The notes below the pieces were generated by a model. It was not told the origin of the DNA and made no database searches. It saw nothing but the letters and a program-made list of their open reading frames with translations. The position numbers and the translations under genes are program-made. A stretch of DNA of 64,000 nucleotides from assembly GCA_017395935.1 (NCBI GenBank), contig JAFQNL010000020.1, positions 1 to 64,000 of the forward strand. The letters run 5' to 3'. Of the stretch, positions 1 through 64,000 are shown in pieces; positions within the stretch are counted from its first letter, which is position 1; each line of letters begins with the position of its first letter. Origin of the DNA: Oscillospiraceae bacterium. GTDB taxonomy: Bacteria > Bacillota > Clostridia > Oscillospirales > Oscillospiraceae.

Positions 1-630
1 ACCGATGAGGACGGGGTTGTTCTTAGTCTTTCGGGAAAGAATACGAATAACGTTGCGGATTTCGTCGTCCCGGCCGATAACCGGATCCAGCTTCTGCTGC
101 CGGGCCCGTTCGACCAGGTCGGTGCCGTACTTTTTCAGCGCGTCATAGGTGTCCTCGGGGCTGTCCGAGGTGACCCGCTGATGGCCCCGGACAGAGGCCA
201 GAGCGGTGAGGGCCTTCTCCCGGTTGAGCTGATAGGTCTGGAAGAGGCGGCTGAGGGTCCGGTCGGGATGGGAGAGCAGACCGAGGAAGAGATGCTCGAC
301 CGAGACGAATTCATCCTTCATGGCTGCCGCCTCCCGGGCAGCGGCCTGCAAAGCGGCGTCGGTATCGGGAGAGACATAGACTCTGCCGGCCTCCCGGCCC
401 GAACCGGAGACCTTGGGCAGCTGATCAATGGCCTGTTTAGCCGCCGCCCGGAGGCTTTCCGGGGCAGGGCCCATGGCGGTAATGAGCTGGGGAATGAGCC
501 CTTCCGGCTGATCCAGCAGGGCAAAAAGCAGATGGGGCTGTTCGATCTGAGGAGCGCCATGCTCCTGACCCAGACGCTGGGCGGCGATCAGAGCCTCCTG
601 AGATTTTCTGGTGTAGTTCAGGTCGTTCAT
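1..630 (-). CDS. clpB: ATP-dependent chaperone ClpB, N-terminal part (runs off left edge)
   Basis: The first 210 codons of a ClpB-type AAA+ disaggregase, which with DnaK resolubilises aggregated proteins in the cytoplasm. The N-terminal region matches the Clp N domain (two related repeats, about residues 1-150; for example [13 protein letters not shown] near the start and [11 protein letters not shown] in the second repeat). The linker into the first AAA+ module follows, with [20 protein letters not shown] and KNNPVLIG, and the window ends just before the expected Walker A loop. The ATG at 630 is preceded by AAAGGAGGG at good spacing. A CIRCE operator lies about 110 bp upstream, which is typical of HrcA-controlled chaperone genes. 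ClpC also has a Clp N domain, but the DPVIGRD-type linker and the CIRCE-only control favour ClpB. Confidence 0.9.
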
Positions 631-739
631 ATAGAAACCCTCCTTTGATCCTCGGGGGAAATCCCCCTTCCTTGTTTGATGTTAGCATAGGTTGAAATTA
701 TGAATATTTCATGAATTCGCCGTGTCGGAAGTGTAAATT

Positions 740-766
740 CTGGCACTCTAACAAATGGAGTGCTAA
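740..766 (-). promoter_or_regulatory. CIRCE operator (HrcA binding site) upstream of clpB
   Basis: CTGGCACTC, nine bases, GAGTGCTAA: the CIRCE consensus is TTAGCACTC-N9-GAGTGCTAA, so 16 of 18 arm positions match and the spacer is exact. HrcA represses chaperone genes through this element until heat stress. It lies between divergent clpB and the carboxypeptidase gene; its distance and class point to clpB. Apart from this element and the plus-strand promoter at 883-911, I see nothing else in the 631-997 gap. Confidence 0.9.
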
Positions 767-882
767 ATATAGGCTGATCGCCACGGGGAAAGAAGGGGGA
801 AGACGATATAATAGCTGGCAGCGAGTGGAGAAAAGCGCCAGCAAAGGGGTGGAAAACCGGCAGGGATATCCGGTGAGCGGCG

Positions 883-911
883 TTGATTTGGGCGTCTGGG
901 TCTGATATAAT
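883..911 (+). promoter_or_regulatory. sigma-A promoter of the D-Ala-D-Ala carboxypeptidase gene
   Basis: TTGATT, 17 bases, TATAAT. Transcription would begin near 918, leaving an 80-base leader before the ATG at 998. Confidence 0.75.
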
Positions 912-997
912 ACAAAATAGTCCCCTTTCGGCAGAAAGGGGAAGAAGAGAGATTATACGGGGAGACAGACTTCCCCGAAGACAGAATAGGAGCGCAT

Positions 998-2389
998 ATG
1001 AAAAAGAACCGTATGATCACCTTTTTTCTGGCATTGGTTATGACCCTTGGGCTTGCTCTGCCTGCCCGGGCCACCGACCTGTCGGACTATTCCTCTATCG
1101 TGGCCAAAAAGACGGTGGACGCCAATGCCGCCCTGCTGGTCAATATGACCCATGATATCATCTATTATGAGCAGAACGCCTACGATAAGGTTTATCCGGC
1201 CAGCATAACCAAGGTGATGACCGCTCTGGTGGTACTGGAGGCGGTGGAGGCCGGTGAGCTCTCCCTCTACGAGGAGATCGCTGCCGGCAGCGAGACCTGG
1301 CTGGATCTGCCTGCCGACGGCAGTACGCAGAATATCCAGATCGGCGAGATCCTGACAGTGGAGGAGCTGCTCTACTGCCTGATGCTCCCCTCGGCCAACG
1401 AGGCGGCCAATATTCTGGCCCAGCGCCTCTCCGGCTCGGTGGACGCCTTTGTGCAGGAGATGAATGACCGAGCCATGGAGCTGGGCTGCACCATGACCCA
1501 CTTTGTCAATCCCCACGGTATCCACGACGACAACCACTATACCAGCTGCTATGACCTTTACCTCATTGCCCGTGAGGCCATGAGCAACGAGACCTTCCGG
1601 ACCATCGTCTCTACTGCCGAGTACTCCATGCCGGCCACCAATATGAGCGAAGCGCGCTACATGGCCAACACCAATGGCCTGCTTACCGGCAAGAAGTATT
1701 CCGGCTATGTCATGGAAGACTGTATCGGTATTAAGACCGGCTCCACCAGCAACGCCGGCTACTGCCTGCTCTCGGCCGCCGAGCGGGACGGCAATATTCT
1801 TATCTCGGTAGTTATGGGCGCTGAGACCACACTGGATCGGGACGGCACCCACCGGAAGCAGTTCTCCGAGTCCTCCGCTCTCATGGAATGGGGCTTTGAG
1901 TACTTCTCCATTCAGACCATTCTGGAAAACAATGACCCCGTTGCCGAGGTGCCTGTAGAGCTGGGCGTGGATGTGGACAGCGTCCTGCTGGTTCCGGCCC
2001 AGAGCATGGACGCCCTGCTGCCTGAGGATGTGCGGATTGACGCCTTCACCCTGAAGTCCGAGGTGGTGGAGTCGGTTCAGGCACCGGTGGAAAAGGGGCA
2101 GGTGCTGGGTGAGCTGACCATTTATCTTCAGGAAGAGCCTTACGGAACGGTGGATCTGGTGGCCGCCGAGTCGGTGGAGCAGTCCTCCTTTCTGGCCAGC
2201 AAGAAGGCAGTGGAGGATTTTATCTCCAATACCTGGTTTAAGATGGCCATTGGACTGGTTCTGATTGTTGCCCTGATCGTCATTCTGCGTAATACAGTTT
2301 TCCGTCCCCGCCGCCGCTATGGCAGCCGCTACACCGGCTCCCGCCGCCGCAGAGGAAGCGGCAGCCGCAGCTATAAGGGCAGACGGTAA
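998..2389 (+). CDS. D-alanyl-D-alanine carboxypeptidase (DacF/PBP5 family, peptidase S11)
   Basis: A low-molecular-weight penicillin-binding protein that trims the terminal D-Ala from peptidoglycan stem peptides outside the membrane. A signal peptide (residues 1-25, ending LPARA) is followed by the S11 catalytic domain with all three motifs: SITK at 69-72 (nucleophile S69), SAN at 132-134 and KTG at 246-248. A PBP5 C-terminal beta domain follows, then one transmembrane helix (about 413-435) and a short cytoplasmic tail of about 30 residues made almost only of Arg, Gly, Ser and Tyr. Classic DacF/PBP5 proteins end in an amphipathic helix, so the true helix with a basic tail is unusual. A similar tail ends the 5'-nucleotidase at 8880-10940. 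RBS ATAGGAG precedes the ATG. The gene appears monocistronic, between its own promoter and a terminator. Confidence 0.92.
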   Translation: MKKNRMITFFLALVMTLGLALPARATDLSDYSSIVAKKTVDANAALLVNMTHDIIYYEQNAYDKVYPASITKVMTALVVLEAVEAGELSLYEEIAAGSETWLDLPADGSTQNIQIGEILTVEELLYCLMLPSANEAANILAQRLSGSVDAFVQEMNDRAMELGCTMTHFVNPHGIHDDNHYTSCYDLYLIAREAMSNETFRTIVSTAEYSMPATNMSEARYMANTNGLLTGKKYSGYVMEDCIGIKTGSTSNAGYCLLSAAERDGNILISVVMGAETTLDRDGTHRKQFSESSALMEWGFEYFSIQTILENNDPVAEVPVELGVDVDSVLLVPAQSMDALLPEDVRIDAFTLKSEVVESVQAPVEKGQVLGELTIYLQEEPYGTVDLVAAESVEQSSFLASKKAVEDFISNTWFKMAIGLVLIVALIVILRNTVFRPRRRYGSRYTGSRRRRGSGSRSYKGRR

Positions 2390-2405
2390 GCGATGAGAGA
2401 AAATA

Positions 2406-2442
2406 AAAACAGCCGCATCGGCCTCGATGCGGCTGTTTTTTT
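2406..2442. terminator. bidirectional intrinsic terminator
   Basis: Stem ACAGCCGCATCG / CGATGCGGCTGT with loop GCCT, followed by T8 on the plus strand and flanked by an A-rich run on the left, so it can end both the carboxypeptidase gene and the convergent HAD operon. Confidence 0.9.
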
Positions 2443-2450
2443 GACCGTGG

Positions 2451-3080
2451 TCAGTCTTCCAGCTCCCGGAAGGAGTGGATATACCGATGGCAGAGGGCCT
2501 TCATCTCTTCCTCCTCCCGGGCAAAGAGGGGATCGTAGACGCCTACCACCCGGAGACCTGCGGCCTTGGCGCTGCGGCAGGCAACGGGGGAGTCATCGTA
2601 GAAGGTAATCTGATCAGGGGAGGTGCCCAGTCGGCGGGCTACCAGAGTGAAGACCTCCGGATGGCGCTTTTCCATGCCCAGCTCCTGAGCAAAGATCACG
2701 TCGGAGAGATACCGGTCAAAGCCATGGTTCTTCAGCGCCGCCCGGCAGAGCTCGGGTACGGCCGAGGTGAAGAGAGCCATCCGCTCTCCCCGCCGGGCGC
2801 AGGATTCCAGATAGTCCAGAACGCCCTCTTTGGCTTCCAGTGTGTGAGAATAGCCCTCCAGCGCCAGCTGGAACCATTCGGCCATAATCTCCTCCTCGCT
2901 CTCGGGCAGCTGACAATATTCCTTGGTGAACTTGGCCGCCGTGGGGAAGATGGCATGGATCACTCCCTGGTTGTATTCCTCTGTCAGCTCCATACCCCGT
3001 CGGGCCAGAAAGATCCGGTCAATCTCCTGCCAGATACCGTTGGAGTCCAGCAGGGTGCCGTCAAGATCGAAGAGTTTCAT
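2451..3080 (-). CDS. HAD-superfamily hydrolase, phosphoglycolate phosphatase-like
   Basis: A 209-residue cytoplasmic HAD phosphatase. Motif I is DLDGT at residues 5-9 (nucleophile D5, acid/base D7). Motif II is LFTSA in the middle of the protein, a Lys/Arg-rich motif III is EKRHPEVF, and motif IV is FYDDSPVACRSAKAAG with the Asp pair for Mg2+. The helical cap between motifs I and II is of the C1 type seen in PGP and beta-phosphoglucomutase. The start codon overlaps the stop of the upstream glycosylase gene (ATGA at 3077-3080), so the two are translationally coupled. In a base-excision repair setting it might remove phosphoglycolate or a damaged nucleotide phosphate, but that is inference; the substrate is unknown. 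Confidence 0.85.
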   Translation of the reverse strand: MKLFDLDGTLLDSNGIWQEIDRIFLARRGMELTEEYNQGVIHAIFPTAAKFTKEYCQLPESEEEIMAEWFQLALEGYSHTLEAKEGVLDYLESCARRGERMALFTSAVPELCRAALKNHGFDRYLSDVIFAQELGMEKRHPEVFTLVARRLGTSPDQITFYDDSPVACRSAKAAGLRVVGVYDPLFAREEEEMKALCHRYIHSFRELED

Positions 3081-3709
3081 TCGGCTCCTCCTTTGCTGTG
3101 ATAGATAAAGCGCCAGGGGAAGTGGACAGCCTCCTGTGCGTAGTCAATGCCGATTCTGGGCGTGGCCAAAATGAGCGGCGATTGTTCCGGAAGGGAGATG
3201 CCCAGCTCAGCCCCATCATCACTCACCCAGAGCCCCTGTCCGGAAGTGAGATCGGCGCCGTTTTCCGCCCGGGTGAGCGCCAGCGCCTGACAGAGCTTTC
3301 CGGGCCCGTTGAGGAAGTTCTTTCGCTGATAGGGAGTAAAGTCCTCTGGCGGCCTGCCGAACCGAAGCTGAGCCATGGTCTCTACCCCCAGCAATGCCTC
3401 GCCGGCCCGGATAAGCACGGCGGAGGGTTCCCCTTCCGGCTCGGTGACCAGATTCAGGCAGCAGTGCATTCCGTAGATCAGATAGAGATAGGCCCGGCCC
3501 GGCGGGCCGAACATGACGGCGTTGCGCTGGCTTTTCCGGTAGCCGTAGGCATGGCAGGCCTTGTCCATCCGGCCCACATAGGCCTCGGTCTCGGTGATCC
3601 GAAGGGCCAGCAGCTGGCCGTTCAGCTCCCGGACCAGCACCTTACCCAGCAGTGCCCGGGCGATCTCAACCGTATCGCCCAGATAAAAATCCTGGGGCAG
3701 AGGGGCCAT
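3077..3709 (-). CDS. 3-methyladenine DNA glycosylase (Aag/MPG family)
   Basis: A 210-residue alkylpurine DNA glycosylase that excises 3-methyladenine and related bases to start base-excision repair. Family landmarks are ITETEAYVG (catalytic Glu region, about 38-46), RNAVMFGPPGRAYLYLIYGM and the NGPGKLCQALAL segment near 145. The reading frame stays open far upstream, but AGGAAGGTGATGGC places the start at 3709; the longer frame would cross its own promoter and run into ung on the other strand. It heads a two-gene operon with the HAD phosphatase, and is divergent from ung, so two base-excision glycosylases share one intergenic region. Confidence 0.92.
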   Translation of the reverse strand: MAPLPQDFYLGDTVEIARALLGKVLVRELNGQLLALRITETEAYVGRMDKACHAYGYRKSQRNAVMFGPPGRAYLYLIYGMHCCLNLVTEPEGEPSAVLIRAGEALLGVETMAQLRFGRPPEDFTPYQRKNFLNGPGKLCQALALTRAENGADLTSGQGLWVSDDGAELGISLPEQSPLILATPRIGIDYAQEAVHFPWRFIYHSKGGAE

Positions 3710-3742
3710 GCCATCACCTTCCTTGCTCGATTTTCTTTTTTC

Positions 3743-3772
3743 AGTATAGCAGTCTGCCGGGGGAGAAGTCAA
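3743..3772 (-). promoter_or_regulatory. promoter of the 3-methyladenine glycosylase operon
   Basis: On the minus strand TTGACT, 18 bases, TATACT, ending about 30 bp upstream of the ATG at 3709. Confidence 0.75.
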
Positions 3773-3835
3773 CCGAGGGTGGATATGGCCGGGGAAAGGT
3801 GCTACAATGAAGAAAACAGAGAGGGGTGTGGACAT

Positions 3836-4528
3836 ATGAGAGACTGGACCGGAGAGGTGGGCCACTGGGCGCCGGTGGTAGCTGCCTTTCAGCAGGAGCC
3901 TTGGTGCCAGCAGTTGATGGAGCAGGTGGAAGAGGGCTACGGAAAGACGCCCGCTATTCTGCCGCCCAGAGAGGATCTCTTTACCGCCCTTCGGCTCACC
4001 GGGCCGGAGTCGGTCCGCTGCGTCATTTTGGGACAGGATCCCTACCCCACCCCCGGCCATGCCCATGGTCTGGCCTTTTCCGTCCGTCCCGGAGTGGGCA
4101 TTCCCCGTTCCCTGCAAAATATGTACAGAGAGCTGGAAAGCGATCTGAACCTCCCCCGGCCGGAGAGCGGCAGTTTGACCGGCTGGGCAGAGCAGGGAGT
4201 GCTGCTGCTCAACAATGTGCTTACCGTCTACGAAGGAGCGGCCAATAGCCACAAGGGCTGGGGCTGGGAGCGCTTTACTGCCCGGCTGCTGCTGACCCTG
4301 CGTCAGGAGCCCCGCCCCATTGCCTTTCTTCTCTGGGGTAAAAACGCCCAGACCAAGGGCAGAGAGGCGGCGATTTTGACCAGCGTCTATCCTCGACTGG
4401 TACTGGAGACGGCCCATCCCAGCCCCCTCTCCGCCCGGCGAGGCTTCTTCGGCTCCCGGCCCTACAGCAGAGTCAATGCTTTTCTGGAGGCCAACGGCCA
4501 GAAGGCCATTGACTGGCAGAGAGTATAG
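3836..4528 (+). CDS. ung: uracil-DNA glycosylase, family 1
   Basis: Removes uracil from DNA. The 230-residue protein has the usual UDG family 1 length and motifs: the water-activating loop GQDPYP at residues 66-71 (catalytic D68), GLAFSVRPGV, the uracil-recognition LLLNNVLTV segment and the DNA-intercalating HPSPLSA loop near the C-terminus. The open frame extends to 3098, but that part is antisense to the divergent glycosylase gene. The start at 3836 is supported by GAGGGGTG eight bases upstream and by the match to the UDG N-terminus. A TACAAT box at 3803-3808 is a possible -10. It is the mirror partner of the alkylpurine glycosylase operon. Confidence 0.95.
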   Translation: MRDWTGEVGHWAPVVAAFQQEPWCQQLMEQVEEGYGKTPAILPPREDLFTALRLTGPESVRCVILGQDPYPTPGHAHGLAFSVRPGVGIPRSLQNMYRELESDLNLPRPESGSLTGWAEQGVLLLNNVLTVYEGAANSHKGWGWERFTARLLLTLRQEPRPIAFLLWGKNAQTKGREAAILTSVYPRLVLETAHPSPLSARRGFFGSRPYSRVNAFLEANGQKAIDWQRV

Positions 4529-4557
4529 CCGACAGGCCAATGAGATAGAATAATATA

Positions 4558-4596
4558 CCGACCCGGCAGACAGGAAAGGTCTGCCGGGTCGGTTTG
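4558..4596. terminator. intrinsic terminator between ung and the convergent GerMN gene
   Basis: Stem CCGACCCGGCAGAC / GTCTGCCGGGTCGG with a short AGGAAAG-type loop and a TTTGT tail on the plus strand; it ends ung and may act in both directions. Confidence 0.85.
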
Positions 4597-4606
4597 TCTG
4601 TTCAGG

Positions 4607-5470
4607 TTAATTGCTCGGGAAGAACGTGCCCTCCAGGCCGGGAATGACCTCGTTCTGCAAGCGGAAGACCACGGCGTCCACACCGTTCAGCGCGCAGAGA
4701 CTTTCTACCAGGGCATCCAGCACCAGTTCGTCTGACAACAGCACCTCTACCCAGCTTTCGGTGAGCGAGAGGATATACATCCGGTCCTCAACCCGCCAGT
4801 TCAAGTAGGGGTCCAGCCCGGCAAAGGGACCGGTCATGGTCTGGCTGTCCGAGGGGCCGGCAACCAGCAGCTGGAGCAGCAGGGAGATCCGGCCGTCCTG
4901 ATCGGGGGAGAAGAGTTCGGCCTGCTGGTAGTCGGGCTCCAATCCCCCGCCGTCGGTCCGGGGGAAGTAGAGCTGGAAGCCGGTGAGAACCGGGTCACGA
5001 ATCTCGCCGGTAAGCAGTACGTCGGAGGCCCGCAGTCCCTCGCTGCCCCAGCCGGGCAGCGGCCGGTCTCCGGCCAGAATGACCACCGATGTGATCCCGG
5101 GCAGCTGAGTCATGGTCAGGGTAAGGGCATAGTTGGCAAGCGAGAGGGAAATGCCGGAGAGGGCGGCGTAGTCCTCGGAAAAGTTCAGCGTCAGCCTGCT
5201 TTGCTCTGACGAGGCGGAGAGCAGCCGGAGACTGTCCGGGAAGAGGGTTCGCTCTCCCTCCTGAACAAGGAGCATCTGGGCAAAGAGATCCTCAGGTGTG
5301 GGAGACTCGGGCGCCTGATCCCAGAGCTGGTAGTCCAGCGCGGCCTGACCGTAGTCATTGGGAGAGGAGAGCGGCGCATAGTAAATCCGGATCCCCGTCT
5401 CTTCATCGGCAGAGCAGCCTGTACTCAACAGCAGCGCCAGCGCCAGAAGCAGGGCAATCAGTCGTTTCAT
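4607..5470 (-). CDS. GerMN-domain lipoprotein
   Basis: A 287-residue exported lipoprotein. Residues 1-19 are a lipoprotein signal peptide ending in STGC, so Cys19 would be lipidated. The rest matches two successive GerMN-type modules: LTLNFSEDYAALSG followed by TMTQLPGITSVVILAGDRPL in the first half, and a second copy near the C-terminus around WVEVLLSDELVLDALVESL and GVDAVVF. GerMN domains occur in the spore germination/cortex protein GerM and in lipoproteins encoded with two-component kinases (LpqB-like). It is the last gene of the operon with the kinase at 5467-6930, whose stop overlaps its start (ATGA). A sensory accessory role for the kinase is therefore likely, but this is inference. 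Confidence 0.8.
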   Translation of the reverse strand: MKRLIALLLALALLLSTGCSADEETGIRIYYAPLSSPNDYGQAALDYQLWDQAPESPTPEDLFAQMLLVQEGERTLFPDSLRLLSASSEQSRLTLNFSEDYAALSGISLSLANYALTLTMTQLPGITSVVILAGDRPLPGWGSEGLRASDVLLTGEIRDPVLTGFQLYFPRTDGGGLEPDYQQAELFSPDQDGRISLLLQLLVAGPSDSQTMTGPFAGLDPYLNWRVEDRMYILSLTESWVEVLLSDELVLDALVESLCALNGVDAVVFRLQNEVIPGLEGTFFPSN

Positions 5471-6930
5471 TCCGCCGGCACCTCCCGTTCCGGAGCCGGG
5501 AAGGTGGCCTGGAACCATGTGCCGCCGCCGGCACGGGGGCCCACGCCGATCCAGCCGCCATGGAGATGGACGGTGTCCCGGACAATGGAGAGGCCCAGAC
5601 CGGTGCCGCCTGCCTCCCGGGAGCGGGCCTTGTCCACCCGGTAGAAGCGGTCAAAGATTTTCTCCCGCTCGCTTTCGGGGATACCGATTCCTGTATCCTC
5701 CACCCGGAGGAAGACGCGGCTTTCCTCCTTACCCAGAATGATTCGGACCAGACCGGCGGGAAGGTTGTATTTGATGGCGTTTTCCACCAGATTGAACAGC
5801 ACCTGATACAGATCGTCCTCGCCGCCCAGCACGATGCAGTTCTCCTGAACCTCCACCTCAAAGGTGATGCCCCGGCTGTCGGCCAGAGGCTCCAGCATCC
5901 GAAGGACATCCTCCACCGTCTTTTCCAGCCGGACCGGCTCGTGGAGGACGACCCTGCCATTGTCCATTCGGCTCAGAGCCAGCAGGTGCTCGGTAATGCG
6001 GTTGAGTCGGGCAGCCTCCTTGCCGATGTCGGAGACGAAATCCCGCATGGTTTCCGGGTCCATCTCCTCGCTCTGAAGGATGGAGTCGGAGAGAAGCTGG
6101 ATACCGGCCAGCGGGGTTTTGAGCTCGTGGGAGGCGTCGGAGATAAAGCGGCGCTGGACCTGATCGGTCTCTTCCAGCCGCTGGGTCAGCCGGTTGAACT
6201 CGCCGGCCAGCACGGCCAGCTCATCCTTACCCTCGATGGAGATCCGGTGAGAGTACTCGCCCTCCCGGAGGATCCGGATGGCCGAGAGCAAACTGTTGAG
6301 TCGGGAGGTCATGGAGACGGACAGGAGAATGCTTGTCAGCAGGGACAGCACACAGACTACTGCCGAGATCCGAACCAGATTATTCTGCAGACCGGTGAGC
6401 AGCAGACCCTGCTCGCTGTCGTATTCATAGAGATAGACGGCGCCGATGGTGCTGTTACGGTAGACGATGGGGGAGGCGGCGCTGGAGCGAAAGACACTGG
6501 ACTGGAAGGTGGACTGGAAGACGTCGTTGCCCTCCAGCGCCAATACGACCTCCTGGAGCAGAGCATACTGCCCCGGCTCTGCCTCGCCGGTGGAGTCGTA
6601 GAGGACCATGCCCTCCGGGTCGGTAACCAGTACCCGGTCCAGATTGCTCTCACCCAGCACTTCCATAATCCGGTCCACCCGTTCAGACGTCAGTGTCTCC
6701 AGTCCGGACAGGTTGCCCGAGACCACCGAGGCCTCGTTCTGCAGAGCGGTCTGCTTGGTCTTAAAGACCAGCTCCTGAGAGGCGATCAGAGGATAGGTGT
6801 TCAGGATCAACAGTACGAGGGCAATGATCACCATGGAGCTGACGGCAAACTTCAGCTGCAAACTGTGACCGGGAGCCACCTGGTCCTGAAAAAGATCGGG
6901 CTGATGAAACTGATGCGATTGAGCCGCCAT
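5467..6930 (-). CDS. membrane sensor histidine kinase (PhoR/ResE type)
   Basis: A 487-residue kinase with a first membrane helix at about 25-50, an extracellular sensor of about 130 residues (VLVTDPEGMVLYDSTG resembles a PAS/Cache-like sensor), a second helix near 185-210, HAMP, the dimerisation/phosphoacceptor motif SDASHELKTPL with H268, and the HATPase domain (N box LVENAIKYN, G boxes VEDTGIGIP and GGTGLGLSI). The frame is open to a TTG at 6948, but AAAGGAGGTGA lies just upstream of the ATG at 6930, which is taken as start. It follows the response regulator by 32 bases and overlaps the GerMN lipoprotein gene. Confidence 0.9.
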   Translation of the reverse strand: MAAQSHQFHQPDLFQDQVAPGHSLQLKFAVSSMVIIALVLLILNTYPLIASQELVFKTKQTALQNEASVVSGNLSGLETLTSERVDRIMEVLGESNLDRVLVTDPEGMVLYDSTGEAEPGQYALLQEVVLALEGNDVFQSTFQSSVFRSSAASPIVYRNSTIGAVYLYEYDSEQGLLLTGLQNNLVRISAVVCVLSLLTSILLSVSMTSRLNSLLSAIRILREGEYSHRISIEGKDELAVLAGEFNRLTQRLEETDQVQRRFISDASHELKTPLAGIQLLSDSILQSEEMDPETMRDFVSDIGKEAARLNRITEHLLALSRMDNGRVVLHEPVRLEKTVEDVLRMLEPLADSRGITFEVEVQENCIVLGGEDDLYQVLFNLVENAIKYNLPAGLVRIILGKEESRVFLRVEDTGIGIPESEREKIFDRFYRVDKARSREAGGTGLGLSIVRDTVHLHGGWIGVGPRAGGGTWFQATFPAPEREVPAE

Positions 6931-6962
6931 GCCGTCACCTCCTTTCAAATATCAGATTCGGG

Positions 6963-7655
6963 TCATTTGCTGACGGCAAAGTAATAGCCCATGCCCCACT
7001 TGGTAAGGATATACTGAGGAGAGGCGGGGACCAACTCCACCTTCTCCCGCAGACGGCGGATATGTACGTCCACCGTCCGGTCGTCGCCCTGATATTCATA
7101 CCCCCAGACCTGATCCAGCAGCTGATCCCGGCTGTAAACCCGGCCGGGATGCTCCATCAGCAGTTCCAGCAGGCTGAACTCCTTGGCGGTCAGATCTACG
7201 GGCAGCCCCTCGATCTTGACGTTCCGGGCCACCCGGTCCAGCAGGATATGGCCGGCCTGAATGGTGTCATCCGGATCGGTATAGCTCCGGCTCTGGCCGG
7301 CCGACCGGCGGAGCAGCGCTTTAATCCGGGCTTTCAGCTCCAGAATATTGAAGGGCTTGGTCACATAGTCGTCGGCCCCGCACTCAAAGCCCATAATCTT
7401 GTCGATATCCTCGCTCTTGGCGGTGAGCATGACCACCGGCACGTCAGAGAAGGTGCGGATCTGGCTGCAGGCATTGAGACCGTCCAGTCTGGGCATCATT
7501 ACATCCAGCAGGATCAGATCGGGCCGCTCCTGCCGGGCCAGCTCCACGGCCTGCAGACCGTCCGAGCCGGTGACAACCTCATAGCCCTCTTTTTCCAGAT
7601 TGAATTTCAGACCCTTGACCAGGACCTTTTCATCGTCTACGACTAAAATTTTCAT
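6963..7655 (-). CDS. OmpR/PhoB-family response regulator
   Basis: A 230-residue two-domain regulator: a receiver with acidic pair D7/D8, phosphoacceptor D51 (ILLDVMMP), Thr in VMLTAK and Lys in VTKPF, then a winged-helix DNA-binding domain from about 130 (LTAKEFSLLELLMEHPG and RTVDVHIRRLREKVE). Cognate partner of the kinase at 5467-6930. Its start overlaps the stop of the AraC gene (ATGA at 7652-7655), so it is translationally coupled to a second transcription factor. Confidence 0.93.
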   Translation of the reverse strand: MKILVVDDEKVLVKGLKFNLEKEGYEVVTGSDGLQAVELARQERPDLILLDVMMPRLDGLNACSQIRTFSDVPVVMLTAKSEDIDKIMGFECGADDYVTKPFNILELKARIKALLRRSAGQSRSYTDPDDTIQAGHILLDRVARNVKIEGLPVDLTAKEFSLLELLMEHPGRVYSRDQLLDQVWGYEYQGDDRTVDVHIRRLREKVELVPASPQYILTKWGMGYYFAVSK

Positions 7656-8602
7656 ACGAACTCCTTATCTGTCCCCAGCAGGGCCAGTGCTTCTCCGGTG
7701 GTAAGAAAGCGCTCTGAGGGCTGCGGGGCCAGAGAGACAGCAGCCTTGGAAGGCGGCAGGTCAGCGCTGGCCCGGGACCGGTATGCCCGGGCCGAGCAGC
7801 CAAAGCGCTGCAAAAACAGCTTATTGAGATAGCGGCTGTCGGAAAAGCCGCATTCCATGCAGATATCCAGTAGACTGAGCCCCGGGTCTCCAATGAGCTG
7901 GAGGGCCTTCTCAAAGCGGGTGATATTCAGATAGTCCTGGAAGGTAATATTCAGGTTGTCCCGAAGGAAGTGGGACAGGTAAGCGGTGGTCACTCCTTCG
8001 CTCTCGGCCAGATCGCTGAGCCGGATGGGCTCAAAATAGTGCTCCTCAATATAGCCGGTGATTCGGCTCAGCCGGTCGGCCTTCTTCTTACGGGAGGAAT
8101 ATTCCTGGTCGGAGATGGTCCGATGGGGGAGCTGGGAGAGCAAATCTTGGAAGAGCAGACAGAGCTTGGCCACACAGGCCAGTTCCCGGTAGGGATCTGT
8201 CCCCCAGAAGGTTCGGGCCAGCGTCAGGATCTGGGCGGTGAGTTTGTCCAGAATGGGCTCCCGCTCCCGGGCCAGAAGGTGGCAGCGGTCAAACTCCACC
8301 CGGCGCAGAGAGGGCAGGTAGTCTCCGCAGAAATGGACCGAGGTCTGAACAATCAGGATCTTCACCGGCTGAGCGGTGGCGCTGGTGATCTCATGGGACT
8401 GATTGGGATTGAACAGCAGCAGATCGCCGGCCTCCGCCGTCAGGCAGCGGTCTTTCAGCCGAATCTGGGCGCTGCCCTCCAGTACCAGTCCCAGCTCCCA
8501 TGCCCGGTGGATGTGGGCGTTGCGGAAGGAGATAGCGACCACAAAAATCTGCATGTGTCGAATGTTCTCATATCGGATCAGTTCGTACTCACTTTGTCCC
8601 AT
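7652..8602 (-). CDS. AraC-family transcriptional regulator with N-terminal cupin
   Basis: A 316-residue regulator. The N-terminal half is a cupin-like ligand pocket (HIHRAWELGLVLEGSAQI, then GDLLLFNPNQSHEI). The C-terminal half has two helix-turn-helix units typical of AraC/XylS (RLSDLAESEGVTTAYLSHFL and LSLLDICMECGFSDSRYLNKL), followed by an extra tail of about 40 residues outside the standard domain. The start at 8602 is set by GAGGAGGTCGGGGCA; earlier Met codons lack a ribosome site. It is first in a four-gene operon with the response regulator, kinase and GerMN lipoprotein. AraC proteins of this build usually sense small molecules; no target is visible. Confidence 0.88.
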   Translation of the reverse strand: MGQSEYELIRYENIRHMQIFVVAISFRNAHIHRAWELGLVLEGSAQIRLKDRCLTAEAGDLLLFNPNQSHEITSATAQPVKILIVQTSVHFCGDYLPSLRRVEFDRCHLLAREREPILDKLTAQILTLARTFWGTDPYRELACVAKLCLLFQDLLSQLPHRTISDQEYSSRKKKADRLSRITGYIEEHYFEPIRLSDLAESEGVTTAYLSHFLRDNLNITFQDYLNITRFEKALQLIGDPGLSLLDICMECGFSDSRYLNKLFLQRFGCSARAYRSRASADLPPSKAAVSLAPQPSERFLTTGEALALLGTDKEFV

Positions 8603-8793
8603 TGCCCCGACCTCCTCAAAGCTTTTTTCCATCATAGCACAGTGGTGTAGAAAAGACAAGACGGATAACAAAAGTGATAAATCGCAACTTTGCCGTTTTT
8701 CTTCTGCGGTGTCCGGAAAAGGGAATGAAGAGGAAAAATAGGGGGAAAACAGAGAAAAAACGGGATATCTGTCGGGAAAGGGCTGTAAGATTG

Positions 8794-8822
8794 TTGCCTG
8801 ACAGCCAGTCTTGTGCCATAAT
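8794..8822 (+). promoter_or_regulatory. promoter of the 5'-nucleotidase gene
   Basis: TTGCCT, 17 bases, CATAAT, about 55 bp upstream of the start codon. The 8603-8793 stretch is A/T-rich and holds nothing else I can support. Confidence 0.6.
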
Positions 8823-8879
8823 AAGATCAGATTAACCCGGCGGACCGCCGCCGGATAAAAGAAAGCGAGCGTGAACTGT

Positions 8880-10940
8880 ATGAAGAGACAGTCCCGAATC
8901 CTCAGTGCCTTTCTGGCCCTGCTGATGATGGTGTCCCTGCTGCCTGCCGCTATGGCCTATGGGGAGATAGAGACCTCTGTGGCCGGAGAGGGCGACTATG
9001 ACTATGAGTCGGTGGTTTTGTTCACACAGGATATCCATGACCACTTCCTCCCCGTTCCGGACGGACAGGGAGGCAGCTACGGCGGGTTTGCCCGCTTGTC
9101 CACCCGGCTGAAGGAGCGGCGGGAGATCTATCCCGACGCGGTGACGGTGGACGCCGGCGACTTCTCTATGGGCAGCCTCTTCCAGACGATCTACGCCACT
9201 CGTGCTCCGGAGCTCCGGCTCATGGGCCAGCTGGGATTTGACGCTACGGTGTTTGGCAACCATGAATTTGATTTCCGGGCCCGTGGTCTGATTGATATGC
9301 TCAATACCGCCGCTGACAGCGGCGAGACCCTGCCCGCTCTGGTCAACTGCAATTACTATCCGCCCAGAGAAGGGGAGGAGGGATATACCGAGGAGGACGG
9401 CGAACTCTGGCAGGCGCTGGAGCATTACGGCGTTCAGGAGTACGTTACCATCTCCCGGGGCGGCATCACCTATGCCATCTTCGGCCTCTTTGGCCAGAAC
9501 GCCCATGACTACGCACCGCTCTCCCCTATGATCTATGAGGACTCGGTGACCAGCGCGCAGGAGACGGTGGATGCCATCCGCTCCGAAGTGGAGACCGATG
9601 AACCGCTCTTTATAATCTGTATTTCCCACTGCGGCACCGGCAGCGATACCGACTTTGAGGACGAGCGGGTGGCCGAAGAGGTGGAGGGGCTGGATCTGCT
9701 GGTTTCCGGACACAGCCATACGGTCATGGAAGAGCCGGTTCTCTACGGCGATACCCTGCTGGTGTCCGGCGGCAGCTATACCCGTTATCTGGGCGAGATT
9801 GTGGTCCGCTGGAATGAGGACGGAAGCAAGCACAGCTACGATTACCGACTGCTCCCCTTAGGGGACGACGTGGCCGAGGATCCGGCCATCAGCCGTCAGG
9901 TCCGGGCATATCAGACCATGGTGGAGCAGGACTATCTGTCCATGTTTGGCTTTGAAGGATACGACCAGGTGCTGGTGGATAATGAGATTCACTTCGACTC
10001 GGGCAGCCGCCATCAGGAGTATCCCATGGGCAACCTGATTGCCGATAGCTACCGCTATGCTGTGGAGCAGGCCGAGGGAGAGGACTATGTTCCTGTCGAC
10101 TTTGCGCTTACCGCCTCCGGTGTAATCCGGGGCACCATTCCCACCGGTCAGGTCACAGTTTCGGATGTCTTTAACGTCTCCTCTTTGGGAATCGGTGACG
10201 ATGGCGTCTCTGGCTATCCCCTGATCGAGGTCTATCTTACCGGCGCCGATCTGAAGAACGCCTTCGAGGTGGACGCCTCGGTGACTGCGCTGATGAGCGC
10301 GGCTCAGCTCCACTTTACCGGAATGCGCTTTAGCTGGAACCCCTACCGGATGATCTTTAACAAGGTCATCGACTGCGCTCAGGTGCTGCCTGACGGCTCG
10401 GAAGTGGAGATTGAAGACGAAAAGCTCTATCGCGTGGTTACCGGCCTCTACTGCGGCCAGATGCTGGGCACCGTTCAGGAGAAGAGCTTCGGTATTCTCT
10501 CTATTACGCCCAGAGATGAGAATGGCCAGCCCATCGACATGAACGATCTGGAGTCCCGGATCCTTCATGACAAAAATGGCGCCGAACTGAAAGAATGGGC
10601 GGCGTTGGCCTCCTATCTGGAGAGCTTTGAGGAGGGTATCCCCGACACCTATGCCGAAGCGCTGGGCCGGAAGGTGGAGGAGAAGAGCCTGAATCCCGTT
10701 TCCCTCTTCCGGAATATGAGCCGGCTCACCTTTGGTATTATCTGTCTGGTGCTGGCAATTCTGCTGTTGGTGATCTTCGGAATCAGCCGGCTGATCAGAT
10801 TTATCCGCAAGCGCCGCCGCCCCGATCTCCGGGACCGGAGCGCCGGTGAACGATACAGCGGAAGCCGCCGCCGCAGTGGCCGCTATGGCAAGAAGAACCT
10901 CTTCGGCTCCCATATTCCCTCCTACCGGGGAAGAAAGTAA
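8880..10940 (+). CDS. membrane-anchored 5'-nucleotidase/metallophosphoesterase
   Basis: A 686-residue exported phosphoesterase of the 5'-nucleotidase/2',3'-cyclic phosphodiesterase family. A signal peptide (about 1-26) is followed by the calcineurin-like domain with its metal motifs: TQDIHDH, VDAGDFSMGS, FGNHEFD, CISHCG and SGHSHT. The 5'-nucleotidase C-terminal domain comes next (NLIADSYRYAVEQ, FALTASGVIRGTIP, FNVSSLG). A single membrane helix near 610-635 is followed by a basic cytoplasmic tail of about 55 residues rich in Arg, Ser, Gly and Tyr, like that of the carboxypeptidase at 998-2389. A GTG at 8871 in the same frame is an alternative start; the ATG at 8880 gives a cleaner signal peptide. 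Likely role: scavenging nucleosides and phosphate at the cell surface. Confidence 0.88.
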   Translation: MKRQSRILSAFLALLMMVSLLPAAMAYGEIETSVAGEGDYDYESVVLFTQDIHDHFLPVPDGQGGSYGGFARLSTRLKERREIYPDAVTVDAGDFSMGSLFQTIYATRAPELRLMGQLGFDATVFGNHEFDFRARGLIDMLNTAADSGETLPALVNCNYYPPREGEEGYTEEDGELWQALEHYGVQEYVTISRGGITYAIFGLFGQNAHDYAPLSPMIYEDSVTSAQETVDAIRSEVETDEPLFIICISHCGTGSDTDFEDERVAEEVEGLDLLVSGHSHTVMEEPVLYGDTLLVSGGSYTRYLGEIVVRWNEDGSKHSYDYRLLPLGDDVAEDPAISRQVRAYQTMVEQDYLSMFGFEGYDQVLVDNEIHFDSGSRHQEYPMGNLIADSYRYAVEQAEGEDYVPVDFALTASGVIRGTIPTGQVTVSDVFNVSSLGIGDDGVSGYPLIEVYLTGADLKNAFEVDASVTALMSAAQLHFTGMRFSWNPYRMIFNKVIDCAQVLPDGSEVEIEDEKLYRVVTGLYCGQMLGTVQEKSFGILSITPRDENGQPIDMNDLESRILHDKNGAELKEWAALASYLESFEEGIPDTYAEALGRKVEEKSLNPVSLFRNMSRLTFGIICLVLAILLLVIFGISRLIRFIRKRRRPDLRDRSAGERYSGSRRRSGRYGKKNLFGSHIPSYRGRK

Positions 10941-10956
10941 AGCAGACTATAAAATA

Positions 10957-10994
10957 AGCGCCCCGACCGGAAAAGGTCGGGGCGCTGTTTGTTG
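10957..10994 (+). terminator. intrinsic terminator after the 5'-nucleotidase gene
   Basis: Stem AGCGCCCCGACC / GGTCGGGGCGCT, loop GGAAAA, tail GTTTGTT. Confidence 0.9.
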
Positions 10995-11086
10995 CCGGAG
11001 CGCGCGCAGGAAAGTAGAAAAGGGAGGCAAGAGAAGTAGAAATCAGGCAGAGGCGCTCCGGTAAAGAGGGGCGGAGAGACGGCTGA

Positions 11087-11614
11087 TCAGCCGGAAACAG
11101 GATCGGCCAGAGAGAGACACTGCAGCATCTGCCGGGCAAACTCGTCCGGCGGCAGTGGACGACGCTGGGAAAGCCAGCGCCGGAGGGCGCACAGACAGGC
11201 GTCGGCCATGAAGGCGGTCTGGAACTCAGAGAGCCGGAGAGAGGAGCCGCTGTTGAAGCGCTGGCGGATCAGCGGGGAGAGATACTCGCAGAAGTGATCG
11301 GAAAAGGAGTTCTGCCCCTGAATCTCCAATGCCTTTCGGTAGAAGGTGCGGTTGGCATAGAAATACTCGCACAGAAGCAAAAGTTGGTCTGCCGGATCCA
11401 GATGGGCAGCCGAGTCCACTGCCGCGGCAAACTCGGTGTCATAGATCCAGTTGATCAAATCATACTTATCTTTAAAGTGGTAGTAAAAGCTTTTCCGATT
11501 CATATCGCACTTTTTGCAGATATCGGAGACCCGTATGCCGGAGAAAGGGATCTCCTGCAGGAGGGACTTCATAGCCCCGGCCAGGGCGCGCTTGGTTGAA
11601 TTGGAATCTGCCAT
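11087..11614 (-). CDS. TetR-family transcriptional regulator
   Basis: A 175-residue regulator with a TetR-type N-terminal helix-turn-helix (IRVSDICKKCDMNRKSFYYHF, about residues 27-47) and a helical C-terminal domain of the short type found in DhaS-like regulators. The ATG at 11614 follows AAAGGAGCCTCTC. The reading frame happens to stay open upstream into the leader, but that region holds a structured RNA and is unlikely to be translated. The gene is divergent from the P-type ATPase at 11970-14582 and is preceded by a candidate manganese riboswitch, which suggests the pair handles divalent metal efflux. Whether the regulator acts on the ATPase gene is inference. Confidence 0.88.
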   Translation of the reverse strand: MADSNSTKRALAGAMKSLLQEIPFSGIRVSDICKKCDMNRKSFYYHFKDKYDLINWIYDTEFAAAVDSAAHLDPADQLLLLCEYFYANRTFYRKALEIQGQNSFSDHFCEYLSPLIRQRFNSGSSLRLSEFQTAFMADACLCALRRWLSQRRPLPPDEFARQMLQCLSLADPVSG

Positions 11615-11640
11615 GAGAGGCTCCTTTCTCGGTATCGCAA

Positions 11641-11700
11641 TAAAAAGAAAAATGGCGACACTTATCCGCTCCGATGCCAAAGCAGATAAGTCTCGCCATT
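11641..11700 (-). terminator. riboswitch expression-platform terminator in the tetR leader
   Basis: On the minus strand AATGGCGAGACTTATC pairs with GATAAGTGTCGCCATT (15 of 16 positions, 18-base loop) and is followed by TTTTTCTTTTTATT. The 5' arm is the same segment that forms the 3' part of the candidate aptamer, so aptamer folding and terminator folding exclude each other. This layout predicts an ON switch: ligand binding prevents termination. Confidence 0.75.
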
Positions 11701-11777
11701 TCAGATGGGGCCAGGATACGATCCAGTGTTGTTGACCACATCGCACCGGAAGATCCGATGCCGACTACTCCCTTATT
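11685..11777 (-). promoter_or_regulatory. candidate yybP-ykoY (Mn2+) riboswitch aptamer
   Basis: Starting near the predicted transcription start, the minus strand reads AATAAGGGAGTAGTCGG, then a hairpin (CATCGGA / TCCGGTG), then GGTCAACAACACTGG, a second hairpin (GGAT / ATCC) and finally GGCGAGACTTAT. GGGAGUAG and GGC(A/G)AGAC are the conserved loops of the yybP-ykoY class, and ATAAG/CTTAT closes the element as P1. yybP-ykoY RNAs sense Mn2+ and commonly sit before Mn2+ exporters, including P-type ATPases. Here the RNA precedes tetR, with the P-type ATPase gene on the other strand. The A-to-G change in the second loop is a departure from the commonest form. Confidence 0.72.
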
Positions 11778-11783
11778 AACTTT

Positions 11784-11812
11784 ATCATACCAGACCGACT
11801 ATGGATTTGCAA
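11784..11812 (-). promoter_or_regulatory. promoter of the riboswitch-tetR transcript
   Basis: On the minus strand TTGCAA, 17 bases, TATGAT; the transcript would start near 11777 at the first base of the candidate aptamer. Confidence 0.75.
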
Positions 11813-11926
11813 GGCCGGGCCATTGGACAAAGAATGGTGTCTGTCTAAAATTGAGACGAAATCTGTCTGGACGCGGGAAAATTTGCCATCTGAAAGCAGT
11901 TGACCGTTTGTAGCGCCGGGGAGATG

Positions 11927-11935
11927 TGCTATAAT
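11927..11935 (+). promoter_or_regulatory. extended -10 promoter of the P-type ATPase gene
   Basis: TGCTATAAT, an extended -10 box; no good -35 at standard spacing (TTGTAG at 11908-11913 with 16 bases is the best). The start codon lies 35 bp downstream. Confidence 0.55.
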
Positions 11936-11969
11936 AAAATCACTTAATTTCATGAAGGAGGATCGCCGT

Positions 11970-14582
11970 ATGAAAGCCTATGACAGGCCTTTGTCGCAGA
12001 TCGTAAGTGAGCTGGAGAGCAACGAACACTCCGGCCTGAGACAGGAACAGATTGCCCCCCTGCGGGAAAAATGGGGCGAGAACCGGCTGAGAGAGAAGAA
12101 GGGCCGGACGATGCTTCAGCGCTTTGCCGACCAGTTCAAGGATGTAATGATTCTGATTCTGATCGGTGCTGCCATTATTTCCTTTGTCGTAGCCTGTATC
12201 GAGGGCGACGCCGGGGAATTCTTCGAGCCGGTGCTCATTCTTCTGATCGTCATCGTCAACGCCATTATGGGCGTTATGCAGGAGAGCAAGGCGGAAAAGG
12301 CGCTGGAGGCACTCAAGAGCCTCTCCGCGCCCCATGCCCGGGTCATTCGTGAGGGCAAAGAGCAGATCATTGACGCCGCCCAGCTGGTCCCCGGCGACCT
12401 GATTCGACTGGAAGCCGGCGACTTCATCCCCGCTGACGCCCGGCTGGTCAAAAGTGCCGGCCTTAAGAGCGAGGAATCGGCGCTGACCGGCGAGTCTGTC
12501 CCCTCGGAGAAGGACGCTCAGGCGCTGGTAGGGGAGGAAGCCCCTCTGGGCGATCGGAGCAATATGGTATTCTCCGGCTGCAGCGTTACCTACGGAACCG
12601 CTACCGCTCTGGTCACCGCCACCGGTATGGATACTGAGATGGGCAAGATCGCCTCCCTGCTGGAAGGCGAAGAGTCCGGGCAAACCCCTCTGCAGCAGAA
12701 GCTGGCCCAGCTGGGCAAGTATCTGGGCTTCCTGGCCCTTGCTGCCTGTGGAATTATCTTTGTGGTGGGCCTGTTCAACGGAATCCCCGTGCTGGAGATT
12801 TTTATGACTGCCGTCTCGCTGGCCGTCTCTGCCATTCCTGAGGGTCTGCCGGCCATCGTCACCATCGTCCTGTCCATCGGCGTTCAGCGCATGGTGGAGA
12901 AGAACGCGATTATCCGTCGTCTGCCTGCCGTGGAGACGCTGGGCAGCGCTTCGGTTATCTGCTCGGATAAGACGGGCACGCTGACCCAGAATCGGATGAC
13001 GCTGGTCAAAGCCTGGGCTGACGGTATGGAGGAGGCCGAGCAGATAAGCACAGAAAACAGTCAGGCCATCCGCTCTCTGCTTCGCTATGCTACCCTCTGC
13101 TGTGACGGCAGCGTGGAGATAGAAAACGGAGAAGAGCAGCATATCGGTGACCCTACCGAGACGGCTATCGTGCTGGCAGCGCTGAGAAACGGTATGAGCA
13201 AGCGGCAGCTCAACGAGCAGTCGCCCCGACTGGGAGAGATTCCCTTCGACTCTGACCGTAAACTTATGACCACCATAAACCGCATCAACGGCAAACTGAT
13301 TGTGATCGTCAAGGGTGCCTTTGACGTTATGGCTGCCCGCTGTGTTCAGGGAGATCTGGACCGGGCACGGACCATGACCGAGACTATGAGCGCCGACGCC
13401 CTCCGGGTCCTGGCCGTGGGCTGGAAAGAGATTGAGTCGTTGCCTGAGACACTGGACAGCTGGGAGTTGGAACAGGGCCTCACCTTCTACGGCCTTGTGG
13501 GTATGATCGACCCGCCCAGACCGGAGGCTCGGGACGCGGTAGCCGTCTGCCGAAAGGCGGGCATCCGGCCGGTTATGATTACCGGCGACCATGTGGTTAC
13601 CGCCTCTGCCATCGCCCGGGATCTGGGTATTCTCTCCGATGGTGACCGGGCCATCACCGGCCGGGAGCTGGATGATATGACCGATCGGGAGCTGGACGAG
13701 CAGGTGGAGCAGATTGCCGTCTATGCCCGGGTCTCTCCTGAGAATAAGATCCGTATCGTCAAGGCATGGCAGCGCAAGGGCCATGTGGTCTCCATGACCG
13801 GCGACGGCGTCAACGATGCCCCTGCTCTGAAAGCGGCCGATATCGGCTGCGCCATGGGTATCACCGGCACCGACGTGGCCAAGGGCGCGGCAGATATGAC
13901 CCTCACCGACGATAACTTTGCCACCATCGTAGATGCTGTCCGGGAGGGCAGAGGAATTTACGCCAATATCAAGAAGGTTGTCGGCTTCCTGCTGGGCACC
14001 AATATCGGCGAAGTGATTGCCGTCTTTGTGGCCATGCTCGTCTGGCACAAGTCTCCCTTCCTGTCCATGCAGCTGCTCTGGATCAATCTGGTCACCGACA
14101 GTCTGCCTGCCATTGCGCTGGGCATGGAGCCGGTAGAGGCGGACGTCATGGATCGGAAACCCCGGCCCAAGAGCGAGAGCCTCTTTGCCAATGGCTTTGG
14201 CCTGAGGATTATCCTGCAGGGCGTTATGTTCGGTCTGCTGGCCCTCTTTTCCTTCTGGCTGGGCCAGAAGGTCACCGGTCAGCTGGCCGGCGGCCAGACC
14301 TTCGCCTTTATGGTACTGGCCCTGTCCCAGACGGTGCAGGCCTTTAACCTCCGCTCCGATCACTCTCTTACCGAGGTGGGCCCCTTTGGCAATCGGGTGC
14401 TCAACCGGGCCGTACTGATCTCTGTGGTCATGATGCTGGCCGTTCTCTTTACTCCCCTCTCTGTAGCCTTTGGGCTGATTGCTCTGCCCGGCTGGCTCTA
14501 TCTGGTGGGTCTGGTTCTGATCATGGTCCCGGTTCTGGTCATGGAGACGGCCAAGAAAACTGGCTTTATCCGTCCCCGCTAA
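11970..14582 (+). CDS. Ca2+/Mn2+-type P-type ATPase (type IIA)
   Basis: An 870-residue cation pump of the SERCA/PMCA-like P2 group, exporting Ca2+ and/or Mn2+. It has the cation-ATPase N-terminal domain (1-70), actuator motif LTGES, M4 motif AIPEGLPAIV, phosphorylation site SDKTGTLT (D333), nucleotide-domain KGAFDVM, MITGDH, hinge MTGDGVNDAPALK, M5 motif TNIGEVIAVF and M6 motif INLVTDSLPAIALGMEP. The last two carry acidic and polar ligands typical of Ca2+/Mn2+ pumps. Length and ten-helix layout are normal. The ATG at 11970 follows AAGGAGGATCGCCGT; an ATG at 11952 lies inside that ribosome site region and is rejected. The neighbouring Mn2+ riboswitch candidate suggests manganese as a physiological substrate. 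Confidence 0.9.
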   Translation: MKAYDRPLSQIVSELESNEHSGLRQEQIAPLREKWGENRLREKKGRTMLQRFADQFKDVMILILIGAAIISFVVACIEGDAGEFFEPVLILLIVIVNAIMGVMQESKAEKALEALKSLSAPHARVIREGKEQIIDAAQLVPGDLIRLEAGDFIPADARLVKSAGLKSEESALTGESVPSEKDAQALVGEEAPLGDRSNMVFSGCSVTYGTATALVTATGMDTEMGKIASLLEGEESGQTPLQQKLAQLGKYLGFLALAACGIIFVVGLFNGIPVLEIFMTAVSLAVSAIPEGLPAIVTIVLSIGVQRMVEKNAIIRRLPAVETLGSASVICSDKTGTLTQNRMTLVKAWADGMEEAEQISTENSQAIRSLLRYATLCCDGSVEIENGEEQHIGDPTETAIVLAALRNGMSKRQLNEQSPRLGEIPFDSDRKLMTTINRINGKLIVIVKGAFDVMAARCVQGDLDRARTMTETMSADALRVLAVGWKEIESLPETLDSWELEQGLTFYGLVGMIDPPRPEARDAVAVCRKAGIRPVMITGDHVVTASAIARDLGILSDGDRAITGRELDDMTDRELDEQVEQIAVYARVSPENKIRIVKAWQRKGHVVSMTGDGVNDAPALKAADIGCAMGITGTDVAKGAADMTLTDDNFATIVDAVREGRGIYANIKKVVGFLLGTNIGEVIAVFVAMLVWHKSPFLSMQLLWINLVTDSLPAIALGMEPVEADVMDRKPRPKSESLFANGFGLRIILQGVMFGLLALFSFWLGQKVTGQLAGGQTFAFMVLALSQTVQAFNLRSDHSLTEVGPFGNRVLNRAVLISVVMMLAVLFTPLSVAFGLIALPGWLYLVGLVLIMVPVLVMETAKKTGFIRPR

Positions 14583-14600
14583 CTGAAAACTGGCGCTTTT

Positions 14601-14637
14601 ATGCCGCACTCGCCTGAGTGCGGCATATTTGTTTTCT
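14601..14637 (+). terminator. intrinsic terminator after the P-type ATPase gene
   Basis: Stem ATGCCGCACTC / GAGTGCGGCAT, loop GCCT, tail ATTTGTTTTCT. Confidence 0.85.
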
Positions 14638-14674
14638 CCGGGCATAGACTTACCTGAAAGAAGGAGGACTGACT

Positions 14675-16510
14675 ATGTGCGGAATTGCGGGATTTTGCGA
14701 CTTTTTCCGGGACCAGCAGAGCCCGGAGCGCCAGCAGCTGGGCTGGCAGATGGCCGGCGCTCTGACCCACCGGGGTCCGGACGACAGCGGGCTTTGGCGA
14801 GATGAGCACTGTCTGTTGGCTCACCGGCGTCTGGCGGTCATCGACCCTCAGCGGGGTGCTCAGCCCATGACTGCCCGTGGGCAGGGGAAGGATTGGGCGC
14901 TGTGCTACAATGGGGAGCTTTACAACGCCGATCAGCTCCGCCGGGAACTGACAGAGCAGGGCTGCAGCTTTACCACCCGGTCGGATACCGAGGTGGTCCT
15001 GCAGGCCTGCATAACCTACGGACGGCGGGCGGCGGAAAAGCTGGAGGGGATTTTTGCCTTTGCCTTTTGGGACGGAGAGGAGTTGATGCTGGTCCGGGAC
15101 CGGTTTGGCGTCAAGCCACTGTTCTACGCGATGGCAGGCCGAACACTGGTCTTTGCCTCTGAGTTAAAAGCCCTTTTCCGCTACCCGGAGCTGATGCCCC
15201 GAGCGAACCGGGAGAGCTGGCAGGAGGTGCTGGCCATCGGCCCCTGCCGGACTCCGGGTCACGGCGTGTTTGCCGGCATTCGGGAGGTGCGGCCCGGCCA
15301 TCAGCTTATTTTCGGCCGGGAGGGGCTGAAAGAGACTTGCTGGTGGAAGCTGGAAAGCCGGAGGCATACAGACAGCTATGAGGATACGGTGGAAACGGTC
15401 CGCCGGCTGCTGACCGGCGCTGTCCGGCGGCAGCTGGTCAGCGACGTCCCTCTCTGCACCCTGCTCTCCGGAGGATTGGACTCTTCTATTATTACAGCGG
15501 TAGCCGCCCGGGACTACGCCGCTCAGGGACGGCAGCTGGACACCTGGAGCTTTGACTACGAGGATAATCAGAGTTATTTTAAGTCCAGCTCCTTCCAGCC
15601 GGACGGAGACTGGCCTTGGGTAGAGCGGATGCGCCAACAGTTTCAGACCCGTCACCGGGTGCTTACCTGTCCTCAGGACACGCTTGCCCAGCTGCTGGAG
15701 AGCGCTTGCCTGGCCCGCGATCTGCCGGGAATGGGGGATGTGGACTCCTCGCTGCTCTATTTCTGCCGGGAGATCGCCCGGGAGCATACGGTGGCGATCT
15801 CCGGCGAGTGCTCAGACGAGATCTTTGGCGGATATCCCTGGTTTCACCGGCAGGATATGCTGGAGACCAGTCTCTTCCCCTGGTCTATGGATCTGTCGGT
15901 CCGCAACGGAGTGCTGGATCCGGGACTGGTCCGAGAGCTGGAGCTGGAGGACTATGCCCGCTTCCGGGCTGAGGAGAGCCGGAAACAGACACCTCGTCTG
16001 GAGGGGGAAAGCCGGGAGGAGGCCAGACGGCGGGAGGTGGGCTGGCTGAATCTGAACTGGTTTATGGCAAATCTGCTGGAGCGGAAGGATCGGATGAGTA
16101 TGTATTCGGGACTGGAGGTCCGGGTTCCCTTCTGTGACCATAGATTGGTGGAGTATGTCTGGAATATCCCTTGGGAGATGAAGAGCCGGGGCGGAGAGCG
16201 CAAGCATATCCTCCGCCAGGCAGCCCGGGGCATTCTGCCCGAGGATGTCCGGCTCCGTCCCAAGTCTCCCTATCCGAAGACCCACCATCCCCGCTTCGAG
16301 CAGCTGGTCCGGGAGCAGCTGCTCCGGATCCTCTCGGACCCCAACGCCCCTGTCTGCGCTCTGGTGGACCGAAAACAGCTGGAGAAGGGGCTCCTGAAGG
16401 AAGGCGGCGACTACGGGCGGCCCTGGTTCGGCCAGCTCATGGCCGGTCCTCAGCTTATGAGCTGGCTTATCCAGCTCAACAGCTGGATGGTTCGCTTCGG
16501 GCTGGGATAA
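14675..16510 (+). CDS. asnB: asparagine synthetase (glutamine-hydrolysing)
   Basis: Makes asparagine from aspartate, ATP and glutamine in the cytoplasm. The class II glutaminase domain starts with MCGIAGF, whose Cys2 is the nucleophile after Met removal; RGPDDSG and the YNGEL segment follow. The synthetase domain carries the PP-loop LSGGLDSS (residues 264-271) and SGECSDEIFGGYPWF. The length of 611 residues and domain order are standard for AsnB. RBS AAGGAGG precedes the ATG. It is flanked by terminators on both sides, so it is monocistronic. Confidence 0.95.
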   Translation: MCGIAGFCDFFRDQQSPERQQLGWQMAGALTHRGPDDSGLWRDEHCLLAHRRLAVIDPQRGAQPMTARGQGKDWALCYNGELYNADQLRRELTEQGCSFTTRSDTEVVLQACITYGRRAAEKLEGIFAFAFWDGEELMLVRDRFGVKPLFYAMAGRTLVFASELKALFRYPELMPRANRESWQEVLAIGPCRTPGHGVFAGIREVRPGHQLIFGREGLKETCWWKLESRRHTDSYEDTVETVRRLLTGAVRRQLVSDVPLCTLLSGGLDSSIITAVAARDYAAQGRQLDTWSFDYEDNQSYFKSSSFQPDGDWPWVERMRQQFQTRHRVLTCPQDTLAQLLESACLARDLPGMGDVDSSLLYFCREIAREHTVAISGECSDEIFGGYPWFHRQDMLETSLFPWSMDLSVRNGVLDPGLVRELELEDYARFRAEESRKQTPRLEGESREEARRREVGWLNLNWFMANLLERKDRMSMYSGLEVRVPFCDHRLVEYVWNIPWEMKSRGGERKHILRQAARGILPEDVRLRPKSPYPKTHHPRFEQLVREQLLRILSDPNAPVCALVDRKQLEKGLLKEGGDYGRPWFGQLMAGPQLMSWLIQLNSWMVRFGLG

Positions 16511-16526
16511 ACGGTCCGGACAAAAG

Positions 16527-16555
16527 AAAAAAGGCTGCCATCGGCAGCCTTTTTT
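16527..16555. terminator. bidirectional terminator between asnB and the YbjN gene
   Basis: AAAAAAGGCTGCC / GGCAGCCTTTTTT with a three-base loop; the A and T tracts serve both strands. Confidence 0.92.
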
Positions 16556-16564
16556 CACTATAAC

Positions 16565-16990
16565 TCAGGACCAGAGGGCCTTCATAAACAGGGGATAGAC
16601 GTCCTCGACGATCTTCATAATGCGGATGAAGCACTCGGTAGCCATGGGGCCCACGTTATCATCCTTGACCCGGAGCAGGAAGTCGTACTCTACGTTGACG
16701 TCGTTGTCTTTGTCAACGACGAACTTGCAGTAACGATACTGCTGGTTGCATTCGTTGGCGACACGGATCATGGCGTCCCGCTTGTCCTCGGTAGCCTTGA
16801 TCAGGGTGAACAGACGAATGGAGACATCGTTGTCGTCGTCATTGGACAGGAACTGGACGCGCAACTGGCTGCCGTTCTTGGGGGTGAAGCCGGCCACGAC
16901 GGCAGAGGTGGATTCCCGCTCTTCCACGCGGAACTTGATGCCGCTCTTTTTGAAGTCAGCCTCGATAAGTTTAGTTGCCTTAAAGATCAT
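16565..16990 (-). CDS. YbjN-like domain protein
   Basis: A 141-residue soluble protein resembling the YbjN/type III secretion chaperone-like fold: an N-terminal helix-strand unit (VEERESTSAVVAGFTPKNG), a central four-strand sheet (LRVQFLSNDDDNDVSIRLFTLI) and C-terminal paired helices (GPMATECFIRIMKIVEDVYP). No catalytic motif is visible; YbjN proteins in other bacteria are linked to stress responses without a known reaction. A good AGGAGGAG site precedes the start. Its own promoter and a shared terminator make it a single-gene unit, and it is divergent from the HAD gene at 17131. Confidence 0.65.
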   Translation of the reverse strand: MIFKATKLIEADFKKSGIKFRVEERESTSAVVAGFTPKNGSQLRVQFLSNDDDNDVSIRLFTLIKATEDKRDAMIRVANECNQQYRYCKFVVDKDNDVNVEYDFLLRVKDDNVGPMATECFIRIMKIVEDVYPLFMKALWS

Positions 16991-17022
16991 ATTCTCTCCT
17001 CCTTTAGGTACTCGGTATCTTT

Positions 17023-17051
17023 ACTCTAGCACTTGTGGAAAAGAATGTCAA
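17023..17051 (-). promoter_or_regulatory. promoter of the YbjN gene
   Basis: On the minus strand TTGACA, 17 bases, TAGAGT, about 33 bp before the start codon. Confidence 0.75.
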
Positions 17052-17086
17052 TGAAGTAAAACAAAAAAGGTGGAGAAGAGACCGGC

Positions 17087-17114
17087 TTGACAAGCGGGAA
17101 AAATCTGTTATTCT
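17087..17114 (+). promoter_or_regulatory. promoter of the HAD phosphatase gene at 17131
   Basis: TTGACA, 16 bases, TATTCT; transcription would begin about ten bases before the start codon region, giving a very short leader. Confidence 0.65.
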
Positions 17115-17130
17115 GACAACGAGGTGACAA

Positions 17131-17793
17131 ATGATGAAAAAAGCTTATCGTGCTGTGTTTTTTGACTTTGACTATACTTTGGGGGACGCAACTGAAAGTA
17201 TTGTTGCCGGCTATCAGTATGCCTTTCGTCAGATGGGGCTGCCGGAGCCCGGCGTGGAGGCCATTCGCGCCACTGTGGGTATGACGCTGCCCAATGGCTA
17301 TCGCGCCCTCTCTCAGGACGAAGACGAAGAGCGGGTCCGCCGTTTTCAGACCCTCTATATTGAAAAGGCTAATCCCCTTCAGGTCACGCAGACCAGATTC
17401 TTCCCTGGCGCTGTCGAACTGCTGGACTGGCTGAAGGACCGGGGGGTGACGGTGGCGATTGTCAGCACCAAGCGCCGCTCTGTGCTGGAGGAGGTCTTTG
17501 CCTATCGCCATCTGGAGGATAAAGTCTGCTTTATGGTGGGCGGAACCGACGTGCCCCGATTCAAGCCGGCTCCTGACGCCGCCCTGTTGGCGCTGGAAAA
17601 GGCCGGTGTCCGGCCGGAGGAGGCCCTCTTTGTGGGCGATACCGTCATTGACGCCGAGACGGCCAGAAACGCGGGGATCGATTTTGCCGCCGTCTGCAAC
17701 GGAACCACCCGGCCTGAGGCCTTCCAAAGCTGGCCCCATGTCTTTATCGCCGCCGACTTGCCCGAGCTGAAAGGCTGGCTGGAAGCGGAATAA
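17131..17793 (+). CDS. HAD-superfamily phosphatase (phosphoglycolate phosphatase-like)
   Basis: A 220-residue HAD hydrolase with motif I DFDYT (residues 12-16), a helical C1 cap (EPGVEAIRATVGMTLPNGYRAL is typical of PGP-like proteins), motif II VSTKRR, motif III Lys in RFKPAPDAAL and motif IV FVGDTVIDAETARNAG. Its substrate is probably a small phosphate ester such as phosphoglycolate or a nucleotide; the family is too broad to say which. GAGGTGAC lies upstream of tandem ATG codons, and either could be the start. Monocistronic, with its own promoter and a downstream stem-loop. Confidence 0.82.
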   Translation: MMKKAYRAVFFDFDYTLGDATESIVAGYQYAFRQMGLPEPGVEAIRATVGMTLPNGYRALSQDEDEERVRRFQTLYIEKANPLQVTQTRFFPGAVELLDWLKDRGVTVAIVSTKRRSVLEEVFAYRHLEDKVCFMVGGTDVPRFKPAPDAALLALEKAGVRPEEALFVGDTVIDAETARNAGIDFAAVCNGTTRPEAFQSWPHVFIAADLPELKGWLEAE

Positions 17794-17803
17794 GCGTGAA
17801 TAA

Positions 17804-17849
17804 GCCCCTTCAAAGCTGTCCATACTGAGCTTTGAAGGCGGCTTTTTCT
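17804..17849 (+). terminator. intrinsic terminator after the HAD gene
   Basis: GCC..TTCAAAGCT pairs with AGCTTTGAAGGCGGC across a loop of about ten bases and is followed by TTTTTCTTTT. Confidence 0.75.
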
Positions 17850-17891
17850 TTTGCCGCCTGACCACCAATGTATCTGGGAGGTATAGGAGCA

Positions 17892-18758
17892 ATGAAGAAA
17901 AAATCGCTTTGGAGCCGGGCGGGAGACTTTCTCATGGGCAAGGGCTTTTACATGGTCCTTTTGCTCTGCGTGACTGCGATTGGCGCCTCGGGCTACTATC
18001 TCTATGGCCTTGCCGAGGAGGAGATGGCCGGACGGGAACAGAGAATGGTCTCCGCTCCCGCTCAGGTGGAAACCGTGCTGGAGGAACCGGAGGAGCAGTG
18101 GGAGGAGACGTCGGAAGAGACGCTGCCCGATCTGACGCAGCAGGAAGAGACCCGGAGCGCGATGGAGGAGACGGAGACCCTTCTGCCAACTCTGCCTGAG
18201 GAGCCTACAAAACCGGCCGAAGAGCCGGCAGAGGAAGAACCGGCTCAGGAAGAGCTGGGAGTGGATCGGGAAGAGACGGGTGCCGACGAACAGCTGAGCG
18301 TGGCAGAGACAGCCGGAGAGCGCAAAGAGGAGACTTCTGCCCTCTTTCAGGCTCCGGTTCCCGGCCAGACGGTAGCCGCCTTTTCCAATCAGGAGCTGAC
18401 TTATAACGAGGCGCTGGAGGACTGGCGGACCCACAACGGGGTGGACCTTTCTGCCGAGCTGGGACAGGAGGTGGCTGCTGCCATGGCCGGAGAGGTGCTG
18501 GAGATTCGGGAAGACGTCTTTCTGGGTACCACCATCACCATCAACCACGGCGACGGACTCATGAGCCTCTACGGCAACCTGAACCACGACGTAGCTGTTG
18601 CTCAGGGGGACCGGGTGGAGGCTGGACAGGTCATCGGCGCTGTAGGTCAGACGGCGGCCGGAGAAAAGCATGAGGGCCACTGGCTCCATTTTGCCATGAC
18701 CCAGGACGGCGAGTCGGTGGACCCTGCCGACTATCTCAGCCGGGCGGAAGCACCCTGA
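17892..18758 (+). CDS. SpoIIQ-like M23 (LytM) domain membrane protein, probably catalytically degenerate
   Basis: A 288-residue single-pass protein: cytoplasmic N-terminus, membrane helix at about 19-40, an extracellular Glu/Pro-rich linker (about 50-150) and a C-terminal LytM domain. This build matches SpoIIQ, which links forespore and mother cell through SpoIIIAH during engulfment. The metal motif HxxxD is intact (H181, D185), but the usual HLH motif reads WLH (W264, H266) with a His just before it at 263. The His position that normally acts as catalytic base is therefore Trp. The protein may be structural or weakly active. The ATG at 17892 follows AGGAGCA; an upstream in-frame Met at 17868 has no ribosome site. 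An ordinary M23 envelope peptidase is the alternative. Confidence 0.75.
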   Translation: MKKKSLWSRAGDFLMGKGFYMVLLLCVTAIGASGYYLYGLAEEEMAGREQRMVSAPAQVETVLEEPEEQWEETSEETLPDLTQQEETRSAMEETETLLPTLPEEPTKPAEEPAEEEPAQEELGVDREETGADEQLSVAETAGERKEETSALFQAPVPGQTVAAFSNQELTYNEALEDWRTHNGVDLSAELGQEVAAAMAGEVLEIREDVFLGTTITINHGDGLMSLYGNLNHDVAVAQGDRVEAGQVIGAVGQTAAGEKHEGHWLHFAMTQDGESVDPADYLSRAEAP

Positions 18759-18770
18759 GAAACAGAGAGA

Positions 18771-18800
18771 ACAGCCTCACCGAAACACCGGTGAGGCTGT
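18771..18800 (+). terminator. stem-loop after the M23 gene, weak terminator
   Basis: ACAGCCTCACCG / CGGTGAGGCTGT with a small loop, but the tail CTGGCGTTTCTC lacks a clean T run. Confidence 0.55.
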
Positions 18801-18910
18801 CTGGCGTTTCTCTGCCGATCGACATATAAGTGTTCTTGGGCGTTGGGGCAGGAGAAAAATGGAGGACAAAAAACGGCCGCACCAGGCAGAAGTTCGGTGC
18901 GGCCGCAGGA

Positions 18911-19900
18911 TCAGACCTGATTTTTCAGCTTGTGGCCCAGAGCGAAGGCCCGGGCGTTTTCTATGGTGATCCGGGCGATGGTTTCCAGCGCGGTATGGGT
19001 GAAAAAGGCCTGATGACTGGTGACGATAACGTTGGGAAAGGCCAGCAGCTGAGGTACCTGCTCGTTTTCCAGCACCTCGTCAGAGCAGTCCTCAAAGACC
19101 TGACACTCCTCGTTTTCGTATACGTCCAGCCCCACCGCCGAAAACTTGTGCTGCCGGAGGGCCTCCAGCAGTGCCTCTGTGTGGATCAGCGGCCCCCGGC
19201 TGGTGTTGATCAGGATGGCAGTGTCCTTCATGAGGGCGATGGTCTCCCGATTGATCATATGGTGGGTCTGAGGGGTGAGAGGGCAGTGGAGGCTGATCAG
19301 GTCGCTCCTTCTCAGTACCTCCTCCAGCGGGCAATAGGTTACCAGACCGTCCAACGTAGGGTTGGGATAGCTGTCGTAGGCAATCACATCCATGCCAAAG
19401 CCCCGGCAGATTCGGGCCATGGCGACGCCGATCTTCCCGGTTCCGATAATACCGGCGGTGCTGCCGGAGAGGTTTCGGCCCAGCAGTCCATCCAACGAGA
19501 AGTTGTTGTTGCGGACTTTGATATAGGCCTTGTGGAGTCGGCGGACGCAGGTGAGGGCCAGCGCCATGGCAAACTCGGCCACCGCCTCCGGACTGTAGCC
19601 GGGCACCCGAAGGACGGTCAGCCCCAGAGACCGGGCTGCCTCCAGATCCACATGGTTAAAACCGGCGCACCGGAGCAGCAGCAGACGGACCCCGTGGCGC
19701 GCAAGCACTTCCAGTACCGGGCGGCTGCAGTCGGCGTTGACAAAGAGACAGACCGCCTCATAGCCGCTGGCCAGCGAGGCGGTAGTCCGGTCCAGATTGG
19801 CTTGGAGATATTTCACCCGGCAGTCAAAGCCGGCCTCCCGAATGGCGGGATCGAAATAGAGCCGGTCATAGTCCTTGGCTCCGTAAAACAGGATCTTCAT
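18911..19900 (-). CDS. D-isomer-specific 2-hydroxyacid dehydrogenase, D-lactate dehydrogenase-like
   Basis: A 329-residue NAD-dependent dehydrogenase that most likely reduces pyruvate to D-lactate (LdhA-like subgroup). The nucleotide motif is GTGKIG within IIGTGKIGVAMARICRGFG. The catalytic Arg is in NTSRGPLIHT, the Glu in GLDVYENEE and the His in VTSHQAFFTHTA; the last motif is typical of D-LDH rather than phosphoglycerate dehydrogenase. It follows a 43-codon gene by 57 bases on the same strand, so the two are probably co-transcribed. A related 2-ketoacid reductase is the main alternative. Confidence 0.88.
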   Translation of the reverse strand: MKILFYGAKDYDRLYFDPAIREAGFDCRVKYLQANLDRTTASLASGYEAVCLFVNADCSRPVLEVLARHGVRLLLLRCAGFNHVDLEAARSLGLTVLRVPGYSPEAVAEFAMALALTCVRRLHKAYIKVRNNNFSLDGLLGRNLSGSTAGIIGTGKIGVAMARICRGFGMDVIAYDSYPNPTLDGLVTYCPLEEVLRRSDLISLHCPLTPQTHHMINRETIALMKDTAILINTSRGPLIHTEALLEALRQHKFSAVGLDVYENEECQVFEDCSDEVLENEQVPQLLAFPNVIVTSHQAFFTHTALETIARITIENARAFALGHKLKNQV

Positions 19901-19957
19901 GTGCAGACCTCCTTTTCTCCTAATGTGGCCGAAAAGAAGGCCGGTTATACGAGCGCT

Positions 19958-20089
19958 TCAGGCGATCAGAGCCAGTTCTTCCCGGAGCTCCATCCGGGCT
20001 TCCGACTCGGTATCGGCGGAGAAGAGGAACTCTCCTTCCCAGCTGAATACCTCAACGTGTCCTCTGATATGGCGAATGTCAACTTCCAT
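19958..20089 (-). CDS. small 43-residue protein of unknown function
   Basis: The frame begins MEVDIRHIRGHVEVF and continues with SWEGEFLFSADTESEARMEL, ending ELALIA. It has an ideal ribosome site (AAAGGAGG, seven bases before the ATG at 20089). The predicted protein is acidic with a likely beta-hairpin (HVEVFSWEGEFLFSAD) followed by one amphipathic helix, and no membrane segment or Cys. It lies 57 bases upstream of the D-lactate dehydrogenase-like gene on the same strand. I do not recognise a named family. The strong ribosome site and the non-random, protein-like composition argue it is real. Confidence 0.7.
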   Translation of the reverse strand: MEVDIRHIRGHVEVFSWEGEFLFSADTESEARMELREELALIA

Positions 20090-20236
20090 GGATAAGTCCT
20101 CCTTTCTTTTGCTGTACTAAGAATATCAGAAGAAAGGTACTATAATCGGGACTTTAGAAGGGGAGAAATAAGGGGTCCCAATCCAGGGGACAGGAGAAGA
20201 ACGGGAAAAAGAAGGAAAGTTTGGGATGAGAAATGG

Positions 20237-20265
20237 TTGTGCTTTTACCGGGAATGGATTATAGT
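20237..20265 (+). promoter_or_regulatory. promoter of the coiled-coil protein gene
   Basis: TTGTGC, 17 bases, TATAGT, about 40 bp before the ATG at 20307. The rest of 20090-20306 shows only A/T-rich DNA. Confidence 0.55.
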
Positions 20266-20306
20266 AGTGCTAAGAAAGAATGGAACCTGCCGGAAGAGGT
20301 GTTGAT

Positions 20307-20810
20307 ATGACGGAGCGGGAACTGAAAAAGCTTAGCCGGATCGACCTGTTGGAGCTGTTGCTAGAGCAGAGCAGCGAGGTGGAAAAGCTGCGCCGGCAGC
20401 TGGAGGAGAGCGAGCGGAAGCTGAAGGATCGGACGATTACCATTGAGCGGGCCGGTTCTCTGGCCGAGGCGGCCATGCTGATCAACGGAGTGATCGAGGC
20501 CGCTCAGGCAGCTTGCAGCCAGTATGAGGAGAATATCCGTACCCTCTCCGATCAGGAGACCGAGCGCTGCCGTCTGAGAGAGCAGGCCAGCAAGGACCAG
20601 GCTGAGGCGCTTATGGCCGAAGCTCGGGAGGAGAGCCGGCGGATGCTGGAGGAGTGCCGCCGGCAGTGCCGTCAGCTGCGCCGGGAGACGGAGGAGAGCT
20701 GCGCTCAGCTGCGCCGAAAGGCGGAGGAGGAGTCCAAAGCCTATTGGGACGATGTCTCCCGTCAGGTAAGCCAGCTGCTGGCCGAGAGCAGAAAAAACCG
20801 GCAAAACTGA
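20307..20810 (+). CDS. DivIVA-like coiled-coil protein
   Basis: A 167-residue, highly charged protein that is almost entirely predicted coiled coil: KLRRQLEESERKLKDR at about 30-45, then long Glu/Arg/Gln heptads from 85 to the end (EALMAEAREESRRMLEECRR). The only less charged part is AGSLAEAAMLINGVIEAAQAA (about 50-70), which recurs in DivIVA/GpsB-like and FtsB-like proteins of Clostridia annotated loosely as cell-division proteins. No enzymatic motif is seen. The ATG at 20307 follows AAGAGGTG; an in-frame ATG at 20280 lacks a ribosome site. It is monocistronic with a strong terminator. The function in cell shape or division is inferred from the family only. Confidence 0.7.
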   Translation: MTERELKKLSRIDLLELLLEQSSEVEKLRRQLEESERKLKDRTITIERAGSLAEAAMLINGVIEAAQAACSQYEENIRTLSDQETERCRLREQASKDQAEALMAEAREESRRMLEECRRQCRQLRRETEESCAQLRRKAEEESKAYWDDVSRQVSQLLAESRKNRQN

Positions 20811-20824
20811 ATCGGAGCACAGAG

Positions 20825-20858
20825 AAAGCCCCCGCCTGACAGGCGGGGGCTTGGTTAT
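20825..20858. terminator. intrinsic terminator between the coiled-coil and 2-hydroxyacid oxidase genes
   Basis: Thirteen-pair stem AAGCCCCCGCCTG / CAGGCGGGGGCTT; the plus tail is GGTTATT and the minus side carries TTTCTCTGT. Confidence 0.8.
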
Positions 20859-20877
20859 TCCGCGGGGAAAGGGGGGC

Positions 20878-21891
20878 TCAGCGGACCATGGAGCGGTCGA
20901 TCTCCTTCAGACTGTGAGCGCCGCACATGGCCATGGTATCGGCCAGCTCGGCCTTCAGCTTGTCCACATAGATCTGAATGCCCTCTTCGCCGGCGCCATA
21001 GACCATATTGACGAAGGGACGGGCGATGAGCACTGCGTCGGCGCCCAGAGCCAGAGCCTTGAAGACATCCATGCCGGTACGGATACCGCCGTCAACAAAG
21101 ATGGTCATCTTGCCGCCCACGGCCTCCACGATCTCAGGAAGCACTTCGGCGGTGGCGGGGCACTGATCCAGCACGCGGCCGCCGTGGTTAGAGACCACGA
21201 TACCCTGAGCGCCGGCTTCCAGAGCCTTCAGAGCGCCCTTGGCGGTCATAATGCCCTTGAGGATGAAGGGCTTTTTGGCCCAGGCGGCGATCTGCCGGAG
21301 CTGCTCTACCGTCTTGCTGCCTGCAGGGGGCTGCATATTCTTCAGGAAGGGGAGACCGGCAGCGTCGATGTCCATGGCAATGGCAAAGGGATCGGCGGTG
21401 TTGACCAGGGCCATCTTCTTTTCGATCAGCTCCATATTCCAGGGCTTGACGGTGGGCACGCCGCAGCCGTTGTTCTTAGCGATGGCCTTGGTAGCGCCTT
21501 CCATAATGCTGGCGTTGACGCCGTCACCGGTGAAGGCGGCGATACCGGCCTTGGCGCAGCCGGAAACCAGCAGATCGTTATAGGTCAGATCGTCATACTT
21601 GTCGCCATAGTGAAGCTGCATAGCACCCACGGGAGCGGCAAAGACGGGGATGACAACCTTCTTGCCGAAGATCTCGCAGGAGGTATCGACCTCTACGTTG
21701 TCGCAGATGGTGTCCATGTTGACACACAGCTCCTGCCATTTCTGGTAGTTACGGATAAAGCCGGTGCCGATGCCCTTGGCGCCGGGACCGGGAATGGTGT
21801 TTTTACAGGCCACACCGTTGCAGGTGGGGCAGCTCTTGCAATAGGGACCCATGCAGGTGCGGGCATTGGCGAGAACTTCCTGATAAGTCAT
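20878..21891 (-). CDS. FMN-dependent alpha-hydroxy-acid oxidase/dehydrogenase family protein
   Basis: A 337-residue TIM-barrel flavoenzyme of the glycolate/lactate oxidase family. The C-terminal signature is complete: SNHGGR with catalytic H236, then DGGIRTGMDVFKALALGADAV for FMN phosphate. The N-terminus differs from aerobic members by carrying a Cys cluster, CMGPYCKSCPTCNGVAC (residues 14-30), which could bind an Fe-S centre or metal. In an anaerobe an oxygen-using oxidase is unlikely; the protein may pass electrons from a 2-hydroxyacid such as lactate to another carrier. A D-lactate dehydrogenase-like gene lies 1 kb away on the same strand. Substrate not resolved. Confidence 0.82.
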   Translation of the reverse strand: MTYQEVLANARTCMGPYCKSCPTCNGVACKNTIPGPGAKGIGTGFIRNYQKWQELCVNMDTICDNVEVDTSCEIFGKKVVIPVFAAPVGAMQLHYGDKYDDLTYNDLLVSGCAKAGIAAFTGDGVNASIMEGATKAIAKNNGCGVPTVKPWNMELIEKKMALVNTADPFAIAMDIDAAGLPFLKNMQPPAGSKTVEQLRQIAAWAKKPFILKGIMTAKGALKALEAGAQGIVVSNHGGRVLDQCPATAEVLPEIVEAVGGKMTIFVDGGIRTGMDVFKALALGADAVLIARPFVNMVYGAGEEGIQIYVDKLKAELADTMAMCGAHSLKEIDRSMVR

Positions 21892-21938
21892 AGCGATTAC
21901 CTCCCAAAGAAACGTAGGTGTTTCATTCTCTGAGATTT

Positions 21939-21967
21939 ATTCTAAACCAATCAGGGCAAAAAGGCAA
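21939..21967 (-). promoter_or_regulatory. promoter of the 2-hydroxyacid oxidase-like gene
   Basis: On the minus strand TTGCCT, 17 bases, TAGAAT, about 45 bp upstream of the start codon. Confidence 0.65.
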
Positions 21968-21980
21968 TATCCGCTTTCAT

Positions 21981-22009
21981 TTGACAGATAAGTGAGGGGG
22001 GATTAGAAT
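21981..22009 (+). promoter_or_regulatory. promoter of the NUDIX gene; decides its start codon
   Basis: TTGACA, 17 bases, TAGAAT. The -10 overlaps the in-frame ATG at 22008, so transcripts begin downstream of that codon and translation must start at the ATG at 22047. Confidence 0.7.
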
Positions 22010-22046
22010 GAGTTCAGAAGATGAAACAGGAAAGGAGCGGCCGGAA

Positions 22047-22649
22047 ATGGAGCTGTTAAAACTGAAAGAATATCTGACCGGCCGGAACCCTCGTCCGGCA
22101 GAGCTTCGCCGGCCGTCGGCGGTGCTGGTGCTGCTGGCTGAAGACGAGCTGGTGCTGGAGGTCCGCGCCCGAAGTCTGCGCCGCCAGCCGGGTGAGATCT
22201 GCCTGCCGGGAGGGGGTATGGAGCCAGAAGAAACGGCTGTGGACTGTGCCCTCCGGGAGACGGAGGAGGAGTTGGGCCTGCCCCGGCAGGAAATTGCTGT
22301 TCTCGGCCAGATGGACTACCTCCTTCACAGCAACGGCCAGACGGTCTATCCGGTGCTGGCCCGGTGTGATAAGGCGCTGCTCTCAGCTCTCCGGCCCAAT
22401 GACCGGGAGGTGGAGCGGGTTTTTACCGTGCCGCTGGATTTCTTCCGGCAGACGGCCCCTTGCGAATATCAATACCACCAAAAGAGCGTACCCGGAGACC
22501 GGACGCCCCCTCCGATCGCGGAGAATCTGGCCTCTTATCCCACCCTCCGCCGGGGCCCATACTGGATGTGGCAGGACTGCTGCGTCTGGGGCCTCACCGC
22601 CCGGATTATCGGCCTGCTGCTGGAGACGCTGGAGGCGGCGGGAGCGTAA
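22047..22649 (+). CDS. NUDIX hydrolase, CoA pyrophosphatase-like
   Basis: A 200-residue NUDIX enzyme. The NUDIX box is complete: GGMEPEE, seven residues, RETEEELGL. Upstream PSAVLVLLAEDELVLEVRA and RRQPGEICLPGG resemble the CoA pyrophosphatase (NudL/YeaB) subgroup, which cleaves CoA and acyl-CoA to 4'-phosphopantetheine and 3',5'-ADP. The family-length protein starts at 22047 behind AAAGGAG; an in-frame ATG at 22008 is inside the -10 box. The histidine kinase gene at 22674 follows by 24 bases and is probably co-transcribed. Confidence 0.8.
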   Translation: MELLKLKEYLTGRNPRPAELRRPSAVLVLLAEDELVLEVRARSLRRQPGEICLPGGGMEPEETAVDCALRETEEELGLPRQEIAVLGQMDYLLHSNGQTVYPVLARCDKALLSALRPNDREVERVFTVPLDFFRQTAPCEYQYHQKSVPGDRTPPPIAENLASYPTLRRGPYWMWQDCCVWGLTARIIGLLLETLEAAGA

Positions 22650-22673
22650 ATACTCAGGAGAGGAGAAAAGACC

Positions 22674-24356
22674 TTGGCCCGAATCAGTTATCAGGAAAAG
22701 CTCAGCAGACAGTTTAACCGCTATATTGTCTCGATCGCGCTGGTCCTCCTTGCCGCTCTGTCGGCGTTGCTCCTGCTGCATACTTTTTTTATCACCCAGT
22801 TCCAGAATCTAAAGAATAACCAGCTCCTCTGCCAGCAGGTAGAGGAGGACTGCCTGCAGTGGGAGAACTTTCTCCGGTCTGAGGAGTCCCAGAACACGTT
22901 TCTCTCCCGGCTCCGGGACCAGTGCAGCGACAACCATGTGTCCTATTTCGTCAACAGCTTTTCTCTGGAGCGGGATCTGGAGGGGGGACTTATCCTCAGT
23001 GACCGGAATGGAGAGATCGTCTATAACAGCGTGGTCCACGACCACACCAATCTCCATCTGAGCTACTTTCACAGCCTGTTGGCCGAAAATGTGATCGAGA
23101 CCGGAACAGAACTCTACGATACCATCTATCAGAAGACCGGCGAGACCGGCTGCTATGTGTTGGCCGTGCCGGTCTATAACCAGAACAGGATCCGACAGGG
23201 AGTGGCTGCCGTTTATATCAGCGGCGGCAACTGGGAGGACGAGATGCGTCAGAACCAGTTTGACGGCGTTGTGGTGGGCGGCAATGACTATGTGCTGGCT
23301 GTCAGCAATCCCGGCCTGCTGGACGGACTTATGAACCGCTTTGCGCCGGAGGAGGGAGGCTTCTACTCTGCCGGAGGCAGAAGCTATCGCCAGACGAAGG
23401 ACGCTGTGGCCAAATACGGACTGACCGTCTTTACCTACCAGCAGACAGGAGATATGCTGGCTTATTATATGGTGCTGGTATTGGCCATCTGCGTGCTGCT
23501 GCTGGCTCTGCTCTTTACCGGCCGGACCTTTTCGCACCGAATCGCCGACCTGAATGCCCGTTCGGTGGAGACGCTGCACGAGGAGATTACCACCATTCAG
23601 GACCGGGCGGGCAAACACCGGATCGAACTGCATACTGACGATGAGTTTGAAACCATTGCCGAGCATATCAATACCATGCTGGACCATCTGGACTCGCTGA
23701 ACCAGCGGAATATGGAGCTGGCCCGGCTGAATAACCAGATGGAGCGCCTTCAGCTGGAGGCCCAGTTCGACCCTCACTTCCTCTATAATACGCTGGAGAG
23801 TATCCGCTACGGCGTTCGTCTGGGGGACAAGGGCATTGACAGCATGATTCTGCGTCTGACCGGTCTGCTCCGATACAGTATCAGTCCGGCAGAGTCTCCG
23901 GTCACGCTGGAGGAGGATCTGGGCCATCTGCAAGACTATCTGGATATCATCCATTATCGTTTCCAGAGCCGTTTTCATTACAGCATCGATATTCCGGACA
24001 ACTGCCTGTCTCGCTATTGTCCCAAACTGCTGCTCCAGCCGCTGGTGGAAAACAGCGTCAAATACGGTCTCCAGTGCAGGAAAACTCTGACGGTGACCAT
24101 TCGGGGCTGGGAGGAAGAGGGCTTCCTCTGTCTGGAGGTCCGGGACGACGGACCGGGGATCGAGCCGGAGCGGCTGGAAGAACTGCGGGCGCTGATTGCC
24201 TCAGGTGATCGGCAGAGCACCCACCACGGGCTGAAAAACGTGGCTCGGCGGCTCCAGCTCCAGTTTGGTTCGGACAGCACGCTAAATCTGGCCAGTCGGC
24301 CCGGCGAGGGGACCGCGGTGAGAATCCGCGTAGCACATACGGAGGGACTGTTATGA
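22674..24356 (+). CDS. YesM/LytS-type sensor histidine kinase
   Basis: A 560-residue membrane kinase of the His_kinase (YesM) class. The start is a TTG behind GGAGAGGAGAAAAGACC. A first helix at about 20-42 and a second near 258-282 flank an extracellular sensor of about 215 residues with Cache-like features (GLILSDRNGEIVYNSVVHDH, then GCYVLAVPVYNQNRIRQGV). A HAMP-like and coiled-coil link leads to FDPHFLYNTLESIRYG with H368, then the ATPase domain (LLLQPLVENSVKYGLQC and VRDDGPGIEPERL). The stop overlaps the start of the cognate YesN-type regulator (ATGA). In related systems this pair controls sugar or solute ABC importers, and an importer operon lies directly downstream. Confidence 0.9.
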   Translation: MARISYQEKLSRQFNRYIVSIALVLLAALSALLLLHTFFITQFQNLKNNQLLCQQVEEDCLQWENFLRSEESQNTFLSRLRDQCSDNHVSYFVNSFSLERDLEGGLILSDRNGEIVYNSVVHDHTNLHLSYFHSLLAENVIETGTELYDTIYQKTGETGCYVLAVPVYNQNRIRQGVAAVYISGGNWEDEMRQNQFDGVVVGGNDYVLAVSNPGLLDGLMNRFAPEEGGFYSAGGRSYRQTKDAVAKYGLTVFTYQQTGDMLAYYMVLVLAICVLLLALLFTGRTFSHRIADLNARSVETLHEEITTIQDRAGKHRIELHTDDEFETIAEHINTMLDHLDSLNQRNMELARLNNQMERLQLEAQFDPHFLYNTLESIRYGVRLGDKGIDSMILRLTGLLRYSISPAESPVTLEEDLGHLQDYLDIIHYRFQSRFHYSIDIPDNCLSRYCPKLLLQPLVENSVKYGLQCRKTLTVTIRGWEEEGFLCLEVRDDGPGIEPERLEELRALIASGDRQSTHHGLKNVARRLQLQFGSDSTLNLASRPGEGTAVRIRVAHTEGLL

Positions 24357-25138
24357 ACTATAAGCTGCTGATTGTAGAAGATGAAGATATTATCCGCCGG
24401 GGACTGGTCTACTCGGTGGACTGGCAGAGTCTGGGCTGTACCCAGATCCTGCAGGCTGCCGATGGTCAGGAGGCGGTGGAGCTGATCCGGACCCAGCGGC
24501 CGGATATCATCGTTATGGATCTGAATATCCCCTTCCTGAACGGGATCCAGGTGCTGGAGCAGTGCCGGGAGGAACAATCCTACAGCGCTATTATCCTCAC
24601 CGGTTATGGTGACCTGGCCTATGCCCGGCAGGCCTTCCGGGTGGGAGCGGTCCGTTTTCTGCTCAAGCCGGTAAACTTTGACGAGCTGGAGGAGGCGGTG
24701 GAGGCGGCCAAGGAGGACTGCCGCCGCCGGCAGGCCTATGACCGGCTTCGACAGGGCGAGGGAGAGGCGGAGCTGCCTGACCTGCTGGCGGAGGCAGAGC
24801 CGGAACTGGCCCGGAGCGACGTGATCCGGCGAATCCTTCAGGAGGTGGAGGCCCGCTACAGCGAGAAGCTTACCATCCGGGAACTGGCTACCCAGTTCCA
24901 TTACAGCGAGACCTTCCTGATCCATAAGTTTAAGGAAGAGATGAAAATGGGCTTTAACGGCTACCTGACCCGCTATCGCCTGCAAAAAGCGATGGGGCTG
25001 CTCGGCAGCGGTCAGGACCAGATCAACCAGATTGCTGAGCAGTGCGGCTTTCCCAATGTCAAGTACTTTAATACCGTCTTTCGCAAGCATGTAGGCTGTC
25101 TTCCCAGAGAATTCAGAACCATTTCCAACCGAAAATAG
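24353..25138 (+). CDS. YesN-type response regulator (receiver plus AraC HTH)
   Basis: A 261-residue regulator: receiver domain with E9/D10 acidic pair, phosphoacceptor D56 (IIVMDLNIPFLNG), Thr in ILTGYG and Lys in FLLKPVNF, then an AraC-type double helix-turn-helix from about 160 (LTIRELATQFHYSETFLIHKF and INQIAEQCGFPNVKYFNTVF). It is translationally coupled to the kinase. Its closest plausible target is the importer operon starting at 25320, which has its own promoter and is separated by a terminator. Confidence 0.92.
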   Translation: MNYKLLIVEDEDIIRRGLVYSVDWQSLGCTQILQAADGQEAVELIRTQRPDIIVMDLNIPFLNGIQVLEQCREEQSYSAIILTGYGDLAYARQAFRVGAVRFLLKPVNFDELEEAVEAAKEDCRRRQAYDRLRQGEGEAELPDLLAEAEPELARSDVIRRILQEVEARYSEKLTIRELATQFHYSETFLIHKFKEEMKMGFNGYLTRYRLQKAMGLLGSGQDQINQIAEQCGFPNVKYFNTVFRKHVGCLPREFRTISNRK

Positions 25139-25159
25139 AATAGACGCTGTTCATTAATG

Positions 25160-25203
25160 ACTGCATTGATGGCTGCCGAAAGGCCCATCAGTGCAGTTTT
25201 TTA
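25160..25203 (+). terminator. intrinsic terminator of the two-component operon
   Basis: ACTGCATTGATGG / CCATCAGTGCAGT (one G-T pair) with a 12-base loop and a TTTTTT tail. Confidence 0.85.
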
Positions 25204-25246
25204 TCCCTTTCCCACAGTTTATTTACCTTCCTTTATGAAAGTAGTT

Positions 25247-25255
25247 TGCTATAAT
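25247..25255 (+). promoter_or_regulatory. extended -10 promoter of the importer operon
   Basis: TGCTATAAT; the -35 region is poor (TTCCTT at 25228 with 16 bases), which fits a promoter needing an activator such as the YesN-type regulator upstream. Confidence 0.6.
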
Positions 25256-25319
25256 AGACATAACCCGGAATTGCCCGGAAAGAGAATTGTTGAAAGACAC
25301 AATACAAGGAGGAAATACC

Positions 25320-26414
25320 ATGAAGAAACTGCTTGCTATCCTTCTGGCCCTGGTTATGTGCCTGGGTCTGGTGGCCTGCGGCGCTGCTGATGAGCCTGCC
25401 GAAGAGCCTGCTGAAGAGCCTGCTGCCGAAGACGAGGCCCCTGCAGAAGAGCCCGCCGAGGAAGCTTCTGCCAGTGACAAGCTGGTAGTCTACTCTCCCG
25501 CTACTGAAGGCCAGATCAATACCGTCATCCCTCTGTTCGAAGAGAAGTACGGCATTAAGGTAGAAGTCATTACCGGCGGCACCGGCGAACTGCTGGCCCG
25601 AGTGGACGCCGAGGGCGACAACCCCTATGCTGACGTCATTTTCGGCGGCGGCGAGTCTTCTTACGCTGAGTACAAGCACGTCTTCCAGGACTATGTCAGC
25701 TCTGAGGACGCCAACCTCTCCGAAGGAGCCAAGAACACACTGGGCTACTGCACCAACTATTGCATGGACTCTGCCATCTTCATCGTCAATACCGATCTGG
25801 TGGGTGACATTGAGATCAAGGGTTACATGGACCTGCTCAACCCCGAGCTGAAGGGCAAGATCGCTATGCCTGATCCCACTGCCTCCTCCTCCGCAATGAT
25901 GCACATTGAGACCCTGCTGTCCGACTTCGGCGGCCTGAGCCTTGAGAACGAAGAGGGCTGGGGCGTTGTCTCTCAGCTGGTTGCCAATCTGGACGGCAAG
26001 CTGGCCTCTGGCTCCAGCGCTGCCTGGAAGAGCGTTGCTGACGGCGAGATGGTCGTTGCCCTGTCTTACGAAGAGGCTGGTATTATTCTGGCCCGTGACG
26101 GCGCTCCTGTTGAGGTCGTCTACCCCGAGGAAGGTACCGTCTTCACCCCCTCCACTGCCGGCATCGTTAAGGACTGCCAGAATCTGGAGAACGCCAAGCT
26201 GTTCATCGACTTCATCCTGAGCCAGGAAGTCCAGAACATCTTCTGCAACGAACTGGACGTCCGTCCCGTCCGTGATGACGTTTCTTATCCCGACTACTTC
26301 CGTCCCGCCACCGACGTTAAGACCGTTACCTTCGATCAGGCCTACGTCAACGAGCACAAGGAAGAGATCACCGAGAAGTACATGGACATTTACATTGAGG
26401 TCTATCCCGGCTGA
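25320..26414 (+). CDS. ABC importer solute-binding lipoprotein (ferric-iron/phosphonate type)
   Basis: A 364-residue lipoprotein. The signal peptide ends LVACG (lipidated Cys20), followed by a low-complexity Glu/Pro/Ala spacer (repeats of AEEP, about 22-50) and then a class II periplasmic-binding fold (LVVYSPATEGQINTVIPLFE, EVITGGTGELLARV, GGGESSYAEY, ALSYEEAGIILARDG). The fold matches the FbpA/AfuA/PhnS group. The paired Tyr residues that bind Fe3+ in FbpA are not obvious, so an anion such as a phosphonate, organophosphate or sugar phosphate is as likely as iron. First gene of an operon with the ATPase and double permease, separated from them by a stem-loop that may raise its own mRNA level. 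Start at 25320 behind AAGGAGG. Confidence 0.82.
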   Translation: MKKLLAILLALVMCLGLVACGAADEPAEEPAEEPAAEDEAPAEEPAEEASASDKLVVYSPATEGQINTVIPLFEEKYGIKVEVITGGTGELLARVDAEGDNPYADVIFGGGESSYAEYKHVFQDYVSSEDANLSEGAKNTLGYCTNYCMDSAIFIVNTDLVGDIEIKGYMDLLNPELKGKIAMPDPTASSSAMMHIETLLSDFGGLSLENEEGWGVVSQLVANLDGKLASGSSAAWKSVADGEMVVALSYEEAGIILARDGAPVEVVYPEEGTVFTPSTAGIVKDCQNLENAKLFIDFILSQEVQNIFCNELDVRPVRDDVSYPDYFRPATDVKTVTFDQAYVNEHKEEITEKYMDIYIEVYPG

Positions 26415-26439
26415 TCTTGACACCATTATCTGACCCATC

Positions 26440-26474
26440 GGGCCCCGGTTATCGCCAGGTATCCGGGGCCCTTC
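26440..26474 (+). terminator. intercistronic stem-loop (attenuator or mRNA stabiliser)
   Basis: GGGCCCCGG / CCGGGGCCC with a 14-base loop and a weak TTCAATG tail, between the binding-protein and ATPase genes. This layout usually lets the binding protein be made in excess. Confidence 0.7.
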
Positions 26475-26509
26475 AATGACCGAGCAACAAGCGAAAGGAA
26501 TGAGCCCTC

Positions 26510-27580
<1,071 letters not shown>

Positions 27581-27585
27581 CGGCC

Positions 27586-29238
27586 ATGAAAAATAACCAT
27601 CGCTTTCGGCTGGACGTCTGGGGCATTATTACCCTGATTGTTCTGGGCCTCTATCTGATCTTTATGGTTTACCCACTGGGCAACCTGATCAAGATGGCCT
27701 TTTATGGAGACGACGGCTTTACACTGGACAACTTTATCAAGTTCTTCTCAAAGCCGTACTACTCCTCTACATTGAAAAATAGCTTCACAGTCTCTTTCGC
27801 CGGTACCCTTACCTCGCTGCTGGTGGGTATCCCCATGGCTTATTTCTTCGCCATGTACAAGATTGTAGGCAAAAAGCTGCTTCGGATCCTTATTATTATC
27901 TCTTCCATGTCCGCTCCCTTTGTGGGCGCCTACGCATGGATCCTGCTGCTGGGCCGTAACGGCGTGATTACCAACTTTATCAAAGACATCTTTGGGATTA
28001 CACCGCCTGAGATCTACGGCTTCAACGGAATGCTGCTGGTCTTTACCAGCCAGCTCTTCTCGCTGGTCTTTCTCTATGTGGCCGGCGCGCTGAACAAGGT
28101 GGATAACTCTCTGCTGGAGGCCAGTGAAAACATGGGCTGCACCGGCACCCGGCGTTTTTTCAAGGTGGTCATGCCGCTGATTATGCCCACTGTCATGGCG
28201 GCTGCCCTGCTGGTCTTTATCCGCGCGCTCTCTGACTTTGGCACGCCTATGCTCATGGGTGAGGGTTACCGGACCTTCCCGGTCATCCTCTATACCGAGT
28301 TTGTAGGCGAAGTGTCCCAGAACAAGGGCTTTGCTTCGGCAATTGCCGTCATAGCCATACTGATCACCACTGTTGTTTTCTTCGGCCAGAACTATGTGAG
28401 CAACCGGAAGAGCTTTTCCATGAACTCCCTCCATCCCATTGAGGAAAAGCCCATTCATGGCCTGAAGTCTTTCCTGATCCACCTCTTCTGCTACAGCGTG
28501 GTTTTTATCGCCATGCTGCCCCAGGTCTATGTGGCCTACTGCTCCTTCCGGGCTGTCAGCGGATCCATTTACGTGGAAGGCTTCTCCCTCAACAGTTATA
28601 TCCAGATGTTCGATCGGCTGGGCAAGAGCGTGGAAAATACGATTATTCTGCCCCTGATCTCGCTGGTGGTGGTGCTGCTGATGGCAGTGCTGATCGCCTA
28701 CCTCTCTGTCCGCCGCCGGAATGTGCTGACAGGCACTGTGGACACGCTGAGTATGGTTCCCTATATCATTCCCGGCACCGTTGTGGGTATCGCTCTGGTC
28801 ACCAGCTTCAACCGTGAGCCCATCGCCCTCACCGGCACTGTCCTCATTATGGTAGTGGCGCTGGTCATTCGACGACTGCCCTACACCATTCGCTCCTCGG
28901 TGGCCATTCTCCATCAGATCCCGATTACCATTGAGGAGGCCGCCCTCTCGCTGGGCAGCAGCAAGATGAAGACCTTCTTCAAAATCACTGTACCTATGAT
29001 GTCCTCGGGCATCATAGCCGGCGCCATTTTGAGCTGGGTCACCATGATCGGTGAACTCTCCACCGCTATGATTCTCTACACCGGCCGGACGCAGACGCTG
29101 ACGGTGGCCATCTATACGGAGATCATTCGCGGCAACTACGGCATCGCCTCTGCCATGGCTACCGTACTGACCATCCTGACGGTCATCTCCCTGCTGGTCT
29201 TCAATAAGTTCAGCAAGAACGGCGAGATCACCATGTAA
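27586..29238 (+). CDS. ABC importer permease, two fused transmembrane domains (FbpB type)
   Basis: A 550-residue permease with about twelve membrane helices in two homologous halves (about 1-270 and 290-550). Each half has a cytoplasmic coupling (EAA) loop: LLEASENMGCTGTRRFFKVVMP in the first and EEAALSLGSSKMKTFFKITVP in the second, where the ATPase docks. Fused permeases of this kind are typical of the FbpB/AfuB ferric and PhnV-like groups. It follows the ATPase gene by 5 bases and ends the operon at a strong terminator. Confidence 0.92.
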   Translation: MKNNHRFRLDVWGIITLIVLGLYLIFMVYPLGNLIKMAFYGDDGFTLDNFIKFFSKPYYSSTLKNSFTVSFAGTLTSLLVGIPMAYFFAMYKIVGKKLLRILIIISSMSAPFVGAYAWILLLGRNGVITNFIKDIFGITPPEIYGFNGMLLVFTSQLFSLVFLYVAGALNKVDNSLLEASENMGCTGTRRFFKVVMPLIMPTVMAAALLVFIRALSDFGTPMLMGEGYRTFPVILYTEFVGEVSQNKGFASAIAVIAILITTVVFFGQNYVSNRKSFSMNSLHPIEEKPIHGLKSFLIHLFCYSVVFIAMLPQVYVAYCSFRAVSGSIYVEGFSLNSYIQMFDRLGKSVENTIILPLISLVVVLLMAVLIAYLSVRRRNVLTGTVDTLSMVPYIIPGTVVGIALVTSFNREPIALTGTVLIMVVALVIRRLPYTIRSSVAILHQIPITIEEAALSLGSSKMKTFFKITVPMMSSGIIAGAILSWVTMIGELSTAMILYTGRTQTLTVAIYTEIIRGNYGIASAMATVLTILTVISLLVFNKFSKNGEITM

Positions 29239-29275
29239 TCCAAGCCTGCCTGCGTCCACCTCACTCCGGACGCAA

Positions 29276-29316
29276 AACCCCCGCCGACAGTCCTCCGTCG
29301 GCGGGGGTTCCATTTC
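29276..29316. terminator. terminator between the importer operon and the PHP phosphatase gene
   Basis: AACCCCCGCCGAC / GTCGGCGGGGGTT with loop AGTCCTCC; the T-rich tail on the minus strand (TTTTGCG) also suits the convergent gene. Confidence 0.85.
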
Positions 29317-29331
29317 TGTGGGGGAAAAGAG

Positions 29332-30117
29332 TCAGATTCGGTGGTAGATGGGGTTTCCACCGCTGAAGGTGGCCAGCCAGGGAATGCCGGCGGCCTGAGC
29401 CAGTGCCAGCGCCTCCTGAAAACGGGCACCTACCCGCTCATAGCCGTGGGTGTCCGAGCCGATGGTAACGAACTGGCCTCCGAGCTGGCGGAAACGAGTG
29501 AAAATATCCAGCCCCCAGGGCGCGTCCTGCTGCCAGGAGGCGGTATTGATCTCCATGGCCTTGCCCTCCTCTGCCAGCTGGCGGAAGATCAGATCAAAGA
29601 TCTCCGGAGCGTGGGAGAGCCGAAGGGCCCGGTCGGGATAGGGGGCATACTTGGCTACAAAATCAAAGTGGCCCAGCACATTCATTTCCGGCAGAGTGGG
29701 AAGGGCGCGCCAGATGGTCTCTACATAGAGCTGATAGGCCTCCTGCTGGCTCTTGCCTTCGTAATAGGCGTCGGCCCAGGCGCTGATGCCGTCCACAGTA
29801 TGGACAGAGCCGATAATAAAGTCAAACTCGTGGCCGGCCATGGCCTCTCTGGCCTGCTGGGCACAGAGCGGATCCCGGAGACTGACCTCGGCACCCAGAC
29901 GGATCGTCAGACCGGGGAAGAGGGCACGCAGCCGCCGGATCTCTTCTGCCCGGGCGCTGAAGTCGGGCAGATGGACGACAGGGTGAAGATCGAAATCCAG
30001 ATGATCGGTAAAGCAGATCTCATCCAGTCCTTTGTTCATCGCCGACAGGGCGCTCTGCTCGGCAGAGGCCTCGCCGTCAAAGGAGAAGAATGTGTGCATA
30101 TGGTAATCGGCATACAT
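29332..30117 (-). CDS. PHP-family phosphatase, histidinol-phosphatase-like
   Basis: A 261-residue metal-dependent phosphoesterase of the PHP fold. The motif DYHMHTFFSFDG at the N-terminus supplies the first metal His residues. FTDHLDFD, LGAEVSL, DFIIGSVHTVDG, LGHFDFVAKY and a C-terminal TIGSDTHGYERVG supply the rest. HisJ/HisK-type histidinol phosphatases have this order and length; no other his gene is near, so the substrate remains open. The start at 30117 follows AAAGGGGGC; the frame extends upstream but crosses the promoter. Confidence 0.85.
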   Translation of the reverse strand: MYADYHMHTFFSFDGEASAEQSALSAMNKGLDEICFTDHLDFDLHPVVHLPDFSARAEEIRRLRALFPGLTIRLGAEVSLRDPLCAQQAREAMAGHEFDFIIGSVHTVDGISAWADAYYEGKSQQEAYQLYVETIWRALPTLPEMNVLGHFDFVAKYAPYPDRALRLSHAPEIFDLIFRQLAEEGKAMEINTASWQQDAPWGLDIFTRFRQLGGQFVTIGSDTHGYERVGARFQEALALAQAAGIPWLATFSGGNPIYHRI

Positions 30118-30138
30118 AAAAACGCCCCCTTTTTTTCT

Positions 30139-30147
30139 ATTATAGCA
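30139..30147 (-). promoter_or_regulatory. extended -10 promoter of the PHP gene
   Basis: TGCTATAAT on the minus strand, about 22 bp before the start; no good -35. Confidence 0.6.
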
Positions 30148-30184
30148 TATTTTTCTCCGGTCATCTACTGAATTTGGAAGAGAA

Positions 30185-30221
30185 GAAAAAATAGACCGGC
30201 AGCTATTTGGCTGCCGGTCTC
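30185..30221 (-). terminator. intrinsic terminator of the aldolase gene
   Basis: On the minus strand GACCGGCAGC / GCTGCCGGTC with a six-base loop, followed by TATTTTTTCTTC. Confidence 0.88.
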
Positions 30222-30284
30222 TGCAAAGGACTGGGTCACTGGGCTTGAAGAATTGGGGGGAAAAACGGGGAGGAGAAAAACGGA

Positions 30285-31151
30285 TCAATAGTAGAGATGA
30301 GCCTTGCCAGTGGTGCCCAGAAGATCAAACTTATGGAAGATGACTTCCTTCATGGCCTCGATGCAGGGAGGATAGATGGCGTCAGGCTCCCGGATATAGG
30401 GATCCTGCAGAACTTCGCGACACTTGCGGTAGAAGGGGTCCTTGATGTCGCTGGAGATGTTGATCTTGTTGATGCCCATACGGGAGGCGGCGGCAATCTC
30501 CTCGTCCCGGTTGGAAGAGCCGCCGTGGAGGACCAGAGGAATCTTGACAGCTTCCTTGATCTCCTTGAGCAGGTCCAGCTGCAGCTTGGGAATCATGCCC
30601 TTGGGATAGATACCATGGCAGGTGCCGATGGCGACGGCCAGACAGTCGACGCCGGTCTCTTCCACAAAACGGGCAGCTTCCTGAGGATCGGTGTAGCGAA
30701 TCTCCGTGCTGGACGTGGTGTCCATGTCCTGCTTGGTGGTGCCGATGGTGCCCAGCTCAGCTTCAACGGAAACATTGACTGCGTGGGCTACTTCACAGAT
30801 CTTCTTGGTCAGAGCCACGTTCTCCTCAAAGCTCTTGCTGGAAGCATCGATCATGACAGAGGTGTAGCCGCACTGGATGGCGGTCATGATCTGCTCCAGA
30901 GAGGAGCCGTGATCCATATGGATGCAGACGGGGACAGAGGCCTTGTGTGCCTCTTCTACGAGAGCGGTGATGAAGGAAGGACGGGCCAGCTCCAGCTCCA
31001 GAGGATGAACTTCGATGATCACGGGAGCCTTAGCTGCCTCGCTGGCCTCCAGAATACCGCGCATGATCATGCCGGTAGGAGTATTGAAAGCGGGAACTGC
31101 AAAATTGTGTTCGTTGGCCACAGCCAACATGGTTTTCATATTGACTAACAT
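30285..31151 (-). CDS. class II ketose-bisphosphate aldolase (first of two in the locus)
   Basis: A 288-residue Zn-dependent aldolase of the FbaA/GatY/KbaY family, which splits a ketose 1-phosphate or bisphosphate into DHAP and an aldehyde. HMDHG at 78-82 gives the catalytic Asp (D80) and a Zn His (H81); EAELGTIG holds the Glu region, GTCHGIYP the second Zn His, LHGGSSN the third and INISSDI the phosphate loop. Start at 31151 behind AGGAGGT. Its promoter shares an identical 17-bp sequence with that of the importer operon at 34152, so it belongs to the same regulon although it is transcribed away from the rest. Confidence 0.9.
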   Translation of the reverse strand: MLVNMKTMLAVANEHNFAVPAFNTPTGMIMRGILEASEAAKAPVIIEVHPLELELARPSFITALVEEAHKASVPVCIHMDHGSSLEQIMTAIQCGYTSVMIDASSKSFEENVALTKKICEVAHAVNVSVEAELGTIGTTKQDMDTTSSTEIRYTDPQEAARFVEETGVDCLAVAIGTCHGIYPKGMIPKLQLDLLKEIKEAVKIPLVLHGGSSNRDEEIAAASRMGINKINISSDIKDPFYRKCREVLQDPYIREPDAIYPPCIEAMKEVIFHKFDLLGTTGKAHLYY

Positions 31152-31265
31152 GGAATGATACCTCCTGCAGTAGATGCAGATCCGGTCCCGGGAGAACCAT
31201 CCGGGAGTTGAAGGCAGAGCCTGCGGATGGACCTGAAAAATTAAAAACAAGAACCGGTACTACAC

Positions 31266-31282
31266 TGTAATTATATTTTCAT
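31266..31282 (-). promoter_or_regulatory. 17-bp candidate RpiR operator over the aldolase -10 box
   Basis: ATGAAAATATAATTACA on the minus strand, identical in sequence and in position relative to the -10 box to 34045-34061. The imperfect palindrome TGAAAATATAATTACA fits the TGnAA...TTnCA form of RpiR-family operators. Confidence 0.7.
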
Positions 31283-31298
31283 CTATGCAAGTTGTCAA
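31270..31298 (-). promoter_or_regulatory. consensus promoter of the aldolase gene
   Basis: On the minus strand TTGACA, 17 bases, TATAAT, a perfect sigma-A match; leader of about 110 bases. The rest of the 31152-31589 gap is A/T-rich and holds a further operator-like sequence at 31413-31428 and the rpiR promoter. Confidence 0.85.
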
Positions 31299-31412
31299 GA
31301 AAAGCGAGAAAGAACTTTTTTGAAATTGTTCACATAAATGTCATCAAAGACGAAGAAATATCTGGAAAAGCAGGAAAAAACCACCGGCAAAAGTTTCGGT
31401 AGCGAAAATTGA

Positions 31413-31428
31413 GATAAAATATTTTCAT
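31413..31428 (-). promoter_or_regulatory. second operator-like sequence between aldolase and rpiR genes
   Basis: ATGAAAATATTTTATC on the minus strand shares its first ten bases with the 17-bp element and keeps an A/T-rich palindromic core. Confidence 0.4.
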
Positions 31429-31500
31429 GAACATGAACAAAAGAAAGTGCGGAAAAGAACGGGCAGGAGCACGAAATGTGTGACAAAAGCAGTGGATTGC

Positions 31501-31529
31501 TTGACAAGGGGGAAGGAATCTAATATACT
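31501..31529 (+). promoter_or_regulatory. promoter of the rpiR gene
   Basis: TTGACA, 17 bases, TATACT, about 60 bp upstream of the start codon. Confidence 0.8.
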
Positions 31530-31589
31530 TGAAAAGAATGAAGAAAAGTATTTTTCTCTTTTAAATTTTCAGCGATCGGTGATAGATGT

Positions 31590-32495
31590 ATGCAAGTGAT
31601 GTCCGACCCTTTTCTGATCATCAAATCCAACTATACTCAGTTTAATCCCGCCATGCAGCAGATCGCCGATCTGATTCTGACCCGGTCTCCTGAGCTGATC
31701 AACTCTACCATCGGCGATATCGCAGAGCGGGCCGGGGTGAGCAATGCCTCGGTAACCCGCTTCGTTCAGATGCTGGGCTATGATAACTTTAAGACGTTCC
31801 ATCGCAGCCTTCAGCACAGTCTGCTCTCCCACCGGCTGGCCTCCAAGGAACAGCAGAACGCCTCCTCGCTGATCTATGGCGGCGGGGTTCCCAATACCGA
31901 CGATCCGGAGGGCATCTGCCGCTATGTGATTGAGAGCGAGATTGAGATGCTCCGGGATACCCTCCAGCTTATGGACTTCAAGGTGATCAAACGGGTTGCG
32001 CAGAAGATTCTCAACGCCAGAAGCGTAATCTTTATCGGTGAGGGCCGTTCCTTTCTGGCCGCGCAGAGCGCCTTTACCCGGTTTGTCCGGCTGGGTGTAC
32101 TCTGCAGCGCCTTTGGCGATCTCCACAGTATGATCGCCGGCGTCTGCGTGCTGGACGAGCGGGATCTGCTGGTAGGAATCAGCAATATGGGTCGGTCCGG
32201 CCCGGTGAACCAGTGCCTCCAGTATGCCAAGGAAAAGGGAATCCCCACTGTGGCGGTGACCAGCGTGGGAGGCTCTCCGATTGCCAAGCTGGCTGATGAG
32301 CTTATCCTCACCGGTCTGAACTACGGTAACTTTGCCAATCGCTCTCAGGCCACCTTCTATGAGCCCGGCTCTGAAAACCTGCCTCAGTTCTCGGTTATCG
32401 ACTGCCTCTACCTGCTGGCCGGCAGTCTGCAGCAGAAGGGCTTTTTGGAGCGCTACTACGAATGCGCCAAGATGATCGACGAAGACCATGTCTAA
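31590..32495 (+). CDS. RpiR-family transcriptional regulator with SIS domain
   Basis: A 301-residue sugar-phosphate-responsive regulator. The N-terminal winged helix (about 15-80) contains STIGDIAERAGVSNASVTRFV. The SIS domain (about 125-265) has ARSVIFIGEGRSFLAAQSA and LLVGISNMGRSGPVNQCLQYA, where a phosphosugar would bind. RpiR proteins sense intermediates of the pathway they control. Its setting between an aldolase gene, a sugar kinase gene and a sugar importer, with shared operator-like sequences at those promoters, marks it as the local regulator. A second Met four codons in (31599) is an equally possible start; the ribosome site is weak. Confidence 0.9.
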   Translation: MQVMSDPFLIIKSNYTQFNPAMQQIADLILTRSPELINSTIGDIAERAGVSNASVTRFVQMLGYDNFKTFHRSLQHSLLSHRLASKEQQNASSLIYGGGVPNTDDPEGICRYVIESEIEMLRDTLQLMDFKVIKRVAQKILNARSVIFIGEGRSFLAAQSAFTRFVRLGVLCSAFGDLHSMIAGVCVLDERDLLVGISNMGRSGPVNQCLQYAKEKGIPTVAVTSVGGSPIAKLADELILTGLNYGNFANRSQATFYEPGSENLPQFSVIDCLYLLAGSLQQKGFLERYYECAKMIDEDHV

Positions 32496-32520
32496 GGCGC
32501 TCAACGAAATAAAACCGCTG

Positions 32521-32558
32521 AAAAGGCGGCAGAGCTTAGCTCTGCCGCCTTGTAATTT
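32521..32558. terminator. bidirectional terminator between rpiR and the kinase gene
   Basis: AAGGCGGCAGAGC / GCTCTGCCGCCTT with loop TTA; tail GTAATTTT on plus and TTCAGCGGTTTTATTT on minus. Confidence 0.85.
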
Positions 32559-32567
32559 TGTCTGCAG

Positions 32568-33767
32568 TCAGATCCCAATCAGATTGGGCAGCAGACCGCC
32601 CATAAAGGCGTCGCCCAGACCGATGGTAGTGGGATGGGAGACGGTGCTCAGATCCTTGCAGGGGACGCAGAGCAGCTTTTCCTCTCCCAGCAGCCCGGTC
32701 AGTGCCCGGGCAAACTCCAGTCCCCTCTGCTGGTCGGCCATGGCCAACGTCTGCTCGTAGTCCTTCCGGTCGAACCGGTCGCCCAGACGATAACGGGTGG
32801 CTGCCATGGCAATGCCGCCCCGCAGAGCCCGCTCGTAGCGGTGAGGCTGCTGGCCGTAGGCGATGGTCCAGTAGGCTGAATGGCAGACCAGAACGGGTAC
32901 CCCGATCTGCCGGTAGATCTCGCCAATGGCCTGAGCCATGGCCTCCGGATCCAGAATGTCAATCCGTCGGCCCAGTCGGTCCTGAAGCTCGTCTTCGTTC
33001 ATGCTGAAGAGGCGAAGATGAGGAGCCAGAGTGGAGGTGACCAACTGACGAACCTGGGGAGACTCAAAGCATCCGTCCTCCATCAGAGTAACCGCGTCCG
33101 GAGAGAGAGTCTTCATCATGGCGATGGTGGTTTCCATCCGATCCATGACCAGCTTCTCATCCCGCATCACGTTGTAACTGGCGGCCAGAAAAACCTTGGC
33201 GTCCCGGGTCAGCGGTCCGAATTCCGGCGTGATCTCCAACAGCATGCTGGGAGGATCGTGGGCGAAGATAACCCGGTTGGCCCGGGTAGTAGTGATGTCA
33301 ATTCCATTGGCCGAGATATGAGCTCCCACCGGATACTGAACAATGACATGGGGGTGGAAGTCCTCTCCTTCGTCCGGCACGCTGGCCACCCACTCCACTT
33401 CCTTTGGAATCAGGGCCCGGAAGTGCCGGTTCAGGCTGCAGGCGTGAAGGGTGCTGGGGATGCCGATCTGGCTCATGGCAATGGCGGCCCGGACAGCGGT
33501 GCCTCCCAGCGTGACCTGATAGGAAAAACGCTGGGCAAAGGAGCGCGTTACCTGACTGGAGGAGACAGAGCGCTCGGTACCGGTGCCCTGCGTCATATAG
33601 TAGAGCAGAACCAGGATCATATCCCGGTGAGAGGAAATGGAAACCTCTTCCTGGATCTCTTCCGGCCGGATATCAAAGCTGCGGATCATCTCCTCAATGA
33701 CCGCCGGATCCCACTTGAGCTCAAAGTCCACTGTGTTCTGGAAGCCCAGAGCGATCTGTCCTTTCAT
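32568..33767 (-). CDS. ADP-dependent phosphofructokinase/glucokinase family sugar kinase
   Basis: A 399-residue kinase of the ribokinase-fold ADP-dependent glucokinase/phosphofructokinase family. Landmarks are VTLGGTAVRAAIAMSQIGIP (sugar-site region, about 88-107), NRVIFAHDPPSMLL, FSMNEDELQDRLG and the C-terminal GLGD motif at 383-386 (catalytic D386). Archaeal members use ADP to phosphorylate glucose or fructose 6-phosphate; bacterial members are less common and their sugar is often unknown. It is divergent from the sugar importer and shares operator-like sequence with it. Start at 33767 behind AAAGGAG. Distinct from the FGGY and PfkB kinases 11-13 kb downstream. Confidence 0.75.
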   Translation of the reverse strand: MKGQIALGFQNTVDFELKWDPAVIEEMIRSFDIRPEEIQEEVSISSHRDMILVLLYYMTQGTGTERSVSSSQVTRSFAQRFSYQVTLGGTAVRAAIAMSQIGIPSTLHACSLNRHFRALIPKEVEWVASVPDEGEDFHPHVIVQYPVGAHISANGIDITTTRANRVIFAHDPPSMLLEITPEFGPLTRDAKVFLAASYNVMRDEKLVMDRMETTIAMMKTLSPDAVTLMEDGCFESPQVRQLVTSTLAPHLRLFSMNEDELQDRLGRRIDILDPEAMAQAIGEIYRQIGVPVLVCHSAYWTIAYGQQPHRYERALRGGIAMAATRYRLGDRFDRKDYEQTLAMADQQRGLEFARALTGLLGEEKLLCVPCKDLSTVSHPTTIGLGDAFMGGLLPNLIGI

Positions 33768-33807
33768 AGAAAAGCTCCTTTCACAGAGTTATAGTTCCGT
33801 TTCAATT

Positions 33808-33836
33808 ATCATAAACAGCGGGAAAAACTTTTTCAA
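33808..33836 (-). promoter_or_regulatory. promoter of the ADP-dependent kinase gene
   Basis: On the minus strand TTGAAA, 17 bases, TATGAT. Confidence 0.7.
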
Positions 33837-33838
33837 CA

Positions 33839-33854
33839 GGAAAACAAATTTTCA
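33839..33854 (-). promoter_or_regulatory. operator-like sequence upstream of the ADP-dependent kinase promoter
   Basis: TGAAAATTTGTTTTCC on the minus strand resembles the TGAAAATATAATTACA element of the aldolase and importer promoters. A weaker relative, TGAAATTACATTTTTC, starts near 33914 on the plus strand. Apart from these and the two promoters the 33768-34151 gap is A/T-rich without other recognisable content. Confidence 0.4.
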
Positions 33855-34028
33855 CAGGTGTAATAGTTCACAAAAATAAGGAGCGTTTTTCTCTAATTCT
33901 GACAAATAGATTTATGAAATTACATTTTTCGCTAAAAGTGGAGTGAAAATGAAATATATGAAACGTTTTACGGAACATACAGGCCGAAAAGGAAGTCTTA
34001 CAGAGAGAGGTTTTGGTAAAAAATACAC

Positions 34029-34057
34029 TTGACACTCCGGCTACATGAAAATATAAT
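34029..34057 (+). promoter_or_regulatory. consensus promoter of the sugar importer operon
   Basis: TTGACA, 17 bases, TATAAT, identical in boxes and spacing to the divergent aldolase promoter at 31270-31298. Confidence 0.85.
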
Positions 34058-34061
34058 TACA
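34045..34061 (+). promoter_or_regulatory. 17-bp candidate RpiR operator over the importer -10 box
   Basis: ATGAAAATATAATTACA, identical to 31266-31282 on the other strand. A repressor bound here would cover the -10 box. Confidence 0.7.
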
Positions 34062-34151
34062 TTATAACAGCACATGCTGGCCCGAATCGGCGTAGGAGTT
34101 TTGGCTGAAGAGGGATGATGTGCGAAAAAATTTAAAAAGGAGAGTACCAAC

Positions 34152-35480
34152 ATGAAAAAGTTACTGGCAATGCTGCTTGCTCTGATGATGGTTCTGTCTC
34201 TGGTCGCCTGCGGCGCACCTGCTGAAGAACCCGCTGAAGAGCCCGCCGAGGATGCTGCTACTGAAGAGCCCGCCGAGGAGCCCGCTGAAGAGCCTGCTGA
34301 GGAAAAGATCGTTCTGGAATTCCAGCAGTGGTTCGACAACGAGATGGAAGAGGGCTACCTGCGCAGCGTCTGTGACGCCTTCGAGGCCGAGACCGGTATC
34401 CACATTGAACTGCTCAGCAACCCCTATGCTGACACCAAGACTCAGCTGGAAGCCAGCGCTGTTGCCGGCACCATGGCCGACATCGTCGCTCTGGACGGCG
34501 GCTGGATCTATGACTATGCCACTCAGGGCCATCTGGCTGATCTGGATGCCCTCTATGCTGAGATCGGCATGGACACCAGCACCATCTCTGCTATGACCAC
34601 CGTCAATGGCACCACCTATGCTCAGCCCCTGGTCAACTTCCCCTCTCTGATGGCTGTCAACCTGGACCTGCTGGAAGCTGCCGGTGTTGAGACGCTGCCC
34701 GAGACCTGGAGCGAACTGCTGGACGCCTGTAAGAAGGTCACCGATCCCGCCAACAACGTCTATGGCTTCGCCATGAACATGAGCACCGACAACGCCACCT
34801 GCATGGAATTCTTCGCCGCTTTCGCTTGGAACTCCGGCGCCTCCATCCTGGACGAGAATGGCATGCCTTACATGGCTGGCAATGAGATCCTGATCGACAC
34901 CTGCGAGTTCTTCAAGAGCCTGTTTGACAACGGCGTTGTCATCCCCGGTATGTACACCATGACCGACGCTGACAAGGTTCAGGAATTCGTCAATGGCCGT
35001 GTTGCCTTCATGCCCGACTCCGTCGCTCACCTGACCAACATCCGTGAGCAGGCTCCCGACATGAACGTTACCTTCATCAACATGCCTCATGCCGAAGGCT
35101 ATGATGGCCAGAGCTACATGCGCGTCAACAACTGGGCTGTCGGCATTGCCGAGAGCTGCGAGTACAAGAAGGAAGCTGCTCTGTTCATCCAGTACCTGCT
35201 GGGTGCCGAAGTGAGCGCTGACCTCTGCGTCCATGCTGGCGGCTTCCCCGTCAACACCGCTGCTCAGCCCGCTTACACCGACGACTCCGAGGCTTTCCAG
35301 GCCATCTCCACCATCTATGCTAACGGCAAGGGCAAGGCTGAGTTCTACTCCATGCCCACTGCTGAGGCTCTGATGCGCGTGCTGGACGAAGAGCTGGTCA
35401 TGTACATCGACGGTGACTACGCTACCGCAGAAGAGATGCTCGAGAGCGTCCAGACTCAGTTCGAGGCTGCTTATCAGTAA
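34152..35480 (+). CDS. sugar ABC importer solute-binding lipoprotein (family 1)
   Basis: A 442-residue lipoprotein: signal peptide ending LVACG, a spacer of AEEP/TEEP repeats (about 23-52), then a family 1 extracellular solute-binding domain of the sugar type (LEFQQWFDNEMEEGYLRSV, IHIELLSNPYADTKTQLEA, DIVALDGGWIYDYA, FVNGRVAFMPDSVAHL, NWAVGIAE). It should deliver an oligosaccharide or sugar derivative to the two permeases downstream. The spacer closely resembles that of the other binding protein at 25320, though the binding domains are unrelated. RBS AAAAGGAG. Strong promoter and codon usage suggest high expression. Confidence 0.9.
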   Translation: MKKLLAMLLALMMVLSLVACGAPAEEPAEEPAEDAATEEPAEEPAEEPAEEKIVLEFQQWFDNEMEEGYLRSVCDAFEAETGIHIELLSNPYADTKTQLEASAVAGTMADIVALDGGWIYDYATQGHLADLDALYAEIGMDTSTISAMTTVNGTTYAQPLVNFPSLMAVNLDLLEAAGVETLPETWSELLDACKKVTDPANNVYGFAMNMSTDNATCMEFFAAFAWNSGASILDENGMPYMAGNEILIDTCEFFKSLFDNGVVIPGMYTMTDADKVQEFVNGRVAFMPDSVAHLTNIREQAPDMNVTFINMPHAEGYDGQSYMRVNNWAVGIAESCEYKKEAALFIQYLLGAEVSADLCVHAGGFPVNTAAQPAYTDDSEAFQAISTIYANGKGKAEFYSMPTAEALMRVLDEELVMYIDGDYATAEEMLESVQTQFEAAYQ

Positions 35481-35524
35481 GTTGCTCGTTCTGACAACTG
35501 AAACAAATCCTTAACGGGCACATG

Positions 35525-35555
35525 GGGTCCGCGGAGCAATCGCTCTGCGGACCCC
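35525..35555 (+). terminator. intercistronic stem-loop after the binding-protein gene
   Basis: GGGGTCCGCGGAGC / GCTCTGCGGACCCC, loop AATC, no T tract; a second small hairpin (CTTTGCGCC / GGCGCAAAG) follows at 35574-35598. Likely stabilises the 5' mRNA and trims permease expression. Confidence 0.65.
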
Positions 35556-35613
35556 GCCCAAAACTTGAACGAACTTTGCGCCTGAGTCGGCGCAAAGAGA
35601 AACGGGGTAAGAT

Positions 35614-36528
35614 ATGCGACAGAATCGGTTGAGTAAGAAGGGCAACGGAACAGCTTTGGTCAGTCGTCTGATCCAGCCCTACGCGTATCAGCTGCCTGTG
35701 ATCGTCTTGATGACCTGTCTGCTGTTTGTCCCGATCATTCTGGTCATCAGCTATTCTTTCTATGACAATGTCATCGTCAACGACAATCCTGTCTGGGTGG
35801 GCTTTGCCAACTACAAGGAACTGCTTACTGAAAAGAATTTCGTTAAGTCGATCGGGAATACGGCTGTCTTTGTCGTATTCAACGTTGTATTTCATCTTCT
35901 GATCGGTATGGCCATGGCGCTCATGGTCAATGCCAAGAGTCTGGGCAGTGGGGCGAAGGCCACCTTCCGTATTATCTACATGCTGCCCTGGATGTTTAAT
36001 GCCACAGTTATCGCTATTCTGTGGAAGCTGCTGCTCAATCCCAGCGGCGTAGTCAATCAGATCCTCATGAGCGTGGGTGTGATTGATCTTCCTGTTGCCT
36101 GGTTCAGCGAACGGTCGCTGGCGCTGGGCGTGCTTACCTTTATCAATATCTGGGGAGGCTATCCCTTCTATATGATCAGCATTCTTGCCGGTCTGCAGGG
36201 AATCTCTGCTGACCTGTACGAGGCAGCAGCCGTTGACGGCGCCACCGGCGTACAGCAGTTCTTCTACATCTCCCTCCCCCAGCTTAAGCCTATCCTGATC
36301 AGTATCGCCATGCTGGACTTCATCTGGACCACCCAGAACTTCTCTTTGATCTGGCTGCTGACAGGCGGCGGTCCCTCCCGTGCGACAGAGATGATGAGTA
36401 CTTACGTCTATAAGACGGCGTTCTCCAGCTATCAGTACTCCAAGGCGTCCACCGCCGCGGTTATTATACTGCTGGTCTGTGTGGTGCTGGCCATCTTCTA
36501 TGTGCGCAATCAGAACAGAGAGGATTGA
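35614..36528 (+). CDS. sugar ABC importer permease (MalF/UgpA type)
   Basis: A 304-residue inner-membrane permease with six helices. The EAA coupling loop is LYEAAAVDGATGVQQFFYISLP near residue 210. Features such as YMLPWMFNATVIAILWKLLLN are typical of the carbohydrate uptake transporter 1 family. It works with the second permease 11 bases downstream and the binding protein upstream. No ATPase gene is present in the operon, so a shared MsmK/MalK-type ATPase elsewhere is presumably used. Confidence 0.92.
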   Translation: MRQNRLSKKGNGTALVSRLIQPYAYQLPVIVLMTCLLFVPIILVISYSFYDNVIVNDNPVWVGFANYKELLTEKNFVKSIGNTAVFVVFNVVFHLLIGMAMALMVNAKSLGSGAKATFRIIYMLPWMFNATVIAILWKLLLNPSGVVNQILMSVGVIDLPVAWFSERSLALGVLTFINIWGGYPFYMISILAGLQGISADLYEAAAVDGATGVQQFFYISLPQLKPILISIAMLDFIWTTQNFSLIWLLTGGGPSRATEMMSTYVYKTAFSSYQYSKASTAAVIILLVCVVLAIFYVRNQNRED

Positions 36529-36539
36529 GGTGACCGGAC

Positions 36540-37370
36540 ATGAAAACGAAACTGATTACAAAGATCGCCCTCTGGATCGGCCTTATCTTCTGCGCGCTGT
36601 ACGCGGGTCTGCCTATCCTGTGGCTGCTGTCCAGCTCCTTTAAGTCCAATCAGAGTATCTTTGCCATTCCTCCCAGGCTGGTGGATGAAACCTTCAGTCT
36701 GGATGCCTATATTGCCGTTCTTTCCGACGAGAAGAATCTTCGGTTCTTCTTCAACTCCTATGCCATTGCCGGTATCGTCGTGCTGGTCACGCTGGTGATC
36801 GCCCTGCTGTCGGCCTACAGCTTCAGCCGGTTTAACTTCCCCGGCAAGAAGTTCATCAATACCATCATTATCAGTGTTCAGGCCGTTCCGCCCATCACTC
36901 TGCTCATCCCCTATCTGGTCATGGTGGTCAAGATGGGTATCTATGACAGCTATCCGGCTCTGATCCTGACCTATGTGGTCTTTACTCTGCCCTATGCCAT
37001 CCTGATGATGACCGGCTATATGAACACCCTCCCCCGGGAACTGGACGAGGCGGTCATGATCGACGGCGGCTCCCGGTTCCGCGCCCTGTGGCAGGTTCTG
37101 GTTCCCTCCTGTGTTCCCGGTCTGGTCTCTGTTGGTCTGTATACCTTTATCCAGTGCTGGAACGAGTATCTCTACGCGCTGACCCTGACCAAGACCAACG
37201 CCATGCGCACTGTTCCGATCGGTATCGCCTCTCTGATGGGCCAGTATGCCTTTGAATGGAACGAGATCATGGCAATGAGCATTCTGGGTTCCCTGCCCGT
37301 TATCATTATTGCGCTGTTCTTCCAGAAGTATTTTATTGCCGGCATGACTGCCGGTGCGGTAAAGAGCTGA
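36540..37370 (+). CDS. sugar ABC importer permease (MalG/UgpE type)
   Basis: A 276-residue partner permease with six helices; EAA loop LDEAVMIDGGSRFRALWQVLVP near residue 165 and a C-terminal PVIIIALFFQKYFIAGMTAGAVK segment diagnostic of the MalG group. RBS GAGGTGAC precedes the ATG. The aldo/keto reductase gene follows by 37 bases, linking uptake and catabolism in one transcript. Confidence 0.92.
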   Translation: MKTKLITKIALWIGLIFCALYAGLPILWLLSSSFKSNQSIFAIPPRLVDETFSLDAYIAVLSDEKNLRFFFNSYAIAGIVVLVTLVIALLSAYSFSRFNFPGKKFINTIIISVQAVPPITLLIPYLVMVVKMGIYDSYPALILTYVVFTLPYAILMMTGYMNTLPRELDEAVMIDGGSRFRALWQVLVPSCVPGLVSVGLYTFIQCWNEYLYALTLTKTNAMRTVPIGIASLMGQYAFEWNEIMAMSILGSLPVIIIALFFQKYFIAGMTAGAVKS

Positions 37371-37407
37371 TCCCAGCCCTTATTTGAATCAATTAGGAGG
37401 AATCGAC

Positions 37408-38346
37408 ATGAAAATCGTCCCGCTTGGCCAGAATAAGATCCCTGTCCCCGCTATTATCCAGGGCACCATGCGCTTTGATAAGCTGAGCACCAAGGAAGTG
37501 GCAGCTATCCTGGAGAAGGACCTGGAGCTGGGCACCAACTTTATTGACACCGCCAACTGCTACGGTAAGCCTGAGGGTCTGGTGGAAAGCATTCTGGGTA
37601 AGACCTTTGAGGAGAATCCCGGTCTGCGCGACAAGCTGGCACTCCAGTCCAAGGGCGGCATTACCTTCTTCGACGACGGCCGTCCCTATCACAACTATTC
37701 TAAGGAACATCTGATGAAGACGCTGGATGCCTCCCTGTCCCGTCTGAAGACCGACCATCTGGATTACTTCCTGCTCCACCGCTCTGACGCCCTCTTCCGT
37801 CCCGAGGAAGTGGCCGAGGCATTTGAGCTGATGAAGCAGCAGGGCAAGGTTCTCCACTTCGGTGTCAGCAACGAGGTTCCCTATGGTATCGAGCTGCTGC
37901 AGAAGTACTGCACTGTGCCCATCGAGATCAACCAGATGCAGTTCAGCATTGCCCATGCTGATATGTGCGTCCAGCCCATCGCCACCAATAACCACGACTT
38001 CTACGCCGTGGACCGTGACGGCGGCGTGCTCAATTATTGCCGTCTGAAGGATATCACCATTCAGGCCTGGTCTCCCTTCCAGTATGGCTTTATCGAGGGC
38101 CTCTTCCTGGACAATCCCAAGTTCCCCGAGATGAACAAGGGCATTCAGGACATTGCAGACAAGTATGGCGTCAGTAAAACTACTATCGCTGTGGCATGGA
38201 TTCTCCGTCATCCGGCCAATATGCAGGTCGTCTGCGGCACCACCAACCATCAGCGGATTGCCGACTGCTGCAAAGCCTGCGACATTGAGCTGACCTATGA
38301 GGACTGGTACCACATCTACCTCTGCGCTGGCTATCCCATCATGTAA
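37408..38346 (+). CDS. aldo/keto reductase 1
   Basis: A 312-residue TIM-barrel oxidoreductase that should interconvert an aldehyde or ketone with an alcohol using NAD(P)H. The catalytic tetrad regions are FIDTANCYGKPEG (Asp, Tyr), ALQSKGG (Lys) and DYFLLHRSD (His). The start at 37408 is set by AGGAGGAATCGAC; a TTG 24 bases upstream is not used. It is the first of three aldo/keto reductases in the locus and follows the importer permeases directly. Substrate unknown; probably an intermediate of the imported sugar or polyol. Confidence 0.88.
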   Translation: MKIVPLGQNKIPVPAIIQGTMRFDKLSTKEVAAILEKDLELGTNFIDTANCYGKPEGLVESILGKTFEENPGLRDKLALQSKGGITFFDDGRPYHNYSKEHLMKTLDASLSRLKTDHLDYFLLHRSDALFRPEEVAEAFELMKQQGKVLHFGVSNEVPYGIELLQKYCTVPIEINQMQFSIAHADMCVQPIATNNHDFYAVDRDGGVLNYCRLKDITIQAWSPFQYGFIEGLFLDNPKFPEMNKGIQDIADKYGVSKTTIAVAWILRHPANMQVVCGTTNHQRIADCCKACDIELTYEDWYHIYLCAGYPIM

Positions 38347-38441
38347 GCGGGGCCAGAAAACAATATTGGATCTCCAACCGGTTCTGCACGAAAACGAAAC
38401 AGCATTGGCGATGACCGGGGCGTAAACTAAACACAGTCATT

Positions 38442-38478
38442 GCCGGCAGGGATGTCCTATCCCTGCCGGCACGCTTTT
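38442..38478 (+). terminator. stem-loop between aldo/keto reductase 1 and the first activase gene
   Basis: GCCGGCAGGGAT / ATCCCTGCCGGC with loop GTCCT and tail ACGCTTTTCC; a partial terminator or attenuator splitting the transporter part from the glycyl radical part. Confidence 0.7.
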
Positions 38479-38510
38479 CCAGCGCCGGATGAAGGGGAGG
38501 GGAATGAGCT

Positions 38511-39359
38511 ATGGCCAAAGGTACCGTATTTGATATCCAGCAGATGACCCTGGCCGACGGTCCGGGAGTCCGGACCACTGTCTTTTTGAAGGGCTGTCCG
38601 CTGCGATGCCAGTGGTGCCATAACCCGGAGGGGCTTTCTCCCCGGCCTCAGCTCATGGTTTCGCCCAATGGCTGCGCGGCCTGCGGGGCCTGCAGGCGGG
38701 TCTGTCCCAGTCCGGAGCGCTGCGTTGCCTGCGGCGCCTGCGTCAAGGTCTGCCCGGCCAATCTGCGGAAGATCTGCGGCGTTGAATATACCCCGGAGGA
38801 GCTGGCAGAGCTGCTTCTGGCAGACCGGGAGTATCTGACTGCGCTGGGCGGTGGCGTTACCTTCTCCGGCGGAGAGCCCACCCTGCAGAGCGAATTCCTG
38901 CTGGAGACACTGGCCCTGCTCAAGCCAATGCATCGGGCCGTTGAGACCTGCGGCTATTGCCCGGAGGAGACCTTCCTCAAGGTGATCGAGGCGGTGGACT
39001 ACGTGATCATGGATATCAAACACACCGACAGCGCCGTTCACCGCCGCTATACCGGCGTGGACAATGCGCCTATCCTCTCCAATCTGGAGCTGCTCAAAAA
39101 GAGCGGAAAGCCATTTAGAATCCGGGTGCCGCTGATCCCCGGCGTCAACGACAGCCGGGAGAATCTTGAGACTACCGCCCGACTCGTAGCCGGAGCCCCT
39201 ATGCTGGAAAAGGTGGAGCTGTTGAGTTACCACCAGACGGCCGGGGCCAAATATTCCATGGTAGGCATGACCTATCAACCTGAATTTGACGTCTCTCTGC
39301 CCCCAGAACAATGGCCGGAATGCTTCCGGGAGAAGGGGATTTGCTGCGACGTACTTTGA
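38511..39359 (+). CDS. glycyl radical enzyme activase 1 (radical SAM, with two extra 4Fe-4S clusters)
   Basis: A 282-residue radical SAM enzyme that installs the glycyl radical on a partner. The radical SAM cluster is CxxxCxxC at C29, C33, C36 (KGCPLRCQWCHNPEG). A ferredoxin insert carries two CxxCxxCxxxC sets (C55, 58, 61, 65 and C71, 74, 77, 81), as in activases of glycerol dehydratase, choline lyase and similar enzymes, and unlike PflA. TFSGGEPTLQ and the DIKHTDSAVHRRYTG segment are typical. It precedes the shorter glycyl radical enzyme by 16 bases and most likely activates it. Confidence 0.92.
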   Translation: MAKGTVFDIQQMTLADGPGVRTTVFLKGCPLRCQWCHNPEGLSPRPQLMVSPNGCAACGACRRVCPSPERCVACGACVKVCPANLRKICGVEYTPEELAELLLADREYLTALGGGVTFSGGEPTLQSEFLLETLALLKPMHRAVETCGYCPEETFLKVIEAVDYVIMDIKHTDSAVHRRYTGVDNAPILSNLELLKKSGKPFRIRVPLIPGVNDSRENLETTARLVAGAPMLEKVELLSYHQTAGAKYSMVGMTYQPEFDVSLPPEQWPECFREKGICCDVL

Positions 39360-39375
39360 AATGAGGTGACCTGAG

Positions 39376-41442
39376 GTGACAGACTATATCAGCAAACTCA
39401 AAGAGCGGTTCATCATAGACAAAGCTCATCATCAATATCGCCATAAGCCGTCCGACCCCTTCGACCTGGCCCGGGAGCTGTCTGCTCAGGAGGCCGGAGA
39501 CATTGAGCGCTCGGTCCGGCGGCTGGCCTGGGTGCTGAAGCGGGAGAGACCGGCTGTCTATCCCGACGAAAAGATTGTTCTGCTCCGGACAGAGCCTACG
39601 ATTCCCGAGATCTATACTCCGGAGGAAAAAGAGGCACTGGCTCGACAGTATTACATCCACGAACAGGGTAAGGTCTGCAATGTAACGGCAGACTATGAAA
39701 AGCTCCTTCTGGTGGGCTTTGAAGAGATGACGCGCCGCCTTCAGGAGAGAAGACAGACGCTGGAACCGAATCAGCAGGATCAGCGCCGCCAGCTGTTGGC
39801 GATGGAACAGACGCTGGAGCTGCTGACCGACCTGGCAGAGCGCTACCGTCAGGAGGCGCTCCGGGTAGGCAACCTGTCTGCTGCCGCCCGGCTGGAGTGG
39901 GTACCGGCCAAGGCCCCCCGGACCTTCCTGGAGGCGCTGCAGATGCTCCGCCTGATCCACTATGGCCTCTGGGCCAGCGGCCAGTATCATAATACTCTGG
40001 GCCGTTTTGACCAGTATATGTATCCCTTCCTGCAGCGGGATCTGGCCAATGGCCTGAGCGAGGAGGAAGCTCTGGAACAGCTGGAGGAGTTCTTCCTCTG
40101 CTGCAATAAGGACTCCGATCTCTATCCCGGTATGCAGCAGGGCGATAACGGCCAGAGTCTGGTACTGGGCGGCAGAGATGAGCGGGGAGAGAACCAGTAC
40201 AATCTGCTCTCCAGCCTCTGCCTGACGGCCTGCCGGGAGCTGCAGCTGATCGACCCCAAGATCAATTTGAGAGTTCACGGAGGGACACCGCTCTCCGTTT
40301 ATGAGGAGGGTACCCGGCTGACAAAAATGGGTCTGGGCTTCCCTCAGTATGTCAACGATGATGTGGTTATTCCCTGTCTGAAAGGATGGGGCTATGAAGA
40401 AAAAGACGCCGTAAACTATTCCGTAGCCGCCTGCTGGGAGCTGATTGTACCCGGCGCGGGCATGGATATTCCCAATCTGGACGCGTTGGCCTTCCCCCAG
40501 ATGGTGCTGGAGGCGCTGGATGACTTTGAGGCGGCGGAAGACTTTGAGACTGGCCTGCAGGCGGTCCGGAAGGCCATTTTCCGCCGCGCGGAAGAGATGA
40601 CTGCCGGCCGGAAGCCCGTCTATATGGAGCCGGCGCCCTTGCTGAGCCTGATGATGGAGGGCTGTCTGGAGGAGGGAAGAGATATCTCTCTGGGGGGACG
40701 GTATAACAACTACGGCTTCCACGGCACCGGCCTTGCCACAGCAGTGGATTCGCTGGCAGCCATTGAACAGTATGTTTTCCGGGAGAAGCGCTTTACAATT
40801 TCTCAACTGCGCCGGATGCTCCGGGATAACTTTGAAGGAGAGGAAGAACTGGCCCATCTGCTGCGCTATGACGGCCCCAAGCTGGGCAACGACGATGAGC
40901 GGGCGGACCGGTTGGCTGTGCTGCTGCTGGACTGGTTTGCCGACAGCCTTGAGGGCAGAAGAAACGAGCGAGGCGGTATCTACCGTCCGGGCACCGGCTC
41001 TGCCATGTACTATCTCTGGCACGGCCGAGAGATGGGCGCCACGCCTGACGGCCGTAGAGCGGGTGAGCCCCTGCCCTGCAACTACTCTCCCAGCCTCTTC
41101 GTCCGGACCCGGGGCCCCATCTCGGTGGTCAAGAGCTTTACCAGACCCCATCTGGATCGGGTGGCCAACGGCGGCCCGCTGACCATTGAGCTGCATAACT
41201 CGGTCTTCCGCACGCCGGACAGTATCGGGAAAGTGGCCCTCTTCGTCCGCAGCTTCTTCCAGCTGGGCGGACACCAGATGCAGATCAACTCGGTCCATCG
41301 GGAGACGCTGCTGGCAGCCAAGGCCCATCCCGAGCAGTACAAGAACCTGATCGTCCGGGTCTGGGGCTGGAGCGGCTATTTTGTGGAGCTGGACGAGGCC
41401 TATCAGGACCATATCATCCAGCGGGCAGAGATGACCTTCTGA
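39376..41442 (+). CDS. glycyl radical enzyme 1 (688 residues, unassigned function)
   Basis: A PFL-superfamily enzyme using a glycyl radical made under anaerobic conditions. The thiyl radical Cys is C353 in SVAACWE with the adjacent E355, as in the GCxE motif of dehydratases and C-N/C-S lyases and unlike the CC pair of true PFL. The glycyl site is G664 in RVWGWSGYF, a departure from the usual RV(S/G)GYS. At 688 residues it is about 100 shorter than most family members. The start is a GTG with GAGGTGA seven bases upstream. The Glu partner suggests a dehydration or elimination reaction on a vicinal diol-like substrate. It is followed by a second activase and a second, unrelated glycyl radical enzyme. 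Confidence 0.85.
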   Translation: MTDYISKLKERFIIDKAHHQYRHKPSDPFDLARELSAQEAGDIERSVRRLAWVLKRERPAVYPDEKIVLLRTEPTIPEIYTPEEKEALARQYYIHEQGKVCNVTADYEKLLLVGFEEMTRRLQERRQTLEPNQQDQRRQLLAMEQTLELLTDLAERYRQEALRVGNLSAAARLEWVPAKAPRTFLEALQMLRLIHYGLWASGQYHNTLGRFDQYMYPFLQRDLANGLSEEEALEQLEEFFLCCNKDSDLYPGMQQGDNGQSLVLGGRDERGENQYNLLSSLCLTACRELQLIDPKINLRVHGGTPLSVYEEGTRLTKMGLGFPQYVNDDVVIPCLKGWGYEEKDAVNYSVAACWELIVPGAGMDIPNLDALAFPQMVLEALDDFEAAEDFETGLQAVRKAIFRRAEEMTAGRKPVYMEPAPLLSLMMEGCLEEGRDISLGGRYNNYGFHGTGLATAVDSLAAIEQYVFREKRFTISQLRRMLRDNFEGEEELAHLLRYDGPKLGNDDERADRLAVLLLDWFADSLEGRRNERGGIYRPGTGSAMYYLWHGREMGATPDGRRAGEPLPCNYSPSLFVRTRGPISVVKSFTRPHLDRVANGGPLTIELHNSVFRTPDSIGKVALFVRSFFQLGGHQMQINSVHRETLLAAKAHPEQYKNLIVRVWGWSGYFVELDEAYQDHIIQRAEMTF

Positions 41443-41462
41443 CCGGGAAAGGAAGCGATGAG

Positions 41463-42194
41463 ATGAGCCGCCTGAAGATCTTTCAAAAAGGCTTTAACTT
41501 CTCTCAGGACGGGCCGGGAAACCGGCTGGTCTATCACCTGCAGGGCTGCAACCTTCGCTGTCCCTGGTGCGCGAATCCGGAAGGACTGGCAGTCACGGGA
41601 GGCAAGGAATACGAAGTGGAGGAACTGATCGCCGAATGCGTCAGCTGCGCCCCCATGTTTTTTGAAGGCGGCGGTGTTACCCTCACCGGCGGCGAGGTTA
41701 CGCTCCAGCCTGAAGGGGTAAAGCAGCTGCTGAGCGGATTGAAGGTGCGGGGAATCCATACAGCCATCGAGACCAACGGTGTTGCTCCGGTCCTGAAAGA
41801 GCTGCTGCCGATGCTGGACTACCTGATGATGGATATTAAGCACCATGACCCGGAGATCCACCGGCGGGTTACCGGCCTGAGCAACGAAAGCCTCTTTGCC
41901 AACCTCCCGGCCATTCTGGACTGGGGAGGACCGATTGCCCTGCGTATTCCTGTCATTGGAGGCTTCAATGCCTCGGAGGAGGACGCCCGGGCCTTTGGCC
42001 GGCTCTTTCAACGGCTAGGTCTGACCGGACGGTCCACTGTAGAGCTGCTGGCCTACCACGAATATGGAAAAGATAAATATCAGACCCTTGGTATGACCTA
42101 CCAGATGGGCGAGGAGGCTAAAGTCTCCTTCCAGCTCATTCAGGCCATGGAACAGATCCTGCGGGAGGCTGGCATGGTGGTAGTTCGCACCTGA
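41463..42194 (+). CDS. glycyl radical enzyme activase 2 (radical SAM, no ferredoxin insert)
   Basis: A 243-residue radical SAM activase with CxxxCxxC at C29, C33, C36 (QGCNLRCPWCANPEG) and VTLTGGEVTLQPE. It lacks the ferredoxin insert of the first activase and so resembles PflA in size. It lies 32 bases before the second glycyl radical enzyme, its probable partner. The two activases share the DIKHHDPEIHRRVTG-type segment but differ enough to suggest separate specificities. Confidence 0.9.
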   Translation: MSRLKIFQKGFNFSQDGPGNRLVYHLQGCNLRCPWCANPEGLAVTGGKEYEVEELIAECVSCAPMFFEGGGVTLTGGEVTLQPEGVKQLLSGLKVRGIHTAIETNGVAPVLKELLPMLDYLMMDIKHHDPEIHRRVTGLSNESLFANLPAILDWGGPIALRIPVIGGFNASEEDARAFGRLFQRLGLTGRSTVELLAYHEYGKDKYQTLGMTYQMGEEAKVSFQLIQAMEQILREAGMVVVRT

Positions 42195-42226
42195 ACACCT
42201 GAATCAGATATAAAGGAGAACGCGCT

Positions 42227-44593
42227 ATGGAACTGTTTCAATGGAAGAACCCCGGACAGATCGGCCTGATGGCCGAAGCGCTCTTCCGGGAGGAACGGGC
42301 CACCAAGGGTGTGCTCAACGGCTGGTTTCTCTCCCGGGAGATAGCGGCTGACGCCACTGAGGGAAAGCAGCTGGATCAGGAGACCAAAGCGGCCGCCGAA
42401 CTGGAGGCAGTCATTGCTTCCATGCCGCTGGAGATCAGCGAACACGCCATTTTTGCCGGCACGCAGCGGGATGCCTTTGCTGCCAGCTATGCCCTGATCA
42501 ACCCTGCCTTTCAGGTGGAGACCTTCAAGGGCTACTGCGACCCGCTGGAGGTTTATGATTACGCAACACCCACAGAGGAGATCCCCGCCCAGCGGATCGC
42601 TGCCATGCGGGAGCGGGCCTCCCGGTCGGACTATGTCCGGGATCTGAACGCTGTCTATCGGGACTGCGAGGAGTATACGGAAGAGGTGGCCTTCTTTGTC
42701 GAGCAGGTCACCGGCCATTTGATTCCTGACTTCCGGCCCGCCCTGAAGGAGGGCGTGCTCCCCCTGATCGCCCGGATCGAGGAGAGGCTGGAGAAGGAGA
42801 CGCTGGAGGAAGAGCGCCGTCAGGCGCTTGCCGCCATGAAGAGAGGGCTCAAGTGCGCCCTCGTTCTGGCCGAGCGCTACCGTGCTCTGGCGCTGGAACA
42901 GCTGGAGACCGCTCAGGACCAGCGCAAACAGGAGCTCCAGCTCATTGCCGACACCCTGAACCGGGTTCCCCGGGAGGGCGCGCGGAACCTGTATGAGGCC
43001 ATGCAGTCCTATCTGCTGCTCTGGCAGACCATGTGCATGGAGCAGGCACCCAATCCCTTTGCCTTCTCGGTGGGCAATGCCGACCGGATCTTCCAGCCCT
43101 ATGCCGGCCAGCTGAGCCGGGAGGAGGCAGCCGCCCTGTTCAAGCATTTTCTGGTCTTTTACAACGTAGGTGAGCGGAGCTGGGCAATCTCCCAGAACGT
43201 GCTCATCTCTGGCCGGGACGTGGCAGGCAATGACCTGACCAACGACCTGACTTATGCGATTCTGGACGCCTATTACGAGATGAACCTGCCCCAGCCTATT
43301 CTCTCGGTTAAGCTCCACCAGAATACCCCTCAGAAGCTCTATGAGGAGCTGGGCCGCTTCTTCTTTACTCCCGGCTGCCTGACGCCCTCTCTCTTTAACG
43401 ACGATTCCCTCTTCCAGACCCTGCGGGAGAACGGGGTGGAGGAGCAGGATCTGCCCAACTACGCCGTGGCTGGCTGCCAGGAGCCGCTGATCATGGGTAA
43501 GGACAATGCCAACACCACCAACTCCTGGTTCAATCTGGCCAAGATTCTGGAACTTACGCTGACCGGCGGTAAGAGCTTGCTCACCGGCAAGGAGATCGGT
43601 CCTCAGTCGGAAGAGGAGCCCTTCTCCCTGCTGAGCAATATCAGAGAGCGCTTCTATGATCGGGCAGAGTGGTTTGCCCGGGAGATGGCAAAGGCGGCCA
43701 ATGGAGCTTCTCTGGCCCTGTCCAACCTCCGGGTCCCCTTCCTGTCCAGCTTTATGGGCGGTATTGAGACCGCCGCTGACCTCCGGGACGGCAAGACACA
43801 GGGCACTCGTTACAATGGCTCGGGCTGTCTGATCCACGGTCTGTGCGTGGTCTCCGACTCGCTGGTAGCCATTGACCATCTGCTGAAAGACCGACCGGAA
43901 GACGCCGGACGGCTGATTGACGCGCTGAAGGCTGACTTCGTGGGTTACGAGGAGCTGCGGGAGTATCTGAAGAGCTGCCCCAAGTTTGGCAATCACGATC
44001 CTGAAGCGGACCGGGAGGCCGCTGAGCTGGCTGACCGGATCTCCGATCTGATCCGGAGCCAGAAGAACTATCTGGGCAATCCCTTCCGTCCGGACTGGTC
44101 CTCTCCCTCGACCCATCTGCTCTACGGCTACTGGGTGGGCGCCACTCCCGACAGCCGGAAGGCCCGGGAGATGCTCAACTACGGCGTAGACCCCCTCTTT
44201 GGCGAGGCGGGCAATGGACTTGGCTTCCGCACTCTGTCGGCAATGGAACTGCCCTATCATCAGTTCAACGGCGGCGTCGCATCCCACTTTGGCGTGGATC
44301 CCAAGTATTTCACCGGCTCCACGATGGAGGAAAAGGGCCTGCAGTTCTACCGCCGGATCCTCCAGCCCCTCTTCTTCAATCCCATGAACCAGAAGCGGGC
44401 TCCCTTCTATCTCTATGTCAACGTGACTACTCCTGAAATCCTGCGGAAAGTGCTGGCTGAGCCCAAGAAGTACGCGCCCAACGGCGTCTACATCATGCGT
44501 ATCCACGGCACCTTCGTCAACTTTCTGGATCTCTCTCCCGCGATCCAACAGGATATCATCAAGCGTCTGGACCTCCGGTCCACCGCGTGCTGA
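42227..44593 (+). CDS. glycyl radical enzyme 2 (788 residues, atypical glycyl motif)
   Basis: A second PFL-superfamily enzyme of normal length. The thiyl Cys is C417 in YAVAGCQEP with E419, the diol-dehydratase/lyase-like arrangement. The radical Gly is G761 in MRIHGTFVNF, where most family members have RVSGYxxxF, so both residues around the glycine differ. It follows the activase by 32 bases and the sugar kinase gene starts 11 bases later. I cannot match it to choline TMA-lyase, glycerol/propanediol dehydratase, hydroxyproline dehydratase or the known sulfite lyases from motifs alone; assignment would need a structure-based comparison of pocket residues. Confidence 0.83.
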   Translation: MELFQWKNPGQIGLMAEALFREERATKGVLNGWFLSREIAADATEGKQLDQETKAAAELEAVIASMPLEISEHAIFAGTQRDAFAASYALINPAFQVETFKGYCDPLEVYDYATPTEEIPAQRIAAMRERASRSDYVRDLNAVYRDCEEYTEEVAFFVEQVTGHLIPDFRPALKEGVLPLIARIEERLEKETLEEERRQALAAMKRGLKCALVLAERYRALALEQLETAQDQRKQELQLIADTLNRVPREGARNLYEAMQSYLLLWQTMCMEQAPNPFAFSVGNADRIFQPYAGQLSREEAAALFKHFLVFYNVGERSWAISQNVLISGRDVAGNDLTNDLTYAILDAYYEMNLPQPILSVKLHQNTPQKLYEELGRFFFTPGCLTPSLFNDDSLFQTLRENGVEEQDLPNYAVAGCQEPLIMGKDNANTTNSWFNLAKILELTLTGGKSLLTGKEIGPQSEEEPFSLLSNIRERFYDRAEWFAREMAKAANGASLALSNLRVPFLSSFMGGIETAADLRDGKTQGTRYNGSGCLIHGLCVVSDSLVAIDHLLKDRPEDAGRLIDALKADFVGYEELREYLKSCPKFGNHDPEADREAAELADRISDLIRSQKNYLGNPFRPDWSSPSTHLLYGYWVGATPDSRKAREMLNYGVDPLFGEAGNGLGFRTLSAMELPYHQFNGGVASHFGVDPKYFTGSTMEEKGLQFYRRILQPLFFNPMNQKRAPFYLYVNVTTPEILRKVLAEPKKYAPNGVYIMRIHGTFVNFLDLSPAIQQDIIKRLDLRSTAC

Positions 44594-44604
44594 GGTAACA
44601 GGTT

Positions 44605-45918
44605 ATGAAAGCCATTGGTATTGACCTTGGCACCACCACCATCAGCGGCGTTATCATCAATGATGGTGGAATCTGCCATGCCCGCACGGTGAAAAACGAG
44701 GGAATCCTTCCCGGTTCAGCTGTCTGGGAAAAGATTCAGGACCCGGAGACCATCCTCCGACAGGCCAAAGAACTGCTTCGCCAGCTGCTGGAGATGGCTC
44801 CGGAGACGGAGGCCATTGGTATTACCGGCCAGCAGCATGGTATTCTCTATCTGGACCGGAAGGGCAAGGCGATCAGCCCCCTCTACACATGGCAGGACCA
44901 GCGCGGCGATCAGCCGAGAGAAGAGGGCGGGAGCTATGCCGGAGAGATCCGGCAGCGTACCGGCTATGCCGTCGCCGCCGGCTACGGACTGGTGACCCAC
45001 TATTACCAGACGAAAAACGGCCTTGTTCCTCCGGAAGCGGTTGGATTCTGCACCATCTGTGACTATCTGGCCATGGATCTCTGCGGTCTGATCCGGCCGA
45101 GGCTCAACTGCAGCCACGCAGCCGGCCTGGGCCTCTATGATCTGGAGCGGGAGCGGTTTGACTTACAGGCCATCGAGCGTCTGGGCATGGATCCGGCGCT
45201 GATTCCTGAGGTGACTGGTGAGCGGCTGCTGGGAAAGACGGAGTCCGGAATTCCCGTCAGCGTCGCCATCGGCGATAATCAGGCCAGCTTTATCGGCGCC
45301 ACATGGGGCGCTGCCGAGGGCGTTCTGCTCAACGTAGGAACCGGCAGTCAGGTTTCCATCTATTCCCCCAGGCTGCTGAATTGTCCCGGCCTTGAGACCC
45401 GCCCCTTCCCGGAAGGGGGCTGCTTGCTGGTGGGAGCCACCCTCTGCGGCGGTAGAGCCTATGCTATGCTGGAGGAATTCTTCCGCAAGACGGTAGAGCT
45501 GGTGACCGGTCAGAGTCAGGATTGCTATCCGGCCATGGGCCGCCTGCTGGAAGAGGAGGGGATTGCTCCGGACTGCCCGGTCTTTGTCCCCGCCTTTGCC
45601 GGCACACGGCAGGATCCTGACCTTCGGGGCTCGATTACCGGGATCAGCGTGTCCAATATGACTCCACGCCACTGGATCGGCGGTATGCTGCAGGGCATGA
45701 CGGAAGAACTGTGGCAGCTGTACTACTGCTACGGAAAGGACCATCCCGGACAGAGTCCACGGCTCTTCGGCGCGGGAAACGGCCTTCGCAAGAACAGAAC
45801 TCTCTGCGCTCTGCTGGAAGAGCGTTTTGGAAGCAACCTCACCCTCTCTGCCGGACAGGAGGAGGCGGCCTGCGGCGCGGCCATCTTTGCCGCCCGGGGC
45901 ATGAGACAGAGCACCTGA
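44605..45918 (+). CDS. FGGY-family carbohydrate kinase, sedoheptulokinase-like
   Basis: A 437-residue ATP-dependent sugar kinase. The N-terminal phosphate loop is GIDLGTTTISGVII. GITGQQHGILYLD and WQDQRGD contribute the sugar site, AIGDNQASFIGA and NVGTGSQVS the ATP site, and the C-terminal LFGAGNGLRKN and EEAACGAAIFA segments complete the fold. The short length and GDNQAS element fit the sedoheptulokinase-like branch better than xylulo- or glycerol kinases. It is tightly packed between glycyl radical enzyme 2 (11 bases) and the PfkB kinase (15 bases), so it acts on a ketose or polyol of this pathway. Confidence 0.85.
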   Translation: MKAIGIDLGTTTISGVIINDGGICHARTVKNEGILPGSAVWEKIQDPETILRQAKELLRQLLEMAPETEAIGITGQQHGILYLDRKGKAISPLYTWQDQRGDQPREEGGSYAGEIRQRTGYAVAAGYGLVTHYYQTKNGLVPPEAVGFCTICDYLAMDLCGLIRPRLNCSHAAGLGLYDLERERFDLQAIERLGMDPALIPEVTGERLLGKTESGIPVSVAIGDNQASFIGATWGAAEGVLLNVGTGSQVSIYSPRLLNCPGLETRPFPEGGCLLVGATLCGGRAYAMLEEFFRKTVELVTGQSQDCYPAMGRLLEEEGIAPDCPVFVPAFAGTRQDPDLRGSITGISVSNMTPRHWIGGMLQGMTEELWQLYYCYGKDHPGQSPRLFGAGNGLRKNRTLCALLEERFGSNLTLSAGQEEAACGAAIFAARGMRQST

Positions 45919-45933
45919 AAGGAGGCAGCAGCC

Positions 45934-46881
45934 ATGGAAAAAGAGTTTGATATCGTAGCCATTGGCACTATGGCTTACGATATGATCCTGCGCACGGTGG
46001 ACGAGACCGCCTTTACCAGAGATACCACGGTGCTGGAAAGCGTGGGTATCTCTTCCGGCGGCGGCGCGATGACCTCGGTCATTGCCGCACAGCGGGTAGG
46101 CTGTAAGACGGCACTGGTGGGCAGAGTCTGCAAGGATGCTTTCAGCAGCTATCTGCTGCAGGTGCTGGATGAGGCCGGAGTGGACCGGAGTCAGGTCAGT
46201 CAGGGAGAGAATGACGAGATGTCCCTGACCTACGCACTGGTTCGCCCAGACGGCAACCGGCATTTTCTGGGCCGGCCGGGAACCAATAACCGGAATCTAA
46301 CCATGGATACCTTCGATCTGGACATTGTCCGCCGGGCAAAGATTGTCAGCTACGGAAGCTATTTCGTCCTGCCCGGACTGGATGGCGAAGGCATCCGGAG
46401 GATTTTCACTGAGGCCAAGCAGGCCGGAGCCATTACGGTCGCCGACGTGGCCAACGACTCCTTCCATCTGGGACGGGAGACGGTGCTGCAGGATCTGCCC
46501 CTGATCGACTATTTTATCCCCAGCTACGTAGAGGCCGAGTATCTGACCGGCGAGCAGGATGTGGAGAAAATGGCCCGGTACCTGCTGAGCCGCGGAGCGA
46601 AAAACGTGCTTATTAAGATTGGCGAGGAGGGCTGCTATGTTGCAAACGAGCACCTTGCCCAGACCGTCCCCGCTTTCCATGTAAAGGCCTGCGATACCAC
46701 AGGAGCCGGAGACAACTTCGTCGGCGGCTTTATGGCCGGTCTGGCCGACGGCATGGAGCTGCTGGATGCGGTCCGCTTCGGCAACGCGGTGGCCGCCGTC
46801 AGTGTTACCGGCATGGGCGCCGTATCTGCCCTCCGGGACCGGAAGCAGGTTATGGAGTTGATAGAGAGCAGCCGCTCTTAA
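45934..46881 (+). CDS. PfkB/ribokinase-family sugar kinase
   Basis: A 315-residue kinase with ribokinase signature 1 (SSGGGAMTSVIAAQRVGCKTALVG) and signature 2 DTTGAGDNFVGGF at 254-266 (base D260). Members phosphorylate sugars or sugar phosphates, including the 1-phosphate of ketoses before aldol cleavage. Placed after the FGGY kinase and before a class II aldolase, it could make a ketose bisphosphate. RBS AAAGGAGG. Confidence 0.9.
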   Translation: MEKEFDIVAIGTMAYDMILRTVDETAFTRDTTVLESVGISSGGGAMTSVIAAQRVGCKTALVGRVCKDAFSSYLLQVLDEAGVDRSQVSQGENDEMSLTYALVRPDGNRHFLGRPGTNNRNLTMDTFDLDIVRRAKIVSYGSYFVLPGLDGEGIRRIFTEAKQAGAITVADVANDSFHLGRETVLQDLPLIDYFIPSYVEAEYLTGEQDVEKMARYLLSRGAKNVLIKIGEEGCYVANEHLAQTVPAFHVKACDTTGAGDNFVGGFMAGLADGMELLDAVRFGNAVAAVSVTGMGAVSALRDRKQVMELIESSRS

Positions 46882-46920
46882 CCATAGGAAAAAATCTAAA
46901 TTGTAAAGAGGAGATTCATC

Positions 46921-47781
46921 ATGGCAAAAGAATTGGATTCCCTGAAACAGTATCTGGTTGACGCACGGGAAAGAAAGTACGCCCTCGGCGGCTTCTGCTT
47001 CTGGAACTACGCCTACGGTATGTCTATCGCTCAGGTGGCACAGAAGCTGAACCTGCCCATGCTCTACATCATCGGCGACGCTGAAGTTAAGTTCTTTGGC
47101 GGTCTGAAGAACGCTGCCGCCGCTGCCCGCACCGTGGCAGAGAATGTGGACGTGCCGGTTATCCTCCACGCTGACCACTTTAAGGACTATGACGAGATCT
47201 GCCGGGCCATTGATGCCGGCTTCAAGTCGGTCATGATCGACGCCTCGGCTTATCCTCTGGAGGAGAACATTGAGCGCACCGCTAAAGTAGTGGAGTATGC
47301 CCACAAGTACGGCGTCTCTGTGGAAGGCGAGCTGGGCCGGATCGCCGGCAGCGAGCAGCATCTGTCTCTGACCGAGGCGGAAGCCATGCAGACCGATCCC
47401 GACGAGGCTGCCTACTTTGTGGAAAAGACCGGCGTGGACATTCTGGCCCTCTCTATCGGTACCGTCCACGGCGAGTATCGCTTCCCCCCCAACATCAATA
47501 TCCCCCGTCTGGTCAAGATTTCGGAGAAAGTCTCTATCCCCCTGGTCATGCATGGCGGCTCCGGCACTCCCGAGGATAAGGTGGCTGAGGCTGTGGAGCA
47601 CGGTATCACCAAGCTGAATCTGGCTACCGATCTGGTCAAGACGGTGGGCAAGGCGACTGCCAAAGTCCAGCAGCAGCCCGGCTTCGGCTACTCCGTGGCC
47701 AACCTCTATGCCCCTGCCTATGTTGATCTGGCCAACTACGCCGAGCATAAGATGCGCCTGCTGGCCAAGAACATCCTGTAA
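46921..47781 (+). CDS. class II ketose-bisphosphate aldolase (second in the locus)
   Basis: A 286-residue Zn aldolase: HADH at 83-86 (catalytic D85, Zn H86), VEGELGRIAG with the Glu region, GTVHGEYRFPP with the second Zn His, MHGGSGTPEDKV with the third, and KLNLATDL in the phosphate loop. It is clearly diverged from the aldolase at 30285 (different loops around Zn and a different N-terminus, ALGGFCFWNY rather than AVPAFNT), suggesting a different aldehyde product. RBS AGAGGAG. Followed by two aldo/keto reductases. Confidence 0.9.
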   Translation: MAKELDSLKQYLVDARERKYALGGFCFWNYAYGMSIAQVAQKLNLPMLYIIGDAEVKFFGGLKNAAAAARTVAENVDVPVILHADHFKDYDEICRAIDAGFKSVMIDASAYPLEENIERTAKVVEYAHKYGVSVEGELGRIAGSEQHLSLTEAEAMQTDPDEAAYFVEKTGVDILALSIGTVHGEYRFPPNINIPRLVKISEKVSIPLVMHGGSGTPEDKVAEAVEHGITKLNLATDLVKTVGKATAKVQQQPGFGYSVANLYAPAYVDLANYAEHKMRLLAKNIL

Positions 47782-47795
47782 CAGGAGGAAGGCAC

Positions 47796-48719
47796 ATGAA
47801 GCGAGTACGACTGAGCGATACGCTGACCATCGCTCCGGTAGCTGTTGGCACGATGAACCTCATGACCTGGGGTCTGGATGCCAAGGGACTGGTGGAGCGG
47901 ATCTATGAGTATATTGATCTGGGGCTGACCACTTTCGATCTGGCGGATATCTACGGCTCCGGCGAGTGCGAGAAGCTCTTCGGTGAGGCCCTCAAGCTGG
48001 AGCCCGGCCTCCGGGATCAGATTGAGATTATTTCCAAGGGCTGCATCGTCTACGACCAGCCTCGCCGCCCCTGGTTTGTAACCGAGTCTTATAACCTGTC
48101 CAAGGACTACCTGCTCACCGCCTGCAACCGCTCTCTGGAGCGGCTGGGCATCGACAGTCTGGATCTCTGGCTCCTCCACCGGCCCTGTCCGCTGATGGAC
48201 CCCGTAGAGGTGGCTGAGGCCCTGGAGCAGCTCCGGGCGGAGGGCAAGGTAAAGAACTTTGGCCTGTCCAATTTCCTGCCTGAGCAGGTGGCCGCGCTGG
48301 AAGCCTATACCGATATCCCCTTTGTTACCAATCAGATCCAGATGAGCGTCAAGTGCATGGACTTCCTGGCTGACGGCTCTCAGGAGGACGCCCTGCGCCG
48401 GAAGATGCCTCTTATGGCCTATTCTCCCGCCTGCGGCGGCAAGCTCTTCCGGAAGGATCTGAGCAAGGACGATCTGGCAACCGTTCAGGTGCTGGAGGAG
48501 ATCCGGCAGGAGCTGGGCGCTGAGACGCTGGACGAGGTCCTCTATGCCTGGCTCTACCGGCTGCCTGTCACTGTAGTTCCCGTCACCGGTACCGGTCGAA
48601 AGGACCGGGTCCTCCGGGCGGTCAAGGCTCTGGATCTGAAGATGAGCCGTGAGCAGTGGTATGATATTCTGCGTATCGCCCGGCCTCCCCATGTCTCCAA
48701 AAAGTATCACGATATCTGA
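47796..48719 (+). CDS. aldo/keto reductase 2
   Basis: A 307-residue aldo/keto reductase of the YdhF-like group: TFDLADIYGSGECEKLFGEA carries the Asp and Tyr, IISKGCIVYD the Lys and LDLWLLHRPCPLMD the His; NFGLSNFLPEQVAALEAY is typical of the substrate loop. It starts 14 bases after the aldolase with AGGAGG, so it is well placed to reduce the aldehyde released by that aldolase. It is distinct from reductase 1 at 37408. Confidence 0.88.
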   Translation: MKRVRLSDTLTIAPVAVGTMNLMTWGLDAKGLVERIYEYIDLGLTTFDLADIYGSGECEKLFGEALKLEPGLRDQIEIISKGCIVYDQPRRPWFVTESYNLSKDYLLTACNRSLERLGIDSLDLWLLHRPCPLMDPVEVAEALEQLRAEGKVKNFGLSNFLPEQVAALEAYTDIPFVTNQIQMSVKCMDFLADGSQEDALRRKMPLMAYSPACGGKLFRKDLSKDDLATVQVLEEIRQELGAETLDEVLYAWLYRLPVTVVPVTGTGRKDRVLRAVKALDLKMSREQWYDILRIARPPHVSKKYHDI

Positions 48720-48742
48720 TACCGGAGCAAAAGGAGCGGAAT

Positions 48743-49696
48743 ATGAGATACATTCGGATCAAGGGAGTGGAAAAACCTGTCTCCGTCATCGGCCTCGGCA
48801 CCATGATCATGGCGCCTGACCGGAAGGAACTCTCCTTTTCCATTCTGGACGCCTTCCTGCAGGGGGGCGGCACCCTCATTGATACGGCTGAGATCTATGG
48901 CGAGCCCGAGCATTACGGCTATGCTGAGAGTACGATCGGTATGTGGCTGAAGGAGCGGGGCTGCCGGGAGGAGATTGTCCTCATGAGCAAGGGCTGTATC
49001 CCGGATACCTGCGTTCCCCTTCATGGAGAGGGTTTGGCCATCTCGCCGGAGCACATCCATAACGCCATTGCCGGCAGCCTGAAGCGGCTGGGTACAGACT
49101 ATCTGGATATCTGGCTCCTCCATCGGGATGACCCCAACGTTCCCGTAAGTGTCATCGTGGAGGCCTTGAATCGGGAACTGGAAGCGGGCACAATCCGGGC
49201 CTATGGCGGCTCCAACTGGAGCACCCAGCGTCTGGCCGAAGCCAATGCCTATGCTGAGGCCCACGGTCTGGTAGGTATGGCGGCGTCCAGCCCCCAGTTC
49301 TCTTTGGCGACGGCCAACGAGCCCTTCTGGCCCACCACTACCTTTGTGGACGAGGAGACCCGCCGCTGGCATGCGGAGACCTGCCTGCCCGTTCTGGCCT
49401 GGTCCTCTCTGGGCCGGGGCTTCGTCAAGTACGGCGATCCCGCCGACCTGTCCAGACCGGATCTGGTTCGGACCTTCTACTCCAAGGACAACTTTGAAAA
49501 GATGGCCCGGGCAGAGGAGATCGGAAAAGCGCGCTGCGTCAGCAAGAGTGATATCGCGCTGGCCTATGTCACCTGCCAGCCTTTCCCCTCGGTGGCCCTG
49601 ATCGGTCCCGGCTCGGCGGAGCACGTCAAGTCCGGCACCGCTGTAGGCGATATCTGCCTGACCGGCGCCGAGCTGAACTATCTGGAACTGCGCTGA
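48743..49696 (+). CDS. aldo/keto reductase 3
   Basis: A 317-residue aldo/keto reductase: LIDTAEIYGEPEHYGYAEST holds Asp and Tyr, IVLMSKGCIP the Lys and LDIWLLHRDDPNVPV the His. The C-terminal part (VALIGPGSAEHV) matches the NADP-binding helix. It shows the LLHRDDP form common in the Gfo-adjacent, sugar-related group of the family. It ends the catabolic operon; a strong terminator follows. Confidence 0.88.
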   Translation: MRYIRIKGVEKPVSVIGLGTMIMAPDRKELSFSILDAFLQGGGTLIDTAEIYGEPEHYGYAESTIGMWLKERGCREEIVLMSKGCIPDTCVPLHGEGLAISPEHIHNAIAGSLKRLGTDYLDIWLLHRDDPNVPVSVIVEALNRELEAGTIRAYGGSNWSTQRLAEANAYAEAHGLVGMAASSPQFSLATANEPFWPTTTFVDEETRRWHAETCLPVLAWSSLGRGFVKYGDPADLSRPDLVRTFYSKDNFEKMARAEEIGKARCVSKSDIALAYVTCQPFPSVALIGPGSAEHVKSGTAVGDICLTGAELNYLELR

Positions 49697-49713
49697 GTAC
49701 CAGCGCGTATATC

Positions 49714-49753
49714 AGCCCCCGACAGAACTGTTGTGTCTGTCGGGGGCTTTTTC
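49714..49753 (+). terminator. terminator of the glycyl radical/aldolase operon
   Basis: AGCCCCCGACAGA / TCTGTCGGGGGCT with a nine-base loop and a TTTTTC tail. Confidence 0.9.
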
Positions 49754-49797
49754 ACGGGAGAGCATCACAAACTCGTTTATTAGTCAAACTATCTGTC

Positions 49798-49826
49798 TTG
49801 CAATGGATGCCGCTGCGTGATATAAT
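49798..49826 (+). promoter_or_regulatory. promoter of the acyl-CoA dehydrogenase/ETF operon
   Basis: TTGCAA, 17 bases, TATAAT; leader of about 85 bases with a small hairpin GACAGGC / GCCTGTC at 49852-49869. Confidence 0.8.
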
Positions 49827-49915
49827 TACCATGTAGTGCTATGAGCACCACGACAGGCGTCTGCCTGTCTGTTCCTACCCCTGTTTACGGATTCAGATGA
49901 AAAGGAGACATTCCT

Positions 49916-51970
49916 ATGATTTTTGATGCTCAGACCCGTGAACTGCTGGCAATGGTCCGGGAGTTCGTGGACAAAGAGGTGATCCCCACCGTCGGTGAGT
50001 ATGAGCGCAACGACGAGTTCCCCGAAAAGCTGTTGGATATGGCCTGCGCCATGGGCCTCAACGAGCTGTGCGTCCCTGCCGAGTACGGCGGACCCGGTCT
50101 TACCAGCGTTCAGGTCTTTGCGATTGCCGAAGAGATTGCCCGAGGTGATATCGGCATTGGCACCACCCTTATCGCCAACGCCCTGGCTTCCTATCCGGTG
50201 CTGATTGCCGGTACCGATGCCCAGAAGAAGCTTTGGTTCGACACCATGCGGGAGAAGAAGTATGCAGCTTTCTGCCTCACCGAGCCCAATGCCGGCTCTG
50301 ATGCCGGCGGTGTCCAGACCACCGCGGTGGAAGATGGTGACTACTATGTGATTAACGGCACCAAGAGCTTTATCTCCAACGGTCCTATCGCCGGTATCTA
50401 TACCGTTCTGGCCTCTACCCGGAAGAACGCCGGTATCATGGGCCTGTCTGCCTTTATCGTGGAGCGGGATCTGCCCGGCGTCTCCATCGGCAAGGAAGAG
50501 GACAAGATGGGTATGCGCCTGAGCTGCACCTCTGAGGTCATCTTCGACAACGTCCGCATCCCCAAGGATCATCTGCTGGGCAAAAAGAACCGTGGCTTTA
50601 AGTATATTATGGAGACCCTGGACCACTCCCGGGCCGGCGTAGGCGCCTTCGGCGTGGGTATCGGCCAGCGGGTGGTGGAAGAGGCCACCAAGTATGCCAA
50701 GCAGCGCAAGCAGTTCGGTCAGGCCGTGGCCAACTTCCAGGCCGTGGAGATTATGCTGGCCGACATGGAGATTCAGGTCCAGGCTGCCCGCCAGATGTAT
50801 CTGCACGCAGCTGAGCTCATGGATGCCGGTCTGCCCTTTACCATGGAGGCCGCCATTGCCAAGACCTTTGGCACCGATACCGGCATGAAGTGTGCCGTTG
50901 ACGGCGTACAGGTCATGGGCGGCTACGGCTATATGAAGGAGTACCCCATGGAGAAGCTGATGCGGGACGCCAAGATCCTGCAGATCTATGAGGGTACCAA
51001 CCAGATCCAGCGCTCGGTCATCGCCGGTCAGCTGAAAAAGAAGTATACCGACGGCCCGGCTCCCAAGGCGGCTCCCTCTGCCGTGCCTGCCAAAAAGGAG
51101 GCCCCAAAGACCGCCACCCCTACGGTAACGGCTGCCCCTAAGGCGGCAGCCGACAGCAAGAATGCCCTGAATATCCTTGTCTGTGTCAAGCAGGTGCCGG
51201 ATACCACCCAGATTAAGATCGACCCCATTAAGCATACTCTGATTCGCGAGGGCGTCCCAGCCATCGTGAACACCTTTGATACCTACGCACTGGAGACTGC
51301 TCTCCGGCTGAAGGAGAAGGTGGGCGGTAAGATTACCGTTATCTCCATGGGCCTGCCCGCTGCCAAGGAGGCGCTGCGGGAGTGTCTGGCCTGCGGAGCG
51401 GACGAGGCCTACCTGATTACCGACCGGGTTTTCGGCGGCTCTGATACGCTGGCTACCAGCAAGATCATCTCCACCGCAATCAAGGCGCTGGAGGAAAAGA
51501 ACGGACGGGCCTTTGACTGCATCCTCTGCGGCAAGCAGGCCATTGACGGCGACACCGGCCAGGTGGGCCCTGAGATCGCTCAGCATCTGGACCGGGCTCT
51601 GGTCTCCTATGCCGTTGAGGTAGAGACGCTGGCTGACGGCACGCTCAAGTGCAAGCGGGAGAGCGACGAGGGCTATGACTTCTACGCTGTCTCCGCTCCC
51701 TGTGTCATTACGGTCAATAAGACCCCCTACGACCTCCGCTATCCCAGCATGAAGGGCCAGATGGCTGCCCGGAACGCAGTCATTCCCGAGCTCACCTCTG
51801 CTGAGGTGGTAGTGGCTCCTGAGGAGCGCGGCCTGGCCGGCTCGCCTACCAAGGTGGTCAAGACCTATACACCTACCCACACCAAGAACGGCATGAAGAT
51901 CCAGGGTCTTGCCGCCGCCGAGGCTGCCGGCAAGCTGGTTGACCTGCTGGGCGAGGCCAAGCTGCTGTGA
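49916..51970 (+). CDS. acyl-CoA dehydrogenase fused to electron-transfer flavoprotein beta subunit
   Basis: A single 684-residue chain with two enzymes. Residues 1-375 are a complete FAD acyl-CoA dehydrogenase of the butyryl-CoA dehydrogenase type (FCLTEPNAGSDAG, YVINGTKSFISNG, LDHSRAGVGAFGVGIGQ, catalytic base E359 in QIYEGTNQIQ). Residues 376-417 are a Pro/Ala/Lys linker. Residues 418-684 are EtfB (NILVCVKQVPDTTQIKID, CGADEAYLITDRVFGGSDT, CGKQAIDGDTGQVGPEIA). EtfA follows 18 bases downstream. No stop or frameshift interrupts the join. The complex likely reduces crotonyl-CoA to butyryl-CoA, possibly by flavin-based electron bifurcation with NADH and ferredoxin; bifurcation is inferred from homologous clostridial Bcd-Etf complexes. 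Confidence 0.93.
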   Translation: MIFDAQTRELLAMVREFVDKEVIPTVGEYERNDEFPEKLLDMACAMGLNELCVPAEYGGPGLTSVQVFAIAEEIARGDIGIGTTLIANALASYPVLIAGTDAQKKLWFDTMREKKYAAFCLTEPNAGSDAGGVQTTAVEDGDYYVINGTKSFISNGPIAGIYTVLASTRKNAGIMGLSAFIVERDLPGVSIGKEEDKMGMRLSCTSEVIFDNVRIPKDHLLGKKNRGFKYIMETLDHSRAGVGAFGVGIGQRVVEEATKYAKQRKQFGQAVANFQAVEIMLADMEIQVQAARQMYLHAAELMDAGLPFTMEAAIAKTFGTDTGMKCAVDGVQVMGGYGYMKEYPMEKLMRDAKILQIYEGTNQIQRSVIAGQLKKKYTDGPAPKAAPSAVPAKKEAPKTATPTVTAAPKAAADSKNALNILVCVKQVPDTTQIKIDPIKHTLIREGVPAIVNTFDTYALETALRLKEKVGGKITVISMGLPAAKEALRECLACGADEAYLITDRVFGGSDTLATSKIISTAIKALEEKNGRAFDCILCGKQAIDGDTGQVGPEIAQHLDRALVSYAVEVETLADGTLKCKRESDEGYDFYAVSAPCVITVNKTPYDLRYPSMKGQMAARNAVIPELTSAEVVVAPEERGLAGSPTKVVKTYTPTHTKNGMKIQGLAAAEAAGKLVDLLGEAKLL

Positions 51971-51988
51971 TCGAGGAGGGTACTTTCT

Positions 51989-52984
51989 ATGGAATTTAAG
52001 AATCTTTGGGTCTATATTGAGACCGATGAAGGCAACGCCAAGAGTGTCGGCTATGAGCTGCTCAATCCCGGCCGGAGAATGGCCGACAAGCTGGGACAGG
52101 AGCTGGTAGCGGTGGTTATGGGCAAGAACGTGGCCCATGTGGCCGAGGCGGCGGCAGCCTATGGCGCTGATAAGGTCATTCTGGTGGAGGGCGAAGAATA
52201 CGCCAGCTATAATACCGACGTCCAGACCCACGCCATGGTAGAGCTGATCGGCAAGTATGCCCCCTCTATCGTCCTCTACGGCGCCACCAACAATGGCCGG
52301 GACGTGGGGCCACGGGTAGCCTGCGCCCTGCGCACCGGCCTGACCGCCGACTGCACCGCTCTGGATATTGATGAGAAGGGGCTGTTGGCCTCCACTCGTC
52401 CTGCCTTTGGCGGCAACCTCATGGCTACCATTGCCTGCCCCGACCATCGGCCCCAGATGTCCACTGTCCGGCCCGGCGTGTTCAAGAAGCCTGCCTGTGA
52501 CCCGAGCCGTAAGGGTGAGATTATCCGGGAGGAGATCCATCTGCCCGAGGATCAGATCCGCGTCCGTCTGCTGGAGCGGGTAAAGGAAGTGGCCGAGGCA
52601 GTCAACCTGGAAGAGGCCGAGATTATCGTGGCCGGCGGCCGCGGTCTTAAGAGTGCCGAGGGTTTTGCCCTGATTACTGAACTGGCCGAGGCCATGGGTG
52701 GCGTGGTAGGCGCCTCCCGGGCTGCTGTTGACGCAGGCTGGATCCCCCATGCCCATCAGGTGGGCCAGACCGGCAAAACGGTGGCTCCCAAGGTCTATGT
52801 GGCGGCGGGTATCTCCGGCGCCATCCAGCATCTGGCTGGTATGACCGGTTCTGATACCATTATTGCCATCAATAAGGACGCTGACGCCCCCATTTTTGGC
52901 GTGGCAGACTACGGTATCGTGGGAGACCTGTTCGAGGTACTGCCTGAGCTGACTGCTGCCATCAAGGCCAGAAAGGCGCAGTAA
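51989..52984 (+). CDS. etfA: electron-transfer flavoprotein alpha subunit
   Basis: A 331-residue EtfA. The N-terminal Rossmann-like half ([20 protein letters not shown]) pairs with EtfB. The C-terminal FAD domain carries [41 protein letters not shown] and [21 protein letters not shown]. It lacks the N-terminal ferredoxin domain seen in some clostridial EtfA proteins. RBS GAGGAGGG lies upstream. It works with the EtfB half of the fused gene before it. Confidence 0.95.
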
Positions 52985-53000
52985 CCGTCCTGCCTTTTTC

Positions 53001-53032
53001 CGCCCCGGGCAGAACGCCCGGGGCGTTTTGTT
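53001..53032 (+). terminator. terminator of the acyl-CoA dehydrogenase/ETF operon
   Basis: CGCCCCGGGC / GCCCGGGGCG with loop AGAAC and TTTTGTT tail. Confidence 0.9.
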
Positions 53033-53226
53033 ATCCGGGACAAAATTGTCCGGGTGAGACAAGAAGAAAAAACGAGGGGGTATAAGTGTCACATAATAAC
53101 AAAACTGGGCCTGTTATTCTAAAGGAGTTTTGTTAAAATGTTAAAAGGAGCATTCTGATAGAAGGCCGCTGTGCCGGGCTGCCTTTCTGGAATGAAAGCA
53201 AAACAGCTCACACCAAGGAGGAAGAC

Positions 53227-56223
53227 ATGGACGAGAAACTGAAGAAGAAGGAACTGAAAAAGGCCTATAAGCAGGCTAAGAAAAAGACGATCCGCCCCTG
53301 GAAGGGCCTGACCTTCCTGAGCGCTCCTCTGGCTCTGATTCTGGCTGCGGTCTTTATTTTCCTGACTGTATTTGACAACACCGTGGCCGCATTCGTGGGC
53401 GGCACTTTCTGGGAGCTGGAGAACGAAGACGCCAGCGCCAACTATTTTACCAGTGACTTTGAGACGGCTGAAGAGATGATCGCCTACGGCACCGAGCTGT
53501 GCCAGACTGTCGAAGCGGAAGGCGCCGTTCTGCTGATGAACGAGAACAACGCCCTGCCTCTGTCTGAAGGCGACAAGGTCAGCACCCTGTCCTCCAGCTC
53601 TGTGGATCTGGTCTACGGCGGTACTGGCTCCGGCAACGTGGACGCCTCTCTGGCCGACGACCTGAAGACCGCTCTGGAAAAGTCCGGTCTGTCCGTCAAC
53701 CCCACTCTGTGGGACTTCTATCTGTCCGGTGAGGGCGCCGGTTATCGCCGCAGCGCCGGTGCCGGTGAGAGCGCCGTTCTGGCCGGTCATGCCTCTATCG
53801 CTGAGGTTCCCGTGGAAGTCTACACTGAGGACGTGAAGAGCTCCATCGCCGAGTATGGCGACGCTGCTATCATTACTCTCTCCCGCGTGGGCGGCGAAGG
53901 CTATGACCTGGAGTTCCGGGAGTACAACTACCTGGCTCTGAGCGAAGAGGAAAAGGCAATGATGGAATGGGCCTCTACCATGAAGGAAGAGGGCACCATC
54001 AAGAAGATCGTTGTTCTGATCAATAGCTCCAACGCCCTTCAGGTGGACTTCCTGAAGGATAACCCCTACAACGTGGACGCCTGCCTGTGGATCGGCGGCG
54101 TCGGCATCAGCGGTACCAACGCCGTGGCCGACATTCTGGCCGGTAAGGTCAATCCCTCCGGCGGTCTGGTGGACACCTATTGCTTCGACAACTACTCCTC
54201 TCCCGCCATGCAGAACTTCGTGGCCACTGTCTACGAAGGCTATGACGGATCCAATATCCCCTCCAGCGCCAAGAGCTACATGATCTATCAGGAAGGCATC
54301 TACGTGGGCTACAAGTACTACGAGACCCGCTATGAAGATCAGGTTATGGGCACCGGCAACGCCGGCGACTACAACTACAGCGACGTGGTGGCCTATCCCT
54401 TCGGCTACGGCCTGAGCTATACCACCTTCCAGCTGTCTGATATGGCTGTCAGCTACAACGCCGGCACCGATCAGTTCGATGTCAATGTGACCGTCACCAA
54501 TACCGGCGACGTGGCCGGCAAGGAGATTGTCCAGATTTACTCTCAGTCCCCCTACACCGACTATGACAAGCAGAATCTGGTAGAGAAGGCTTCCGTGGCC
54601 CTCTGCGGCTTTGCCAAGACCGACGTTATCGAGCCTGGCGCTTCTGAGACTGTTACCGTCCATGTGGACAAGCGGGATCTGGCCTCCTTCGATACTTACG
54701 GCGAGGGCACCTACATTCTGGACGCTGGCGACTACTATCTGACCGCCGCTACCGATGCTCACAGCGCTGTTAACAACACTCTGGCTGCCAAGGGCTATAC
54801 GGTTGCCTCCACCGGCGGCAAGATGGACGCTGACGGCGACGCCACTCTGACTTACAAGTGGACTCAGGAGACCTTCGACGCTGAGACCTACGCTACCTCT
54901 CTCAACGGCACCCCCATTACCAACCAGCTCTCCGACGCTGACCTGAACCTGAACGAGAAGGCCAACGCCGAGATTACCTATCTCTCCCGTAACGACTGGA
55001 CCGGCACCTGGCCCGTCGAGATTCTCCAGCTCTCCCTGAACGAAGAGCTGATTGCTGACCTGCAGGACGTTCAGTATGATCCTGCCGACTACGAGGATCT
55101 GGACATCACCATGCCCAGAATGGGCGCTGACAACGGTCTGCGTCTGGTGGAAATGATTGGTCTGGATTACGACGATCCCAAGTGGGAAGACCTGCTGGAT
55201 CAGCTGACCTTCGACGAGATGGTCTCCCTGATCGGTGACTCCTTCCACTGGAGAATGCCCGCCAAGTCCATCGAAGCTCCCGGTACCCGCGACGAGAATG
55301 GCCCTCAGGGCCTGACCGCTGCTCTGCTGGGCTCCAACGCCACCCAGATGAAGGCTACCGCCTTCACCTCCGAGGACGTTATGGCTGCTACCTACAATGT
55401 GGAGCTGATGTATAAGATCGGCAACGTCATCGGCAACAACTGCCTCCATGCTGGTATCGCCTGCCTCTATGGCCCCGGCGCCAATACCCATCGTACTCCC
55501 TACGGCGGCCGTAACTTCGAGTATTACTCCGAGGACGGCTTCCTGGCCGGTGAGGTCTGTGCCGCTGAGGTGGCTGGCCTCCAGGATAAGGGCGTTGATG
55601 TGGTGCTCAAGCACTTCGCCCTCAACGACTGCGAGCAGGACCGTCTGGGTCAGGCTGCCTGGATCAATGAGCAGGCTGCCCGTGAGGTCTATCTGAAGGC
55701 CTTCCAGAAGGCTCTGGAAGAGGCTGGCGGCAATGGCGTTATGACCGCTTATACCCGCTGGGGCACCACCTGGTCCGGCGGCCATAAGGGCCTGATGACC
55801 GGCATTATGCGCGGCGAGTGGGGCAACATGACGATGTCCATCACCGACAACGTTCTGGTCACCTATGTCAACGGCGTTGACGGCGTCATGGCCGGCGGCG
55901 TTACCACCTACGACGCTATGATGCCCTTCGTCAACAACCAGCTGCCTGAGTACGCTGACGATCCCGTTGTTGTCACCGCTATGCGTGAGGCTTGCCACCA
56001 TAACCTGTATGCTCTGGCCAACTCCTCTGGCATGAACGGCGTTGGCGCCAACACCACCATCAAGCTGACTCAGCCCAAGGTGATCACCATCGTTCAGATC
56101 CTGGCCTGCGCCTTTGCTTTCCTGACTCTGGTCTTTGCAGTCCTGTGGATCCTGGGCAGCCGTAAGCTGAAGAAGACGGAAGCATACGCTGCCTACAAGC
56201 AGTTCAAGAAGGGCGGCAAGTAA
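53227..56223 (+). CDS. membrane-bound glycoside hydrolase family 3 enzyme with swapped domain order
   Basis: A 998-residue GH3 protein with inverted domains. A basic cytoplasmic start and membrane helix (about 28-52) are followed by the GH3 C-terminal-type alpha/beta sandwich first (EGAVLLMNENNALPL near 100), then a fibronectin III-like domain after YPFGYGLSYTTFQL, and only then the GH3 TIM-barrel-type domain (LTFDEMVSLIG near 660, LYGPGANTHRTPYGGRNFEY, VVLKHFALNDCEQDR; probable nucleophile Asp in MSITDNV). A second helix near 953-978 and a basic tail close the chain. Inverted GH3 order is known from ruminal beta-glucosidases. Both ends lie in the cytoplasm with the catalytic part outside, so it probably cleaves beta-glucosides at the cell surface. 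RBS CAAGGAGGAAGAC. Confidence 0.87.
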   Translation: MDEKLKKKELKKAYKQAKKKTIRPWKGLTFLSAPLALILAAVFIFLTVFDNTVAAFVGGTFWELENEDASANYFTSDFETAEEMIAYGTELCQTVEAEGAVLLMNENNALPLSEGDKVSTLSSSSVDLVYGGTGSGNVDASLADDLKTALEKSGLSVNPTLWDFYLSGEGAGYRRSAGAGESAVLAGHASIAEVPVEVYTEDVKSSIAEYGDAAIITLSRVGGEGYDLEFREYNYLALSEEEKAMMEWASTMKEEGTIKKIVVLINSSNALQVDFLKDNPYNVDACLWIGGVGISGTNAVADILAGKVNPSGGLVDTYCFDNYSSPAMQNFVATVYEGYDGSNIPSSAKSYMIYQEGIYVGYKYYETRYEDQVMGTGNAGDYNYSDVVAYPFGYGLSYTTFQLSDMAVSYNAGTDQFDVNVTVTNTGDVAGKEIVQIYSQSPYTDYDKQNLVEKASVALCGFAKTDVIEPGASETVTVHVDKRDLASFDTYGEGTYILDAGDYYLTAATDAHSAVNNTLAAKGYTVASTGGKMDADGDATLTYKWTQETFDAETYATSLNGTPITNQLSDADLNLNEKANAEITYLSRNDWTGTWPVEILQLSLNEELIADLQDVQYDPADYEDLDITMPRMGADNGLRLVEMIGLDYDDPKWEDLLDQLTFDEMVSLIGDSFHWRMPAKSIEAPGTRDENGPQGLTAALLGSNATQMKATAFTSEDVMAATYNVELMYKIGNVIGNNCLHAGIACLYGPGANTHRTPYGGRNFEYYSEDGFLAGEVCAAEVAGLQDKGVDVVLKHFALNDCEQDRLGQAAWINEQAAREVYLKAFQKALEEAGGNGVMTAYTRWGTTWSGGHKGLMTGIMRGEWGNMTMSITDNVLVTYVNGVDGVMAGGVTTYDAMMPFVNNQLPEYADDPVVVTAMREACHHNLYALANSSGMNGVGANTTIKLTQPKVITIVQILACAFAFLTLVFAVLWILGSRKLKKTEAYAAYKQFKKGGK

Positions 56224-56260
56224 GCCTGCCCCCTGATGAGATTGTCTCCACTGCTAACTG

Positions 56261-56290
56261 CCTGTCCTGGAGCGAAGGCTCCGGGACAGG
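56261..56290 (+). terminator. stem-loop after the GH3 gene, weak terminator
   Basis: CCTGTCCTGGAGC / GCTCCGGGACAGG, loop GAAG, without a T run. Confidence 0.5.
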
Positions 56291-56341
56291 AGAATGGCGA
56301 CAGAGTTGTAAAAATGGTAACTTGTATACCTGCCAGTACTG

Positions 56342-56371
56342 TTGACTTAGTTTTTATACATCTGCTATAAT
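56342..56371 (+). promoter_or_regulatory. strong promoter with no protein gene downstream
   Basis: TTGACT, 18 bases, TATAAT with an extended TGC. The next genes on this strand start at 57389, far beyond, so it most likely drives the candidate RNA at 56378-56590. Confidence 0.75.
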
Positions 56372-56377
56372 ATAAGC

Positions 56378-56590
56378 TGAAGTCAGTGGACTTCTCAAAA
56401 CAGAAAGTCACATCCAGTCGGAGTTTTTCCTCTTCATTTTCTCTGGCTGAATGTTGAGGAGAATGGTCAATGACGGCAACTTTGGCCATATCCAATCCGC
56501 CTGCTGCTTTGCGGTAGGCGGATTCTGACTTTCCAGAGAAAAGAGAAAAGACCGCTCTGCGCCAAGGCGCAGAGCGGTCGTAGTTTTAGG
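56378..56590 (+). ncRNA. candidate structured non-coding RNA of about 210 nt
   Basis: Downstream of a strong promoter the plus strand has no credible gene but nested pairing: GAAAGTCA near 56402 pairs with TGACTTTC at 56526-56533 and closes a junction. Inside are hairpins CCTCTTCATT / AATGTTGAGG (2x2 internal loop), ATGGTCA / TGGCCAT, and TCCGCCT / AGGCGGA. A strong stem at 56549-56580 (GACCGCTCTGCGCC / GGCGCAGAGCGGTC) ends it, although its best T tract lies on the minus strand, where it terminates the gene at 56596. The size suits 6S-like or other clostridial RNAs, but I recognise no family. The only frame with a ribosome site is 21 codons (from 56468) and not convincing. Confidence 0.55.
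56549..56580 (-). terminator. terminator of the YcxB-like gene
   Basis: On the minus strand a 14-pair stem with a three-base loop is followed by TTTTCTCTTTTCTC; the plus side offers GTAGTTTTA and may end the candidate RNA. Confidence 0.85.
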
Positions 56591-56595
56591 GGGAG

Positions 56596-57141
56596 TTACT
56601 TATTCTTACGGATATCAGCAATCCGCTTGGGATCCATCTTCTCGGTGAAGCGCTCCCAGATGGCGTCCATGGTCTTGGGGTCTTCGCCCTGAGGAATAAT
56701 GAAGGCACCCTTGTCGGCATAGACGTACATGGCGTCGTTGGCACGGTAGACTTCGTCCATCTCGGACCAGACGAAATTATAGTACTTCTTGTTGGTGGAG
56801 ATGCTCATGCCGGTATCACTGACGGAGAGGTTGAAGGTGCTGCCGTCATTTTCAGAGTCTGCCTTCTTGACCATCTGGCGGACATAGCCGGCAAAGGTGA
56901 AGAAGTAGAGGATAATGATAGCGGCGCCAAGGAAGAGGAAAGCGAAGGTAATAAAGGGCACAGGGCCGGACAGACCGCCCAGCATGGCGCAGATCAGGCC
57001 GCCGATGAGGAGCATGGAGCCCTGAGTGACAGGCATCTTCCACAGCTTCTTGCGCTGCATATTATCGAAGGTAGCGAAGTTCTTCAGCGTCTTCGCGTCC
57101 AGCTTGACGGGGAGGGTGAGATTCTGTTTATTGCGACTCAT
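56596..57141 (-). CDS. YcxB-like membrane protein
   Basis: A 181-residue protein with two adjacent membrane helices (about 40-60 and 63-87, GSMLLIGGLICAMLGG and FITFAFLFLGAAIIILYFF) and a C-terminal soluble part (about 105-181) resembling the YcxB domain: STFNLSVSDTGMSISTN, FVWSEMDEVYRANDAMYVY and GAFIIPQGED. YcxB-like proteins have no known activity. The start at 57141 (MSRNKQN) follows AAGGAAG; the frame extends upstream through the promoter and is not used there. Monocistronic. Confidence 0.72.
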   Translation of the reverse strand: MSRNKQNLTLPVKLDAKTLKNFATFDNMQRKKLWKMPVTQGSMLLIGGLICAMLGGLSGPVPFITFAFLFLGAAIIILYFFTFAGYVRQMVKKADSENDGSTFNLSVSDTGMSISTNKKYYNFVWSEMDEVYRANDAMYVYADKGAFIIPQGEDPKTMDAIWERFTEKMDPKRIADIRKNK

Positions 57142-57190
57142 GTTCGGGACACTTCCTTTTTTGCTCAGGCAAAAGCCAATATACCCTTCT

Positions 57191-57218
57191 ATTTTACAGG
57201 AAAATATCATTTTGGCAA
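57191..57218 (-). promoter_or_regulatory. promoter of the YcxB-like gene
   Basis: On the minus strand TTGCCA, 16 bases, TAAAAT. Confidence 0.65.
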
Positions 57219-57332
57219 GTATATTTCCTGAATTTGTAGGAACGTACAAAAAACGGACTGTATATTTGGGCAAGATACAAGTTGACAGATTACTGGACCG
57301 CGCTTGCCGGTGGAAGAGGCCCGGAAAGGCGA

Positions 57333-57362
57333 TGGACAGTGCGCGTCTGCGTATGATATGAT
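57333..57362 (+). promoter_or_regulatory. promoter of the DIGPKPS membrane protein gene
   Basis: TGGACA, 18 bases, TATGAT, giving a leader of about 20 bases. A TTGACA at 57282 has no partner -10. Confidence 0.5.
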
Positions 57363-57388
57363 AGGCAAAAAGAACGGAGTGATGGGGA

Positions 57389-58276
57389 ATGAGAAAGAGA
57401 GGATGGAACTGGCTGATGCTGATAATGGCAGTTCTGCTGCTTCTGCCTGTGGAGGCCCGGGCGGACATCGGGCCGAAACCCTCTGTATCCGTCTGCTTCG
57501 AAGCGATGGGAGGGGAGACCTGCTATGCCACCCTGCTGTCAAAAACGGAGTCTACCGGCCCTTATTCAGCGTGGGACGGGGTGGAGGAGTATGTTGTCGA
57601 TGACGGTCTGCCGGAAGAGGTTTGGGCGGCCTTTGCAGCCTACGAGGATCCGGATGGGTTTTATTTTCTCCAGTGTGCCTGGTTGGTCAGTCAGAGCCAT
57701 GAACTGGTCTGGAGCTATTATCCGCCCCAGGAATTTAAGATCCTGCTTTATTATCCGGACACCGGCACGTTTGTCACCAGTGAGGCCTACGAGCGCTACG
57801 CCTTTGACAGTTACTTTACCGTCAACGTATTTGGCGTGGAGCCTCAGGAGCCGGGACTTATGCCCCTGCTGATTCTGGCCAGAAAGAGCTATGATATGAC
57901 CTGGGAGCTGATCTCCCTCTGTGCCCGGGTAGCACTGACCATTCTGGTTGAGTGTGGTCTGGCCCTGCTCTTTGGATTCCGGGAGAAAGGCCAGTTCCGG
58001 GTGATCTTTGTCGTCAATGTGGTGACCCAGATCGTTCTCAATGTGCTGCTGAACCTGGTCAACTACAGTCAGGGGGCGCTGTCCTTCCTGCTGTGCTATC
58101 TGCTCTTTGAGCTGATTGTCTTTGTCCTTGAGGCGGCGGTCTTCTCCGTTCTGCTGCCCCGGGCCGGCGGAAAAGAGGTGTCGGTTCGCAAGTGCGTTCT
58201 GTATGCCCTTCTGGCCAATATCCTCTCCTACTGGACCGGATACATGGTGGCCGTGTGGGTACCGGGTATCTTTTGA
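57389..58276 (+). CDS. exported/membrane protein with N-terminal DIGPKPS motif, function unknown
   Basis: A 295-residue protein. A signal peptide (1-25, ending EARA) is followed at once by DIGPKPS (26-32), which opens an extracellular domain of about 140 residues (CFEAMGGETCYATLLSK with a Cys pair, YYPPQEFKILLYYPDTGTF). Four membrane helices make up the C-terminal half (about 170-290). Proteins beginning D(I/M)GPKPS after the signal peptide occur in Clostridia, but I know no function for them. The two Cys near residues 37 and 45 could form a disulfide. Own promoter and terminator, so it stands alone. Confidence 0.7.
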   Translation: MRKRGWNWLMLIMAVLLLLPVEARADIGPKPSVSVCFEAMGGETCYATLLSKTESTGPYSAWDGVEEYVVDDGLPEEVWAAFAAYEDPDGFYFLQCAWLVSQSHELVWSYYPPQEFKILLYYPDTGTFVTSEAYERYAFDSYFTVNVFGVEPQEPGLMPLLILARKSYDMTWELISLCARVALTILVECGLALLFGFREKGQFRVIFVVNVVTQIVLNVLLNLVNYSQGALSFLLCYLLFELIVFVLEAAVFSVLLPRAGGKEVSVRKCVLYALLANILSYWTGYMVAVWVPGIF

Positions 58277-58293
58277 ACTGCCGCCAGAATAGA

Positions 58294-58328
58294 AAAACCC
58301 CCTCTTTCCCGCGGGAAAGAGGGGGTTT
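58294..58328. terminator. bidirectional terminator between the DIGPKPS gene and the hydrogenase operon
   Basis: AAACCCCCTCTTTCCC / GGGAAAGAGGGGGTTT with a two-base loop, T-rich on both outer sides. Confidence 0.92.
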
Positions 58329-58335
58329 GCGCTTG

Positions 58336-58719
58336 TTACAGCAGGCCGTTCTTTTCTTTCAGAACGTTAATGGGGGTGACCAGGATCTGGCCCTTGCCGT
58401 CGAGCATGCTGTCGGGGAGGAAGAGACGATCGCTGGTGTCCAGACCTTCGAACACGGTGCCGATCAGCTCGTTGATCTCACGCTCAGGCCATTCAGCGGC
58501 AGTGGCGTAAATATGGCTGATGGTGGGCAGAGTGCTCTCACCCACGACTTCATAGCTGGCCACTTCAGTGCCCAGAGAGTAGTCGTAGCAGATCACGTGC
58601 TGGCCGGCCTTGTTCAGGTGGCCATGGATCATGACGAGCAGACGGCCCTCGTCACGCATCTTCTGAGCGACAGAGACGATCTCGTCCTTGGTGATGGAAA
58701 TTTTAGTATTGGTTTGCAT
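58336..58719 (-). CDS. NuoC/EchD-like hydrogenase subunit
   Basis: A 127-residue protein resembling the 30-kDa subunit (NuoC) domain and the EchD subunit of group 4 hydrogenases: VAQKMRDEGRLLVMIHGHL, DYSLGTEVASYEVVG, LPTISHIYATAAEWPEREINELIG and FEGLDTSDRLFLPD, the last matching the DPRRILL-type end of NuoC. It would link the small and large hydrogenase subunits at the membrane. The ATG at 58719 follows AAGGCGG; a GTG nine bases upstream is an alternative. It is the last gene of the hydrogenase operon, after hypE, rather than beside the other structural genes. Confidence 0.78.
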   Translation of the reverse strand: MQTNTKISITKDEIVSVAQKMRDEGRLLVMIHGHLNKAGQHVICYDYSLGTEVASYEVVGESTLPTISHIYATAAEWPEREINELIGTVFEGLDTSDRLFLPDSMLDGKGQILVTPINVLKEKNGLL

Positions 58720-58732
58720 GATAAACACCGCC

Positions 58733-59734
58733 TTAACAGATTCTGGGGAGCTGGGCGCCTGTCAGCTTGGACAGCACCCGGCCACCGCCGAGGAAGGTAT
58801 TCAAAATCACTTTGCCGGGATAGCGGTCGGTGACACGACCAATGACAGCAGCCTCCTGACCGCCGGGAGTGGCCTGAAGAGCGGCCAACACAGCCTCTGC
58901 CGAAGAAGGATGGCAGATGGCCAGCAGTTTGCCCTCGTTGGCACAGTAGAGAGGATCCAGCCCCAGAAGGTCACAGGCGGCCTGTACCGCCCCTCTGACC
59001 GGAAGGGCATCCTCGTCCAACTCAATAGAGATAGGCCGGTTCTCGGTGAACTCATTGAGCGTGGTGGCCACACCGCCCCGGGTGGGATCCCGGAGGACCC
59101 GGACACCGCCGCAGTCCAGAGCGGCCTTGGCAAGCTGCCAGAGGGGCTGGCAGTCGCTCTGGAGGGAGCTGCCCTCCAGGAGGCCGTTTCTGGCCATCAT
59201 AACGGTGGCGCCATGGTCACCCATGGTGCCCGAGAGAATGACCACATCGCCGGGCTGGATAGCCTCAGGGGAGAGACCGGGATAGCGCAGGGTACCGATG
59301 CCTGAGGTGTTGATATAGATCCCGTCGCCTTTGCCCCGTTCCACCACCTTGGTGTCGCCGGTGACGATCTCTACGCCGGCCTGCTTGGCCGTTTGGGCGA
59401 TGGAGGAGACGATGGTACGCAGATCGTCCAGCGGAAAGCCCTCTTCCAGCAGAAGGGAGAGGCTGAGATACCGGGGCTGTCCGCCGCACATGGCCAGATC
59501 ATTGACGGTACCGCAGACGGAAAGCTTTCCGATATTGCCGCCGGGGAAGAAAATGGGATCTACCACAAAGCTGTCGGTGGAAAAGATCAGCGGACCCTGA
59601 AGATCCAGAAGAGCGCCGTCGCCCAACTGACTCAGAGTATCGTTGGAAAAGGCAGGGACCAGAAGCTCTTCTATGAGCTGGCTGGTCTTTTTTCCACCGC
59701 TGCCGTGATCCAGAGTCACAATGTCGTTTGTCAT
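58733..59734 (-). CDS. hypE: hydrogenase maturation protein HypE
   Basis: A 333-residue AIR-synthase-like enzyme that dehydrates the thiocarbamoyl group on its own C-terminal Cys to thiocyanate, the source of CN for the [NiFe] site. It has HGSGGKKTSQLIEELL, GDGALL and STDSFVVDP (ATP/Mg site), GNIGKLSVCGTVNDLAMCG, and the essential C-terminal PRIC ending in Cys333. Its start overlaps the hypD stop (ATGA at 59731-59734). Confidence 0.96.
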   Translation of the reverse strand: MTNDIVTLDHGSGGKKTSQLIEELLVPAFSNDTLSQLGDGALLDLQGPLIFSTDSFVVDPIFFPGGNIGKLSVCGTVNDLAMCGGQPRYLSLSLLLEEGFPLDDLRTIVSSIAQTAKQAGVEIVTGDTKVVERGKGDGIYINTSGIGTLRYPGLSPEAIQPGDVVILSGTMGDHGATVMMARNGLLEGSSLQSDCQPLWQLAKAALDCGGVRVLRDPTRGGVATTLNEFTENRPISIELDEDALPVRGAVQAACDLLGLDPLYCANEGKLLAICHPSSAEAVLAALQATPGGQEAAVIGRVTDRYPGKVILNTFLGGGRVLSKLTGAQLPRIC

Positions 59735-60834
59735 AACAGGGTCTCGATTCTTTGGTATTTGTAGGCTGCCGCGCAGGCTCCTTCGCCGGAGACCATACAT
59801 GGGCCCACCGGATGGTCGGGCTGACAGGCCTTGCCGAAGAGAGGACACTGGTGAGGCTGAAGCTGGCCGCAGATGATCTGACCGCACTTGCAGCCCTTGG
59901 TCCCCTCCTTATCGGTGGGGGAAAAGGGGAAGCGCCGGGCCGCGTCATGGGCGGCGAACTCAGCTTTCAGGCCGAAGCCGCTCTCGCTGATTGTACCCAG
60001 TCCACGCCAGACATCGGAGACGGGCTCCAATACCTGGGCCATAATGGCCTGAGCGGCAGGATTGCCTTGAGGCGAGACGGCACGGGTGTATTCATTTTCC
60101 AGCCGGGGACTCTTTTCCTTGATCTGAAGCAGCAGCTGCCACAGAGCGGCCAGTAGATCTCCTGTCTCAAAACCGCCTACCACTGCCGGCAGACCATACT
60201 CCTCCGGCAGGAAGCGAAAGGCTTCAGCGCCCATAACTGTGGCCACATGGCCGGGACAGAGAAAGCCATCCACCCGAAAGTCGGGCTGGGCCAGCAGGGC
60301 CCGTAGGGCGGGAGCCGTCTGCTTGAGCAGGCAGAGGACAGAAAAGTTGGCAACCTGCTGAGCCTGTGCCTCCAGAACGGCCAGAGCTGTACCGGGAGCG
60401 GTGGTTTCAAAGCCTACGCCCAGAAAGATGACTTGTTTATCCGGATGGGCTTTGGCCAGTTCCAGCGCATCCATAGGGGAGTAGACCCAACGGACGTCAG
60501 CGCCCATGGCCTTTCGGCGCTGAAGATCATCGCCGGGCACAGAGCCGGGGACCCGCATCAGGTCGCCGTAGGTGGTTACGATCAGATCGGGGATCTCGGT
60601 GAGCTTAAGCACTTCGTCCATGACCCCGGAGGGGGTGACACAGACCGGGCAGCCCGGACCGGAGAGAAGCTGAATATGAGCGGGGAGAAGGTTGCGGATG
60701 CCCGACTTGGCAATGGCCATCGTGTGGGTACCGCAGACTTCCATGATCCGGGTGGGAGGGAGCTCCAGCTCCCGGATGGCCCGAAGGATCTTGTCTGCCC
60801 CCTTTGGCCGCCGGAAGGCGGCCTCAGAGAGCAT
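59731..60834 (-). CDS. hypD: hydrogenase maturation protein HypD
   Basis: A 367-residue iron-sulfur scaffold that, with HypC, assembles the Fe(CN)2CO unit. Conserved motifs are EVCGTHTMAIAKSG, LSGPGCPVCVTP and GFETTAPGTA, and a C-terminal 4Fe-4S motif rich in Cys (CKCGQIICGQ to CMVSGEGACAA). The start at 60834 lies inside the end of hypC (11-base overlap) behind AGGAGGTGGCCG. Confidence 0.96.
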   Translation of the reverse strand: MLSEAAFRRPKGADKILRAIRELELPPTRIMEVCGTHTMAIAKSGIRNLLPAHIQLLSGPGCPVCVTPSGVMDEVLKLTEIPDLIVTTYGDLMRVPGSVPGDDLQRRKAMGADVRWVYSPMDALELAKAHPDKQVIFLGVGFETTAPGTALAVLEAQAQQVANFSVLCLLKQTAPALRALLAQPDFRVDGFLCPGHVATVMGAEAFRFLPEEYGLPAVVGGFETGDLLAALWQLLLQIKEKSPRLENEYTRAVSPQGNPAAQAIMAQVLEPVSDVWRGLGTISESGFGLKAEFAAHDAARRFPFSPTDKEGTKGCKCGQIICGQLQPHQCPLFGKACQPDHPVGPCMVSGEGACAAAYKYQRIETLL

Positions 60835-61042
60835 CGGCCACCTCCTGAAAGGCTTTCAGATTGGCCAGCGCCTGCTCTTCATTCAGTCGTTCAATGGCAA
60901 AACCTGCGTGGGCGATCACATAGTCGCCGATCTTGGGATCGGGAAGAAAGTCGACCCGGATCTTCCGCTGGATTCCCTCCAGCTCGCCGATGGCAGTTTT
61001 GCCTTCAATATGGGTAAGTTTCAGGGGTACGGCTAAACACAT
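60824..61042 (-). CDS. hypC: hydrogenase maturation chaperone HypC
   Basis: A 72-residue chaperone beginning MCLAVPLKL, with the essential Cys2 that holds Fe with HypD, and the typical DYVIAHAGFAIERLNEEQA segment. Overlaps hypF by 10 bases and hypD by 11, so all three are translationally linked. Confidence 0.96.
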   Translation of the reverse strand: MCLAVPLKLTHIEGKTAIGELEGIQRKIRVDFLPDPKIGDYVIAHAGFAIERLNEEQALANLKAFQEVADAL

Positions 61043-63303
61043 GGTGTTCCGCCTCCTTTTGCTGCGATCAGAGTCTGACCCAGAGCGATGCCCTGATCAT
61101 TGGTCGAGACTCTGGAGTGGTGATAGGGGATGAAGCCCGCCTCTTCCAAACTGGCGCAGATTCGGCTGAGCAGCCAGTGGTTCAAAAAGACGCCGCCGGA
61201 AAGGACGACCCGGTGGAGACCGGTCTTTTCCCGGACCCATTGGCACTGGCGCAGGGCCAGACAGACCATAGCGTTCATAAATCGGGCTGCCGCCTGCCGG
61301 GGATGGGAGCCAGACTTCAGATCGGCCAGAATGACCGGAACAAAGGCAGCGGTATCCAGCAGCAGAAGCGGGCCTTCCTCCCGGAGGGGGATGGAATAGC
61401 TGCCGGTCTCGTTCTCGTCGGCCATAGCTTCCAGCAGAATTGCTCCCTGTCCTTCGTAGGTCACCTGCTGTCGGCCGGTAAGCAGGCAGTAAACACCGTC
61501 AAAGAGACGGCCCATACTGGAAGCTTTGGGGGAATTGAGCCCCCGCTCCAGCATGAGGGTGAGCTGAAGGGACTGGGGATGGGTGCTCTCTTCGGCCAGG
61601 CCGGCCGACCAAAGCAGACTGTGAGTCACACGGCCGATATCATGAGTGCATCTGTCACCGCCGGGCAGAGCGATAGGCGTAATGGAAGCCAGACGCTGAA
61701 AGCTGTCGTAGCCGCCGGCCAAACACTCGGCGCCCCAGATGGTGCCGTCGGTACCGTAGCCGGTGCCGTCCCAGATCAGACCAATGCACTGACCTTCCAG
61801 GGCGTTGTCGGCCATACAGGCGGCCATGTGGGCGTGATGATGTTGGACCTGAAGCAGGGGGAGATTTTCCTCTCGGCTGCGTTTGCGCGCGTACTCGGTG
61901 GAGAGATAGTCAGGATGGAGATCGCAGACCAGACGGGTGGTTTCTATGCCGAAGCGTTCTTCGAAGGTGAAAATCTGTTCCTCGTAGAACCGGAAGGTGT
62001 TCAGATCCTTCAGGTCGCCGATGTGCTGGGCCAGAAAGGCGTTTCTGCCTCGGGAGAAGGCGAAGCTGGCCTTCTGCTCGGCGCCGCAGGCCAAAATGCC
62101 GGAGGCTTCGACGGTAAGGCGGACAGGCTCGGGGGCGTAGCCACGGCTCCGGCGGAAGAAGTAATCCTTTCCCCGGAAGACGCGCAGCAGCGAGTCATCG
62201 CACCGGTTGACAATCTGACGGTCATGGACCAACAGGCCGTCGGCCAGATTGCGAGCCTGTTCCTGAATGGGGTCCCGGGCCATTTTACGTCCGTAGCCCA
62301 GATCACAGAGGGTGGGTTGGTCGGAGACATTCATGCTGGTCATAACCAGCGTCTCAAAGTCCTCCATCAGCAGATGATGGATTGGAGTATAGGGGAGCAT
62401 AATGCCCAGCTCCCGGGTCTGGCTCAGGCCGGAGGGACATTCCGGACGCTTTCTGAGCAGAACGATAGGAGCGCGGGGACTGGTCAGCCGGGCCTCTTCT
62501 TCGTCTGAGAGAAAGCACAGCTTTTTGGCGGCTTCTGTATCCCGACACATGAGAGCGAAGGGCCGCTCATCCCGGCGCTTTCGCTGCCGGAGCAGAGCTA
62601 CCGTATCCGGGCAATCGGCCCGGCAGGCCAAATGATAACCGCCCAAGCCTTTGATGGCTACAATCTTGCCCTGAGAGAGAAAGGCTTTGGCCTGAGCGAT
62701 GGGATCTTCTCGGTCAGATTCCCGTCCGTGGGCGTAGAAAACCAGATCTGGGCCACAGACAGGGCAGCAGTCGGGCTGGGCGTGATAACGCCGGGTGGCG
62801 ATATCGTGGTACTCGGCCTCGCAGTCAGGACACATAGGGAAGACAGACATGGAGGTCATGTCCCGGTCGTAGGGGAGGGCCTTGACGATGGTGAATCGGG
62901 GGCCGCAGTTGGTACAGTTAATAAAGGGGAATCGCCAGCGACGATCCGAAGGATTCCGGAGCTCTGCCAGACATTGGGGGCAGGTGGCGATATCGGGGCT
63001 GATGAGGGTGTCCGGGTGACCCTCGCGACAGCTTTCCCGGATGGAAAAACCGGTCTCCCCAAGGGGACGAGGGCAGGGGGTCTGCCGGATATGAGAGATC
63101 TGGGCCATGGGTGGGGGCTGCTGTTCCAGAGCCTGGCGGAAGCCTGCCAGCTGCTCCGGCATTCCCTCCAACTCCAGCTCTACGCCGAAAACGGTGTTTC
63201 TGCACCAACCGGCCAGCCCATAATGATGGGCCAGCCGGTGGAGAAAGGGACGAAACCCAACGCCCTGAACAATGCCCTCGATCTGCAGATGGATACGGAG
63301 CAA
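61033..63303 (-). CDS. hypF: carbamoyltransferase HypF
   Basis: A 756-residue enzyme that uses carbamoyl phosphate and ATP to carbamoylate HypE. Domains in order: acylphosphatase-like (1-90, GIVQGVGFRPFLHRLA), two Zn fingers (CPQCLAEL to CTNCGPRF, and CPDC to CCPVCG, about 105-185), YrdC-like (about 200-380, with KGLGGYHLACRA) and Kae1-like (about 400-756, VQHHHAHMAACMADN and IGLIWDGTGYGTDGTIWG). The start is a TTG behind AAGGAAGG, one base after the stop of the ferredoxin subunit gene; no in-frame ATG precedes the acylphosphatase motif. Confidence 0.95.
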   Translation of the reverse strand: MLRIHLQIEGIVQGVGFRPFLHRLAHHYGLAGWCRNTVFGVELELEGMPEQLAGFRQALEQQPPPMAQISHIRQTPCPRPLGETGFSIRESCREGHPDTLISPDIATCPQCLAELRNPSDRRWRFPFINCTNCGPRFTIVKALPYDRDMTSMSVFPMCPDCEAEYHDIATRRYHAQPDCCPVCGPDLVFYAHGRESDREDPIAQAKAFLSQGKIVAIKGLGGYHLACRADCPDTVALLRQRKRRDERPFALMCRDTEAAKKLCFLSDEEEARLTSPRAPIVLLRKRPECPSGLSQTRELGIMLPYTPIHHLLMEDFETLVMTSMNVSDQPTLCDLGYGRKMARDPIQEQARNLADGLLVHDRQIVNRCDDSLLRVFRGKDYFFRRSRGYAPEPVRLTVEASGILACGAEQKASFAFSRGRNAFLAQHIGDLKDLNTFRFYEEQIFTFEERFGIETTRLVCDLHPDYLSTEYARKRSREENLPLLQVQHHHAHMAACMADNALEGQCIGLIWDGTGYGTDGTIWGAECLAGGYDSFQRLASITPIALPGGDRCTHDIGRVTHSLLWSAGLAEESTHPQSLQLTLMLERGLNSPKASSMGRLFDGVYCLLTGRQQVTYEGQGAILLEAMADENETGSYSIPLREEGPLLLLDTAAFVPVILADLKSGSHPRQAAARFMNAMVCLALRQCQWVREKTGLHRVVLSGGVFLNHWLLSRICASLEEAGFIPYHHSRVSTNDQGIALGQTLIAAKGGGTPCV

Positions 63304-63304
63304 A

Positions 63305-63796
63305 TCAGCCTTCCTTGGCAGCGGCAGCAGCGGCAGCGGCGGCGGCTTCCTTGGCCTTCTTGGCTGCTTCGGCCTTGGCCTTCATGGCAGCAATCTGCTC
63401 GGGGGTGAACTGGGGCTTGGGGGGAGGTGCCTTCTTGACGAAGGAGGCGCTGACGATGAAGTCCTCGGGCTTGGTGCCGACGATCATGTAGTCGTCAGTG
63501 AGCTTGATGGCCTTCGTGGTGCAGAAGTCGGCGCACATGGCGCAGAAGGTGCAGCTGGTCATGTCGAAGGAGAAGGTAATCTTCTGATCGCCGTTTTCCA
63601 GCTTCTCGATGGTACGCTCCATGCACTGAGGGGCGCAGACCCGGAGGCACATACCGCAGTTGAGGCACTTGTTGGGATCATAGCTGATCCGGCCACGATA
63701 GCCTTCGGCGGCCTTGGGAGGATCGCCGGCGGGGAAAGCTTCGGTGCTGGGCTTGGAGAACAGGTTCTTCACTGCCTGCTTGAGATAAGGAAGCAT
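63305..63796 (-). CDS. EchF/NuoI-like ferredoxin subunit of group 4 hydrogenase
   Basis: A 163-residue electron-transfer subunit with two CxxCxxCxxxC sets (C44, 47, 50, 54 and C82, 85, 88, 92), as in EchF, MbhN and NuoI. It passes electrons between ferredoxin and the small subunit. The C-terminal 35 residues are a Lys/Ala-rich tail (KAKAEAAKKAKEAAA, then a run of Ala) not found in EchF. Its start overlaps the stop of the small-subunit gene (TAATG at 63794-63798). Confidence 0.85.
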   Translation of the reverse strand: MLPYLKQAVKNLFSKPSTEAFPAGDPPKAAEGYRGRISYDPNKCLNCGMCLRVCAPQCMERTIEKLENGDQKITFSFDMTSCTFCAMCADFCTTKAIKLTDDYMIVGTKPEDFIVSASFVKKAPPPKPQFTPEQIAAMKAKAEAAKKAKEAAAAAAAAAAKEG

Positions 63797-64000
63797 TACT
63801 TACGCATCTCCTTTCTCTTTTCCTTCAGGATCTCGGTGGCCTTTGCCAGAGCGGCAATAATGGCCTCGGGCTTGGGGGTGCAGCCGCCGACGGAGACGTC
63901 GACGTGGGTCCACTTCTCCAGAGGGCCGTCAATGGCATAGCTGCCCTTGAAGACATTGCCGGAGCAGGGGCAGGAGCCCAGGCTGACCACGCACTTGGGA
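63796..64000 (-). CDS. EchC/NuoB-like hydrogenase small subunit, C-terminal part (runs off right edge)
   Basis: The last 67 codons of a 20-kDa NuoB/EchC-type subunit. SLGSCPCSGNVFKGS and GGCTPKPEAIIAAL hold the last two Cys ligands of the proximal 4Fe-4S cluster in exactly the family pattern. Upstream genes of the operon, including the membrane subunits and possibly the Ni-binding large subunit, should lie beyond the edge. The presence of hyp genes downstream supports a true [NiFe] hydrogenase rather than a respiratory complex I. Confidence 0.88.
   Translation of the reverse strand, partial: PKCVVSLGSCPCSGNVFKGSYAIDGPLEKWTHVDVSVGGCTPKPEAIIAALAKATEILKEKRKEMRK

Follow-up and report, generated by a model that had tools for sequence, protein, structure and literature searches.

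What kind of substrate would call for two glycyl radical enzymes (GREs) in the company of three kinases, two aldolases and three aldo/keto reductases, and do these genes serve one pathway at all? Some of the most difficult reactions in gut anaerobes are the work of GREs, and the assignment of new families has brought hidden metabolite flows to light. The genes in question lie in a stretch of 64,000 nucleotides (the window) from an Oscillospiraceae bacterium. The carrier is a gut-type anaerobic bacterium, and the gene set probably dismantles a sugar-like molecule with the help of two oxygen-sensitive radical enzymes.

All 16 genes between positions 30285 and 49696 are present as open frames with the coordinates first assigned to them (Table 1), and the inventory in the first-pass annotation was correct: an RpiR regulator, a sugar ABC importer, two class II aldolases, three kinases, three aldo/keto reductases and two GRE/activase pairs. 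Pfam and NCBIfam assign a PFL-like domain to GRE1 and GRE2, radical SAM to act1 and act2, and FGGY, PfkB, ADP_PFK_GK, F_bP_aldolase (two), HTH_6 plus SIS (RpiR), SBP_bac_8, BPD_transp_1 (two) and Aldo_ket_red (three) to the others. Thirteen genes, from the solute-binding protein to AKR3 (34152-49696), run on the plus strand, as does RpiR; AldB and ADPK are on the minus strand. Within act1-AKR3 adjacent genes lie 11-39 bases apart; the distance from AKR1 to act1 is 164 bases. The assigned genes have GC3 values of 0.69-0.77. Long antisense ORFs overlie many of the genes and are taken as mirror frames. Reading the sequence by eye, the truer starts are likely near 31151 for AldB and at 37408 for AKR1. 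The grouping of the 16 genes is not due to chance, because in other genomes, too, their homologues occur together. Neither an Rfam nor a tRNA scan of the whole window gave a match. No sugar isomerase was recognised in the window, as had been claimed, and the translated genes of 24353-56223, read by eye, include no recognisable shell or aldehyde-dehydrogenase gene.

Table 1. Genes of the locus, with positions in the window and supporting matches
Gene product	Position	Strand	Evidence
AldB, class II (FBA-type) aldolase	30285..31250	-	PF01116 314 bits; 80% identity in L128, 74% in L130
RpiR-type regulator	31590..32495	+	HTH_6 + SIS
ADPK, ADP-dependent glucokinase/phosphofructokinase-family kinase	32568..33767	-	PF04587 83.9 bits; GLGD and NEDE invariant in 6 sequences
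Sugar ABC importer solute-binding protein	34152..35480	+	PF13416
ABC permease (MalF-like)	35614..36528	+	PF00528
ABC permease (MalG-like)	36540..37370	+	PF00528
AKR1, aldo/keto reductase	37408..38346 (ORF opens 37384)	+	PF00248 169 bits; 85% identity in L128
act1, GRE1 activase with ferredoxin-type insert	38511..39359	+	TIGR02494 291 bits (cut-off 174); Fer4 match
GRE1, short (688 aa) glycyl radical enzyme, ACWE / RVWGWS	39376..41442	+	PF02901 + PF01228; AF2 pTM 0.92
act2, small GRE2 activase (243 aa) without ferredoxin insert	41463..42194	+	TIGR02494 193 bits (cut-off 174)
GRE2, glycyl radical enzyme, GCQEP / RIHGTFVNF	42227..44593	+	PF02901 365 bits; no Pfam Gly_radical match
FGGY carbohydrate kinase, GRE2 partner	44605..45918	+	PF00370/PF02782
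PfkB-family sugar kinase	45934..46881	+	PF00294 185 bits
AldA, class II (FBA-type) aldolase, full-locus marker	46921..47781	+	PF01116 279 bits
AKR2, aldo/keto reductase	47796..48719	+	PF00248
AKR3, aldo/keto reductase	48743..49696	+	PF00248

Both enzymes are, to judge from their sequences, GRE eliminases with activases. The proposed GCxE-type active site holds insofar as C-x-E is found in both, as ACWE in 26/26 GRE1 and as GCQEP in 60/60 GRE2 sequences; according to two papers (PMC7077986, PMC8473560), C-x-E is the conserved mark of GRE eliminases. Both predicted models have the GRE alpha/beta-barrel fold, with many solved GREs nearly tied in the comparison and no single family picked out. The suggestion that the two enzymes stand outside the characterised families was borne out: their identity to the solved GREs in the comparison is 17-33%, neither reaches any NCBIfam equivalog cut-off, and they fall into separate clades apart from six reference GREs. 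Choline TMA-lyase, HypD and HpfG/HpsG equivalogs gave 133-281 bits against cut-offs of 1000-1100. A dihydroxypropanesulfonate scheme was ruled out (HpfG/HpsG models at 174-247 bits, cut-offs of 1000), as was identity with pyruvate formate-lyase (TIGR01255 at 60 and 70 bits, cut-off 994).

Act2, GRE2 and the FGGY kinase are, by gene content, a widespread core unit. In 82 GRE2 loci, act2 immediately precedes GRE2 in 74 (its cluster is present in 75) and the kinase immediately follows in 68 (70 overall), while a phosphomannose-isomerase-like gene is found in 32 and has no counterpart at the present locus; the isomerase-like protein, used as a query, had no match in the window's genome, in a search run without a positive control. 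None of the 75 members of the act2 cluster has a ferredoxin motif. A carrier with a strain name is Sporanaerobium hydrogeniformans XHS1971, in which act2, GRE2, FGGY and the isomerase-like gene are all present (L081). The presumed radical-bearing region of GRE2 is unusually altered. Its glycyl loop is RIHGTFVNFLDL in 60/60 relatives, with an aligned invariant Gly within RIHGTF in all 60, and 0/60 match the Pfam glycine-radical domain (Gly_radical) at E 0.01. Because this divergent domain escapes the Pfam model, GRE2-type enzymes may be undercounted. GRE2 may be the founder of a distinct GRE class with a drifted radical domain (RIHGTFVNFLDL, small activase). An undescribed radical reaction, with a free sugar or polyol as substrate, would then be the first step of a short pathway that is found widely and consists of activase, GRE and FGGY kinase, often with a phosphomannose-isomerase-like enzyme; at the present locus GRE2 would be coupled to a second, likewise unassigned GRE, a kinase of the ADP-dependent type and class II aldolases. 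We consider this reading doubtful. The kinase, presumably sedoheptulokinase-like at first sight, was set aside as such, its PDB matches being weak (best 61 bits).

For GRE1, 26/26 sequences match PF01228, and act1 adjoins GRE1 directly in 28/32 loci. Among the four misses, L166 and L183 are cut off by the end of a contig, unlike L170 and L171.

Our preferred reading, held tentatively and at somewhat less than an even chance, is that the locus is an accessory anaerobic route for a sugar derivative (a polyol, anhydropolyol or deoxy-sugar precursor) that proceeds by radical elimination, phosphorylation, aldolase cleavage and reduction. Homology and conservation establish an ABC uptake system and a GRE2-FGGY unit that is found again next to ADPK, PfkB, the two class II aldolases and aldo/keto reductases. 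A cysteine thiyl radical of GRE2 would abstract hydrogen from a carbinol carbon, and the C-O bond beside it (to a hydroxyl, an ether or a ring oxygen) would break, while the Glu of C-x-E would hold the hydroxyl; GRE1 would perform the same chemistry, probably on a related or later compound. The product would be a deoxy-ketone or deoxy-aldehyde sugar. Substrate or product would be phosphorylated by FGGY (or PfkB/ADPK), a class II aldolase would split the deoxyketose phosphate into triose phosphate and a C3/C4 carbonyl, and the aldo/keto reductases would reduce the latter to a diol such as 1,2-propanediol and re-oxidise NAD(P)H. The whole would be analogous to anhydroglycolysis with other parts substituted. 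The aldolase and reductases need not be the next steps, since they are absent from most GRE2 and GRE1 loci. Some points count against the scheme. Both enzymes are distant in sequence from YbiW/PflD, and GRE1 is hardly more frequent where GRE2 is present. The phosphomannose-isomerase-like partner misfits a 1-deoxyketose. Class II FBA-type aldolases normally require a C1 phosphate, and 1-deoxyfructose-6-P has none.

The locus combines three blocks, each of which is also found by itself, and it could be a coincidental assembly in which independent sugar modules (GRE2-FGGY, GRE1 and importer-kinase-aldolase) lie on a common genomic island but serve separate pathways. In line with this, 28/32 GRE1 loci have none of the other blocks, most GRE2-FGGY loci lack PfkB, AldA and AKR2, and an ABC-AldB-ADPK-aldolase operon stands without adjoining GREs in L134 and L135. 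GRE1 is hardly commoner in GRE2-bearing genomes than across the order (5/46, at 47% identity or more, vs 26/394) and is weakly enriched with GRE2 (3/10 vs 23/384, p 0.02; with the window genome excluded, 2/9, p 0.11). However, the blocks remain adjacent despite reordering (L128; L129/L130), the L134 and L135 genomes both carry GRE2 elsewhere, and AldA (at least 77% identity) occurs among 98 relatives in two only, both GRE2-bearing. AldA is found in 4/46 GRE2-bearing genomes. The ADP-kinase/importer/aldolase/reductase block is rare. In favour of the preferred reading, ADPK occurs in 5/46 GRE2-bearing genomes vs 0/384 GRE2-lacking genomes of the order sample (Fisher p 1.1e-5, with query and threshold differing between the two sets and kinship ignored). 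The 16-gene set recurs, in all or part, in four other genomes, so that the refuting case named in the first-pass annotation, neighbours not conserved together, does not apply; near-complete sets with changed block order are found in G106 and G108, and the single-locus reading therefore survives. The first-pass view is partly supported, since most GRE2 and GRE1 loci examined go without the remaining genes. We regard coincidental assembly as rather unlikely.

The GREs might instead act on a C3 end product: 1,2-propanediol or glycerol from the aldolase and reductase steps would be dehydrated as a redox sink, with no microcompartment involved. In profile searches glycerol dehydratase comes first for GRE1 and GRE2 alike, followed for GRE1 by diol dehydratase, and in L105 GRE2-FGGY adjoins a gene for L-rhamnose isomerase, whose route yields 1,2-propanediol. 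What makes this clearly unlikely is the loss of the positions that we take to bind substrate in Clostridium butyricum glycerol dehydratase: neither family retains His281-Ser282 or Asp447, and His164 is kept by GRE2 alone, GRE1 having Asn102 there (invariant in 26). The core partner of GRE2 is, moreover, a sugar kinase. Still more improbable is that GRE1, GRE2 or both are divergent AG6P/AM6P lyases of the PflD/YbiW type. PflD is the best single-sequence PDB match of GRE1 (265 bits), but NF007437, presumably the PflD model, scores 289.5 bits, far under its cut-off of 1109, both enzymes fall outside the PflD/YbiW group, and an FsaB-like protein had no match in the window's genome, in a search without a positive control.

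Some loci offered substrate leads. A mannose-conjugate lyase was suggested by the isomerase-like partner and by L031/L042, where a D-lyxose/D-mannose isomerase-like and PfkB pair adjoins GRE2. An L-arabinose-linked substrate was suggested by arabinofuranosidase genes, GH51-like and named by eye in 4/32 GRE1 loci and following FGGY in three GRE2 loci (one Pfam-confirmed). Neither is general, and both count as leads only. According to record titles, many of the Clostridia drafts with GRE2-FGGY come from the guts of goat, sheep, deer, cattle, yak and chicken, where its substrate may therefore be common. GRE2 also tests the true requirements of glycyl loop and activase. Titles and abstract openings of open-licence PubMed Central papers gave no description of a GRE paired with an FGGY kinase, which does not imply absence from print.

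Comparison with known systems may help to place the locus. The activase of pyruvate formate-lyase is small and has no ferredoxin insert, like act2; pyruvate formate-lyase itself carries a Cys-Cys pair, whereas GRE2 has C-x-E. B12-independent glycerol and 1,2-propanediol dehydratases (1r8w, 9rco, 5i2a) resemble both enzymes in predicted fold, C-x-E and top profile matches, but the substrate-contact positions and the kinase partner differ. Archaeoglobus fulgidus PFL2 (2f3o, whose entry title gives no function) differs at 24% identity and has a canonical-type glycyl loop, RVAGWS. The first-pass annotation could name no matching pathway, yet a nearest one exists, the radical-mediated anhydroglycolysis of YbiW/PflD. 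In that pathway FsaA/B is the aldolase and GldA has the reductase role. Two precedents favour the preferred reading: according to PMC12441222 and PDB titles (8id0, 8id7), YbiW/PflD cleave AG6P/AM6P to 1-deoxyfructose-6-P, and human ADPGK phosphorylates 1,5-anhydroglucitol with about 1/20 of the activity that it has on glucose (PMC12441222). E. coli PflD/YbiW (Ma et al. 2024, as given in PMC12441222 and the PDB titles) resemble the present enzymes as C-x-E glycyl radical eliminases with an activase, an aldolase gene nearby (fsaA, fsaB) and a sugar-like substrate. They differ in sequence (28-33% identity for GRE1, 26-27% for GRE2), and the present locus substitutes an ABC importer and kinases for the PTS, class II aldolases for FsaA/B, and aldo/keto reductases for GldA.

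All 16 genes that the first-pass annotation named in this locus were found there. They fall into three blocks: a core of the glycyl radical enzyme (GRE) GRE2 with its radical SAM activase act2 and the sugar kinase FGGY; a second GRE, GRE1, with its activase act1; and a block of ADPK (ADP-dependent kinase family), importer, aldolase and reductase genes. Intergenic gaps measure 11-39 bases throughout the run act1-GRE1-act2-GRE2-FGGY-PfkB-AldA-AKR2-AKR3 (PfkB, sugar kinase; AldA, class II aldolase; AKR, aldo/keto reductase). Upstream on the same strand lie SBP-MalF-MalG-AKR1 (importer binding protein and permeases, then a reductase); a gap of 164 bases separates AKR1 from act1. The host genome (G000) is a 2.07 Mb draft in 46 contigs, the window being on contig C7. 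Four PFL-like proteins are encoded in it, including GRE1 and GRE2; the third (700 bits) was judged an ordinary PFL by eye, and the fourth is another orphan, on C36.

The check on conservation of the whole set came out positive: all or part of it is present in five genomes, from Oscillospiraceae, Lachnospiraceae, Ruminococcaceae and unclassified Clostridia. The blocks change place yet stay together, which argues for a shared function. In G100, one part reads GRE2-PfkB-AldA-AKR2, without FGGY between GRE2 and PfkB, and the other act1 fragment-AKR1-MalG-MalF-SBP-ADPK; no GRE1 orthologue turned up in this genome, where contig ends break the set. The match places of G030 and G098 agree, so the two most likely represent a single genome.

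Gene sets and neighbourhoods in the window and in other genomes and loci
Place	Coordinates	Content
Window, locus	30285-49696	16/16 genes of set
G106		16/16 genes; GRE2 block leads, GRE1 stands reversed at the end
G108		15/16 genes, AKR3 not seen; GRE1-ROK-GRE2-FGGY, then remainder reversed
G030		8 genes on 10 kb contig; order as in window
G100		10 genes on two contigs, both breaking inside set
Window, upstream of locus	25287-29238	Response regulator, then binding protein, ATPase and fused permease of an iron-type ABC importer (translations read by eye)
Window	49916-52984	Acyl-CoA dehydrogenase fused to electron-transfer-flavoprotein domain (684 aa), 219 bases past AKR3, then second Etf-like subunit (by eye)
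L029 (G000, C36)	8560-15404	Third unassigned GRE of G000 (747 aa) with activase, adjoining D-lyxose/D-mannose isomerase-like gene (263 bits vs cut-off 350); fructokinase-like PfkB, sugar ABC importer (by eye) and CoA-transferase-like gene nearby; such an isomerase-PfkB pair also adjoins GRE2-FGGY in L031 and L042
L132	7323-12362	5-dehydro-4-deoxyglucuronate isomerase and gluconate-5-dehydrogenase-type SDR, GRE1-act1, then directly DUF4867 protein
L134	4675-11942	ABC-AldB-ADPK-class II aldolase-RpiR operon without GREs; GRE2 elsewhere in genome
L135	7903-15069	As L134

A scan of genome contigs for GRE2 gave 204 candidate stretches, the best 80 of which (61-76% identity) were kept; these, one fetched relative and the window are the 82 GRE2 loci analysed. 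Act2 is present in 75 of them and FGGY in 70, and act2-GRE2-FGGY is therefore a core unit. A ROK-type regulator occurs in 18/82 and a phosphomannose-isomerase-like protein in 32/82; the one member tested scored 72.7 bits against ManA, under the cut-off of 116.2, and 70.5 bits to solved structure 1qwr. Among 46 GRE2-bearing genomes, chosen by us from the best 80 of the 204 stretches, ADPK is found in five, GRE1 at at least 47% identity in five, and AldA at at least 77% identity in four. In L134 and L135, two of the five with ADPK, this gene lies apart from GRE2, in the operon given in the table. At the 77% level, two genomes in a set of 98 relatives have AldA, namely G000 and G030; each bears GRE2, and AldA is lacking from G079, the third GRE2 genome among them (AldA-GRE2 link: Fisher p 6e-4, without kinship correction, two of the counted genomes being congeners). 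In order samples of 394 genomes, drawn alike for both enzymes, GRE1 was present in 26 (17/168 genera), GRE2 in 10, and both together in three (G000, G397, G413). Relatives of ADPK (E 1e-30) appeared in 1/394 order and 1/391 class genomes, each time the window's own. Across 32 GRE1 loci, act1 directly adjoined GRE1 in 28, and genes of the other blocks were seen in four (L128, L129, L030 and the window); by eye, eight have an AraC-like protein and four a GH51-like arabinofuranosidase.

The glycyl domain of GRE2 is a clear departure. Its loop, RIHGTFVNFLDL, is present in 60/60 sequences, none of which fits the glycine-radical pattern that we take to be the PROSITE form, or a relaxed version, unlike E. 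coli YbiW and PflD, which match both. Of the GRE1 sequences, 26/26 match the relaxed pattern and 0/26 the PROSITE form, with R[VI]WGWS in all 26. Pfam Gly_radical matches 26/26 GRE1 and, at E 0.01, 0/60 GRE2, where HMMER's filters may hide weak matches. Radical-SAM CX3CX2C is found in 74/75 members of the act2 cluster and the ferredoxin motif CX2CX2CX3C in none of the 75; 20/29 of the act1 cluster have the latter. Since an activase lies directly 5' of GRE2 in 74/82 loci (some contigs end at that spot), GRE2 has most likely kept its radical.

C-x-E is invariant, as ACWE in 26/26 GRE1 and GCQEP in 60/60 GRE2. At the glycerol dehydratase positions, presumably His164, His281-Ser282 and Asp447, GRE2 keeps only His164; all are replaced in GRE1, which has Asn102, His205 and Asn367 there (invariant in 26/26). 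A D-P-K-I-N strand and a QxGDNGQ loop are likewise invariant in GRE1. The two pockets thus each look like their own type. According to PMC7077986 and PMC8473560, C-x-E is the conserved mark of GRE eliminases, its Glu holding a substrate hydroxyl, with a different role in HypD.

Elimination as the reaction class of GRE1 and GRE2 is well grounded. Kinases, aldolases, importer and the FGGY partnership suggest that the substrate is probably sugar-like; the order of steps, substrate and end product of the pathway we infer. The appeal of 1,5-anhydroglucitol as a candidate substrate is that rings of this kind are opened by known GREs and that 1,5-AG is phosphorylated by human ADPGK (both from PMC12441222), yet it has no specific support from the sequences. 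By every test made, the GRE1 and GRE2 families fall in no assigned family; GREs and C-x-E chemistry are already known.
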